This document shows positions 1 to 64,000 of a stretch of DNA of 64,000 nt, piece after piece; the stretch's first letter is position 1, and each line of letters opens with the position of its first letter. The position numbers and the translations under genes were made by a program. This stretch comes from Ulva prolifera (taxonomy: Eukaryota > Chlorophyta > Ulvophyceae > Ulvales > Ulvaceae): the NCBI GenBank assembly GCA_023078555.1, contig CM041201.1, forward strand, positions 3,541,713 to 3,605,712, given 5' to 3'. The notes below the pieces were generated by a model. The model made no database searches. It saw nothing but the letters and a program-made list of their open reading frames with translations, and had not been told where the DNA came from.

Positions 1-3000
1 GATTCACCGCTAAGAATCCCCGTTGTTGAAAATAGTGAGACGGATTTGTCAACCGTGCAACAAAGTGGCAGCGCACACTTTGTCTCTGCGTGATCACGCA
101 AATTGATCAATGCGCGAGGCCTGCTGCGCGCTCAGCTGCGTCGCGCTCATCTGTCGGCACATGTGGACACGCGTGCATATGAAAAAGCGTGCTGCACAGG
201 CAGAGCCCTGCCTGCCTGACTTTGTCCTTGAAACTGAGGCAGAGCCCTGCTGCGCTTCGCTTTTCTAACGTCTGCAGTGAGGAGCACGCAGGCAGCATCT
301 GCACGCCCAGGAGCGACGCGTGCTTTTTATGATATGAGCACACTTGCGCCGGTCAGCGTAGCGTAGCGCCAGCTGAAACCAAGCAAAGACTCCGCTTGTC
401 AGACACTAGATCTTGCCCCTCCCGCGGTCATTGAGGACTCTGGTCAGCATGCTCGTGCATCACTTCAGCTAGACCACGCTTAGCTGGAGACGCTCCGGGC
501 GCGATGCACCGGTACTTATACCGCGCTCTTCGTGGAATCCTGGGGTTTTTTATCTGAGACTGATCTGGCGCGATGCTGTTCTCCAATACATCCTGGCTTT
601 CAGCCCATAACCTGCGTGTCAACTGACTTTTGAATTGTGTATATAGCCTCCGAATTAGAGAATCATTGCAAGATCACATTACACTGCAGCAGATATCAGT
701 TATATGTAATCACGTTGATCCAATCTGACAGCAATTGCGTTGCAATGATCGGCTTCTTCGGAGTCAACACTTCATCGCGGGTTTGATCGATTCCGATCAG
801 TGCTGTTCAGTTGCGTGAGCTGATTTGAATTCCCCATCCCGCTGACAGAGGCACTGCCCAATGATGCTTACATCACACTGTCTCTGTCTTCCTGCAAGTG
901 CCAGCAGAGGTCATGTGCAGCAGAGCTACAGATGCTCCAGCGTACATGTCAATCGAGCTGCTATTCGAACAGTTCTGAACAGCTGCATGTCACCACTTGC
1001 CACCCATCATGTCATGTGGATGCCTTGTGACCATGTACACTGAAATTTCAGAACACGCCGTTGATGTATATTGCTGGACAAGATTCGAAAGCGACCACAA
1101 AAGTTGGCTTGATGCCAGCTGCGACATGAAGCTGAGTGCAAATCGCAATGCATGCTGGATCTACTCAAAGACAGAGCTACGTACCAACAACATGTAGCTA
1201 TGGTCGATTCGGAACTCTCTTGCCAAATGTTGCCAGACCCAACCTGCTACATAATGTGTATGTGTGCATCTTTATGGCGATGGCTTCTGAGGGGATAGGC
1301 ATGAGCCGCCTGGGCAGCAGAACCACTCACCGACATCGCCACATAGCAACTCAAACAGTGGCTACATAGCACAGAACTGTCATTACATGTGCGTCTCTAT
1401 CTGATGTTCGTGTGATGCTGTTTGTTCTGGCCTACAAGTCGCCACACGGGCACAGGATGTGGGTGTTCGTACCATATCTAGGTTGAACAAAAAGCCTCCA
1501 AGCCATAAGAGGAAAAGAGGCCGAAAACACAAGCCATGCGCAGTGGGAGCGGCTGGCAGAGGTCATGCAGATCACAAATGACTTATTGCTGTGTGCATGT
1601 TGTATTAATCGGGCGTGGTGGCACTCGTGTAGCTTACAGCATACCAGAGACATGCAATCATGGTGACAGGATGACATACATTGCTAGGCTGCCATAGCTC
1701 GACTACTGTAGCTAGGTCAGCAGGGCACTTAATCAGTGCCACTTATGTTGCGCCCCAAGCAACGGCAACGGACATGCCCTCTGCACTGCATTTGCACCTG
1801 ATGGGCACAACTGCTGCTGATAGCACAGTCATCAACAATCGCGAAAATGGCAGGCAGCACATCGCAGCAGAATCACTGCAAATACCATGGAGCTAGTGCC
1901 AGCTATGTGCATGTCCTCTGCACTGCGTGCACAGCCGTTGGCCGTGGCTGCTGCGAATAGCATTTACGCGCACACATGATACACAGAACATTGTAGCCGC
2001 ATCACTGCGAATACCACCGGTAGCGCTTGGAACAAACACAGTGGCATACGTAACATGCCGGACTCAGGGAGACCAGCCCCGAGAAACATCAGATTTATCC
2101 GATCAGCACTATCAGCTAACTGGGTGACCATTCCCACGAGCATGTGCCCGATGTGCCCTTGAACGAATGGATGGATGACAAATGTGATCGCAACACACTT
2201 AGAGAATAATGACGTTGAGATTGACGTCAGATGTCTTCATCGATGTTCTTGCAGAACAGCTCCAATATATATGATCTCTGCTTCAGCTTGGGATCACCTG
2301 TGTTTCAGCAGCCCTACCTCCGCCCCTACGGGTGTTGATCCCAAATCACAGATATCGATACATGTGGAGCGTGGTTGTGTGGCGGCATGATGCCTGACTT
2401 GGACTTCAGCTGCGCGCAATTACAGTTCTTCAAGATACTGTAGTGCATGAAGGCTGCTAATGTCGCAAGCTTACTCACCCACATCATACAATCACCGCAG
2501 TGTTTCCACCTGAAGTATGTAATTGGACACCTGCGCGGTTCCCTGCCGTAGAAAATTATGACGCAGAATTGAAGTTTTGAGTCTTGAGAGGGCCAACATG
2601 ACTCGCACATCAAGCATGACGTGGACGGCAACGCTGACATAGACAAAGTGAATGTTGTGAAACAACAAGGGTTACACATAAGGTGGACAAGCAGCAAGTA
2701 AAATTTGGGGTGAAAATCCACAATAAACTAGAGAGATTCTCAAACAGATATAAAAACACACACAACACATCGTTGTAAATGCGCACAGCATACTCATGGC
2801 CTGCTTGATCAGGGCTCGCTCTCCCTCCCCTTGACATGACTGAACCAATTCCACACTGCAACATACATGTGCGCCGTATGACACAGCTACACAACTCCAA
2901 ATGACATGCCAATTTGAGACCATTTAGATACTGCCCCCAATTCAAGCGCTTCTGAACAACCTGACACATCACCTGGAGCTTACATGCGCTGGCTGAACTG

Positions 3001-4454
3001 GTAAAGCACAAGCTGTTGATCGTTCCTTCTGCTTTCCACTTGACCTCCAAATCAGCTTCATGAGATCGTTGACTGAAATGTTATCTTGCCAAGTACCGCT
3101 GTGCCTGCACGCGTGAGTTGTCCTTCTTATCAATGCTGGCTGACTGGAATCAGTCATCTCGTGCCATGTGCATGCAGCTATATTGTCCGCACCGCAGTCT
3201 GTGGGGAGGGGCTTGTAGGTGACGCAGGCAATTGCACTAGTGCGCACAACACGTGAGATAGAAACGAGACTGGAACATGGGACTGAGCCCCATCACATCA
3301 TAGGCTGGCCTGAAGCTTCGGGTGGCTTGCAATTGGCAAAATTTAGCTGCAAAGTGTGTGCACAGAGAGGCTACTGGATTCAATGTATTCTCGAATGCAG
3401 GGCGTTATATGTATCCCACTTATTATTGTATCTTGTTGTGCCACTGCCAGGATCCCCATGGCGGGAGTTTGACTAACGCACATTTTCTGGTGAAGGCGTT
3501 GCCTTCTGAGTCACCATCATAGGGTCAACGGACCACTCTATGATCTGACTGTTGTTGAACGGGCCTTGCGGAACAGAACCAGGCGTTGGCAACCTGAGGA
3601 ATGGTAGTATACCAGCAGAAAGCATCTGGTTGAGGGTGCTTTCATTCGCGCTCGGAACACTAAAGCACCGCTGTTTCACATGGTCCTCCAGCAGCTCCAT
3701 GTTGCTAACAACCTACACACATGCCCTTTTGTGCACACAGTAAATTCAGGCAATCCTCCTTTGCACAGAACATGGCAGCCGCCAATTGTTGACTTTCACC
3801 AGAACGGTCACAGCCAACGGTGGCTACATCTGGAAGACTACAAGCTCCTGTGCCACGGGTGTGCATGCAGCCACCATGCATATGGCGGTTTGGCAATGCA
3901 CTGTTGACTTAAGTTGTTGTTGGCCGCAAACACATTCGTGTCACCGAGACATTTCAAGGTGCCTGGACAGCAAGTACAATACGCTCTGGGACACAGCCGT
4001 TCAACGTGCCGGTCACAGAAGAGTGCGCTTCCCACAAGAATCGTACCTCATCTGCGTCACAGCAAATCTGCTTGCACAGCTGCCGGAGGTGGCTTGTGTT
4101 GCTTGCTAACACTCGCAATGGGAACTGCTGTAGAACACTGAACATGCGCACTTTGCCACTCAGAAGATCTTTCAGCAAGCTAAACTGTCTGACGAGAGCT
4201 TGTACGATGAGCAGCAAGCGTGTGTAAGATGCCCTTGACCCGCTCAGTGATCGGCCTGGTGCGCTTGAGGGCAATGTGCCATGCAGGCTGCATGCAAGGA
4301 TGTGCATGTTCACATACACAGCCTGCACAACCAAATATTTGTTTCCCCAACATGTATGTGCAGACTTGCCCCTGATGTGGACGTGACTGTATGCCACGAT
4401 TGACTGCTCCAGTTGTTATGCATGCACCTTTGCCTGGCCTGCTGCCTCATCAGA
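1..4454. other. Region without a recognisable gene
   Basis: No open frame here shows a family motif. The reading frames are short and scattered over both strands. A minus-strand stretch around 3473-4300 has somewhat protein-like frames downstream of the channel gene that ends at 4455, but the last channel exon already has an in-frame stop and I could not link them. A weak tandem duplication at 1772-2030 is listed separately. The interval could hold untranslated sequence of the channel gene or an unrecognised gene. Confidence 0.5.
1772..2030. repeat. Diverged tandem duplication, period about 139 bases
   Basis: Two consecutive blocks of roughly 120-130 bases begin with ATGYCCTCTGCACTGC (about 1774 and 1911). 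Both contain CTGCTGC(T)GATAGCA-like sequence in the middle and end with ATCACTGCRAATACCA (about 1865 and 2005). Order and spacing of the matching blocks are kept, while the sequence between them has diverged. It looks like an old local duplication with no obvious function. Confidence 0.4.
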
Positions 4455-7400
4455 TCATGTCAACTGCACACGCATTGTACCATGTGTTGACCTGGCCAGT
4501 TTGGGGTGCACCTGGACAAACTCAGCTTGACACTGAACGGCGGCGGCAGCACGTGTCACCTGCTCTTGTTCTGGGAGCTTTGCCAGGACCTCATCCAGGT
4601 GCTGCTGCCGTTGGGCGCGAGCATTCCTTTGCACCCACTCCTTGGCTGCGTTTGACTGAGAACAGAGGGACTCATCTGCACCGGATCTTCCACCGGCCCT
4701 TTCGAGCAGAGCAGCTATGGCAGTGCGTCCCATCATACGCGCATTGTCCAGTGGCGTGTTCCCATATCCATCCACAGGATTGACATCGACGGACTTGCCC
4801 TTGCACAGCATTGACACGACCTCCAGCGCGTTGCTAGTAGCTGCCACATGAAGAGCAGTGCGGCCATATGGATCCTGCAGCAGGCAGCGTCAGATCTTGT
4901 GAAACCCAAACGCCGATGTGCACGATGCCCCGCCCCTTCACCCTGTACGTGCTACGGCTTGCATGCCCCTGTTGTTGCAATCATGCAAGTGCTGGATGGC
5001 TCGGCCACACCCTGGTGCGGAAACTGATGCACACCTTGGACAGTGTATCTATGTTGTGCCCCAACAGCATCTCGAAAAGGCGGGCTTCGTTCCTTGCGGC
5101 TGCCCCGCACAGGGTCACCGACAAGTCTGGCTGCACCGCGGCACCCTTGGACCGCAGCAGCGCTACAGCTTTGCGGTCGCCGTTCAGTATCGCGTCCCAA
5201 ACAGGTGTGTGGCCCATCTTGTCTACAGGCCCGAGCTCTACTCCAGGTGTGTCAACCAGATACTGCAGGACCTTCATGCTGGAATTCGAGGCCGCAAGAT
5301 GCAGCGGGGTGCGGTGATTGTGGTCCATACAGTTTGGGTCCATCCCAGCTTCGATCACAATTTTAACGTACTCAATGTCATCATCTGCCGCAGCCTGGTT
5401 GGTGTGCGCTACATAGCGCTCCGATGGAAACACCTGCGTGGTGTTGAGGTGTGCCAGGTAATGAACTGCCTGGAAGTGCCTGTGCCGGACTGCATCATCC
5501 AGGGGTGAGCAGCCGGTGCGATCACGTGCGTAATGATTTGCACTGTACTGCTCAATCAGCATCCGCAGCATTTTCACGTTTCCTCCGCAGGCGGCAACGT
5601 GCAGGGCGGTTCGGCCATCATAATCGCCAACATCTACCTGCATGCATGCAAGAGCCTTGGAGGATCCTGTAATGGGACGCCTGCATGAGCAGGGCCGTCA
5701 CAATCTTGATCACATTGATCTGTTATTTATGTGAGGCACTGCATAACTGCAACAAAATCACAAAGCGACCTCAAACATGGCCATTGATGCAGAATCTCGC
5801 ACAGGTGTGCATGGAACTCATGCATGTGCCAGCCATCATGTGGGTTGTCTTCCCTCTATGACCAACTCACATACGTGTGTTACCAACAAATTGGCGGTCA
5901 TGTCACTCAAGAGTTCAGGCACATGAGAAATGCAACTTGACCAGATCAACTTGGATTGAGGTTTCTCCGCGGACATTTGCTATGCACCATTCACCAATCA
6001 TCGAGGTGCACAACCGGCGGGATGCATGCTAGCCCATCATCTCAACAGATGAAAGCACACAAGTGTGCTACATGAGTGACAGCTATATTGCTCTGTCCTT
6101 ATGTGCACCTATGGATCACAGCTGCCCATGCATGATTACGTCAGGATGCATGTGAGAAGGCTCACGGTTCCTGGACTCTGCGTCATAGCTACACGCAGCT
6201 GGTTTGGAGCAGCTTACCTCAGTTGCTCATGGACAGCGTATCGGCAACAGAACTGGTGATACAACAGCAACTTCATTCATCAGTCGAACAATGAATTTTG
6301 GCGACCACCACCAATGGAAGCATCCAAGCACTGCTAGGGTCGTAAACTTAAATTCGATGTAGAATGTCTTGGAATGTAGGTCCGGACGAACGATGTTATC
6401 GTCCTTGTGCCCCAGGCGGTCATACTGATCGTGTGTCCCGGCGGGACCATGCATAATGCACCTGCCAGGCTTGCTGGTGAATACTGTACAGGGCCGCACC
6501 GCAATTGTGCCATTGTTCAATGTTTGTTGCACCAGCTGCACATTACTGGCTGCTACAGCATGAAGCAGCTTGACCACCAGCTGCTCTTCACGGCTTTGCA
6601 CGGCATCCTCCACCTTTTGTATGACCAGGCCTTGCCTGTTCGCCATCAAAGACTCGTGAGGATCATGTGCTTCTGTGCGACCTTGTGCTTCCTTTGAGCC
6701 CAAAGAGTCAACAGAGTTGGCCAATGACGACAGCACAGCAGCATCATCTTCGGTGTATGTGGCGGCGAGCTGTTTGTAATCATGATAAGGTAGCATGAAT
6801 ACTGTAGCCCTGATTCTGCCCACGCAGGCTGTGTGCAGATGCCGCAAGCGAAAGAAGAATGCAAGCTCACCGATGACGTCACCCTTTGAACGAGTCTCAG
6901 TCACCTGCAGCCTCCACAGTCTGTTCACCAGAAGGCTACTAGACGAGCATTGCACTACTGGCGTTAGTCCTGACTCCAGAAATCTGATGACGTAGTGTCA
7001 GTTTGCCACTTTGGAGCAGCTTGATCTCTGAATTATCTGGGGGAGTGCGCACCATTTCATTCCCATTGGCTCCACGTGTAAGAATATCAATGTCGCTCGA
7101 TGAAATCAGATATAATTCGTCGCAAATTTCATTGGCGTGAAATAGGTATTCATCGCTTGCAAGGACCACTTCGCGTAATTGTACTGAAAGGCCTGCCAGA
7201 AAGCCAGGTGAGCATGGAGAGAAGAGACGGTTACCCTTGAGTAGAGGTAGGCTCATGTGCATGGCCACATCAACTCGTAAATTGCTTGACAGCAAATTGT
7301 GGATCTGCTGCGCAGAGTAGGTTTTCATGTTGAGGCTGTCCTGGAATGTGTTGACAATGTCAACAGCAAGATCCCGAGGGATATTGTGTCGTGCCAGGAA

Positions 7401-8662
7401 TGTTTGCACCCGTGAGATCTCCTCACGCATGCTCACAAGAGCTTGGTCACTTGCCATCACCGCATTGGAGATCTCTCCAACAACAAAGGCATACACTGTC
7501 AGTGTCGTCAGCATGCTCCAGATTGTGAATATGACCTCGGTCATGTTCTTGGGTGTCATGGCATCAACTAGCCCCGCCGTTGACAGTGTGGAGGCTGCCC
7601 AGTAGCAGCTCAGGAGGTACTGTTTTGAAATGGGGACGTCATTGTTCCAGACATACTGATGACCCAGTCCTGAGTAGTAGTAGATCCACGAGGCAGTGAG
7701 GTTCACATCATCTGAGGGTGTAAGCACATGTCCAACAGTGCCAATGTACCACCAGATGCAGCCATACAGATGCACCAGGCCAAATACTAGTGGCATCAGC
7801 TGCACGATTCGCTGAAATACACTCATCTGTGAGACCCTATGGCCCAATCGTTTGTAAACGTGCAGCATGCGATAGATGCGTAGCATCTTTGGTAGTCGTA
7901 GCCAGCTAGCATATCCAAAGTTCACGTTCCCATTGATCTGCACGAGAATCTTAAAAGGCATGGCAGCGACAAGGTCGAGGAAAAAGCTGCCGTTGATGTA
8001 TCGATGTCGGATGGCCTTGAGGTTGTATCTCAACACGCCCTGCTCATCATAGAATGCTCGGAAGATGTTCACTATCATGTCGACTATCAAAAGGCCTTCC
8101 AGCATCTGATTCACAAATTCATAAATGAAACCTGCAGACGCTGTTCCCTTCAAAAGACCCAACTTATTCCATCAGTCATATGTGAAGTTTGCTGAAGCGG
8201 TGTGCTCTCTGGATCTGGGCACCTCCCGAAGGTGAGTGGTGCATGGGAGTGGGTGCCTGGCAAACTAGTTTGCATCAAGGCTGCCTTTCCAGGCAAACAA
8301 TCAGACGCACCTAGTCTTTTGGATGCTTGAAACGCAATATTGAACGGGACGTCCCTGCAATTGTACAGATGCCTCCTTCACAAATAAGTACGTATCAATA
8401 CTTGTGACACAGTAGATCAAGCTAGCCAAGGCCATGGAGTGAGTGCAGCGCACCAGAAGAAGTAGACAGAAACAGTACGAATGATAATGTCCCACACTAA
8501 CAACGCACGGGACTTCGGGTGGCATACTCCCCAGTGTGCATCCGGGGGCAACCTGTGTTGCACCCGTGTGCCGGAAATTGTTTGAAAGAAGGCTATAACA
8601 TCGTCCTTCTCCGCCGAGCGCTTTAACCCTTGAGCGCACTCGCGTTTAAGCTTCTGCATCAT
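4455..8662 (-). CDS. Voltage-gated-type cation channel with cyclic-nucleotide-binding domain and ankyrin repeats (non-canonical pore)
   Basis: Plasma- or ciliary-membrane channel of the plant AKT/SKOR-like architecture. Exons read from the minus strand: about 8662-8450 (ATG at 8662; S1 near the WDIIIRTVSVYFFW stretch), about 8132-7053 (S2 to S6, C-linker, start of the cNMP domain), 6904-6500 (cNMP phosphate cassette GDVIGELAFF), 5637-5035 and 4874-4455 (ankyrin repeats with GRTALHVAA signatures, then a basic coiled tail and stop). The S4 segment carries spaced Lys/Arg (RLPKMLRIYRMLHVYKRL). Splicing M|V from 7053 to 6904 keeps the cNMP fold in frame. The pore helix aligns residue for residue with K+ channels (YLLSCYWAASTLSTAGLVD), but the filter TVGYGD is replaced by TAGLVD at about 7561-7581, so potassium selectivity is doubtful. 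The join between S1 and S2 is uncertain and a small exon may be missing. The paralogue lies just downstream in map order at 9253-16859. Confidence 0.85.
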
Positions 8663-9252
8663 CGAAATCGATCACTTGTGGAGAGGCATAGTGCAAAACC
8701 TTGTCAGATGAAGCTGCTGCGTTCATCGTATATTCACCAATGCAGCTTATGCGTGCGCAGAAGCTCCCAGATCAAGCTCCCATGCCAGTAGTTTCAGGTG
8801 CTGTGGGTACATATACATGTAGCAGAATTCACAAGGCCAGGAAGCTTTGCTCAAATCTGCTGTGCTGCTGACACAGTAGAGTCTTTCAGGATATTTGCAT
8901 ACCATATGCTGGCCATGGTAAGAGGAGCAGTATTCGTCACAGAACTACATGGCACGGCTGCAGTCGGAGAGAGCAGCCTAGGAGCCTGAACAACATCACG
9001 GCAATCCAAAAATATTAATGATGTTGGCAGTGGCTTGTAAAAGTCTCGACGGAGCAGCGTGGCAACTGTCCGACAACACTATCACCGCCTCTTAAGGAAC
9101 GGCTGCGCCACATCTGCTCCAGGGTGCCCCAAGAGCGCATATGAATGTTGCACTGAGATATCAAGGTAAGCGGGGTCTTGTGCAGCTGGCCTCTTGCCAA
9201 AGGGCAACGACTGAAGCATAAGTGTACCGCAAATCTACCAACATTGCTGCTT
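8663..9252. other. Gap between the two channel genes
   Basis: About 590 bases between the ATG of the first channel and the stop of the second, both on the minus strand. No family-like reading frame was seen. It should contain the promoter and 5' untranslated region of the 4455-8662 gene and the 3' end of the 9253-16859 gene. Confidence 0.5.
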
Positions 9253-12200
9253 CTACACTTGCATTCTGCAACTGAGGTTGGAGCACCCACGTACCTCCAA
9301 GAAGTCAAAGGATGCCTTTGACACAGGCAGTTGATCCTGCACAATTTTGAACAGAAGCTCCATGGAACTGACAGAAATGGTGGAGTTCTCATTGGCATCT
9401 ATGTATTCAAAAGCCCGAACCGCCATGTCGGTCTGCGACAGCTTCATACCCAAGCCCCACAGAAGGCTCTCCCATGGAGAAAGGACCATCATTGCCTACA
9501 TTGACGATCAAACGATCACATGACTGCTTCGTGCTTGATCAGCACCGAGCACAGCAGCCAGCATGTGCCAGCAACACATCTGAGGCCGATACAAGGCCCA
9601 GCATCCAGTCTCACCAGGAATGCTCGGTCTCTATACTGTGCCACCAAGTCTTCCAAGACTGATAATTCGTTAAGATCCATCAACTCTTGATGGTCAGCAT
9701 CATTCTGAATCTCTACTTCATCAGTCAAGCTGCTTGCCTCCGCAGCGGGCCTGGATGACCTGTTCTCGACATCTGCAGCAAGACCAATCATTGCTTCATA
9801 CAACGCAATGATCACTCAAAGCTAGTCATGGTGTATCAAGCATGTACCATGTAACAGGTGCAACCTACCATCCACCTCAACCGAGCGTGAGCGTTGTAAG
9901 CCTTCCACAACTGCCCATGCATCGTTCAAGCCCATCCATTTGAGGTAAACCCCCATGAACCCTTCCTCAGTGACTCTGTCATCTTCGCCGCTTGCAGATA
10001 GCAGCCTGTCCCACAGCTTCTCCAGACCTGCCCGAGTCAGCGTCTCACGGATCAATCGACCGCGAGTTGACATACACACATAACCAGCACCGTCTGGATC
10101 CAGGACCGAAAATGCTTCTGTCATCCAAGTGTATAGCGTGTTCAACCTGAGTATTACCGTCCTCACAGGAGTATGATCCCGCATCTCAGACATGGACACA
10201 GTCGGTCCTGAAAACGGATGCACCTGGCCAACACTGGCTCGGCGAGCCGCTGAGAAAAACCGTGATGACCGTATCATCTTCAAGCGTTTGACTGCAGTCC
10301 CACTTGTTTTCAAGCTGCTGCGCTGTGTGGAACCAACCTCAGTACGCAATTCACATGGCATGTGCGCCTTGGCCTGCAATTGAACCTGGATGCGGAAGTG
10401 CGGCCAAGCAACCAGCCTGACCAGTGACAATTGCCGTACACCTAAACACCAAGATCAATCAACAACATATGCAAAGGCACACATCTGTCGTCTTCCTATG
10501 ATGCGGTGCTCATGTCCTGATAGCAAGTGGTCGGACGATTACAGTGTGACACATGGACACACCTGGGGCACCGTGCAACAAAGCAGTATCCTCCTCTTCG
10601 ACAAGCTGTGGGTCAGATCGAACACCTAAACGTTTCAGCATTTGGCATATCTGTACTGCAGAGGGTTCAAACAAGTTCAGATGATCCCGGAGTTCTGTAG
10701 CAAGGTGCCGAAGCGTGTCTGCTACCATAGGAGATCGCAGCAATGCCGTCATCGTTGTCTTGACAATGGCCCGTGGCAAGTGTGGTGCGGACTCTGTCTC
10801 CTCCGCCAATTCAAAGTTTGGACAGTTCGGCTTGTCAGAACCCCTGCTTAAGGCATGATACATTGTGATCCTATGTGGGATGTACACGACATGATCGTCA
10901 TGGGCAAATCCAGGTTGACCTGATTGTGTCATTGCGGTGAAGGCAGGACGGAGAGGATGAACCTCCAGATGACGAGGTCATTCCATTATGCATCGATCCA
11001 TCCAGTGCGCAGAGTGTGCTGATGATCAACGATACAGAGATTGATCATCATTGGTCAAGAACGTGTGGGTACAGGTGTGTATTCATGAACGCCAGCAGAC
11101 AGTTGAACAAAGTGAGTTCGTGATGCATGAGGTGCTGCAGATAGCAGACATATCAGCAGAAATAAAGTGGTCAGGACGTACGTGACAAATTCATTATCAG
11201 CTGTCGCAACTGCCACTAGCGCAGAGACAGCTTTCACCAGGTCGTGGGACTCTTTAAGGAGCATCGTTATGGTGTCAGCATATTCCATCATCTGAGGAAG
11301 CACCTGAACGCGATCGGCGACTGTCAAATGGCTTCAACGTGTACAAGACATGCAGACAAGCCTGCATCACAGCGATGTGGTGAAAGCGCTTGCAAGGAAC
11401 CCAGCTTCCAGGTGATGAAGGCATGTCAAGACATGATGGGTTTGTCTGTCAGCACATAAACGTCGTTGAAACATGAGACCGGTAGGATCACACCTTGATG
11501 TTGTGGTCAAGCACTTGCCTTCGAAAGGTCAGTGCAGCATCATAGTGGCACATCACCGTGGAGCCCATCGCACGGATCTCTGGCCTTGTGCTGCAAATTG
11601 CATCACTTAATTCTTTGCGAATAGCCACCACCGTGGGCAGAACATTTTGCTCCGAGGCACTCTGTAGCTTCTGCTTGAGGTCCTCTTTACTGCATTGTCC
11701 TGCATCAATGAGCTGGATTGTCCGCAAATTTCTCACGGGACAGATACATTTTCAAGAAAATAGTGTGTACATTGTCAAGTGAATGGTGTGTACATAACCG
11801 CTACAAAATGGCAGCAGATGGCTACAAAGTCTCTGAGGATGTAGTGGTTGACGTGCCACATGAGTCCATCATGGTGCACAACGCCACCCCAAATCTTCAA
11901 TGTCACTGAGTGAGACGGAGTTGCATGGTGCGGCACAGCTCATCATGCATCCAACAGACCCACATCTGGTGGTCAGAAGCCTGGCCTACCTGCGTTGGAC
12001 ATCAGCAGAACAGCACACGACCAGTGCTCTGCTCGGATGGCATGGTCCAGCGGTGTCATGCCCCAAACATCCTTTAGATTCACATTTACGACTTGGCACG
12101 TGATCAGCCTGTATAGAGTCAGTGGCTGGCCTGCGCCAGCTGCAACATGTAGAGCCGTGACCTGCATCATGAAGATTGTGATACACGGTCTGACACACAA

Positions 12201-15200
12201 TCTGCTATCAGCCTAGACCACCCAAGACCATGTCAACTACGTCAACAAACCACGTACTAGTGACATGCCTAGCTGGCCACAGACACTCAAGAGAGTGGAA
12301 ATCTGCAGAATGTAAGCTTTCCGAGCAGCAAAGCGCCTGACACACCTTGTCGTAATTGGCCATCTTAACTCGTGCGCCTGCCTCCAAAAGCAGATTCATA
12401 CGCAGGATATCACCACGCCGAGCAGCGTCAAACCATGCACCACTCTCAAAGGAAGGTGATGCACGAGCACCATTCTTCTTCAGGAGGGCAATGATGAGCT
12501 CGCTGCCGGCGTCGACCGCGTCTTGTATCGGGGAGCTATTCCACCTGCAAAGTATGCGGACTCTCCGACCACAAGCAATTTTAGGCCGACTGTGCTCACG
12601 CAGGTGTGACCTGCAGGGAGCGGAGCGGACCTATCGGTACCATTGACATCAATGCCTAGTGACAGCAGAGCTTCAACTGCTTTAAAATCTCCGGCTGCAC
12701 AGAGAGAATGAAGCACGCTCCGTCGGTCATAGTCACATGAGTGCGGATCAGCACCAGCCTTCATGCATGCCAGCTGGAGCAGAGCTGTGTCAGTTTCTGC
12801 CGCAAACTTGACAAGGGAAAACGTGTTTCGTTTCACGGATGCACCTCTCTCAATCAACAACTCTGCTATCGGGCGGCTACCGAGCATTAGGGCCTCCAGC
12901 AGGGGTGTGCTACCCCAGCGGTCCACAACATCCACTGACGCACCCCGGTCCAGCAGCATACGGACGGCTTCAACTTGTCCCTCCGCAGTGGCAAGATGAA
13001 GAGCTGTGCGCCCATCATAGTCTCCTGAAAGCAGGTTGCCTTCAGCCACAGGCCATGCACATGATACCAGCGGGGACACATGCCTATCAAAGATGGATTG
13101 CTGCCAACAGCGTGCATGTGGCATTGGTGCAGTTCCTCGGTATGTAGCAAGCTCGGGAGGCACCTGCATCTATTGGCAGCCCACGAGCGAGAAGTCGTTT
13201 CACTGCATCAGTGTGGCCAGCCGACGCTGCTAACGTCAGCTCTAGCAGCGCGGTCTCCTGCGATCTCTTGATCTCACACTGCATAAAGGCGAAGGCGGGG
13301 TGTTTCTTGTGGGATGGGCAGAGTAGCCGTGATCACTTACAAATCAAAGCCGCGTTACACTTGCAACACACACGAACATAGATTATGACATACAGCAGTG
13401 TTGCAAACAGGCCAATGGCTAGCCAACAAAATGATATCATGGTGACTGCTGCCACCTGCTATGTGTCAGAGTAACGAACCTCGGGGTGTGCAACATCATA
13501 TGAGAGGGCGGGGTTCAAGATGTCCCACATGAATCACGTAAGGGTCGTGCCTTACGGCATTCACTGAGGGGCTGCAACCAGTAAGTATTGCACTGATAGA
13601 AATTTTGCTTATGTATGATGTGGAGTTGGTCCTGAGCCGGAATAATGATCATGCACAAATGATCTCTCCGGTGCTGAGCAAGTGCTTGATGCTTGCTGGC
13701 AGCTGCACCAGCTGCTGCCAAGCCTTCCTGCCGATTCAGCATTCAAAGTCACGGCACACCTGTATGGCCATGCGCAGCTGTGCATATCCCTCCTCATCCA
13801 CTTGCTGGTCAAAAGCTTTTGTGCCACTTTCGTCGCCATCTCGTGTAAGGCCATACTGCATCAGCACATTCGTCAAGATGATGTCGCTCTGCTCTGGGTA
13901 GTGCAAGATGACAGCATCGAAGTCAGCCATGGTCAGGACCAGGACAGCACTGTCCTCATCTTCACGAGCGTGGACGCTGTAAGGCTCCGAAACCCCTACA
14001 CTAAGCTGGTCTCAGCAGAATTTGTTGGAACGATCTGCTCCAGCTATACCTCCCAGCCACAAACAAAGCAAATCAGGGCTCTGATCAAACCACAACATGC
14101 CGCATGGCACATGTGAAGACAAGGCAACAGAAGCGAACAGCCGTAGACTAGTCGCCTGCTCACCGAGCAAGAAAGATATTGCGCCTGCGACACAAGGTCC
14201 TGTGCCCTCCCCTGTCAGAAACTCAACCAGGTGTCCCTTGCCATCTCTGACAGCCAAGGTGCCTTTGATGGCAAAGCAGAGCTGCCTAGCTAGGTCCCCC
14301 TGCTTGATGACAAGCTCATTTGGCATGAGTGAAACCTCTGATAGGGACATCATCAATGTGATCAAGAACTTCTCATTGCACATTTTGAAGATGTGCATGT
14401 TACGATAGATGGTTCCCTTGCACTTTACTTGTGCCACACGGGATTGCAGTGACCGGGGCAAGCTCTACAGAAGCACCCTCGGATGATCTGTCTACATCAG
14501 AGCTCTGACAGCCATCTCACACAAACGATTGACCTCTGCGTTTTCATGACACAGATACAATCGGAGCAGCGCACCTGGAGGACGCTGGATGAAATGGCAG
14601 AAGACCTGTTTTGCTGGAACAGAACATGTGCCTCCATCTTCTTGGTGAGCTCACTGGGCAGGGCGCGTTCAGCGCAGTACAGATTGAGACCTGCCATCAA
14701 ATCTCTAGCAGCTTCCAACTCTGGGTCCTTCCTGACCAGGTAATGAAACAAAGTACCGAGGATGTAAGCATCAATTATGACCTTGATGTTCTGTGCAACA
14801 ATCGAAAGGATGACTTCCTCCATACGCTCTGGAACAGCCACCTCATAGCCAAGGTTTGTCAGTACGCTAAATCCTTTGAAAAGAATGACCTGTAAGCCAA
14901 CGGATCAGTTGATGTGCTAATGCACATTGTTCACCACGCTGCCATAGCAAGTCCAAACGACGCCTGTAGGCAGCAGACTGATGAAAAAACATCTTGCTGC
15001 TGACGCAGCATCACCAGCCAGTCCGGCGTGGAGTAGGAGCACAGCTCACCACATAATCATAAGTCGCTGACGATTCGAGCCAATTGAAGTCAGCAAACGA
15101 CTGTTGCACCCACGCATCAACCCAGTTCAGCCTGAAGAGGGACGTGTCAAAGGCGTTGTATGCGGCCAGCCCATAATACAAGCATCCGATCCAGTGACCC

Positions 15201-16859
15201 TGAACACAGGCATCCCCATTCGTCGCCACTTCAGCTATACGTGACGGGGCGGCATCCCTGTGCCATATGACAGTCAACTGTCACCTGCAACAGTGCATGA
15301 TGCGACCTGGCAGGAAGAGCAGGTGCGCACGGTTGCATATACGATGTACGAAAACTTGCAGAAGGCAATCCACTGAATATCTTCAGCCACATCCTCTTGT
15401 CGACTGGAAAAGAAAGACATTAGGTCAAAGATGCGATAGCTGCGGGCAAGTGCAGCAGAGTTCAAGACCAGGTTAGAAACATCATTGCGGTTGTGCACTA
15501 CCCACATGGGTAGCATAAGCAGTGTCCGAAGGGGGACGCTTATGAAAAGCTGGGTTTGCAACGCCGCGCCGAAGCGTAGTGCACCTTGCAGATCATATTT
15601 TACTGCTGCCGGCTGTTTGCGTGACTCGCCGGTACGTATTGACGGCACCACAGCTGTTTCGACCAAGCGGTCTGCTGTGGAGCAAACGAATCCCATGTCC
15701 AGTACCCATGCCCTGGCAAAGCGAACAGCGAAATCGAGGATAAAAACTGCATCAAAAGCCAGCTCCAGCTTGGACCATAAGCTGTACTTTCTAACAACGT
15801 AGTCTGCAGCTTGCATGCCGTATTGCTCTTCCCATTCGTGCCTGGCTGTTACGTATTCTCTAGATAGAGCTGCAAGTGGCAGGATCAAGAAGTCTGCAGC
15901 ATTGGCAAATGCTGTGACTGTGTCCCACCAGAGTAAGATTGAACTCCCTTCGCTGAAGACTGTGACAAATTTAGCAACGAATGTGGTGGCCCATGGCGAC
16001 AACATCCCCTTGAACCTGACATGTTTCTTCTGTGACAATCGCCATTTTGGTGATGTCTCCTTGTGCATAGCGGATGGCTTGGTGGTAGCAACACTGGAGA
16101 CCGTGGATCCCATCCGTATCTGGTGTATCGCTGTCGTTGATCTGAACATCTGGGAGGGCCATTTCATAAGCAATGTCGACCAGTCTTCTTTCTGCAGACG
16201 CTGCTGTGACCAATCGTCTGCAGAGGAGCTGGCCTGGCAGTCTGTTTCCTCATCATCTGACATCATGAGAGTGGTCTCATTGAACGCCACAAGTCGTGTG
16301 CAAGGGTCATTGTGATCCCTGCACAAAGATATGACACCATCAGCGTCATGTGTGTATGTGTGCATGAAAAGGTTCTGCATGCCGCACACGCTCCACACAT
16401 GGGGTGTTTAGGCGGCTGCATGTCACCTATGTTGTGACTGTCCATGCGTAGCTCTGACCAGACGAATCGGCGACACAAGGAGCTGGACTTCAGTGCAGAT
16501 CGAATACAGTAGCACGGCTGATGCAAGGTGCAACATAATATCATCATGCATAGACAAAAGAATGCGCACTCTTCGGAGTTATGACTAGCCCGAGGCGCAA
16601 ATGCTTGAGAGAGACTTCCAGTGGACACCTCGTGCAGCAACTGGTCTGTCTGAACATCGACATCCTGGTCCATGGCAGCCACAACTGTGCATGATCTACT
16701 GACACTATCCAGCTGACTTGGCAAGTCTTGAACAGCCAAATGGGGCCCCAGATCCACTGTTTGGAGTTTGGCTGGCTGAGAAGAATCGCTGATGGACCTG
16801 GAGATGTGGACATCTCTGCCGCCATCGTCTTTGGTCGGCCGCTGAATGAGGCGACTCAT
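9253..16859 (-). CDS. Divergent channel: six-TM core, cNMP-binding domain, ankyrin repeats and EF-hand-like C-terminal extension
   Basis: ATG at 16859. An acidic/Ser-rich N-terminus precedes S1 (ILLWWDTVTAF), S2-S3 (LELAFDAVFILDFAVRF) and a weakly charged S4 (ARSYRIFDLMSFF). S5 (GHWIGCLYYGLAAY, exon ending about 15052) joins exon 14889-14576, giving pore YVVILFKGFSVLTNLGYE followed by S6. The filter TTVGYG is TNLGYE here (14842-14859). The cNMP domain is in exons 14464-14162 and 13983-13761. Ankyrin exons follow, about 13263-11989, with signatures such as GDYDGRTALHLA. A GT donor after the last ankyrin exon (about 11989) leads into further in-frame exons at about 11736-9253. These encode a helical region and degenerate EF-hand-like loops (DPDGAGYVCMST, DANENSTISVSS). 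One long gene fits the splice sites best, but a separate downstream gene from about 11.7 kb cannot be excluded. No plant KHA domain was seen. Confidence 0.75.
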
Positions 16860-17505
16860 GTTAGCATTGACGGGTCTTCAGCTTCGCACATGCTGCATCA
16901 CGGTCGGTGTCTCGGGCGGACTCCTGTGTACATCCCTGTCGCAGCGTGCGCTGGCTGAAGCCGGAGATGCGGAATCATGCTGAACTGAAAGGCGGGCCAG
17001 CGCGATGTGAGAGCAGCAATGGCAAGGTACACGTCAAATATTGCCAGATTGCAGACTCGCGCCTTACGGTCGAGGATACCTGAGCGAAACGAACGTGCAC
17101 CTCTCGGCGAACAGCAGCACGCAGGCAGCAGATAGCTCAGATCGGGCGTTGAAAATTACTCCTAGACGACCACAAGTAGCTCTTCCAGATAATCGAGGAC
17201 TTCATCCATGCATGACTCGATTCGATTACACGGTGTCTGACAGCATGGCACCTTTAGCTGTGAGGGAAGAGTGCATCAGAGCTCGCGTTATGTTCGTCAA
17301 CATGATGTCAGCATACGTCTGGTTCTCATGTTCTGCGACATCCTCCGGAGAGCTAAACTCATATGCGGCGGCAGTCTCTCTTCTCTGTACGCGTACAAAA
17401 CATATATCACGCGTGGCTACGGAGCCTTGCAGCTGTTGGATTCTTGGGGCTAGTGCCAGCTACGGTGTTGACAGGATGTCGCAGAAGTAGCAACACAGCA
17501 ACCGC

Positions 17506-17576
17506 TGGTTGCGGGGTGTGCGATTCCCCTGGTTGTGGCTCGCGGTGCTACCTGCCTTGCTTGCCTTGTCCTTGTG
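17506..17576 (+). mobile_element. 5'-truncated short retroposon copy (71 bases)
   Basis: The insert is flanked by an exact 13-base direct repeat, ACACAGCAACCGC, at 17493-17505 and 17577-17589. The 3' part reads GCGGTGCTACCTGCC then CTTGCCTTGTCCTTGTG, matching the tail shared by the other copies in this window. There is no poly(A). Read as a non-LTR-type insertion by target-primed reverse transcription. Confidence 0.75.
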
Positions 17577-17739
17577 ACACAGCAACCGCGCGCACCACAA
17601 GAAGTTGAACACTGCACACGCAACGCACCGCCGGGACTCCAAACAAGACGTCCCCCCAGACACGGCAGCGCGCCAACACCACCCGCGCACACCAAAATCT
17701 CCATACTTGTCCTTGTACCACATTTGCCCACTGGCTGTG

Positions 17740-17797
17740 GTCGCATTCTTGCGATGCTCGCTGTGGTGTTGCCTGCCTCGCCGCCTTGGTCCTGGTC
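17740..17797 (+). mobile_element. Probable retroposon fragment without a clear target-site duplication
   Basis: The sequence GTTGCCTGCCTCGCCGCC followed by TTGGTCCTGGTCACAC is a diverged match to the shared 3' end of the family. The flanks are CA-rich and I found no convincing direct repeat, so its left edge is a guess. It may be an older copy. A second tail-like string, CTTGTCCTTGTACCAC, lies at about 17705. Confidence 0.35.
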
Positions 17798-18984
17798 ACA
17801 CAAACACCCGCCCACACATGCATGCACACACCCCACACTGCGGCACGCACTCAGAGACTTACGCCGCACGCGCGGATGGGGTGGCAAAGCACCACTACAC
17901 AATGGCACGCACACACAACGCTGTGTCCGGCCACCGCCGGGCACAGAAGGTGCAGGGGGAGCCCACCACCCACACTCAGACCCCCTTCTTCCCCCACATC
18001 CATGCCACCAAGCAGAGCCACCCCTCAGAGGCCAGTGAATCACCAACATCCCCACCACGTAGCACGCCAACCCTCCCGACAACACCACGGCACGTCATGA
18101 CCATGCCACTGCCAGGACGCCCCGACCTCAGGCAAGGCGCGCACCACCATCGCCACCCACAGCGCAGAGCTGCGTAGCCGGGCAGTGGAATGCTCCGGGA
18201 GGCGGCGCAGGGCGGGCGGAGCAGGGCGGCCCGCCGCCAGGCCAGATGGCCAGCGAGCGGGGCGAGGTTGTCGGAGGTGACCGCGAGTCCCATTACAATC
18301 TGCTGGGTGTGTGTTTTGGGGTGCAAGCATGTTGATGTTTATGAAGTGGTGTGGGTGCGCTGGGTTCTGCTTGTACGGGGTGCGGGTTGCTGTACACGGT
18401 GGTGGTGCCCGGCGGGTGCCTGTTCACCAGCTTGTTCACCACAGCGTCTGCAAATTTCCTCGGCTGGGATGGGATAAACACATGCAGCAGCTTGCTCAAG
18501 ACTGACAGTATCCATTGTTGTGGTCAGTGCGGCCTCATTTGGTCAGGACTTGTGGCAATTCAGTATTGTGCATGCCTACCTCCCACACCCAGCGGCCAGC
18601 CTCACAGCTGTGCAGGACATGATTCTGAAGCCCACGCCAGGGGGGCAGGGGCAAGGCTACAGCGTGCATGGGCAGATATGAATTGCATTGCAGGAGAGGA
18701 CAGCCGGGAATGGCGTTGCAGTCTACGGAGATCGTTCTTGTGGGGGTGGTCGCCGTGGCTGTTCTGTGGTCAATCCAGCATATTGGACATGATAGCTGCT
18801 GTCAAGATCATGGACTGCCGCCACTCATTGGAAGTGGGTGCCTGTCTGCCTGCCTGCGCCCTTCTGATCATCGTCGGCGGATTAGGTCGTTACCTGAGAA
18901 AAGTGGATCGCATGCATGGCTGTGCTGTCGACCAAACAGGCTTTGTCCATGTAGAACACCATCTCCACATCACACACAGCTGTG

Positions 18985-19237
18985 TTTGTTTGCTGGGCGG
19001 CCTTGGCTGCTTGTGCTTCCGGGGCTCGTGCGCCTTGCTGTTGGGCGGGGTTCGGGTGGGGATGGGCGTGTGGGCATGGGCGTGTGTGTGGTTGTGTGGC
19101 CGTGTCGCTGTATCCGGCGCGGGTGCTGCCGTTGCGTGGGTGTTTTGGTGTGCGCTTCGTGTGGCTTGCTGCGTGGTGTGCGTTGCCCCTGCTTCTTGCT
19201 TGCGGTGCTACCTGCCTCGCTTGCTTTGTCCTTGTAA
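18985..19237 (+). mobile_element. Short retroposon copy (253 bases) with 14-base target duplication
   Basis: An exact direct repeat, CACACACAGCTGTG, occurs at 18971-18984 and 19238-19251. The insert is G/T-rich and ends GCGGTGCTACCTGCCTCGC, then TTGCTTTGTCCTTGTAA immediately before the repeat. The tail contains TGTAA, the green-algal poly(A) signal, but no poly(A) follows. It is the second-longest clearly delimited copy. Confidence 0.8.
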
Positions 19238-19626
19238 CACACACAGCTGTGACTAATGGAGGTGAATTGACCGCATGCACACCGCAGTAGCACCACAGGG
19301 GCGCAGATACCAGCGCAGCAACTACGACTTGGATTTACATTGCGCATCGTTCCACTAAGGCTTTGGAGGAGAGTAACAGTCAGTTATGAGTACACTGAAT
19401 TTAAAATGTTATTATTTGAATCAAGCTGTGGTGGGTTCTACCACCGGTATCTCATTCACCAGCTGCTATACTGGAAACAACAGTTTTTATTCATGCCCCA
19501 TAAGGCTAGAGGCAGCTCTGACCTCTCCACGCACAGGCTCTGCTCCTGTGCAGTGCTCTCACCACAGCAGGCCCTGCGGACACTCGTGCACATACCAAAG
19601 CGGCTGTATGCCGGCACAACTGTGAT

Positions 19627-22074
19627 TCACGCACAGCAGGCATCTGCAGCGGCCCTGGCTTCACTGCAAGCATCTTTACCTGGTGCCTCATGCCCAGGCA
19701 GTTCCAAAGCAGTTGACTCATTGCTGTCAGGGAACGCAAACACAGCCAGGTGTTCCCCAAATGGCTTCTGCAGACGGAACTGCCGCATGTGCATGTCAAT
19801 AGACACGTGGTCCTCTGCATGCGAGAGGATTCTTGCATCGTCGTGAGGCTCCATCTCCATGATGCTGGGAGCCCAGGGCTGCAGCGAGTCTGTCACAGGC
19901 AAGAGATCCTCCACAAAGGAGAAGTGCTCCTGCCCCAAGGGGGCGTCTACCCAGTACGAGTTGGCAAGCATCCGGACTTTGAACTTGTGACCCTTGTAGG
20001 CACAGTCAGTGTACTGCCTCAGTGGCGGTCCCGTGGGCTGCAGAGACCTGGATTCTTGCTTCCGAGCAAAGTCGAACACAGGCAGTACCAGGCCTGCAAG
20101 GATAGGTAGACTATGCAGAGGTTGACGAGATCTGTGCCACGAGCACGTGCACAGCAAAAGCGGCAACAGGAGATTGGGAGCATTCTGCTCCACAGGCCTG
20201 TGTCCGGTCTTGAGGCATGCAAGCAGTTTTGAGACACATTCTGGAAGCAAAGCAGATGTGGAACGTGATGTGCACCTGGCGCATATCTATACTCCTGTTT
20301 GTGCAGGATTTTGCTCAGAGCCCCGCGCTGCCGCGCCGCAGGTCCACGTGGCATCAGGTACTCGTTCACCTGCATGGATGCCTTTGCATTGGGACACTCG
20401 TGACGATCTGCGGGTGCAGGCCTTTTGCGGCTGAAAGCTGGCAGGGTGAAGGCAGGTGGCAGCAACAGGTGGAAGCAACAGCAAAGTCCAGTCGAGGAGG
20501 TGCCCGGCGCATAGCGCAGGTGTGTGGCACAGAAGCTGAGTAGAAACCGGCATAGATGTTCTTCAAAGGCAACCTCACTCCTGACAGGTGTCTACACCTG
20601 TCGCACAGACTCGAACATTCAGACGCCCATGTGGAAGCTGCGCATGCATGCATGTCACTTTGCAATGTGGCGAGTCTGTGCCCTCAGGTGAGTGCGTCAA
20701 TTGGCCTATGCCACAAACATCAGCTGGTGCTCACGCATTCTCGCAGGCTATCATACGCCTAGTCTCCTCTGAACACTCTCCATACGCTGGGCAGCAGATG
20801 TGATCCTACTGAATACCTTTGTCTACATGTTCGAATTTGGCACAAGTAGGGATGTCAAATGCATGAAAGGCCTTGTTCAGCTCAGCATGTGTCTGAGTGC
20901 ATTCATCACATGCAAGTGCACTGGCGTGGCAATGGCACAAACACATGGCAAGTAGCGATCCCACAGTTCCTACGTCCGCACGAGGCCGTACCTTCAAGTA
21001 CGACAGGAAGTTGAATGTTTGCCGAAGCTCACTGATGCACTGCTCCCGCACGAGTTCAGAGTCTAGGTCACCACTGGGAGCTGCGTCAAGCTTCCGCCAT
21101 TGCAGAAACGCCTGGTGGCGTGCGGCATACTTGGTAAATGTGTCTGTTTTGAAGGCAGGTAGGCTGCTGTTGGTGAACATGAGCATTCGTGCCACCCCAA
21201 TGTACCTGCATCGCATCCCCAGGCACTCTGCGGACCACACCAAGCTACATCCATCGCCCCATGCAGCTAGCTGGTACCCTGCGCAGACGGCCCATTTCTT
21301 GTTGCAGTGCTAGACCACATCTCCAAGCACGCCGCGACATCCCTCGGATCCATGGTAGATTGTGGACATATCACACATTCACCACATTGGTGCCATGCGA
21401 AAACCCACCGGTGAGTCTGTTGAAGGCCCCTGCCAAGAACGCGGGTCCTCGATGACACAACCTCAGTCTGACTTCTGGTTTCATCCTGATCACCAGTGCA
21501 GCCAACGGCACCCGCCAGCAGCGGACGTCAGATCCTATTGTGCGGGTCCCCACGATACACCTGAGCAGCCACAGTTGTCATCGCAATTTAAAGCACACCT
21601 ATGATGATCAAGCCATTCTCGGAGCGCCTCCTCACGTGTGTGTCCATCCCAAACAGCGCACACTGCAGAGGTGCCAGTGAAGTTCGCGCCAAAGGGGTGA
21701 GCCCGTGTCGTGTCCAACGCCTTGCCACGGCTCAGGCCCAGGTCTGCGAGGCTCGGGACGTCTGCCGCCGAGAGGCGGGTCACCGGAGCGCTCGCCGCGA
21801 CGCGGCGGCGCCGCAGCCGCGGCAGCGGAGGCCACGGCTCGCCGTTGCTTCCTCGGCAGCACTCGTGGACGATGCCTGTCAGAGCCATGCATGTGGGGTG
21901 CTCAAATGTGGACCTGCGGTGGGAAGACCCTGTGTTGCAGGACGCCAACGCACCAGCCGCAGGCCACGCGGACGGACGGTCCACCATGCAGAGGACCACA
22001 AAAACCCACAGCCTCCAGATCTCTGCGAGTGTCAGAGAGCGCCTCCAAATGCCGATCAGTGTATGCCAGCCCAA
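19627..22074 (-). CDS. Divergent GT92-like glycosyltransferase
   Basis: The first exon (about 22074-21602) has a hydrophobic N-terminal stretch and the motif AVCAVWDGHTREEALREWL followed by DHHR. This is the N-terminal signature of the GT92 (DUF23) family (C-x-V-K/R-x-E...EWLxYH). The next exon starts at about 21206 with RYIGVARMLMFTNSS, the counterpart of the family's LGVxHFYLYDNNS. The intron falls inside the same Arg codon as in the neighbour at 22576-24790, which supports paralogy. Downstream exons at about 20992, 20588-20500, 20465-20150 and 20120-19627 are in plausible frames but diverged. I did not see the DxD segment or the HHY segment found in the neighbour. The first ATG is unclear because the upstream reading frame lacks one before the hydrophobic stretch. 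Likely a Golgi type II membrane enzyme, possibly no longer catalytic. Confidence 0.5.
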
Positions 22075-22575
22075 TAAAATCAGCTGTGCCTCAACAGCAC
22101 AGCCGTGCCATGTGTGCCGTGGTGGCCCAGCCCATTCTGTGCGGTGATTACCCCCAGCTGTTCCTATTTCCTCACAGTTCCCCGTGCCAGTGTGTTGCGA
22201 GGCTGCTGCATCACAGCAGCGTTACGTCCGCAGCGCAGTGATCCGTTCCAGCCACGCCCCACGCCCCATACAGCATGCTGGTCAGCACCGTGGCCGGTTC
22301 AATGGCAGCATAGCTGTAGCATGGTGTGTGCTGCATAGAATACAATCCCAGGACTTGCCAGGTAAGCAGGGCCTCTCGAGCACGCAGAGGCCGTGCACTG
22401 GCGTCACCATCGGTGAAAAGGTGCGACTGCGCTCCAAGCAGGCTTGGACCACCTCGGCACACGCCAGCACTGGGGCACGGCCGGTGCGGCGCGCTGTGCA
22501 GCAGGGAAGCAGGCACACCCAAGCCACAAACCACGAAGCCCCTTGGAGGGCCACAATGCATGTCCCACAAGGTGA

Positions 22576-24790
22576 TCAGCCAGAGTGGAGGATGTGTGTG
22601 GTGGAGAGAGCCTGGGGGCAGGTAGCAGTGTTGTTGAACAGGATGTCTGGCGTGAGCCGCTGAAGAAGGGGGAAGAAAAGGAGAGGGGGGTGGGCGGCGC
22701 ACTCATTCAGCACTTGGAAGAAGCCCATGCCACGCAGACTATCGCTGCGTGCGTGGTCGCCGGCGCCACGGAGGAGCTTCGTTTTGTAGTCCTCGAGGCT
22801 GCGGGTGGCATAGTGGTGGATCACGAGGCGGTGGCTACGGGCGGCCATGCCCTCTGTGACGGCAATCTGCGCGTGGTCGCACTGTGGCCGAGCGTCATCA
22901 CGGCGCGCGCACGGCACCCGCTGCAAGGCGTCCGTCACCGGAGCCGCGTTGCCTCTGCACATGCAGGCCTGTGTTGATTGGGGCCTCCTGTGAATGCCTG
23001 GTGGCGGTCGGACGGGCGGGACTGCTGCCACTCGGAACTGGCCTTCGGGAACGACAACAACGGATACTAGATGTAACAGCCAGTCTTCACAGCCAGCAGT
23101 AGCTGTAATGCACAGTGAGTGGACGCAAAAGGGGATTGCTGCCGCAGGAGATGCAGGTTGTGGGCTACGGCAGGAAGGAAGTCGTGAGTCAGTTTCAGCG
23201 GGGGGCTTGCCTGTACATGAAGCCATGCGCGTTGCTGGCTTGTGCCACCCAGAATCTGTTGGCGATTGTTTTGCCGTACTTTGTGATGCCGGCGGCTTGC
23301 TCACCATCTGAGGGTATTCCTCGTTGTGTCAGTTCCGCGAGCCTGGCAGGAGGCCACGTTGTGGGCATGCAGCTTTTGTAGTGAGCCATGGGACCTCCTG
23401 GGCTTGGGCGCTCCTTGTGTCCACCAGGACCAAAACCTCGCCACTGAAGCCACAAACCTGAAGCCCAAACGTTGTTGATGACATTGCTTTTGACAAGCCT
23501 TGCAGCCGAGTCAGCTTTGGGAGGCAATGCAAGACCAGGCGAGGCTCTGCAATCTACTTCCATTTCATAACAAGGTCACACTATGCGTTGAGCGTACGCC
23601 TGTTGCTGCCTGCGCACCTGTCGACGCAGATTGTGCAAGCACAAGATGTCCAGATTTGTTAGCATTGCATGTTCGGTAAATTCGTCACACGCTCAAGTTT
23701 ACGCCGGCCACGATCAAAGTTCCTGGCAGTTGCTGCGCACCTGGTTGAAACCGGAAGTCTTCGAGGATGGTCTTGATCTGCTGTGCATGTGGCCTGGCGA
23801 ATGCAGTGGAGTCCTCTATGACAATGAACTCGTCAATATCGATAGCTGCGATCCATGAATACTCCACACCAGATACGTTCACGCATCGCTGGTAAACGGG
23901 GATCTGCTGCGCCTCGCCTGCAACGGTGAAATATGAGACAAATCCCTCCTGGATAAAGTCCGAGAAATCTTCAGCTTGCTGGCCCCCATCTTCGTTGTTG
24001 TCGTGTAGAAGGACGTGGTCCACCCCGATCCACCTGCAATGCTTTACACAGTCACAACCTGCTTGAACTCCTGACTCAGGAGTCCTGAGTAGCGCTTTAG
24101 AGCACCACAAGCGCGATCAGCGGCACATTAATCATCACACATCATCTGAGGAAGCCGAGTCGTCGTTCCTATGTACTGCAGATTGCGGTGCTGCGAAGCG
24201 AAGTGGAGAGGGACGGTAGAGGAAGAGGAGCTCATGATCTATGCAGGGTCGTGGATTGCGATCAATGTAGGCCTAGATAACATGCTTAGAGCTCCGCGAA
24301 ACAGGCGCAGATCGTCGTGGAATGGCGAATCCTTGAGAGCCGCGCGAGAAGGCGACAATGTGTCTAGTGCATGCCACCCATCATCTCGTCAATAAACCGA
24401 ACATACAAAATTTACATCCATCATACCTCGGAGATGTATGGAGCGTTGAGAGATGTTCGTATTGTCAATCAGGCTTGTCGGGCCACCGTCAGTACTGAGC
24501 GACATGCTATGGCACGAACAGGCGCACCGGTGATACTGAAGCCATTCTCGCACGTCCTCTACACGCTCCTTCCGCATGATTGCACAAATTGCGATGCTAT
24601 TACTCCACTGCGATGAGAACGGGGACGGTGCCGTTGCACCAGCTGGTCGACGTCCAGTCAACCAAACAAGGCATGAGCAAAATAACAAGATGAAGCCCAT
24701 GTTCGAATTGTTCTTACGCAAGATGAAAGAAGGGTCGGCCGAATCGTGCCAGGAAGTGGTGTGGACAGAATATTGACGCAACAGCTGCAT
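22576..24790 (-). CDS. GT92 (DUF23) family glycosyltransferase
   Basis: ATG at 24790; a second ATG at 24700 begins a good signal-anchor (MGFILLFCSCLVWLTG). Exon 1 (to 24528) carries SIAICAIMRKERVEDVREW, then LQYHR. Exon 2 (24033-23741) continues WIGVDHVLLHDNNE and contains WIAAIDIDEFI, the family's D-x-D sugar-nucleotide/metal site. A later exon (about 23470-23200) has WRGFGPGGHKERPSPGG and KYGKTIANRFW, the usual W-x-FG-x-SGH and H/K-x-I-V blocks. The last exon (about 22975-22576) has HRLVIHHYATRSLEDYKTK, then LLRGAGD, the conserved C-terminal HY..KS..dF..K..RG block. Order and content match GT92 enzymes, which transfer sugars such as galactose in the Golgi; the acceptor here is unknown. Exon ends of the last two blocks are approximate. 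Confidence 0.8.
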
Positions 24791-26831
24791 ATATTGCGTG
24801 CATTGCCATGATCATATTCAGCGCACGGAGAGGCCCTGAAGAGTGCAGAACAATGAAATGAAACGACGCGTTCGTTTGTACCGTAGGCAAACTCTGACAC
24901 TACTAGATTTGAATGCATCTATCGAATGTACACACAACGTTAACACGCCCATCGGGCATTCAAAGGGTGCAGGACGTCCCTCGAACAACTATCCACGATA
25001 TCTTGTACAATTTCAATTGCCTTATGGACAATCACTGCCTGTGGACATTGTTGCTGACCGCAGCTAGAGCTCTTTGGCTCGTTCGAAGCATCGTGCGCGG
25101 GGTCAACTTTTCAGCAGAGGGCAGCCGCGGCTGTTCTTCTTCAGCACGTGTGGAATACAAACCTTGCCAGATGTAGACATTCGCATGCGAACACGTGCGA
25201 CCGTTCTGCAAAGAATTTTGTGGCCCGCGAACACGATGTTGACATTGCATTCATGCCATGGCATGCCACCGACAAAGGACAACCCGTGTGCGATGTGTGG
25301 CGACATCTGGCAGGCCAGTGCGCAGGTGTACAGCCTGGCACTCCACTGCCTTTGTCCCTGCTGTGGCAGCATGGCATGTGTGGCGCACTGGTCTTCAGCT
25401 GTGAATTCAATTTCAAATACACACAGGCCCTACAGGCTGCTCCCCTTCTCTGGCTTAACCTACTGATGCCTCAAGCAACTGCCACGCACACACACAAATG
25501 GGCATAGCAATCTCACCTGTCCAATGCCTGACGCACACTAGAAGTAAGCCAGGAATCAACACATAATCGACGCATAATTCGTGCCTTCAGTGCACAGGAC
25601 AACAGTGCTCAGTTCTGCCCGCAGGCTCACACACACCCACGTAGTCTGCTGCACTCATGTCCTCACAGCCCAAACAAGCGAGCACAAGGGGAGCACTGGC
25701 CTCAACACTGGGCCCTTCAGCGCCCGGCGCTTCCTCTGTGCTGCTGCGACACTAAGCTCAGGGCGCTCAGGCATGCATGCAGGCCTGCGCACGCAGCCCG
25801 GGCACATGTTGCCCCGTTAACTCGGAGTTGTCAATGTCCAATAGGATACGGCTCAGTGAATTCAAACTTTACTTAACTTTGCCCCATCGCTCTGTCCTAC
25901 TGCAGCGGCTGGTCAGTTACGCGAATAGCCGCTGCGAGTGCAGGCACTTGGCGGGTGCGCACAGAGCGCCAACCTACTCTCTCAACCTAGAGAGCAGCTC
26001 ACCACCCGGAGGCCACCATACGCAACACGGCCGTGTGGGGCTCTATGGCGGCCGCCTGAACATGTGCGCACGTTCATGATACATGCAGCTGTATGGAACA
26101 GCTTCTTCGCTGCCGTCATGGTTGATTCATGCGGACGCCGCGACACCCACCTGCTGTGTCTGCACTGCGACAGCACGCCGAGGCGCCGACACGGTGAGTG
26201 CACCGCGGTGGCGCATCGTTGTCTGCTTCGCAAGCAGCGGTGCCAGGAGCATGTCGGGAGACAGCGATGCAATGCGCTAGCCGTGTATAGGCGCCTCAGC
26301 ATTGGCATGTGTCAGTGTCAGCTGCTGTGCCAGTCATGCTCTGCATCAGCACCGATGCAGCCCTCATGGCGTCAGCCATGTTTTTGTTTGGGACAGATCT
26401 GAACAGCCCAACAAGAAACCTCGCTTGAACGGCTACGCACTTGCCCTCTCACTCCGGTGCCCGCCGCCACCTGTCGTGTGGCTCGACCCCTCTCATGCCT
26501 GCACAAGGTTACCTCACCAGCGTCCTGAGGAGCATGGCCTCCAGCAAGCGTTGTATGTGGGTCCACAATGCCCCCAACTTGCATGTGCGCCATGGCACCA
26601 CACTCTCGCGCCATGAACACAGCATGCGAAGGTCATACTGGCATGGCCTATGAATGCACTGTCAGCGCTACAGGCGGACCAACCAGGGCATCGTCCAGCG
26701 TTTTGCCTCCCGCAAGCCAACAGCCCCTCACGCCCACATCAGACAAAACACTGCATGCAATCACTGGTCACATGCTCCGCTCCTCTGAGCCTGGCCCCCC
26801 TACACACCGCCCCGCCCTCCTGGACGGTGGC
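24791..26831. other. Intergenic region, nothing recognised
   Basis: About 2 kb between the start of the GT92 gene (transcribed leftward) and the stop of the esterase gene (also leftward). No family-like frame, clear repeat or RNA gene was seen. It should contain the GT92 promoter and the esterase 3' end. Confidence 0.5.
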
Positions 26832-28782
26832 TTAAGTGTCTCCTCTCACGTATGCTTCAAGGATGCCCTGGAAGTTATCTGCGGTGAGGTCCCCATGGAG
26901 GGGCATGTCGAGGGGGAGCGCGTCTGGGTGGATCTCCGGCAGCTGCTCCTCAAGGCACGCCTGCAGCTCGGCAAAGACGGCGGCGTTGCCTGCGTCGCTG
27001 AGGTGGAGGCCGTCCGACAACAGCTGCTGCCACTGCGGCCGCGCCTGCAGCTGTGTCCACAGGTCCACCACCGGCACCCCCTCCGCCGCAGCCACCTACA
27101 CGTGTGACGCGCACAGTCAGCCGCGCAGCGACCCGCCGGTGCGATCGCAGGCCGGAAAACACGCCGGGGGTGTCCCCACATGGGATATGAGAGCGGCCCG
27201 AGAGGGGGCCGCACGGGCAGACGGGCTGTGTGCGGATCGCACCTCTGCTTGCTGGAGACAATCGGATAAAAACAACACGCCAGGTTGTCGTGTTCGGACA
27301 CGACAACAGGAACCATCCAGACGGGTAGATTTCGGGTCGGCTGGGGCAGTACCTCCGCGCACGCGGCGGCGTATTGCCCTGTGTTGGCGTTGGAGCGCTC
27401 CGCTGTGTCCCGCGCCGCGGCCCCGTGCAGCTCCTTGTTGTACGCGACGCGCGCGGCCTCGTCCACGGGCGGAGGTGTGATGAGCACTACGTGGCGCGCC
27501 CCGGCGCGACGCGCCGCGGTCACAAGGGCTGCGATGTTGCGGCGGAAGTCCGCAAGGGCCACGTATTGGCGGCTGGAGGTGCCGTCCGGGAGGACCGCAT
27601 CGTTGGCACCGAGGAAGATGGTGACGAGGAGCGCGTCTGGCACAAGCAGCTGCATGGCAGTGTCCACGGTCAGGTTGCGAGTGAAGCTTGGTGGGCAGAC
27701 TCGGCGAGAGTATGTAGTCATGATTGGTGAGGGATCGTGTTATTGGGTTTTGGGGAGTCGAGTAGTGGGGCTGCTGGAGGTCTGCTGACCTGCGGTGGAG
27801 CTGGCATTGCGCTGCTTGTTGATACTGTGGCTCTGCGTGAGAAGCACAGAGCGAGCGAGGCAGGTAGCACCGCCGCGGGAAACAACCAGGGGACCTCAGA
27901 CCTTCGAAATCAGCAACACGCAGCATGGACCAACACATCTATGGCTCTGTGTGGAGTGTGGGCATGATGTAGTTGACCAGCAAGCTGCACATTGAGGTGC
28001 TCCTGTGGCGAGCACATGCTGCGATCTGGACCAGCCTTTCAGAGGATCGTCATGTCCGTTGCCTGTGGGTGCTACTTCGTGCAGTTTGGAGCGATCACGG
28101 GCTTAAGACGTGTTACTACAGGGCGTGTCAGTGCGCTGGGTGCCGAGGGTAGTTCCTGCAGTGATCATTCCTGCCACTCGACCTTGACTGCAATCGACGG
28201 CACGCCATCAGGTGCAAGCCACATGCCAGAGATGCAGAAAGTGATGTGGCTGTATCGTTGTGTGCCTGTATCCACAAGGTGCAAGGGCAATCTGCACGGC
28301 CGGAGGTTACGGAGGGGGTGGACTGATGAGGCTGCATGAACTGAGGCGCCATTGGTGCAGAAAATGACGAGCTGCCGCCTGAAATGATCGCTGTGGCTGA
28401 GCAGAAGGTCTACTGACCGCTTATGTTTGTAGGGCGTTGTGCGTTCATAGGCCGCTGGAAGGTTGTTTTGCAGGGCACTGCGGGCTGGTGTTACTCGTGG
28501 AAAAAATTTGACCATAATGAGAAGCGAGGTGCACTACACTCTCGACCGGATAACAGAAAGGCAGCATTGCAATCTCCGCAAGTAGCGGAGGCTTACCTTG
28601 TTCACGGCTTGTAGTATCCATGAGCTGTTGTAGCCACTGAATCCTCTGTTGACCACGTCTGCTCTGCGCATGTAGTGCTGTGCAAGCAGATTACCCCAGC
28701 CACCTGGGCGAAATGCCCACTGTGTTATGCTATCTCCCAAAAGCAGGATTTTTGGCCGCAGCTCCAGTGTTGGCTCGCCCAT
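26832..28782 (-). CDS. IAH1: IAH1-like GDSL esterase
   Basis: SGNH/GDSL hydrolase of the isoamyl acetate-hydrolysing esterase group, which cleaves short-chain esters. ATG at 28782 gives MGEPTLELRPKILLLGDSIT. GDS holds the catalytic Ser, followed by GWGNLLAQHYMRRADVVNRG and FSGYNSSW. Exon 1 ends at AVNK before GTAAGC (about 28592). Exon 2 starts after CAG at 27649 with LLVPDALLVTIFLGANDA (oxyanion Asn block) and runs to a GTACTG donor near 27354. Exon 3 starts after TAG at 27097 with VAAAEGVPVVDLW and contains SDGLHLSDAGN, the catalytic Asp-x-x-His block. The frame is kept at both junctions, so the enzyme looks complete and about the usual length. Intron 1 (about 940 bases) contains a retroposon copy at 27840-27941 in the same orientation as the gene. 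Confidence 0.9.
27840..27941 (-). mobile_element. Diverged retroposon copy in IAH1 intron 1 (102 bases)
   Basis: The near-identical repeats TGGCTCTGCGTG (27828-27839) and TGGCTCTGTGTG (27942-27953) flank the insert, with one mismatch in 12. Read on the minus strand, the 3' end is GGTGCTACCTGCCTCGCTCGC followed by a diverged tail. Its mutations suggest an older copy than the one at 35236. It lies wholly within the intron and should be removed by splicing. Confidence 0.6.
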
Positions 28783-29459
28783 GTGTCTGTAGATGGCACT
28801 GTTCAGGTTCACTCTCCGATGCTGGCCAGGTAGGCCTACAACAATCAAATTTATGCCTTTGGAAAAACGCGCATTCACAAAGGAATTTCCATGGCTACGC
28901 AGGGACAATGCTGCGCCTGATCGATGGCATCCGTGCTCAAGGCGCTCCGGCACAGCATGCAGGCAGATCATTGGCGTCTCACAAAAACACCATCAAGAGA
29001 CAGGACCAACGCAGGTGACGACGCAGATTGCTCACATCAGCAGATTTCGTTACGCGCTGCCTCTCGGTACGTGTGCGCAGGTGACTCAAGAGACCTTCAT
29101 GTCGCGTAGAGACCGGCATGGTCCCCGGGTGTCGCTGTACTTCGACTGACGATCAGTCAGCCACAGCTGGCTCCAATTCCGTTACTGCAACCACTGAACA
29201 TAGCCACAGCGGCTGGCCTGTTCCTGCTCCCGCCCCCACCCCCCTCCGGATCAGGCACTGCCAGTGGCCGCTTGAATTGGTTCAGCAGCGGCAGACTTGG
29301 TGGTCGTCTCCCGGTCTAGACGCACCAACGGGATGCGACCATGCATAGGGTGCACGGGCAGTAGGGCCACATACGCAGGGCGGAAGTTGTCGTCGAGGCA
29401 CATACCCTGCGCTAACTTAAGGGGCTGGGGAGTCCTGTGTGGACCTTGCACATGCCCAC

Positions 29460-29480
29460 GCGGCCTTTGTCATTGTAACG
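29460..29480 (+). mobile_element. Possible 21-base remnant insertion of the retroposon tail
   Basis: GCGGCCTTTGTCATTGTAACG lies between two copies of CATGCCCAC (29451-29459 and 29481-29489). The insert resembles only the last part of the family's 3' end (CCTTTGTCCTTGTAAC) with one change. With so little sequence, coincidence is possible. Confidence 0.35.
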
Positions 29481-29774
29481 CATGCCCACACGTGCGGGCC
29501 CAGACACCTGGAACCCACGCCGGTTCCATCTCGGGGGCAGCCATCCCCAGCATGCAACACTCCGGCACTCGCGACGAGTCCGCATGCCGCAGCTGTTCGT
29601 GGCAGCGGCGGATCGCCGCCTGCGCCACAAGTTGCGTACGGTTGCCTGAGGACAGTTTCCAGGTGAGGCACCCCGTCGGCATGTGGCATCGTTCGTGCAG
29701 AGTTGTCAATGTCCTCTCAAGGGTACGGATACGTGAATCCAGATGTACTTTGAAAGTGCCCCCCCGCCCCCCCC

Positions 29775-29775
<1 letters not shown>

Positions 29776-29808
<33 letters not shown>

Positions 29809-29818
29809 TGTGCCAGTA
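29776..29818. repeat. Poly-C tract (43 bases)
   Basis: An uninterrupted run of C, preceded from 29759 by another 16 bases that are C except for one G and one A. It may be a slippage-prone or sequencing-prone locus, so its true length is uncertain. On the minus strand it is a long G run able to form G-quadruplex structures. Confidence 0.9.
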
Positions 29819-30974
29819 TGACGGCTGTGATCGCACACTGCACCCACGGCTGTACACATGCACACACCATCGCTCCTGCTCCCTGCTTCAGCTTCAGCTT
29901 CAGCGAGTTCGGCCCTGTGGCAACCACTTCGCCGTGCAACGATCCATCGGTACAGCGGTCATATCACTGCTTTGCCGCAGGCCTCACGCCACGCGTCTAG
30001 AAGCACCGCTACCTAGCTGCACCTGCAAAGGGCGCAACCCCTTTCTTTCGCTCGACATGGCGAAGGCCCCCCGGTCTGGACCAGCTGGCTCATCGCCTAC
30101 TACTGGTGGCCCTGCCTCCTGGGTTTCAGGTAGTCTATACCTGGGATGCATGGCAGGGCAGAAAATGTGGAAGCACCTTCTGCCTGCCGCAGGGCAGCGT
30201 AGCACTCCCGCACTGCATGCCTGAGTCGATCAATTCATGAGTCGACTCATTGATAAGTTTGCTGGAATCTTGGCTGGGGTGGCCCGGGGGGCTGTGTTGT
30301 TGAGAGCTTGGCGCGGAACAAGGCCGCACTGTTGGCTGTTCTATGCGACTCAGTGGTCTGTGCGTCGTGGTGGTAGGTGTCTGCCTGCATGTGTTGTAGT
30401 TGCTTGTATGGAGTACACCCATGCGTTGGCTGGCTGAGCGGATGCCCTTTGCAAGTCCTGCCCCCCGAGCCGCCCCCTTCCCCCGCCCCCAACACAATAC
30501 ATTGGCCACCTCAAGTCTGAGGCCTGTGCTGACAATGCAGGACTACAGCAGCGCCCCCACATCATGTCATGCATCTACCCTCCATGTGCGTTCACCAAAG
30601 CGGTGCCTTTCGGCTTGTTGAGCTATCACATGCACGGCGGCTGTCTCGCCGGAGCCACAAAGCTGAACGTCCCGTCGAATTCAGTGCGGAATCTTCCTCG
30701 AATGAGCTAATGTGAGGGCAGGTAGATGCCTGGAGGCCTTGTGGGTGTGTCATGATGCCCGATTGCTTATCCTCGCTACCTGTGTGTACAGCCAGGAGTA
30801 GCGCATGCCAGAGGCAGTTGTACATAATGCATCTGCTCAACATCAGGAGTGGTCAGAGGCGTGCCCGTGGCCACAACACTGTGACACGTGCTGCATCACT
30901 GCAGCGTCCAGGCCGTGACTGCAAGAACACGCTCTGTCTCGGATCCTGGAGCTGTCAATGTCCCTGTGGGTACA

Positions 30975-31125
30975 AGGACAAAGGCAGCAAGGCGGGCAGC
31001 ACCGCGAAAGTAGCAAGCAGACGAAGCAAACACCAAGACACCCACGCACATCTCACCCATCACCGGCGCAGCAAGCGACACAGATCCGCAGACCGCCAGG
31101 CTCACACCCACACACCAGCACACAC
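30975..31125 (-). mobile_element. Short retroposon copy (151 bases), subfamily A
   Basis: Flanked by an exact 9-base repeat, GTGGGTACA, at 30966-30974 and 31126-31134. On the plus strand the insert begins AGGACAAAGGCAGCAAGGCG, then GGCAGCACCGCGAAAG. It continues with the CA-rich body, including CACCGGCGCAGCAAGCGACA, shared with the 35236-35559 copy. The sense strand is minus. Confidence 0.75.
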
Positions 31126-31950
31126 GTGGGTACATATGTGTCTGGCAACCAACACCCACGAGGCAACCGCCCACTTAAATGTCCCCAACACGTGTCCATT
31201 CTGGCATATGTTGGTGTCTGGCATTCAGGATCCTGTATAATGCGAAGTTGGGAGACAGGCGCTGGGGTTTCCGGCCGGGCCCACCCACAAGACGCTCACC
31301 CCCAGATCTGGCTCACTCACAGCATGGGCCATCGAGACCCCTCACAGCACCTGAAACACCCATCAACAAACATTACTAATGTGACATTAGCGGTGTCTAC
31401 AATATGTCTACGCACCTATCAGCACCCAAAGGACATGGGAATAGCATTAGATCAAGCTTTACACACTCAACACGGAAGTTGCCATATGGCATACCCGCAA
31501 ACGGCTCACCCACTTATCTGGCCCACCTGGATGAGCACAAAGTGGCATAGGCCCTGCGATTGACACATATGCATGCGTATAAACTTATGTTTGAAAGCAG
31601 GCTGTCTTCCCAAGACCCAAAAAAATTCCTAGACCCGCCTCAGACTTTCAAAGCACCCTCACTGTCCACACGCGGTGTCAACCAGACTGCATGCAGGGCT
31701 CGGCCATGCAATCTGCTACGCCAGCTTGACTTATTCACGATCTCTGTGAGGCGATGTTCCTCGTCGCATGTTGCACCGCTGATCTAGAAATCTCGAATCA
31801 GATCTTCTATGCCTCACGTGTTGTTTCGCAATGCAATTACGCCACCGAAATCTCGTGAGCACTGCTTCTATGCATGTAGCCAAGTTTATCGCTCCCCCCG
31901 GGACCCTCAGGCCACACACAATCTGGATGCTGGCCTTGTATGGGCAGCGC

Positions 31951-33685
31951 TCAAGGCGCCAATTGGCTTTCCCCAGTCTTAGTGGTGGCACCACCTGCGG
32001 CTTCAGGCCGGCGGGCGAGCACAGACTTTGTGCCCTTGAGGTGCTCAGTGTGCTTGACGGCACCAGCATCAAAGCGCGTGATCTCGGCTTCATCACATGC
32101 CGGCACCTGGTGCTGTTCCCACTTGGGCATGTAGTCACGTGGCTCCAGCAGGCCATTCGCTCGCACTCTAAAGAAATAGAATGGCAGCATCTTGGCTTGA
32201 ATGTGTAGGTGGCTGAGGAGGCTTTTCACGAGCCTTTCGGCGTGCAGCTGCTTCCTCATGCACGTTGCTAACGCATAGTTCAACCTGCACAGAAGCACGG
32301 CCTGAGCCAGGGCAGATTTGCTCGCCGGTTGGCTAGACTATAGTAGATCGGCATACAGGCAAGGAGCATCACAGAATCACCATGCAAATTGCATTGTCGT
32401 CTTGCAATGCAGGGCGCCATGCTGGAGAGTGTTGGGCCAGTACTTCCTCGTAACAGGTGGCAGATTGTGGGTGCGCTGCATGGTTTATGATTGTTGGGCG
32501 TACCGATCACCCCACAGTCCAATTGTTTTGGGACTTCCCATTGCGAAGCGGTCATTAAGCCCATGCCAGTGATGAAAGTCTGCTACGTAAACAGAGTCTT
32601 GTTCTAGGTTGTCGAGGGCATCAGTGGGGAAGGGGCAGTTGAATAGGACATCCGGCCGCAGGTACAGCACGGCATGATAATCGTGTCCCGACGATTTCCA
32701 CATGGACGTGACCATTTGCAGGGAGTTCAGCTGGGAGAGGAGGTTGGTAAACGATTGGAAGTCATCCTTGTAGTAGTCCTTCGCAGAGGCAGAGCTGTGA
32801 TTGCGGTAGGAAAACGTGCGACATGCCGCAATCGGGAGTCTGTACTCCTCCAAAAAGTCTTCCTGCAAGATTATGCCGTGATCAGCAGTCACTCCTGTGG
32901 CCAATGGAACGCTGCATCGAGTGCTCAACTCCCTGAATTATGCAGAGTGCTGCTCTGTTAATGGCTGTGCGTAATGGCCCCGACCTGCTTTGTAACACTG
33001 TGGAAATCCGGGTTGAGAAGTTTCCACTCCGTCTTGTTCAGTGCTGATGATGTGCCCGACCGTGTGCTCTCCAGTCTGTCCAGGTTGTAAGTGTGCAGGT
33101 ACACATGGTACTCAAATCCGGCTTCTTCCAGCTTGTCAAACACATTCTTCTGAATAGAACTTATGGTATATTGTAACGACCTTGTCAAGCCGTAGAACGC
33201 GATGGCTACACGCCTTGGAGTCGCTTTCCTGACTGCGCCTCGTGCTGCGGGCCCGGATGTGGACTTGCTGCCATGCCAATCATTAGCTGGAACCGCCCGA
33301 TCGACACCAGCATGCCGGAAGTATGCCTGGGATAGGATCCTGTCCACGTCTCCTGTCCGTCCTGTTCCTGGTGCACGGTGGCTTGCCCCTTCAGCTCGCC
33401 TTGCAAACCTTCACCAGCACAAGTCGAGTCGTCCTCTCGCGGTCGTACACCTTGACAGATGCGTAGAGTCGTAGGCCCCATTGAACGCCACTAAGCTCCC
33501 ATACTTGCACACGTGGCTTGACAATCGTACCTACTGGCTCTGTACACCGTCACTGCACCGGAATGGCCGTGTGCTCTAGGCTCTGAAGTCTTGAACGCAT
33601 ACAGTTGAAGGATGCAGACGATGATAGTAAGCGACGTGATCATAGCGACGCAGAGCTGCAGAAATTTGACATCCGATGATCGCAT
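31951..33685 (-). CDS. Type II membrane glycosyltransferase-like protein
   Basis: ATG at 33685 gives MRSSDVKFLQLCVAMITSLT and more hydrophobic residues (signal-anchor), with a GTACGA donor soon after. The next exon (about 33360-32990) has RRVAIAFYGLTRSLQYTISS, an N-terminal glycosyltransferase-like strand/loop, and ends at a CAG|GTCGGG donor. Exon about 32880-32520 starts EDFLEEYRLP and contains YHAVLYLRPDVLFNCPFP and LNDRFAMGSP, resembling the D-x-D-like and acceptor loops of algal Golgi glycosyltransferases. The last exon (about 32290-31951) has HIQAKMLPFYFFRVRANG. This block recurs in algal and plant proteins of this kind (DUF7796-like from memory). The product is probably a lumenal Golgi enzyme; donor and acceptor are unknown. 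The family name is less certain than the glycosyltransferase call. Confidence 0.6.
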
Positions 33686-34853
33686 GGTGGAGCCTTGTTT
33701 GCTATTCGTGCAACCGCAGAACGTGACCAGGCGCACAGATGCGCTCAGGCATAAGCGTGATCCACATCTGCCAATATTACTTTTCCTAACAGCTTTTCGA
33801 GGTGATCATCCAGAGCTTACTGTTCTATACAGTCCAGGAGCGCTAGGCGAACTTCCGTACACAGCACGTTGTCATGTAATCAGGTGTCCATGCGATCGTC
33901 ATACGCCGAGGTAGCGGCACAATGTACACATCTGATATGCAGATGCTGAGTCTGAGCGCTTACGGGGCGTGCACACAGCTATGACAGTTCGCATGTCCTC
34001 GGGCATGGTGTCATGGTTGCGTGCCGAACTGCAGACAGGCGTCGTCAGTCCGAAACTCCTTGGCACGTGCCAACACCTCCGACTGCCACATTGGCAGTCT
34101 GGTCTAGATGTTCCAAATTTGGCCGAGACCGCCAATCTGAACGCCTCCATTGCAACAGCTGTTGTTACGGCGCGCCAATCGAGGGACATTTTCGAATTCG
34201 GCTGGTCAGCACCTAGGCTGCGATCACTCCACCTGGGATCGAACCCGCAGTGTGTTACACAGGCAGCAAGGCCGGCAGCACCGCGAAAGAAGCAAACAGA
34301 CGAAGCAAACACGAACCCGACACGAACCCGCAGTGTGCACATGCCTTTGGCCGATGACTGTGCAATCAGGCGTGTGTTTGATGCAGTTCTTGTCGGCACT
34401 AACACTGCATGCCTGCACGTGCTCACAGTGGTGTCTGCACTCTGCTCCGATGATCCACATTCTCCAGCACAGCTCACGTAGTGCTCAAGTCCGGTGTCAC
34501 ATCACAACCAACGAACTGCTAAGCAGGCTATAGTGGCACCCGCTTTTGCATCTCGTCCCTGGTCTTGTTGCCAATGCGTATGCCATGTTGGTAATCTGAT
34601 GTTCGATGTGTGGCCTTGCTCCTCGCAGCGTCTGCTCCTGATGTACACGCAAACGCCGACGGAGACGAGGCAGCAAGGCATAGTGCGCCCACAGTCCCCT
34701 CAACAAGCCGCAAGCAGAGCAGCTGCCGCTTGCATAGGTCTCAGGAAGTGCCATGGCATGTCTTGTTTGTGTTGTGCTGGTCTAGGTACTCGCCCCGCCC
34801 AGCATGTACGCCCCCACCGCTGAGCCTGTGGGTGCGCGGCTGTGCTGGGTATC
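33686..34853. other. Intergenic region with one retroposon copy
   Basis: Upstream of the glycosyltransferase-like gene. It contains the 68-base insertion at 34255-34322. Short frames on both strands show no recognisable motif. Confidence 0.5.
34255..34322 (-). mobile_element. 5'-truncated retroposon copy (68 bases) with 15-base target duplication
   Basis: An exact 15-base repeat, CGAACCCGCAGTGTG, occurs at 34240-34254 and 34323-34337. On the plus strand the insert is TTACACAGGCAGCAAGGCCG, then GCAGCACCGCGAAAGAAGC and a short stretch shared with the other subfamily A copies. In the sense orientation it ends ...GCCTGTGTAA just before CACACTG. Confidence 0.8.
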
Positions 34854-35207
34854 TCACACCTGGGAGATAGTGGCCTGAGCAAGAGGCCTTCTGCACCGAC
34901 CCCCACCCCTCTCCCCTGCACGAGTGCTGCCGCCGTCCGGGCCCGACGCCTGCCGCGTCAGACGCGTGGCTAGACTCTGGAAGGCGACCTGGCTGCCGCG
35001 CGACACATCACCCATACACTGCTGCTTGTGGACAACATCCCTCAACTCCCGCATGCGGCCGCTGAAAATGTATAGCGGCTGGTGAATTGATGATGACATG
35101 CGCATGTCTCTTTGCACCAGGGCGTGCTGCTGTGCATCTGGTTTTACGGCAGTATTTGGAAGCAAATACAGCTTTGGGAGGGGTGGCGATTCTTCAGCAG
35201 CAGTCAT
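34854..35207 (-). CDS. Small hypothetical protein or exon (about 117 aa)
   Basis: An open frame from ATG at 35207 starts MTAAEESPPLPKLYLLPNTA, contains YIFSGRMRELRDVVHKQQCM with further helical sequence, and ends with a Gly/Arg-rich tail and stop at 34854. Composition differs from the GT/CA-rich surroundings and looks protein-like, but no family was recognised. A 324-base retroposon begins 28 bases upstream of the ATG, so the 5' region or promoter of this gene would be interrupted. It could instead be the last exon of a larger gene. Confidence 0.35.
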   Translation of the reverse strand: MTAAEESPPLPKLYLLPNTAVKPDAQQHALVQRDMRMSSSIHQPLYIFSGRMRELRDVVHKQQCMGDVSRGSQVAFQSLATRLTRQASGPDGGSTRAGERGGGRCRRPLAQATISQV

Positions 35208-35235
35208 ATTCAGAGCACGAGACTGAGAGTTATGT

Positions 35236-35559
35236 GTCACAAGGACAAAGGCAGCAAGGCGGGCAGCACCGCGAAAGAAGCAAGCAGACGAAGCAGCAAA
35301 CACCAAGACACCCACGCCCGCGACACCCACCACACCCAGAAAACCCATCACCGGCGCAGCAAACGACACAGATCTGCAGACCGCCAAGCACACACCCACA
35401 CACCCATACACGCACGCACAGACCCCACGGCCCACATACAACAACACAACCACCCACACCACAACGCCCGCCGCCGTACGACAGGGCCACGCCCAACACA
35501 CCGCTGCCTGAGGCCGCCCCTCATGGCCGCCCGATTGCCGGGGGCTGCCCCAGCCCCAA
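35236..35559 (-). mobile_element. Longest delimited retroposon copy (324 bases), subfamily A
   Basis: An exact 14-base repeat, ACTGAGAGTTATGT, occurs at 35222-35235 and 35560-35573. On the plus strand the insert begins GTCACAAGGACAAAGGCAGC, runs through a CA-rich body (ACCCACAC-type repeats) and ends GGGGGCTGCCCCAGCCCCAA. Read in the sense (minus) direction it starts TTGGGGCTGGGGCAGCCCCC and finishes GCGGTGCTGCCCGCCTTGC, TGCCTTTGTCCTTGTGAC. No poly(A), no tRNA-type B box and no coding domain were seen. It may be a SINE or the 3' end of an unseen LINE. Confidence 0.85.
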
Positions 35560-36605
35560 ACTGAGAGTTATGTATGTGGTCGACAGCGCAAGACTAGCAA
35601 GCTACCAGCGCCAGTCATTCTGAGACTTCATGGCGATCAGCAGATACGCCATGTGTGCACTCTGTGCAGCACAAGTTGCGAGTACAAGCTTGGCAGACTC
35701 GAGATCTCGGTATCATTCAAGACAGGCCTCAACGCACTCAGTCCACTGCAGCACATTCTGAAACTGACAATACTGGAATCCATGGGGCTGCAACACAGAT
35801 CATGCTACCGGAGGGTGCTCTCCTTGGTGCGCCTGATAGTCAAGTGTACAATGCTCAGTAACGGGAGCACTGGCAGCGTGCATGAGGGGCCACAGTGTTA
35901 TCAAGTCGTGCCGGTGTCATCCACCTTAACACCTGCAAGTCACTCGGCTCATACTAGCTTTGCAAGGCACTGCACTTCACAGTGCTTGTTGTTACAGGCA
36001 CCAGAGGGCATCAGCAAAAACATTGCAATGGATATATTCGCAATCGATGCTGCAGAAACTGAGCCCTGGACCATTGCAGCAGCCGCACAGAAGAGGCGAA
36101 GTGGGTGGTGCAGCTACGTGTGATGGCGGCTACTGCTCAGCAGTCAAGCCTGCTCGACCACAAGGCCACAAGGGTGCATCTCTGGCACGTGCATCACATG
36201 ACATAAAGAATTTGGGATCGCCTGCAGGCCTAGGGCCTATGCTCATATGGCAGCCTAGGGCCTATGCGCGTATGGCCATGGTGACTCGCTACAGGCTAAC
36301 GCAGCTGCTCAGGCCAAGCCACAGCACAATGCTCCTGTCCCTCAACCAGCTCCACTCCCACCACGCACATGCATGGCTGCTGCCATGTTGTGTTGCTGCC
36401 TGTTCTCTTGCAAGGCGGCTGACGTGTCAGGCTTTCTTGCAGAGAATCTGAAATAAGTCTGTGTGCACTACAACCAGCCCAGGCAGCTGCAACACGTGGA
36501 GGACAACAATTTGACAACAGGAACTGGTGTTGTATCTATCAATGAGTTGCATGTGCATTACCGTCCACATGATCCCATTTTCACAGGTTTGCGCGATATG
36601 GTGTG

Positions 36606-36676
36606 TTAAAAGGACAAAGGCAGCAAGGCGGGCAGCACCGCGAAAGAAGCAAGCAGACGAAGCTAACACCCAGACA
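36606..36676 (-). mobile_element. 5'-truncated retroposon copy (71 bases), subfamily A
   Basis: An exact 10-base repeat, ATATGGTGTG, occurs at 36596-36605 and 36677-36686. On the plus strand the insert starts TTAAAAGGACAAAGGCAGCA, then AGGCGGGCAGCACCGCG, identical over most of its length to the start of the 35236-35559 copy. Near-identity suggests recent activity. Confidence 0.8.
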
Positions 36677-36698
36677 ATATGGTGTGCACCCGATGATA

Positions 36699-36714
36699 GG
36701 GGGGGGGGGGGGGG
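36699..36714. repeat. Poly-G tract (16 bases)
   Basis: A run of 16 G followed by a G/C-rich stretch (CCCGGGCGGGCCGGGC). It lies 12 bases beyond the target duplication of the 36606-36676 insertion. Confidence 0.9.
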
Positions 36715-37020
36715 CCCGGGCGGGCCGGGCTTGGGTTTGGGGATTGGAGGCCCGGGTGTACGGGTGAGCGGGGTAGTGTGCGGGTGACGGGCAGGGTGGG
36801 TTGTGTTGGGGGAGCTTGGGCCTGCTCAGGATTGTTGTAGGTGTCTCTGTGTTTGGCTTTGCAATTGCAGCCGGGGCTGCGAGTGCTTCCGGGGCTCTGG
36901 GGCCGGCGTGTGGGATTTTGAAGTGTGCAAGTGGGGGTGGCCGTGAGGGTGTGATCATGCATGGATGTGGGTTATGGGGGGTGTGTGTGTGTGTGTGGAC
37001 ACAGCCACACACACGCCCGT

Positions 37021-37654
<634 letters not shown>

Positions 37655-37945
37655 GACGTGAAGGAGAGGCGGGCAAGCAACACAGGACGTCACACATGAA
37701 AGGGAATATTGCACATGCAAGACATAGGCCGGCACACAACACCCACGTCACACTGCTTGAGAACGCCATCCTCTCACGCACACTTAGGCCCATTGAAAAA
37801 AAATCAGCATTGGATTGAGTAATGGCATGCGCATATCTCTTGACATCAACAAGTACCTGATGCCATGTCAACAAATACCTGATGCACTCAAAAGGCTGCT
37901 TTTAATTGAAGCAGCAGCCGTAGCATAGCAGCAGCGCTGAGGCCT

Positions 37946-40900
37946 TCACATCTGCTTCATCAGCTGGGCCTGTGCGTGCCGCCGCAAGTCTCCAAATCGA
38001 ACATGCATGCATGAGCCCCAGCCAGGGCACTTGGACCAGGCTGACCGCGGAAAAGCCGGCATGTCGCGGCCATGCAACAGCGATGCCACGGCTCGCCCGG
38101 TCAGCTTCACATTGCTACCGGCCCGCCGCGCTGCCTCCTCCGCCATTGCAGCCACCTACAATTGCTCACCAACATTGGCACGGAGTGTCAATATCGCACA
38201 GACTGATCCCCGCCGACGGCTTGGTGGAATGCAAAGCAGCAGTGATACATGCGGCATATGCATTACTTTAGCAAACTCACAGGCATCTGCCCCTCTCCAG
38301 TCCATCCCCACATCCCATGGGTATGCATAGTTTGCACTGCTTGAACCTTTGTCAGCACAATCATGTTTCAAGACGAGTATGCTCACACATATTGCATGCA
38401 CACACCACACCACAGGCGTGAGACTGTGGAGTCACTTCCAACTGCCATTTGCAAGATCCTGCAAGGACCAGGTTCAGCCACTTCAAGTGTGCTTTGCTTC
38501 AGTACAACGCAGTGGCTTGGACTGATGCGGACGACCAAGAAGTGTGTGGCTCCTGTACTGGAAGCAGCCGGGAACTCGTACCCGTAGCGACGTCATCTTT
38601 CCAATCTCAACATCGAAAGGCAGCGCTCCCGCCTGCACCTGCACGGATGCACCCCCCGCACCAGATACTGAGCTCCTCACAGCGCCGGCAGGGCCATCGG
38701 CACCGGTGCGAGCTGCGCCACAAGCAGGCGACGGGCTGCAGGCAGCAAATTCTTGCTCAATGTGCTGCTGCAGTAAAAATGCCTGCTCCTCCGCCGGGTA
38801 TGCGCACACGCCATTCAGGATCTGGTATGCACCCTCCAGCTTCCCAACCTGCAGTCCACTTGCCAGCATCGCCCCCACAGCAATACGCCAGCTTGAGCAT
38901 GCATAGTGGTAGCTGCTGTTCAGCCCTGGTCAACAGCTGCTGCCGCGGTGTGAGATACAAACATCATCACAAGCATGTACAACTGACTCTGTGCATGCAC
39001 AAGGACTTCCTCTGCTGCCATGAGGGGGGGATGTCGCACCGCAGCTGCCTGAATGCCAAGCAACCGCTCAAACACACGCCGTGCAATCACGCTGACGCCG
39101 CCGTCCCACATAGGGTCGTCCTCGCGGACCCTGACGGCCATGGACTTGTCGCCGGCGGCCTCGAAGTGGACCTCTCCACGGCCGGCAAGGCGCTGTAGCG
39201 CGTCCTGCACCGCGTCCGGAGCTACTCCGGCCTCGCGGGCGACCGCCTGCATGCTTGCGGAGAAAGTGCCGTTGCGTGCGCGGCCGACGGCCATCAGCGC
39301 AGCAAACACCGGCTCCTCCTCCGCAACCTCCTCCGGGCGCCGCTTGTAGCACGCAACTTTCACGGAAGCCATGGTGCCGCCGAGTGGCGCTGCTGCATGT
39401 GGCGCGACCCTGCCAAGGACGGCCAGCACCAGCTCCACCGCCTCGGCCGTCACCTGCACATGATGTCCAAGATCTCAGATGGTGGGACCATGCGGTATGG
39501 GTAGGGCTGTCACGATGTGTGATGATCCCAAGTGGCTTGATGTCCTATGCGGGGTACGTGGCAATGCGCCATGGGCGACAACGTTGCCCACTAGCTGACT
39601 CTGTGCGCCTCGGGGTGGCGGTGAAGAAGTCACCACTGCGGTAATGTAGCATGAACGATTGCGCCATACTCAATCAATTTTGTGACATGCAGCATTGGTC
39701 CTCTTTGACAAGCGGATTTCGTGACACGTGTTCACGGCCAGCAGTGAGCATTGTGCCAGCCTGCTGACATCGGGACACGTGGTGCAGAAGGACTCCATAC
39801 CTGTGCAACCTGCGCAAGCTGCTTCGTCTGAAGTACGACGACACGGCCGTGCGGGTATGCCTTTACTGTGTCCCCGGCCCTCGTAGCCGCAGTCAGACCC
39901 GCGGCTGAATCAGGTGGCTCAAGGCCCACTGCTGTGGGGCCTGGCTTTCGGTCACCCTCGGGCGAAGCGGCATGCTCGCCCACAAGTTCTTCTTCCCCAG
40001 CACCACTGCGGTCCACGTGCAGATCTGCCGGTAAATGGGCCGCCTGCTGCCCTGGCGAAGCTGTTTCGTGGCTGCCGGGGCCTACTGTGCCCTCTCCAGC
40101 TCCCCGCGGTCGTGCAACTGGGCTATCGCAAGCCGGGTCACAGCACAAACTTGCCGGCTCGCCACTAGGAGTGCTCCTACAGCCCTGCTGCGCATCGTTG
40201 GCCGCCACAGCCCAGCCCCGTCGCCCCAAGCACGGTGCAGCCAACTGCTCTTGGCTGGGGTCCGCACGTGGCCACCGCAGAGCGATGTGCGCGCAAGCCA
40301 GATCACAGCCCTCATTCCCTGCCCCTCTGGGACGGGCCACCACATCATTGACTTGTTGTGTCGAGACGAGAGCTTCGCATGGCGTCTGCACCACTGGACC
40401 ATTAGCATCTGCCTGCTCTTGGCGCATGTGGCAGGGCGTGGCTTGTTCGTCTGCCGTGGCAGCAGCTGCTGCAGCAGGGTCATCTCCAGGCACGCAGCTG
40501 CCGCGTCCAGCGCCACTATCACCCCCGACATCCGCCGGCGACCCTTCCTGGCTTGCTACAGCGTCTGAGGTGCTTGTCGGGCTGACCTGGCTGGTGTCGG
40601 CGACTGGCGCGGGTGTGACAGCCAGGCGGGCACTTCTGCGTGTGCCAGCGGTGCCTGCACGCTGCCGCACTGTCCCAGAATTGTCCACACTGCCGCCAAA
40701 CAGCACAGGCACAGGTGCAGGTCGCCAGCGACGGCCACAATTCACGAGCCGTGGCTTGATCAGTCATGTTCATCGATGCCCCCAGTGCTCACGCTGCTAG
40801 ATCCCAACCAAACGGCCTGGTGTGAGTGATGGCTGGGCTTGCCAGGCGCACCGATGGGATCAAATACTGCATGGCATTTCGGGAACCAAAGACCAACGTA

Positions 40901-43900
40901 AGAACGTGGAACCCCGGCAGCACAGAGACGATAGAGCTGAACAGATTCAAGGCAGTGACACCACACTGCATGTCTGCACACCTGTACGCCTTGGAGCTGC
41001 ATACTCCTCGTCGCAATCAGAGGTATCACCGTCTGACTCGCTGTCGCTGCCGTCGCTACTCTCAGGAGCAGCCGTGTCAGCAGCCTGCGTACGCCCCCTG
41101 CCAGGCGGTTTGCGAGCCCGCACACCACCTCCCGCATGCTGCGGCTGCTCGTCCTCCAGGTCGGCCTCAGTTACCTTGGCGCGTCGCTTGCGTTTCGCTG
41201 CCGGTGCTGCCTTGGCAGCTGCTGCGCCGGTGCCTGCCGCACGGGCCCGCTTCCGGCGAGGGGCGCTGGCGGCCACCTGCTTCGCCTCAGCGGCGGCATC
41301 GCGTGCTGCGGCTGTGTGTGCGGCATCGAAGAGCGCCTGCAGGATGCGCTTCACCGACACGGCATCGCAGTCGCAGCTGTGCTTCAGCGAGTGCATCAGC
41401 CGCATGTCGGCGTCGCGCAGGAGCACGAGGGCGTTGGCGGCGTCGCCGCCGCGGCCAGCCCGCCCAATCTGCGCCATAGGTCCGTGGTCACGAGCGTTGA
41501 CTATAGCGACCAGACAAAGCAGATTGCAGCAGGATATTGCCAGTGGGTGCAGCAAAGGTCCGCATATCATTTTCTAGCATATGTGAGGATTCCAGCATAC
41601 GCTCGCTCACTCCCGCGACACCTGGGCAGTACTAACGATGCAGTCATAGTTGCAGTGATGCCGAGGTATGCGTGCGGCAGGCAAACCCTGCTACACGCTC
41701 GCGCACACGGACGAGGTGACACACCTGCTGCACGTACTCCTCCATGCTGGGCGGCAGGCTGTAGTGTAGCACACCATCGACACGGCTGCAGTCCAGGCCG
41801 GTGCTCAGCGCCGTGGTACACGTCACGACCGAAACCCGGCCGCTGGCAAGGCTGTCGGACACGTCCTGCCGCGCCCCAGCGGATAGGCCGGCGTGATACG
41901 CCATCGCACTGATGCCGCGGCCGTGCAGGTAGGCGGCCAGCTGCACCACAGCTCTGTTGGTTAGTTCTGCTGCTGTGCCATCGCACGCTTGGGCATGCCC
42001 CACGAGCGGGCGACTATGCCGGCAGGCAAAGGTGCCCTGTGGCTTGGCTGTGCATTTGCTTGTTGGCTTTCTGTGCACGGACCGCATTCATGATTTGCCG
42101 GGAGCATCTATAGCAGTACGTGCTTCGCAGACTTCCTTCACAGGGCACCCACGTGCAACGAAGAGGCATCATGGCATATGCTGATCACCGCAAGTGTATC
42201 CTCCGCACACAATAACCAGGGCTGATGTTGCAGGCAGTCCTGGACACGCTGATCCTGGAGTCGTGGCACGCTCACCTGCTCACAATGGCTGCGGAAGCAG
42301 CAGTACACCAGAACGCAGCGGCTGCTGCCAAGCGCTCCCTGGGGGGAAATGGCACGCAACACCTCTGCCTGGGCACGGCAGTCGCCGGCGGCGCCATCGC
42401 ACTTCGCCACCTGCAGTCGCAGTTCCTGCCGCACAGGCGGGGCACACCACACATGTTCTTCTGCAATCCCAAACTCTTCGCATAGATCCATGCGGGCATC
42501 TGCGGCTGCCGTGGCTGTCAGGAGCAGCCTGCAAGGGAGTTGCTGTTGCTTACAGTACGCGTATGTAAATGTAAATCCTAGACAGTCGTTGTGGCCACGG
42601 TACAATGAGCAGCAACCTCTGTATGGCGCGAGGCATGGCACTGCGCAACCATGCTGCGGACCCACGCATGTCACGGACACATCAGACGCCAGGAGGGCGT
42701 ACTTGACAGCATCGGGTGCGCAGCGCGCCAGGCGCTGAGGGAGCTGCAGGCACCCCGGGCGGCACGTCGGGCTCCGCTCAGAGGCATGATGAGCTTCGTC
42801 CACGCACGCAAGTGATATGTGCAGGCCGTGGAGCTTGTCTGCCACCCAGGACATCGCCAGGCACTCCGGCGTGACGTACAGCAGCTTAAGGCGCCCCGCC
42901 GCAGCCGCCTGCAGCGTCGCCTGCAGCGACACTACATGCTCGACCCACAGCATAGCCACTGGCAAGGTAGCCACTCTACCCGTATTTACTGTACAAGACG
43001 GCGGCAACACTGCCACATGATGCATTCACCATGTGTCACGTGGAAGGTACATTGTGAACGGACAAAATCATTAGATGCAGCCATCTCTGACGAGCCCGAC
43101 ACGACCCATGGAAGGGACTGCACCGAGGAGAGCATACCATGGAAGCACGCTTGAACGCTCCACCAAGGCACACGCCAGCGGGAATGCAGGCCGGCAGCTT
43201 GGCAACGGCGTCGCGTACGTGAGCCGTGAGAGGGCTGACCACCAGCACAAGGCCCGGGAGCAGCATCGCGGGCAGCTGAAAGCAGAGGCTCTTGCCGGCG
43301 CCCGTTGGCTGCACGACCATGCATGACTGCCCCTACATGCACACGCCAGGACCATGCCACAGTCCCTGCCGACTCTTGTCCAGCTTGTGAACGCCTGGGT
43401 TGTGTACAGGCTCATTGACAATACAGCATATATGGCAGCATCTATGGCAGCTACTCGCTGCACTGGATCTGACAGGACAGCCTTCCATGGCTTGCGCCTT
43501 CTGTCCGCATGGAATACAAACAATCGATTGTTACACATACTGCACAAGGCATCAACCGCTGCATGCCATTACAGCGGAACATACCGCTAGCAGCTGCTGA
43601 ATCACAGGGAACTGGAAGGACTTGAAGTCAGCGTATCCAAAGGAGTCTTGCACAAGCTGACGCAGCATCGCATATGCAGAGAATATGGGATCTGCATGGC
43701 CTGTAGGCGCCATCTTCTCCGGCAACGGCTGATCCTCATGCTCACTGCCGCTTGCTTCTCGTTCAATTGGAGGCTGCTCAATCACACTTGCCAAGCCAGA
43801 AGCTTCTTGAATCATAGGATTGGTACAGTCAATCGAGAATGCAGCAGTGCTACGAGACACGCAGATGCTGGCTACGTCGGGTCGCAGCACAGATGGCAGT

Positions 43901-45259
43901 GCTGCTGCGGACGAGCTGAGCAGTGAGATGTCATTGACACACCATGATAGATCAACAGCAGCCTGAGCTGACAGCTCATGCTTACAGTCTCTGGCCCAGT
44001 GGCCCTTTTGGCCGCAGCGAAAGCAGACCTGCACATCAGCTGTGATATTGGACATGCTGCATAAGGCGGGTGCTCGCACACAAGGTGAAGCACTGACTAC
44101 TAGACCTCAATGCGTAACAAGAAAGGGGCGTGCACATGCCATAACATCAAAGGCTGCGCCAAGCAAGCGTGTACGATGTTGGAAGGGCCTAACAATGATT
44201 GACGTATAGCTGTGCATCTTTGTAATCACAAACGCCACAACCGCCACAATATGGATACAGCTAGTTGCCATTTCAGCGTAACACATCATTGTAGCAGTCA
44301 AGGCTGAGCTGGATGTTGGTCACTGTTTAGCCATACGTACATGCATCATGACGGCGGTTGTGTCATACCAAAGACGCTTCATTTGCATTGTCTGCACCCA
44401 GCCCTGCTACTGGCAGGCTCTCTGCAGCCATTTTCTTCATGGCCCAGCGCCTGTTCTTGGGATTACGATTAGAGCACCCGGACTTGCTTTTGTACTTGAA
44501 TGAGCTCTTCCCTTTCTTCATTGTGCAACGTACAAAGTTCTCATGACCGCCGTCCCGTATTGCACGCTTTGGGCCACTGGATGCGTGGGCCTTGCCTGCA
44601 TTCGCTGTGCTGGAGCCATCTTTCGCAACTGCAGTGGGCTCTGAATCCGGCACCAATGCTTCAAAACCGTGACATGCAGCCTGTGCGGCTGCAGGTGGGC
44701 CACCCGCGTTTGCAATTTCCTCGAGTGGTTTGCATGCACCAGTGCCACGCTGGTGCCCATCATTTCTACGGTATCCCGACTTGTGCGTATGACGGCTGTC
44801 TGAAGCAACAATCTTCGCTTCTTTCAGAATCTCCGTCAGGCGGGTGCCCGGCAAAGCTGCTTCGTCGTTGTATGTAGATTCTGGCTGTGCTACGGCCTGC
44901 ACAGCTGATACACGTTTGAAGTCCACGTCAGTAACGAACGACGTTTGGAGCGAGCACGCACGTTTTCGGAACATATTGATATAAGTTGCGATGTCTTGCC
45001 GTGCAAGATCGCCTGAGCTGTGCGTAGATCTGTCTGCGCATCCGCTTCTGGCAAAACCAGCTTTCGCTTGGCTCTGCCAAACTTTGAAGACTTCGAAGCA
45101 TGTTGGCATACTTTCACACTGTCCGGAGTGAAGAATCTTTTGAAGGTGTTTTCGGCTGCATGTGTCGTGGCCTTGAATATGAGCTTCATCGGCACACCGT
45201 TGTGCAAAACGGACACGTACCATTCGTCTTGGCCGGCGTGCCCAAGTGACCTGGGACAT
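37946..45259 (-). CDS. RECQL4: RECQL4-type DNA helicase
   Basis: 3'-5' DNA helicase implicated in replication initiation and repair. Blocks in order on the minus strand: [20 protein letters not shown] (about 44550), the basic RECQL4 region before the zinc knuckle; [14 protein letters not shown] (43985-44026), the zinc knuckle; [19 protein letters not shown], the motif 0 region; [14 protein letters not shown] (Walker A, about 43288-43308); VVSPL; DEAH (42789-42800); [25 protein letters not shown]; and QIGRAGRGG (motif VI, about 41470). A basic/acidic linker follows. The RECQL4-specific C-terminus includes [20 protein letters not shown] with [20 protein letters not shown] (winged helix), [15 protein letters not shown], and a last exon with [14 protein letters not shown] and FPRSAWSKC, stop at 37946. 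The loop after DEAH ([11 protein letters not shown]) lacks the usual aromatic residues. The N-terminal start is unresolved because two frames overlap at 44890-45500; one contains a possible Sld2-like segment. An exon in 39732-40745 is possible but not shown. Confidence 0.85.
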
Positions 45260-45934
45260 CCTCCATGCGTACAGAGCGCACAGCTACGGAAGGGACTTGT
45301 GATGGCTGCCTTTGTGTTGGTGTTTGGTAACAGTCTCAGTTCGAACGCGGGACGCGTCGATGTAACAACATACAAGCCCCGTCCACTCCACGAAGGATAG
45401 CCACAATCACAGCATCGATCTTCACCCACGTGCAGTGCGCTCACTCTCAGTGGCACTGCTCCGTGACTATGACTGAGAACATTCCTCGCCCGGTTCCAGC
45501 GGTGTTGTCGTGGCGTGAGGACCAAATGAGTGTGGCGTCAAGTGCATTTGACTAAATACAAAACATTGTCGCCGGGTATGTCGTAGAGCAAGGACAAGCA
45601 ATCCGCGCAAGCAGCATGATCAGCAGATGCTAGGCCAAGTTCTCCGGTTTCAAAATGGCGTGATCATTCAGCTGTCACAAGACTCGTAATCAGCCAACCT
45701 CATATGGGATGTGAACACCGTGGCTCTTCTGCTGCCACGCAGATGTCTGGAAGTGGTAACTCGCCCTCTAGTTCCAATGTGCTGTCGCAACCCCGACCAC
45801 GTCGAAGCATATGAAAATGTGAAGCAAGATTGTGTGGCCCACACTCATGTTGGGCCCAGCCAAAGCAGCAAGGGCATATTGGGCCCACCAATGAAACAGT
45901 TGATAGATACTGCAGCACAGTCGAGCTGATAGTA
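45260..45934. other. Boundary between RECQL4 and RSP7-like genes
   Basis: A minus-strand frame (to about 45525) with protein-like segments such as [20 protein letters not shown] may be the first RECQL4 exon or a separate unit. I could not decide. The rest should hold the RECQL4 promoter and the 3' end of the RSP7-like gene. Confidence 0.35.
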
Positions 45935-48652
45935 TCAGCCTGCCGTCTCCACATCCCCGCTTTTGCCCCCATCGGATGCCGCCACTCCTGGAGTGTCTGG
46001 CGCACTGTCGATCTGTGCTGCCTGCCCTGCGTCATGGGTCAAGTCCATGTTACGCTGCTCACTGAGACTTGTTCGGGCAATACCAAACGTGGCATCCTCT
46101 TGAGCCTTCAGATCATCTACAGACATTGCAGGTGCAGGTGAGATTCCACTTCCAGCAGCCTCGACAGGTACCACCGTCGACATTTCCACTGCTCCAGATC
46201 CATCACCAGTACTTGACTGCTTCATTGCACTGCTGACCACCTTCTCCCTTTCAATATGCTTGAAGACATCACACATGAATTGGACAAGTTCGTCCCATTC
46301 CACTTGTCCGTTATCATCTGTGTCCACCACTGCAAGCATGCTCTGCCACACAGCTGGATCCAATCGGAGCATGTTACCCGTTGAATTTGCCAAGTCGCGC
46401 AACACATTCGACACTTGCCTGCCTGCACAGTTGTTCAGGTGGTTTGCGGCCATCCAAAATTCAAAGCTACGATGTCATGTGTCTCAAATTCGAGCACACC
46501 CGTCAAGGTCCCGGATCCATCTTTGTCGGCACGTTCAAATGCACTCCTGAGCTGATCTCGGAATGTGCTTGGATCCACTTCAGAAAGCTGCTTCGCAAGA
46601 TTGCTTTCAGCCAGCTGCTGGATCACATAAAACCGTTGCTTCATGTTCTGCAGGTTTGTGATTGCCTTGACGGTGTCAGCCACAATTGGTACCATCTGTG
46701 TGTACTTCACGATCCCAAGATTGTCCAGTGGCGCAACCGACATGATCGTGTGAATCTGATAAACTGTGAGGGGCACAATCTCTTCAGAGAATTTGTTCAG
46801 TGCCTGGCGCACTTTACGGACACTCAACTCCCCCCTGCCTGCACACCAATACCAAGTGCATTGGGTCTAACTGCAAAATTGGTCGCTTGTGACAATCGGC
46901 ATTGCAGGACACATGACTTGAAGGAATCAGCATTGTCCACACGTCTCCGTGGGTGTATGAACCTTTTGGTCCCACCCATATCTCAGCGCAAAAATCATGC
47001 CGAAATCAGTGCAGGCTGGACGCTGGTCCATGAACAGCAGCAAGGGCCAGGTCTCCTGGACAGCAATGGTATACGTGCGCTTCAACACACTGCAGCAGCA
47101 AGAAGTGTGGATCACGCAAATGTAATGCTGCCACGCCAGTACAAGTGAGCCACAGTTCCATCCTTGCCAATTCAAAACCATGATACCATCAAACCCCCTG
47201 TCCGTGATGCAATGCGCAATTGGCTCATTGCTATGGTGTGGGTGCATGACCTCTGCAACTGAAGTAAACATCCTTGACATGGATCCAGGATAGTCACATT
47301 GATTGATCGCACACCGAGCAATTTGTAGCACTGTGTAAAGACAGAAGGTAGCTCTGCATACCTTCGACATCAAGCTCTTTGAAGTATCTCAGCATCGCCA
47401 CATTAAAGCCATCCTCACTGGAAAGTGCTGAGCTACTCATAACCTGGTCTGCAAAGCGTTCAACCAGGATACCGAAGCAAATTGGGACAAATTCACGGTA
47501 GTTGATACAGCCGTCCCCATCAACATCAACTTTTGCCATCAGCAGGTTGATGTCTTTGCGAGTCAGACTCAGCTCTGCTGTCTGCAGACAATGCTTGAAC
47601 TCCTGCAGCAGCAGAATTGCAAGATTTTAGACCTCAAGCTTTTGTGTCACGAATTAATTAGCCGTCCTCGCCCATCGTACAAGAAGATTGCAACAGAGCG
47701 ATTGCTGCGCACATTCTTGTCCAGGGTTCCAGAACTGTCCTTATCTGCTTCCTGAAATACACGTGCGATGATGGCCTCGAGCTCTCGCTTGGGAATGCCA
47801 TAGAGTAAGAACTCATGCATGTTTTCGCGCACAGCATCGACCAGTCCCTGAGCTTCTTTGGCTGCCTGCTTGGCAGATTTATCCACTGCAATGATGTCCA
47901 TGAGGACTGGAACAAACTCACTGCACACAGCACAAGAAAACAAAGTTGGCGTACAGGCGGGACACGGCCGTGTGATGTATGTTCTGTGGACGAGCCCACA
48001 TGGCACACGCTGACGAGCAACTGCATGAGATTTGCATCAGGTTTGCATCAGCGAGGTACACACTTGTACTGGATAACACCATCATCATTATCATCAGCTT
48101 CTGCAAGGACTCGGTCAATCACCTGCTGACCAAGGCTCAGGTGAGAACGTGCCAGGACTTCAGCAAATTCACGTCGATCCAGTGTTCCGTCACCGTTAGT
48201 ATCCGCGTTCTTGAAGCAGTCTGCATGGTAAAGCATTTGATTCAAAAGAACAGGACATGTACACCGGGAAAGCGCGGAAGAAATGGCTGACATCATACCA
48301 TACACCGCTTCTGAAAGTTGCTGATAATCGTCCGAATCGGAGACATTACTGAGAGGTTGCAAATGGGCTGCAGGAATGCTGTCCACCTTGGGCACATCGC
48401 TTTCTCGGGCTGAGGCATTTCTTTTTTCGGCGAAGAATTGTGCCCCGAATGTGAATAGGTTTCCAGGCTGCACACAACTGACACCATGCACCAACAAGAC
48501 AGAGCCTGACACGTGCTTCCACAATCAAGACACAAACGTGCGACTGCCGCTACGATTACCTGCGCACGCAAAATTTCCCGTGTGAAGTCTTTCAGTAAAG
48601 CGGGGAACTCAGGTGGGATCTTGAACGGTTGCTGGTATCGGGAAGAAGACAT
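45935..48652 (-). CDS. RSP7: Radial spoke protein 7-like: RIIa domain plus multiple EF-hands
   Basis: ATG at 48652. Exon 1 encodes FKIPPEFPALLKDFTREIL, then RAQ before a GTAATC donor. Exon 2 continues PGNLFTFGAQFFAEKRN. Joined, they form an RIIa dimerisation/docking domain, as in cAMP-kinase regulatory subunits and flagellar spoke proteins. At least six EF-hand loops follow: DTNGDGTLDRRE, DDNDDGVIQY, DKDSSGTLDKNV, DVDGDGCINYRE, DKDGSGTLTG and DTDDNGQVEWDE; three are canonical. An acidic Ser/Ala-rich tail ends at the TGA at 45935. In Chlamydomonas this RIIa-plus-EF-hand combination is RSP7, which sits near the spoke base and pairs through RIIa with the anchoring helix of RSP3. The combination is strong evidence for an axonemal calcium-binding protein; orthology to RSP7 rather than another RIIa/EF-hand flagellar protein is likely but not proven. 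Confidence 0.75.
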
Positions 48653-49246
48653 GCTTTATCACCGGGACTGCCACAGCTGAACCCCAAAAACAAATCAACC
48701 GCCCGTGAAACGATTGTGGAACCTTGATGAAGCCACGCTCGCTAATCGCAGATTTTGCTTGGAGCCACGCAGTGGATCATGGCGGACAGTGTTTCAGCCG
48801 CGAGCAGCAGTTATCCACAAGAAGGTCCGTGCACGACGGTGTGTGTTTCATGCCACACTGATTATGTCGCATGTTTGCTGAATTGCAGGCTGTGCGCTGG
48901 CTGCGCCTGATGTCGCCCCGGCGCACCTTCGCCACAAAAACAAACAACAAACGCCCCGTTCTTCCGCAGCGTCTGTATCGCTTGCAAGCTACAGTTACTG
49001 AGAGGCGCAGTCTTCATCCATCCGTAGATCCTTCAAATTTCTGCTCGTCGATTCGGCGGTTTATGAGGTCATGTACAGCCACAGCGTTCTCGTATCGCAC
49101 CAATTTTCGCGAATCTCCAGGGCCCCGGTCTCACTGTTTCTAGAATGTGTTTAATCTGCAGTCTGACGAAGCATGCATTGTAGTGCATGATTAGTACGTA
49201 GGTCAAGCCTGTAGCCTCTTGCTTGCCGTAAGCGAACAACGATACA
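48653..49246. promoter_or_regulatory. Divergent intergenic region between RSP7-like and IFT144
   Basis: 594 bases separate the two start codons of divergently read ciliary genes, so their promoters must lie here or overlap. By eye I found no palindromic X-box of the RFX type and no clear TATA box. A possible very small spliced reading frame at 48779-49001 also lies in this interval. Confidence 0.5.
48779..49001 (+). CDS. Possible 52-aa spliced small protein
   Basis: ATG at 48779 reads MADSVSAASSSYPQE and meets a GAAG|GTCCGT donor. After TTGCAG at about 48891 the frame resumes GCALAAPDVAPAHLRHKNK and stops at 48999-49001. The splice signals and smooth composition are suggestive only. No family was recognised, and it may instead be untranslated sequence of the IFT144 transcript. 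Confidence 0.2.
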
Positions 49247-52200
49247 ATGAAGCTTGCTTTTGAGATCAGTTCGGCGTTCTTCGGGCAAAATCCTTTATTA
49301 ACTGCCTGGGGGTGTAAAGGTGTTCTACTGGCGGTTGCACAGGCCAAACGGCAAATTCTGCTGCTCGGGCATGATGGTCAGGAGCAGCACAGCTTCAACT
49401 TGGACATGCCCAACGTGAAGTCTGCCCTGACCCAGAGTGGCCCGGCCGCTCGTGCCCTGCAATGGTGCCCTCAAGGTACGTGGTGCTGCGATGTTGCCCA
49501 GCCAGCCCACATGTAAGTAGTGGCACGCGCTATTGTGGGTCATATGGAGCGACCGAGACCAAGAGGAGCACCACCGCAAAAGAGCTGCAGCGACCAGGCA
49601 ATGCCGCAAAGACGCACGCAGGATGCAGGTGCTACCTTGGCCGTCCTTCCTGCAGCATCCGACTTCCTTTTCATCTGGGAGTCGTCTTCCAAGCGTGCCG
49701 CCAAAATTGCCTTGGGCCCACACATTCCACAGCAAGAAATGATGGCTGCGGGCTGGTCAGCAGATGGTGCACGCTTGACCATTGGCACCAGTAAAGGAAC
49801 CATCCTGGTTTTGGACATGTACACACGCAGGGTCCTGCACAACTTTCCAGGCATCCATGAACAGGTGGGTGGTCTCAGATTCCCCCATTTCGTCTATTCG
49901 TCTGTGGCATGGGTGCCATATATCACGTCACTCTCGGTGCAGGCGGTGTCATGTGTGCTTCTCAGTGGCGACATCATTTGCACCACAGGAGAGGACAGCA
50001 AAGTGAATCTGATGACCACATCAGGCTCTGCTGTAGCCTCTGTCACAATCGATGCCCCTGCTCAAGAGGCACGCTTTGCGCCTGTCAATAATCCCAAAGC
50101 AGCAGCACCAGCAGCGCAACTATCTGTGACTGATGGAAGCTCAGTGTATATATTCAGTACCAAGCTGATGCAGCAAGGAGATACCAAAAAGGGCATGGTT
50201 CAACTTGCATTCGACAACGCAGACCTTGGGCCGGTGCTGCATCACTGCTGGTGTGACACTGCATAACATCCAGCTTTTGTGCTGCTGGTCGATCCTACTT
50301 ATGTTGGCTGCGAAGTACTAGTATCATCCTGATCACAGTGCGGCCAGAATTGATTAATAGCCAATATTGCACCTTGCTGTAGCGACCAAGACTCCACGAT
50401 TTCACGTCCTCCCCCACCCACAGTTTTCACTGCCATCCTTGCACTTCAGGCATTGTATTGCTGCAGGCTTGGGACTGGCGTCATTCTGGTGGCCTTCAAA
50501 GCTGGCTGCCTCAAGCTTGTGTCGACTCTGGAGTCGTCGATGGGTGATCAGCAAGCAATGTTGCAGCTCCCAGGGCCCTGCTCTGCAATAGCAGCATGCC
50601 AGGATGTGACCAGAGTGGCAGTGGCATCTGCATCACAGGTCAGACCACATCTCCTCATTTGCTGCCTTTTCTGCAGAGCTGCCCAGCACGCATTCATTCA
50701 AATGGCAATGCTGTGAGAGTGACATCCCCTTCACCTCCCATGAGGGCCTGTGTGGTCATGCATCGACTGAGCTAGTTTTCACCTTCGTGCCATGAGGCAT
50801 GGCAGCAGGGCAGCTTGGCCGACATTCTGTGCACACTAGGAAGAGCTCGAGTGCAGGTGCGGATTATAAACGTCGGCTCGGACCTTACCGATCTCCCTTC
50901 AGAAGCCCTTAAGCTTGCAGAAAGTAACATTCAGCAGCTGCGCTGGAGCTCAGGAGGGCAGCTGCTCTCCATTTCTACCGCCACAGGTCATCTGTACTGT
51001 GCCCTCGGCTCCCTGCCTGCGGTTGCAGCAGCGGCGGTTGACAGCTATGCGCATCTATCATCCCTCAATCAAGCCACTGTTTGTAAAGCTCTCAGTGGCA
51101 TGCAAACAAAAGTTGCCTTGAAGTTCACACCACACTTCATGGCCCTCGGCCAGACGCACCTCGCAGCAGGCATGAACAACCGGGTACTATTCTACAAGAT
51201 AGATGGCAGCAATAGCGACGAGCCGGTTGTGCGCATGTATGATGAGGGCTCTGTGGAAGCGCTGCACATGAACAGCTCGCTTGTCGCGGCGCTCATGGGC
51301 GGCCGGGTGCTTGTTCATGGCATTGAGGACATGCGGGCGGAGGCCCAGGTGCCGTACCGAGGGCAGGATGTTTCTGCGTTTGCGGTGACAGAGGATTTCA
51401 TTGTCATTGGTACCTCCGGCGGCCTGCTGCAGCACTACAGTGTGAAGCAAGGCCCGCTTGCGCCGCTGAATGAGTACATGCATGAGACCCGAGGAGGGAA
51501 ACGGGCGGGCATCGTCGGAGTGTGGGCAGCGCCTGGAAGTGCCCACCTCGTGTTTGCTGACAACAGCAACAAGGTGCACGTGTTTTCGTGTGTCGATGAC
51601 CAGGTGCGGTCATCCGTTCGGGGCTGTTGGCTCATGGTATCTGTTGTATGGCTTTCCACCCTGTGTGTCGCATGGAATATCATGCCAACTCTGGCTCTGA
51701 ATATGTGGTGGCGTCATCCAACGTCCGACGTGAGTGAAAACGTACTGTCTTCGCCGCCACCATGGCCTGCAGCAGGTACATTGCACAGCGACGATCGCAC
51801 ATGTCAGCACCGCACAACCATGATGCGGCGTGTTGTGTGTAGGTTGTCGTTGTTCCGGACATGATCGGGAGCGTCAAGACGGTGCTATTTGATTCTTTAG
51901 ACCCCAACATCTTTCTCGTCGCGGAGCAGCGAGCGTGGACAGTGCTCGCGTACGCTCCCGTGACCGTGCGCGGGCCCCGGGTGCGGCGCCTGCACGCGAT
52001 GGAGGCCGACCCCTCCGCCCGCCCACTCGTGCTGGCGTCCGGCTGCGTGTTTTCCCAGACAGACACAGGCCAGATCGTCACCCGGGACATCCCGGCGCTG
52101 TCGCCACCTGGTGCTGGTGATGCTACGACCAGTGACTCCGATCTGCTGCAGTGTGCCGCTAGCCTCCACTTGTGCCTTGATGCATCTGACGCACGGTGGG

Positions 52201-55200
52201 TTGCACACAATGGCTAGTGCCAGCCTCGGCAGAGTGATCACAGTAAGCAAGCCTGCCATATTTGTGCCGTGTCTGCTTCCAACGGCAGAGAATGTATGCG
52301 CATAAGGACAGGCGGGTCCTCCGTGCCGCACACGCACATACGCATCATGTTTGCCTTTTGGCGCAGACGTAGGCTTTGTGTACAGCAATTGTACCTAGCC
52401 TCCGGATCACAAGAAATGCAGGGTTCATGCGACAGGTGTGGCAAGGCGCATCTGCCACTCCAGACGTGCATGCATGTGCGTGCGTGTGCGGCGTAGAAGC
52501 AAACCCTGGCAGTGCGATGCAGGCAGACGCTGGCTGCGAATGATATTGACGCTGCACTGGCTGTGGCGACGCGACTGCAGCAGCCGCAAGCGTTTGCCGA
52601 GGTAGGCGCCGCGGCTCTGGAACTGCTGGAGCTCCCATCTGCGATTGCTGCGCTGCGGGAGGCCGGCAACGCGTCTCACGTGCTTGCTCTGGACGCTCTC
52701 CGCAACGTGGAGGATCGGCACATGCTGGCCGGTTACATCTTGGCTTTGACAGAGCAAGATTACGACACCGCTGAGGTGCGCAGACATGACAGCCCGACAT
52801 AACTAGATGGCAGTGAAATGTGTATGTCGCAGGTTTGCAGCCTGATATATACTTGGCATGCATTGCTTACTATTCTTGCCGTAGTGCAACATGACACAGG
52901 ATGATCGTGCTGATGTTCCGGACTCGGCATGGTCAGACTCTCAGCAGTACTAGCATCAGTCTAGTACCACTAATACTCACACTTGATTTTGCACCTTTGC
53001 TCTGGAGAGTGGTAGAGCTGTATTGCTGGTCCAGGCTTCAAAGCAAGTCTGCAATGTGCCCTATTGCTGTGCCCTGGTTTGTTTGGGAGAGCGTAACAAA
53101 TTACATCTTGTTTCATATCCCAAGCCTCATCACCAGCTAGTCAGACATGGAAACCTTCATGGTGCTCTGTGAAGCCATGGTGTGCTTGACTCATGTGTGT
53201 AGCTGGCACCAGTTTGGCTGCAAAGCTGATCACAGCCCTGGCATCCCAGGTCCTGCATGCATAAAACACCCCATCCATACTTGCCCCTGCAGCAAGATCA
53301 TGTCATGGAACAGCACACCAATCTGACCCATCACACAGTGTCCAAGATATCCAGCAAAAAGTACCAAAGCGCAGGCGAGATCCACTGCAAAGGTCCACTG
53401 CAAAAAGTGCACATGACATAAAATACACTGGCACTGGTTCAGTGGAGCATCTCCTTGAGCCACCCCGCGTGCACAACCTCCCTGATGCAGGGCATGTTCC
53501 TGCGTGCCGGCAGGCAGGACGTGGCACTGCAGATGCGGCAAGACCTGCGGCAGTGGGGCGCCGCGCTGCGGCTCGCGGAGCGCTGTGCCCCGGAGCAGGC
53601 GGTGCACATCAAGAAGCACCACGCAGAGGCCCTCGAGATCCAAGGAGACGTCGGCGGCGCCCTCCAGTACTTCCAGGTCCGCACGGCTGGGTCTGCCCGG
53701 GAACAGCAGGCCTCCACAGGCTGCCACTGCACGCTGTTGAAGCAGGGAGTAGCCATGCATGCAGTATATATGCTCCCAAGCAGCGCACAGCGGCTGCATG
53801 CTAAGGAGCACTTCGTCGGCCACTTTGCCGGCCGCAACCTGGAGTTGCGACTCGGCAGAGTCTGCGACCAACTTCAGCGGCGAGGAGGAGTTGCAGAAGC
53901 GTCCCAACGTTGTTCTGGTGCCAGTATTAGGGGCTTCCAGTGCGCCCTTAAAGGCATGGCAGACGGCTGCTGCTTGTTTCAGTGAGCAATGCTGACCGGA
54001 GACAGTCATGTTGTGGCACCGCGTGTTCAGGAGGCACTGGCCGAGGCTCCACCGGCGGATGCAGAACTCGTGCGCGCGTGCAAGGCCGGCGCGGCGCGCT
54101 GCACGCTCCATGCCGGCGACGTCCGCGGCGGTGTCGCGCTCGCGCTGCGCTCTGGCTCCAAGGCGGTCATGCGCGACTGCGCCGCCATCCTCAGCGGCGG
54201 CCGCGGCCGCGGCGCCGGCACGAGCATGGAGGCGGCGGAGCTGTATGAGGCCGCGGGGGACGCGGAGGAGGCGGTGGCGGTGTACCTCGACGCCAAGGCC
54301 CTCGCGCGCGTCGAGCCGCTGATGAAGCACGTCAACACCCCGAAGCTTATCCTTGCGGTGTGGGTCCCTAGGCACTGTGGTGGGCCAGGTTTGAGGCACG
54401 GCTGCAGGAGACACTGCCGGAGATGCATGGGGGGGGGCAGGGTGTGTGGGGGTGCTACTGAACAGATTTGCACGGCTGTGCTGGCGTCGTGCAGTGGGGA
54501 TCGAAAGCGACTGTGATGTGACGGGACTGCTCCAAGACAGAACGATTCTGCAGTTCCTGCTCAGAGCGATGCCTGGTTGTGCGCCGCGTGCAAGGGGCTA
54601 TCTGTAGTGGTCTTTCCAATTCTTCCTCTTGGCTCATCGTCGCATGTTGATATACGCGTGTTGACGCAGTTTGCAAAGGCGATGGAGGAGGATGGGCGGT
54701 TCCTGGAAGCTGTGGCGGAGTACGAGCGTGCCGGCGACGACGAGGCCGCTGTGCGCCTATGCCTGTCGCAGCTCAATGATGCGCCCCGGGCGTTCACGCT
54801 CGCGCGGCGCAGTGGCAGCATCGCCGCCGCGGCGCTGGTGGCGCGGCACTGCGGCACGGCGAGCCTGTGGGCGGAGGCGGTAGAGTTCAGCGTTCGCGCG
54901 CGCGACTTTGCGGGCGCGTGGCAGATTGCGCAGACGCACCGCGAGATGGACGCGTATGCGGCGGCGCTGGACACGGACGCGCCGGCGGAGATGCGCGCGC
55001 AGATCGCGGTGTTCTTCCAGAACGTGAAGGAGCACGGCAAGGCGGCGGAGCAGTTTGAGGCGGCGGGGAACATGCTGAGCGCGGTGTCGCAGCTGATGGC
55101 GCATGCGAAGCGGGTGCGTCGGTGGCTCGTGGCTGCAGTCCCTGAAACACTTGTCTGAGCAAGCGCATTGTACCAGGAACACTTTGCGTGCCTACTTTTG

Positions 55201-57220
55201 ATTGTCAGTGCTGTATTGTCTGTGCTATGTCTGCGAAGAGTGCATCTGTTCAGCGTATGCTCTGTTTGGGTTGGTCAAAGGTATGGAATGGGCTGGTGGG
55301 AATGTGCGGAATGTGATTGCGGCGTTGGCACTGTGGCGTGGACGAATGCGACACAGGGCCAGCGTCTTCGGTGGCGGCATGCGGTCGGTGGACCCCCGAT
55401 GTTGGCAGCGACGGCTGCAGGTGGACGGGGCCGATCGGGACGAGGCGATGCGGCGCGCGCTGGAAATTGTGGCGGCAGCACCACAGGAAGAGGCGCGGCG
55501 AATGGCCCACATGGTGATGTCCAGCGTGGACCAGCACGACCATGACCGCTTTGCGGAACAGTTTGTGGAGCTCAACCTGGCGCTCGGCAACCGCGACGCT
55601 GCCGTGGCGGCGATCGTCAACGCCGCCCTCGCGGAGCAGGCCCGTGGCAGCTACAAGGCGTGGCCCAAACACGTATTTGCCTGCCGGTGAAATACACACC
55701 TCCATCTGACCTGCGCAGCTTGTTTTGTTTACGGGGGAGGCGCTGGCGTTGATGAGCTGGGGCATGTATGACACCAGCAGCAGGTGTCAGCATGGTCACC
55801 GATCAGGCATCACGTTACGAGGAGGCTTTGCGTTGGCTGCGTTGCGCTCTTGTGCCAGCAGCACGGTGACAGGGCACGCGGCCTCCACCACATCTGAGAA
55901 GGTTGGAGCTGGAGAAGCTGGGAGTTTGGTGCGGAGATTGTTTGACTGTGGTGTTGTGAGCGGCGCAGGTGGCACACCGTAGGCTTCTGGACGCGTGCCT
56001 GCGCTTCCGCGACGGCCGCAGCGTGCCGACGCAGCTGCAGGCGCCTCTCGCAGTGCTGCACTCGTACGTGCTCGTCAAGGCGCAGGCGAAGCTGGGCGCC
56101 CAGGAGACGGCGGCGCGGCTGCTGAAGCGCACGGCTGCGGCGCTGTCGCGCTTCGAGGCGCACGCCCCGCAGATCCTCGCCTCAGCGGCGATCCAATGCT
56201 CGCATGCCGGCCTACACCAGAGCGCGTTTGCGCTTGCGGGGGAGCTCATGCAGCCGCAGCACCGGGACGCTATGAAGGCGATGACTGCGCACAAGCGCAA
56301 GCTGGAGAGCCTGGTGCGTGCCAGGTGGACAATGCCGCGGATGATGGCTAGGATAGCTGTGGGAATGGACGGCCATGGTGCCGCTAGCGCAAGAAGCATC
56401 GGCACTTGCATTCTTGCAGCATGTCCGTATCAGTAACAGCCAGAGACGAGCAGAGCACTTGCACCCACGTCCCTCGGCTGTGATTGCTGGATGCTGCATC
56501 ATGGGCTGGTGCGTGTGGAACGGAGACGAAGCGAGAGGACGTCGCCTCATTTTGCTGCACCTACTTGCGCAAGCCGCAACTGGATGGACAGATCGCAAAC
56601 ATTGGAATTTACATGTTGCGAAAAGGGTATGGTGCCCATCTAGGACCAGCATCGCATGCTAGGTGGTGGGGCAGCTTTGTGGACTTCCCCAACAGAGTAG
56701 AAAGCGATTCCAGTGGAGTATGCACAGCTTAGCACACAGGTTCAAATCGGACAGGGCGTGTGAAATTCCATGCAGACAATTAAAGCTGAGTAGCTGAATC
56801 CTATGGGAGCTTTTGAGGTGTTGCGGAGGGAACGAAGGTAGATGAGGCATGAGGGAGGGACGCATGCAGGTTCGCAAGCCTAGCCGGACTGAAGACCCAG
56901 AGGATGCGCTGGTTCCGTGCTGCTGGTGTGGAGCGCCTGGCCCGGAGTTTGACCTGCAGTGTGGGTCATGCCAGAGCATGGTGCCCTTCTGTGCGGCATC
57001 CGGGAAACGCATGCTGGGCACGGAATGGCTAGAGTGTCCATCCTGCAGGTTCCCGGCTCGCCGCTCCGAAATCATCATCTACTTGGAAGCACTGCATAAG
57101 TGCCCCATGTGCAGCCTACAAATGGAAGAAGCAGACTGCATTGTGGTGACTGATCCAGCCAAACAGAGGCAAGATACCGCCAGAGCCTCCGAGAACCGTG
57201 CAAGCCTTCTGAATGGCTAG
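49247..57220 (+). CDS. IFT144: Intraflagellar transport protein IFT144 (WDR19)
   Basis: Core subunit of the IFT-A complex for retrograde ciliary transport. ATG at 49247 (MKLAFEISSAFFGQNPLLTA). WD40 exons: 49247-49473, about 49630-49864, about 49945-50250, about 50467-50637, about 50806-51603 (HLAAGMNNRVLFYKI, the family's LAVGMNNRAWFYVL block), and about 51849-52120. TPR-like exons: about 52507-52773 (HMLAGYILALTEQDY), 53491-53676 (ALQMRQDLRQWGAALRLAER), 54031-54356, 54669-55113, about 55421-55657, and 55970-56310 (HSYVLVKAQAKLGAQ). The last exon, from about 56868, has the C-terminal zinc ribbons VPCCWCGAPGPEFDLQCGSC, LECPSCRFPARRSE and KCPMCSLQM before the stop at 57220. The order matches WDR19 along its whole length, roughly 1,300 residues. 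The intron at about 55658-55969 appears to use a GC donor. Confidence 0.93.
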
Positions 57221-57374
57221 TTCACCAGGACTCAACCCGCAGCCCTCACGGGCCTGGCCGAGTGCCGAATTTGAGCAACCCTGTCGGAGGACATGGCTTG
57301 CGATAGGTCTGGTTGAGGTTGACTGGGAGGGTGCTCTCCGACTCGGAGTTTGGATGGCCCATGGCCTGTTCACT

Positions 57375-57379
57375 TGTAA
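57375..57379 (+). promoter_or_regulatory. Candidate poly(A) signal TGTAA of IFT144
   Basis: TGTAA within CACTTGTAAATC lies 155 bases after the IFT144 stop codon. TGTAA is the usual poly(A) signal in chlorophycean algae. A five-base match is weak evidence on its own. Confidence 0.3.
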
Positions 57380-58154
57380 ATCTGGGCACATCCCGAGTCG
57401 GGAATCCCGACGCATGCTGGCGTGCGCACGTGCACCGGGCGCGGAGGCACGCGGAGCCTATGCGCAACACAGGGACAGACGAACTTCCTCAGCAGTTGCG
57501 GACGGACCGACCATCGACCAAGGTCGGTGCGCATCGATATTACACGTTAGCCGGATATATGCATGACCGTGCATGCACAAGAATGCATATTGTATATGCA
57601 TAGCTTAGTCTTTTTTTCACAGTCCATCAGTCTCTGTGACAGCGGATGATTGTAGCTCAATCAAAACTCGGACCTTCTAAATCATGTCTATTCAGTTTTG
57701 AAATCACCGCCGCAGCCCCCTGCCATGAAGTCAGACTTTTGGCCAAAGCCCTGCCATGAAAGTCAGACATCTGCCGCAGAAGCCGTGTGGCACCACTGAG
57801 CTCGACAACATTGTACAATGGATCAGGCCTGGGGAAGAGGATTTCATACCTGCCCAAGCAGCAGCATGCACACAGGTGGATGCCATGCCATGATGTAATA
57901 CAGGCTGAACAGACTGCATGTAATCTACACAGTGGCCCAGGCCTGAGTCTGAGTCATGATTCTGTCAGCATGTGCTGCCAGATAGACTGTCACAGCATGG
58001 CCCTTCAGGTTGCCCCCATGCATAAGAATTTCAGACCAAAAGCTACAGTGTGCCCACCCACCAGGGGGTCTTCCACTGAAAGATTGCTGAGGACCTCATC
58101 TGGAGATATGCAACACCATCACTGACTACCCCCATCATCACACAGCAACTGGTG

Positions 58155-58276
58155 TGCTGTGCGCTTGTCCTCGTCCGCTTGTCCGCTTGTCCTCGTCCGT
58201 GCTACCGGCCCCTCTGGCTTTGTCCTTGTGTTACAAGGACAAAGGCAGCAAGGCGGCTTTGTCCTTGTGTAACACT
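58155..58276 (+). mobile_element. Retroposon copy (subfamily B) carrying a nested insertion
   Basis: An exact 10-base repeat, GCAACTGGTG, occurs at 58145-58154 and 58277-58286. The insert contains TCCGTGCTACCGGCCCCTCT, GGCTTTGTCCTTGTG, then the 24-base inner insertion and the duplicated tail ending GTGTAACACT. The GCTACCGGCCCCTC block matches the 37021-37534 copy, defining a second subfamily. Confidence 0.75.
58231..58254 (-). mobile_element. 24-base subfamily A insertion nested in another copy's tail
   Basis: An exact 15-base repeat, GGCTTTGTCCTTGTG, occurs at 58216-58230 and 58255-58269. The inserted piece, TTACAAGGACAAAGGCAGCA plus AGGC, is the extreme 3' end of subfamily A in the opposite orientation. 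It is an extreme 5' truncation that still carries a complete target duplication. Confidence 0.7.
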
Positions 58277-58747
58277 GCAACTGGTGCCCTCGTGGATATC
58301 CCCATGGGTAACAGTGCTGCTGTAACTGTCTTCGTAGCTGTGGCTCCTTGTCCTTCACCTCCTGCTGGCTACCACGTCCGGCGCTAGAGCAGCACAAAGC
58401 GCAGACCGATTTCGCGTGACACTGCAGCTCCTATGTGTCCACCAGCTGGGCAGCGTACTAGCTAGCTAGGGCCCACGCCTGCTGCCCATGCACCGCACAG
58501 ATTGCGAACAGGTGGAATCGGACCTTGTGCACACGGTTCACTAGCCGGCCCTGGCGCGGTGGCCACCGCCGAGCAGCTGCCTCATGCCTACAACCCACGA
58601 ACAGGCTGGGAGGGCTGCTGTGCAGGAACTGCGTTGCAAACACTGCTTGCATCCTACACTGCACTGCCCGGCACCCGGCCACAGCTACTCAGAGCTCGTG
58701 CAAGCCAGCCATGCACGCTAGGGCATGAGGCCCGATCATGCTGCAGG

Positions 58748-58748
<1 letters not shown>

Positions 58749-58777
<29 letters not shown>
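58749..58777. repeat. Poly-G tract (29 bases)
   Basis: An uninterrupted run of 29 G in otherwise mixed sequence. Its length is likely unstable. Confidence 0.9.
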
Positions 58778-58780
<3 letters not shown>

Positions 58781-59647
58781 GCAGGGGGACAGCTCGACTG
58801 TACAGACGTGCGGCAAACCCAAATCAAGTGGCGCTTTGCTTTCACCTTCGTAGGAGCATGCCCCCTTGCGCTCATTACAGAAGGGGTTGCACCAGGTGAA
58901 CGTGTGCAGCGTGCGAATCGTTACATTCCCAGCTACTGTGCCAGAAACTATTGCAAACCTGCCACGGTTGACTGGAGGGGCCGTGTGGCAGAGCACATTC
59001 CATGCAGGCGGCACGGTGCTGGATGGTTGGAACAGTTGTGCCTTAGGTTGAGACCACTTGCATTGTTCACAAGACTGAGCACAGTCTCAGATGTTCTCGA
59101 CCAAGCAGACACTCCAGACTGCCTAGCAGAAGCTATGGCGAATGGCAGCAGCACGTGAGCTCGGAGGGAAGCATGTGAGGGTGGCCATGGCCGAATTCCG
59201 AGGAAGCCTGTGGGTGGTTCTATTGTGTCCTTGCATAGCAGGCACATCAGTCCGCAGCCTTACAGACCAGATGTATAAACCCAGGCTGCACTGAGCACAA
59301 TACTTGGGATTTCAGAACGAAGGCCTCCACATGTATGCCCATAAGAGTCCAGATGACCACGGAAGCATCGATGATAAGTAGCCAGCGTATCAGTAACAGT
59401 GCGGGTGTCAATTGCAAGCAAGTTACAGGGCGGCCTTCATACACCAGGCATATACGTGGCCAGCAAGGAGGTGTACTCAATTACTACGCTGGCAAAATCT
59501 GAAACTACAAGCTGGTGGTCAACACATACACCTTTGCAGGATGGCCTGGTCCAGGTTGATCTAATACCGTCATACTCTTCATTCAACTGGTCTGTGCTCA
59601 GAGGATACCATTGTATATGAAAAAAAATCATCGTTGGTGACAACTTG

Positions 59648-60649
59648 TCACTGCATTTTTGAAGATCCGCAGGACCGTGTCTGGAATTCTCGGGAAGTTA
59701 TGAATGCTGCATCAGCCAGATCACTGGGACTTGTTGACTGTGTCCTCGTGCTCGCTGGCTGGTCTTTGTTGGAGGTAGGTTGATATGCACAAGCGAGCTG
59801 TGTGTCAGTTGTCACAGCAAGTTGCAAGCGTTTCGCAAGCTCCTCATCTAACAGTCTTCTGGCGTTGGCTTGCCTTTCGTGCTCACTCAGCTTTCGACGG
59901 GCGCGAGGCATCGGCACCTGTTCCAGGTTCAAAGGCAGGACTAGCCCCATCGCCAGTTTCATGAAGTCAGGTCCGATTCCATCCATCAAGATAGCATCAG
60001 TGCATGGTGGAGGCTCGACTGGAAGAGATGGAACTCCGGTGTTCTCCTTACTGGCCTGCACACACAGCGGAGGGTGTCAAGCGCGAGCATGGACATGGGC
60101 GCGGGTACATTTCAGGCACGGGCCAAACAGCCGATGAGCTCTGTGAAACTGTGCATCAGAAGTGTTGGCTTTGTTCCTCACGACTTCAACGTATTGGCAA
60201 GCGCGGATATATGCCGCCTCTGCTTCATCGCGGGCCTGGGCCAACTGTCCACCCGCGACGGTACATTCAAAAACGGGCAATTTTCATACAGGATCCGTGA
60301 CAGGGCAAGCACAACACCTACCACACTAAACAGGGTTGCTGACGAAATTACGAAGACGCACGTTGTGAACACGCTTTGTCCCCGGCCGCAGGTCCGCATC
60401 CATGGCCCATTCAGCCTCTTTCCCACACTCCGACCTGCGCCGCTTAGCAGGTGTAGGCTTCCCTGACACCGATAGATGTCCAACTCTATTTCCTTTTACA
60501 GTACTGGCAGCTTCCTCGACATGCAATGGCGGATGCTTCATCAAACGCGCCTGGCTATTGCAGCCACCGACCATCGAGGCAACTAGCAGGGCCTCATCTC
60601 TTCCATGCCGCCCCGTAGAGTAGAGTCGTTGCAGGCATCCGGAATTCAT
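59648..60649 (-). CDS. Hypothetical protein with basic segment (two to three exons)
   Basis: ATG at 60649 begins MNSGCLQRLYSTGRHGRDEA. The exon includes a likely nuclear-localisation cluster, PTPAKRRRSE, near residue 67. A middle exon (about 60280-60120) has ARDEAEAAYIRACQYVEVVR and ends FGPCLK before a GTACCC donor. The last exon begins after GTGTGCAG at about 60058 with ASKENTGVPSLPVEPPP. It contains DAILMDGIGPDFMKLAMGL and a charged helical block RRKLSEHERQANARRLLDEE, and stops at 59648. No family was recognised. Splice signals and composition support a real gene, but the first intron's borders are unclear. Confidence 0.45.
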
Positions 60650-61904
60650 CGTTTATTAGCCCTTCCTTCCGCTAGGTAAGACAACTCACAGCTGATGCCA
60701 CGGCAAGAGGACAGCTGCGCGGAGGCGAGCTGGCGAAGGCCCAGGATTACAGGATTGGCTACTCCTGTTTCGGAATGAGCTCTTTCATATGAGCCTTGAA
60801 TGAAGAATTCACTTTCGTAGGCGTGTCTACCTCGCAGTGCTGTCCAGAGTCGGGCAATACACTGCCATCAGCGCTTGTGCTGTACCAATATCTAGCAGTG
60901 ATCTTGCGTCTGCAGCCCGGAACCGCTATAAATTGGCATCTCACAGTGCTTGGACAGCAGACGGCAGCAGACAGGCCTACATGCAGGACGGCCCACGTGA
61001 AGCAAAAGGGGCGTACATGCAGCCGAGTGCGTTGCGGGCAAGTTCGCACCAAGGGAACGCGTGTTGTCGCCCAGGCCCGTGCACAGCGACAATGCATGGT
61101 GACGCTGTGGCCTCACCAGCCCGCAACATTGCACCATAAAACTGCAGTTCGGCTTAACTATCCTCCCAATTCCCATCGACGTCCGCGGATCCGGCACCAA
61201 AGCGCATAAACATCCGATCCCAGACTACAGCTGAGACCAATCGCATTCATCTTCCAATGTAAAAGTCAACCGGAATGCAAAAGAAAACACTGCGATGCAC
61301 GACGCAGGAATACGCGATCTGGGCCTGTGTGCACTAGATACAGCGCGGCATACGTGCGTACATCTGACCGCTGTGCTGAGTCATGAGCGTTTCGTTGCCA
61401 GCCATGAACGTTTTGGCAATCCTCACGCAGCTCTGCGTAACCCTCGCCTGACTAGATTGCTTCACAAGTACTCCTCTACATTCCCATCATGTGGCTGAAA
61501 TTCCGTATACAACGGTCTGGAGGAGGACTTGAGCCAAGAGTGGACTAGCTGCAGGGGCTCACCTGCAGGGGAGGCAACTCGGGCGCGTGCACAAGCCGGC
61601 CATGGCGGGGTCATCTCCGCGGGGCGTTGCGTCGCAGCTTCCGGTAGAGATGATTCGCGACACCACGAGCGCCGGGAGGTAACCGTGCCCACGCGCCGGC
61701 ACCGTCGAGCTCAACAGACAGTTTTGCAGAAGTTTCACACATGCCATCCGCGCGGATGAGCGCTGCCATGGCGCACTGGCACTGAACGGCGCCGGCGTAC
61801 GGGGGTGCGATTACAGCGGCCGCACATATGTGCAGTCCATCCATCATGCATGCTACCGACTGACACGCTCGTCATGATCGTACGCCCGGCAAGGCCTGGC
61901 ATCA
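60650..61904. other. Intergenic region, nothing recognised
   Basis: About 1.25 kb without a supported gene. Short frames on both strands lack motifs. It should include the promoter of the 59648-60649 gene and the 3' end of the gene ending at 61905. Confidence 0.5.
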
Positions 61905-62978
61905 TCACGTCCTTGCGCCTGCAAGCCCCTGCATAACCGCACTGGAAACTCTCGCAGCGCCGTCACAATCCAGAGCCCCGCTCTCCCACCACCCCAGAAC
62001 AGCCTCGAAGTCCACATCCGCCGCCACATGCCTCTGCACACCGCCGCAGCTACCACCCGCCGGTGCGGCACCAGATCCTATCCGCTCCTGCAAATCAATT
62101 ACGCGTGCGCAGTCTCTAGAGCGCTTCGAGCGCACTTCACCACCGACGGCGCACGCAGCGCCGCCAGACCCCGCACGACAATCCTCGTCACCGGCACGAC
62201 ATCGATTTTGATGCGCAGCACCCACGGCTGGTGGCGCGGACGGACCATGGCCATCCCCGGCCCTCCACGCATGCGGCTCACTGGCTTCTCTGTCCCACCC
62301 CAGCCGACCCCGTCTCCCTATCCCTGCTGCATGGTCGTCAGTTTCAGCGCAATCCATGGCGTTTGCCGGTGGCAAGCCGCCAACAGAACCTTCAAGCGTG
62401 GACCTGACCGCCGCGCCACCGCTTCCTGCATGTGCGTCCTCTCGCAGCCTTGCAGCCGCATTGCATGCACCCACCGCCGCCTGCACCGGGGGCGCGGCAC
62501 AGTCCGCCCCCACTCCATCTCTGCCTTCAACAACCGCCATCCCCGTGACCTCTTCGCCGCCAATATGCCCATCAACGGCACTTTGGCCCACGGCATGACC
62601 ATGTGCACCATCACGGCCTCCAGTGTTGCCGGCGCCATCAGATGGACTGCCAGCAATGGGTGCTGCAGCGGGGCCGGTGGCCGAAGCCGGGCCCTGCGCA
62701 GATGCATGCACCGCGCCGCGCGCTGCGTGCTGGTAATGCTCTGCACGCTTCGCGCCGTCGATCTGTGCAGGGCTGTCGCGTGTGCGCAGCGGCACGGGCG
62801 TGGGGGCCCCCGTGGCGGTCGGCGGCGGCGGTGCGGAGGCTGCCGCGGCCGGCCGAGGGCCGCTCGAGAAGTAGGCTGCGAGCGGCTTCATCTTGGAACT
62901 CGCAAGCGGCTCGAACTTGGCGGCGCCGACATGCACTTGTACGACGGGCAGGCTCTCGCGGCTCGTCCGCTGCATGTC
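61905..62978 (-). CDS. Last exon of a gene, possibly DNA polymerase eta C-terminal region (partial)
   Basis: An exon opens after GTGTGCAG at 62978 with DMQRTSRESLPVVQVHVGAA, then KFEPLASSKMKPLAAYFSSG. This resembles the end of the little-finger domain of polymerase eta (LTSLxMxATKF...ITSFLSS in the human protein) followed by a PIP-box-like L-x-x-Y-F. A long Ala/Gly-rich linker follows. Then comes RVIDLQ, which looks like a SUMO-interacting core (VIDL), and a segment, GVQRHVAADVDFEAVL, faintly like a ubiquitin-binding zinc finger without its cysteines. Stop at 61905. Polymerase eta bypasses UV lesions. The catalytic exons would lie beyond the right edge of the window, so the assignment rests on one short block. 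The gene could also be another Ala-rich nuclear protein. Confidence 0.4.
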   Translation of the reverse strand, partial: DMQRTSRESLPVVQVHVGAAKFEPLASSKMKPLAAYFSSGPRPAAAASAPPPPTATGAPTPVPLRTRDSPAQIDGAKRAEHYQHAARGAVHASAQGPASATGPAAAPIAGSPSDGAGNTGGRDGAHGHAVGQSAVDGHIGGEEVTGMAVVEGRDGVGADCAAPPVQAAVGACNAAARLREDAHAGSGGAAVRSTLEGSVGGLPPANAMDCAETDDHAAGIGRRGRLGWDREASEPHAWRAGDGHGPSAPPAVGAAHQNRCRAGDEDCRAGSGGAACAVGGEVRSKRSRDCARVIDLQERIGSGAAPAGGSCGGVQRHVAADVDFEAVLGWWESGALDCDGAARVSSAVMQGLAGART

Positions 62979-64000
62979 CTGCACACGCACATGCATTGCG
63001 GGCGAGCCCAGTGTTGTGAAACAGGTTTGCAAGGACGAGTCGCTAAGGCCCCTTGTGGCGGCATTCCGTACAGTCTCCTCTCAGGAACCGCAAGGCAGCA
63101 CAGACAAGCTGCACCGCAGCTGTCACCTGACACACGACATCTCCCAGGCGACTAGCCGCCCATAGCCACCCCCACACAGACATCTCATGTCGCACATTTG
63201 CGAACACTCAGACACATGGTGGCTTTGTTGGGCAGCTGCTAGATCCGTGTGGGTTGATGGCTGTGGCGTAGGTGCACTGCGATTCTGTTCTTGGTGGTTC
63301 CCGGTGGTTCTTAGTCCCTGCGGTGCTACCCACCCCCCCCATCTGTAATTAATGTTATAACATGCATATGCCCATGCGCGGCAGCCGCCTCCGAGACGGC
63401 TCAACATGAGACGGCTCGGCCTCCGGCGAGCCCATACATTGCATTGTGCTCCAGCACGCAACACCCGACCCTCGAGCTCCCCAGGTCCACTCGTGGGGCC
63501 ACGGCTTCTCCACAGCACCGCCGCTCGCTACCGATCATTTCATGAAAGCCCTCACTGCGCGCTGCGTGATGTCAGTGCGGTTCCGCCTGGGACGAACATG
63601 TACCAGGCTACACAGCCACTGACTCGCGGTGATGGGGTGTATGTGGCTGTTGATTTGGATGAGATTCTTTTCTTGTATTTGTCTCCTCCTGTGTACTCTT
63701 TGAAACCACTCTCTTGTAACACAGCCACTGACTGCAGCACGTGCTCTCAGAAGCTGGTTCGTGCTGGAAGGTGGCCTGGCCTTGGTATCTGGGGCCAGAT
63801 AAAATATGGCCAGTGAGGAGTAAGAGCTCATGCATGATGTGTGGCTCAGCGTGAATCAGCCCTGCAGGGCTGCACGCAGCTTGGTGCACCAGTGGCATGT
63901 GTCGATGGATTATCAATCACTCACAAACCCCAACGTATCAATCAGGGTGGCTTTGCCGGCCGCAAGCATTGACGATGGCACGAGTTCGACCAGGCTCGGC
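62979..64000. other. Probable intron or upstream region of the 61905-62978 gene, with one insertion
   Basis: No coding block is convincing. The region contains a 94-base insertion (63625-63718) with a 15-base target duplication. If the polymerase eta reading is right this is intronic, with the rest of the gene to the right of the window. Confidence 0.4.
63625..63718 (+). mobile_element. Different short insertion ending in the same CTTGTAA tail (94 bases)
   Basis: An exact 15-base repeat, ACACAGCCACTGACT, occurs at 63610-63624 and 63719-63733. The body (from CGCGGTGATGGGGTGTATG, with TTCTTTTCTTGTATTTGTC) does not resemble the GC-rich body of the other copies. It still ends CTCTCTTGTAA right before an ACAC target. 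It may be another family mobilised by the same machinery. Confidence 0.7.

Follow-up and report, generated by a model that had tools for sequence, protein, structure and literature searches.

Short insertions in the window

The window, by which we mean the whole 64,000-nt stretch of Ulva prolifera DNA analysed here, contains 11 occurrences of the approximate tail CTTTGTCCTTGTAA (at most two mismatches), compared with 0.24 expected from shuffled sequence. The initial annotation had delimited eleven insertions between direct repeats and ascribed a common 3' end to them. All eleven repeats are exact and measure, in order of position, 13, 14, 8, 9, 9, 15, 14, 10, 10, 16 and 15 nt. Thus, eight of the eleven pairs have repeats of at least 10 nt, which is far above chance because random pairs almost never reach this length: when 3000 pairs of positions were drawn at random from the window, 10 nt or more was found in 2, 9 nt or more in 10, and 8 nt or more in 57. 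The two 9-nt repeats are good evidence too; the 8-nt repeat at 27828/27942, taken alone, is weak evidence.

The bodies of nine of the eleven copies align (E ≤ 1e-3) with the 3' end of a LINE of family A, B or C. Two family B fragments lie on the plus strand: 17506-17576 (17493..17589 with its 13-nt target duplication ACACAGCAACCGC, 17493-17505 / 17577-17589) and 18985-19237 (18971..19251), which has a 14-nt target duplication and matches the last 260 nt of the full-length copy L077 at 97%. An old family B-like fragment on the minus strand (27828..27949) has the 8-nt repeat only. Four family A 3' fragments follow, all on the minus strand: one of about 151 bp (30966..31134), whose 9-nt repeat overlaps the TGTA of the tail; one with a changed tail, GCCTGTGTAACACA, and a 15-nt duplication (34240..34337); a 324-bp 3' UTR fragment with a 14-nt duplication (35222..35573); and a 71-bp fragment with a 10-nt duplication (36596..36686). 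A family C-like tail on the plus strand (58145..58286, 10-nt duplication) is split by a nested 23-nt family A insert on the minus strand (58232-58254; 58216..58270 with its 16-nt duplication), which sits in the outer tail at an antisense ACACA.

The other two copies do not align with LINE 3' ends. The 21-nt insert 29460-29480 (29451..29489, plus strand; 9-nt repeat CATGCCCAC) ends in CTTTGTCATTGTAACG and carries the tail's final bases only, too few for a family to be assigned. The insert at 63610..63733 (plus strand; 15-nt duplication ACACAGCCACTGACT) has an unrelated body and shares only its 3' end, TTGTAACACA, with the other copies. Because of these two, eleven copies with the full shared tail is an overcount. 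The initial annotation did not include a 512-bp family C 3' fragment on the minus strand (37020..37531), which matches the full-length copy L078 at 86%; a (CA)n tract adjoins its 5' side, and it has no clear duplication.

Full-length LINEs

The 88.9-Mb genome holds LINEs of 5.1-5.4 kb whose 3' UTRs match the nine window copies, each with one open frame of 1463-1535 aa. L077 (5435 bp, 21-nt duplication) and L078 (5412 bp, 17-nt duplication) are full-length and have the same tail. L080 is a truncated copy of 4068 bp with a 15-nt duplication, the target reading CACT in place of CACA; L079 (5090 bp) is a weaker case, with a 9-nt repeat whose 5' copy lacks CACA. L076 and L078 are 98.4% identical across a 5.6-kb alignment, and nine of the 150 listed C-terminal matches lie in open frames of at least 1400 aa. 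Since several long frames are intact and full-length copies are nearly identical, these LINEs appear to have been active recently.

The elements have the defining features of LINEs (non-LTR retrotransposons), namely an encoded RT, 5' truncation, a constant 3' end and target duplications of variable length. The separate family of very short retroposons proposed in the initial annotation is not upheld: its copies derive from the 3' parts of 5-kb LINEs, which share their tail and their type of duplication. In our opinion, with a probability of about 0.87, the window repeats are 5'-truncated copies of autonomous non-LTR retrotransposons of at least three families (A, B and C), most likely of the RLE or R2-superfamily type.

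Five stretches around RVT_1 matches (L069-L073) were set aside, as none has the tail following its RT frame. A guess by eye is that they are LTR elements, and the tails within L072 are separate insertions on the strand opposite to its RT frame. Rfam searches of L077-L080 gave nothing above the gathering score. A Twister-P5 match in L078 (21.8 bits against a gathering score of 37.6, E 1.4; sense strand, some 500 nt from the element's 5' end and within the open frame) was taken as chance.

Protein domains and LINE type

RLE LINEs are defined by a single ORF with one or more N-terminal zinc fingers before the RT, and their motif set is given as PD..D..KX2KY, an RH at the first helix and a zinc knuckle CX2-3CX7-8HX4C (definition in PMC5678591). 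The LINEs described here resemble R2-superfamily or RLE LINEs (R2, R4, NeSL including Utopia, HERO and CRE) in their single frame, in the zinc-finger-like motifs of the N-terminal region (two Cys/His motifs upstream of the RT in all three frames, A, B and C), in an RT nearest that of R2, and in a knuckle-like motif followed by KX2KY. The placement of the RT comes from a similarity search rather than a tree: R2 proteins account for three of the four PDB matches at E ≤ 1 (best E 1.7e-7), and L1 ORF2p is not among the four. At the C-terminus, RH, D-x12-D and KX2KY are invariant in the three families, as is a knuckle-like C-x1-C-x8-H-x3-C, the spacing of which is unlike the definition. Unlike the known elements, the LINEs have GD in place of PD and CHDD as RT motif C, and their RH helix is separated from the catalytic motifs by some 140-180 aa (delimited by eye) rich in Pro and Ala. 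RH and KX2KY are typical of RLE LINEs, and the C-terminus holds a candidate restriction-like endonuclease. A profile search with the LINE C-terminus matched no endonuclease, and the AlphaFold model of the C-terminal 392 aa (pLDDT 34) is worthless as fold evidence. Scans with two N-terminal peptide patterns each, a weak test, confirmed no ORF relatives among 23 pattern stretches in viral_contigs and 254 in genome_contigs.

RTEX LINEs are APE-type, and it is conceivable, though in our view unlikely, that the elements belong with them or with L1 rather than with R2. The tail matches (CTTGTAA)n and (CA)n, two of the 3' repeats given for green-algal RTEX families, among others, in Table 3 of PMC3747384. 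At E up to 0.1, neither of the two frames searched (one from family B, one from family C) matched an APE model, which is weaker evidence than it appears because Pfam RVT_1 also scored under its curated cut-off on the LINE frames, so that a diverged APE could escape detection. Nevertheless, the single frame, the N-terminal zinc-finger-like motifs, R2 as the nearest among solved RTs, and the C-terminal RH and KX2KY motifs all argue against an APE-type LINE.

Tail and 5' truncation across the genome

The exact tail CTTTGTCCTTGTAACACA occurs 1126 times in the genome, and a variant with AAAAAA instead occurs once. As described for the window, the 3' end is fixed, the 5' end shifts and poly(A) is lacking. 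Truncation is extreme: matches thin out from at least 1126 tails through at least 150 C-termini to 24 N-termini. The last figure (24 confirmed of 25 candidates) may omit diverged N-termini, since the query came from family B; for the C-terminus, all 150 scored candidates, out of 1531, are matches. In 23 tail-selected copies with duplications, 5' end points differ widely, the inserts measuring 33-800 nt with a median of 131 bp. A conserved 3' RNA hairpin (GCGG..CYGC) is unconvincing, having 4 bp only and no support from folding of the whole tail. The telomere patterns TTTAGGG and TTTTAGGG had 0 matches each.

An alignment length below 200 bp in 19 of the 28 scored tail-selected copies, together with the 63610 insert, which has another body yet agrees with the rest in its last ten bases and in target type, would suit an independent SINE-like or very short retroposon family moved in trans by a LINE that shares its tail. 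We consider this improbable because the bodies show collinearity with LINE 3' UTRs, with 5' ends at many points, and nine of the eleven in the window align with LINEs. SINEs have a fixed 5' head with a pol III promoter (tRNA, 5S or 7SL), whereas the 5' ends here vary inside the LINE 3' UTR, and the window contains neither a tRNA nor an Rfam match at the gathering score. A non-autonomous DNA transposon or a tandem-repeat artefact, for which one might cite the target duplications of about 9-11 nt made by some DNA transposons and a run of four exact tails at 39-nt spacing (C1:1803766-1803900), can be set aside almost with certainty, since the 3' end alone is constant, an RT is encoded, and full-length LINEs with the same junctions refute it. 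Constant ends on both sides had been named as a sign of such an origin; the 5' ends of the genome copies vary, which favours retroposition.

Target duplications and the preferred target

The initial annotation had also proposed looking for duplications around genome-wide copies. Of 81 tails, 10 were excluded for want of family support and 9 because their 5' end reached, or came close to, the limit of the scan. At a cut-off of 9 nt, duplications flank 38 of the 62 copies scored, compared with a mean of 2.4 and a maximum of 7 in 200 permutations; the other 24 have none of this length. The old target contains an exact CACA at 25 of the 38 duplicated sites against a background of 0.96%, a choice of sites that partly rested on matches including ACACA. 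In a stricter test, with ACACA not used for the match, CACA is exact in 14 of 29 (counted from rows), and C, A, C and A occur at their positions in 20, 21, 20 and 22 of 29. ACACA already lies inside several duplications of the window junctions, where CACA had gone unremarked as a common target motif. Bases of the consensus ACACA are missing from the 5' copy at 10 of the 38 junctions, and some of these differences may be later mutations.

These data support the mechanism suggested at the outset, in which target-primed reverse transcription yields 5'-truncated copies that lack poly(A). The LINE RNP would nick the antisense strand at TGTG(T), in keeping with the target preference, and leave a TGTG 3' end. 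The CACA target would then probably pair with the end of the LINE RNA to prime reverse transcription, a step suggested by the junctions whose ACACA bases have no counterpart in the target copy. Reverse transcription would mostly halt after a few hundred bases, in keeping with the observed inserts, which typically measure 20 to 800 nt and include a few full-length ones. A downstream nick in the second strand would yield the target duplications, most of which measure 10-18 nt, the longest being the 21 nt of a full-length copy.

Comparison with known LINEs and implications

Dualen and RandI of Chlamydomonas are green-algal LINEs with an RLE, and Dualen carries an APE too. The elements described here likewise are green-algal LINEs, with a candidate RLE; unlike Dualen, they give no sign of joint APE and RLE, as neither of the two frames searched, from families B and C, matched an APE, a search of limited sensitivity. 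RandI is listed with 3' repeats (ATT)n or (CTATTT)n (PMC3747384). Togen, a fish LINE described as NeSL-related with an unsettled position, is (TG)n-specific (PMC4640811). It is an RLE-type LINE, as the elements here most likely are, and both use TG/CA sequence; here, by contrast, a short CACA is enough, and long (CA)n tracts serve only in some cases (L076 and the copy at window 37531). Narrow queries for RLE LINEs in green algae or Chlamydomonas found no open-licence PMC paper, which lends weak support to their absence in print.

More tentatively, the LINEs may form a distinct green-algal RLE-only lineage, with an altered RT motif (CHDD) and an endonuclease interrupted by a region that is probably disordered. 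In this lineage, site specificity would have been traded for a four-base CACA anneal-and-prime rule, the RNA end doubling as the target-pairing sequence and the genome being strewn with LINE stubs down to about 20 nt.

RLE LINEs are described mostly as target-specific elements (PMC4640811), whereas here more than 1100 tails are dispersed, and the targets are short CACA sites. An RLE LINE that is dispersed and abundant and prefers a four-base target would illustrate relaxed specificity in nature, and its genomic junctions would make the RNA-target pairing step of priming readable. Annotators of such genomes should bear in mind that repeats of 20-200 bp may represent LINE stubs, not new SINEs.

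Window copies and their parent LINEs

The initial annotation had singled out 11 very short copies bounded by direct repeats. What it describes, correctly, are LINE copies truncated at the 5' end. Alignments to the LINE family references (E ≤ 1e-3) were obtained for 9 of the 11 inserts, the exceptions being the insert at 63610 and the 21-nt one at 29460-29480. The tail CTTTGTCCTTGTAA, with up to 2 mismatches, occurs 11 times in the window (G000:C6:3541713-3605712; assembly of 88.9 Mb in 44 contigs) vs. 0.24 times expected. The direct repeats measure 13, 14, 8, 9, 9, 15, 14, 10, 10, 16, and 15 nt; among 3000 random control pairs, 10 nt was reached by 2, 9 nt by 10, and 8 nt by 57. The second copy found inside the copy at 58145, which is 23 nt long and has its own 16-nt duplication, is clearly a nested insertion. 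A further LINE copy of 512 bp, absent from the initial annotation, adjoins a (CA)n tract at 37020-37531.

The tail types in the window are the 3' UTR ends of three LINE families, termed A, B, and C. The 5' extension of two long copies, L018 and L031, reaches a protein C-terminus; the 147-aa end of L018, used as the query, has at least 150 genomic matches (150 of 150 scored; 1531 candidates), and 9 of the 150 C-terminal matches listed lie in open frames of at least 1400 aa. Measured stop to stop, the frames of the fetched elements are 1535 aa in family B (L077), 1531 aa in family C (L076 and L078), and 1463 aa in family A (L079), followed by 3' UTRs of 564, 566, and 587 nt, respectively. Duplications of 21 and 17 nt flank 5435 bp in L077 and 5412 bp in L078, and one of 15 nt flanks the 4068-bp truncated copy L080. 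The 9-nt duplication of L079 is weaker, and CACA is absent from its 5' copy. L076 sits within a (CA)n tract, the length of which makes its duplication unreadable.

Genome-wide, exact matches number 700 for the 32-base degenerate tail (reversed control, 0) and 1126 for CTTTGTCCTTGTAACACA (control, 0), both being lower bounds for a diverged family. CTTTGTCCTTGTAAAAAA, in contrast, occurs once; thus, the copies lack the usual kind of poly(A) tail. Four exact CTTTGTCCTTGTAACACA tails at 39-base spacing, at G000:C1:1803766-1803900, are perhaps a tandem array expanded from a LINE stub.

Truncation was sampled in the first 30 matches to the tail pattern on contig C1, 28 of which were scorable, leaving out L011 (same junction as L009) and L018 (the full-length L077). 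Alignment spans are 35-798 nt (median 159), in a sample where shorter stubs are under-counted because the pattern demands the 32-base tail. Duplications of at least 9 nt bound 23 of the 28 copies, with inserts of 33-800 bp (median 131). Genome-wide, 24 N-terminal matches, two of which overlap, from 25 candidates compare with at least 150 C-termini and at least 1126 exact tails, although the N-terminal query, from family B, matches A and C at only ~54-60%, and diverged N-termini may escape it.

Target site

The fetched DNA holds 81 tails, of which 71 are family-supported and 62 were scored. Duplications of at least 9 nt accompany 38 of the 62, vs. an average of 2.4 and at most 7 when the 3' flanks are permuted (200 permutations). 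The 5' copy represents the old target; at positions 2-5 following the tail it has C (32/38), A (32/38), C (33/38), and A (34/38), and CACA is complete in 25 of 38 vs. a background of 0.96% per position in the window; it should be noted that these 38 were partly chosen by matches containing ACACA. A stricter test, in which only bases past position 6 count towards the match and ACACA cannot produce it, gives C 20/29, A 21/29, C 20/29, and A 22/29, with all four bases in 14 of 29 (counted from rows, doubtful ones included). Consensus ACACA bases present at the 3' junction are missing from the 5' copy in 10 of 38 cases, one row being doubtful; later mutation could explain some of these. In the simplest reading, the LINE RNA would end in ...CTTGTAACACA and pair, with some mismatch tolerated, with TGTG at the nicked target strand, both nick and pairing being inferred. 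In one copy of 1077 bp (L008), the exact target repeat extends to 26 nt or more, 26 being the maximum length tested; the next longest among scored copies is 18.

The 63610 insert and host genes

The insert at 63610-63733 has a 15-nt duplication and ends in TTGTAACACA. Its body belongs to another dispersed repeat with at least 40 matches, itself included (40 of 40 scored; 79 candidates), and in the 39 others similarity ends before the tail. The insert may therefore represent a different LINE family or else RNA that was mobilised in trans.

A scan of 10 of the 18 window ORFs of at least 250 aa found host gene pieces encoding an ion channel (6939-8162, minus strand; cyclic-nucleotide domain under the cut-off), a GDSL lipase (26846-27721, minus strand), and a WDR19/IFT144-like propeller of a ciliary protein (50815-51864, plus strand). 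RbcS has two loci on large contigs, each consisting of two matching pieces, as if intron-split. Together, the RbcS loci and the ciliary protein suggest that the genome is that of a green-lineage organism with flagella.

Protein and relation to known LINEs

The parent element is probably an extremely truncating LINE with a restriction-like endonuclease (RLE) and a relaxed CACA target. Two of the three family frames show 68% and 65% identity to the remaining one, and two N-terminal Cys/His motifs resemble C2H2 fingers. The RT matches Pfam RVT_1 under the curated cut-off (3.4e-4 in B, 1.1e-3 in C); against the PDB, its profile matched R2 proteins (best 1.7e-7), and the four matches at E ≤ 1 include no L1 protein. 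RT motif C, usually aromatic-x-D-D, is CHDD in the L079, L077, and L076 ORFs, invariant over the three families. No APE endonuclease model matched at E ≤ 0.1 in the B and C frames, the families covered, in a scan that is insensitive, the RVT_1 score itself being weak.

RLE LINEs are described in PMC5678591 as having a CX2-3CX7-8HX4C knuckle, a first endonuclease helix marked by RH, and KX2KY as a catalytic motif. Across the A, B, and C frames, both RH and KX2KY are invariant; the knuckle reads C-x1-C-x8-H-x3-C, and GD takes the place of PD at the first catalytic Asp. Between the RH and Asp motifs lies a stretch rich in Pro and Ala, roughly 140-180 aa long (by eye). Because the AlphaFold model has a pLDDT of 34 and the C-terminal profile matched nothing related in the PDB (the single match was a histone, E 0.56), the endonuclease type is assigned from motifs only.

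According to PMC4640811, the majority of RLE LINEs are target-specific, HERO comprises many families without specificity as well as some that are microsatellite-specific, and Togen is (TG)n-specific. Green-algal LINE 3' repeats listed in PMC3747384 include (CA)n and (CTTGTAA)n in RTEX and (ATT)n in RandI; the tail type therefore has some precedent in green algae, albeit on another type of LINE. For Chlamydomonas relatives, PMC8226300 names L1 and Dualen LINEs. Searches of the open-licence literature that demanded several terms together yielded no report of a green-algal RLE LINE. The interest of the finding lies in the parent LINE.
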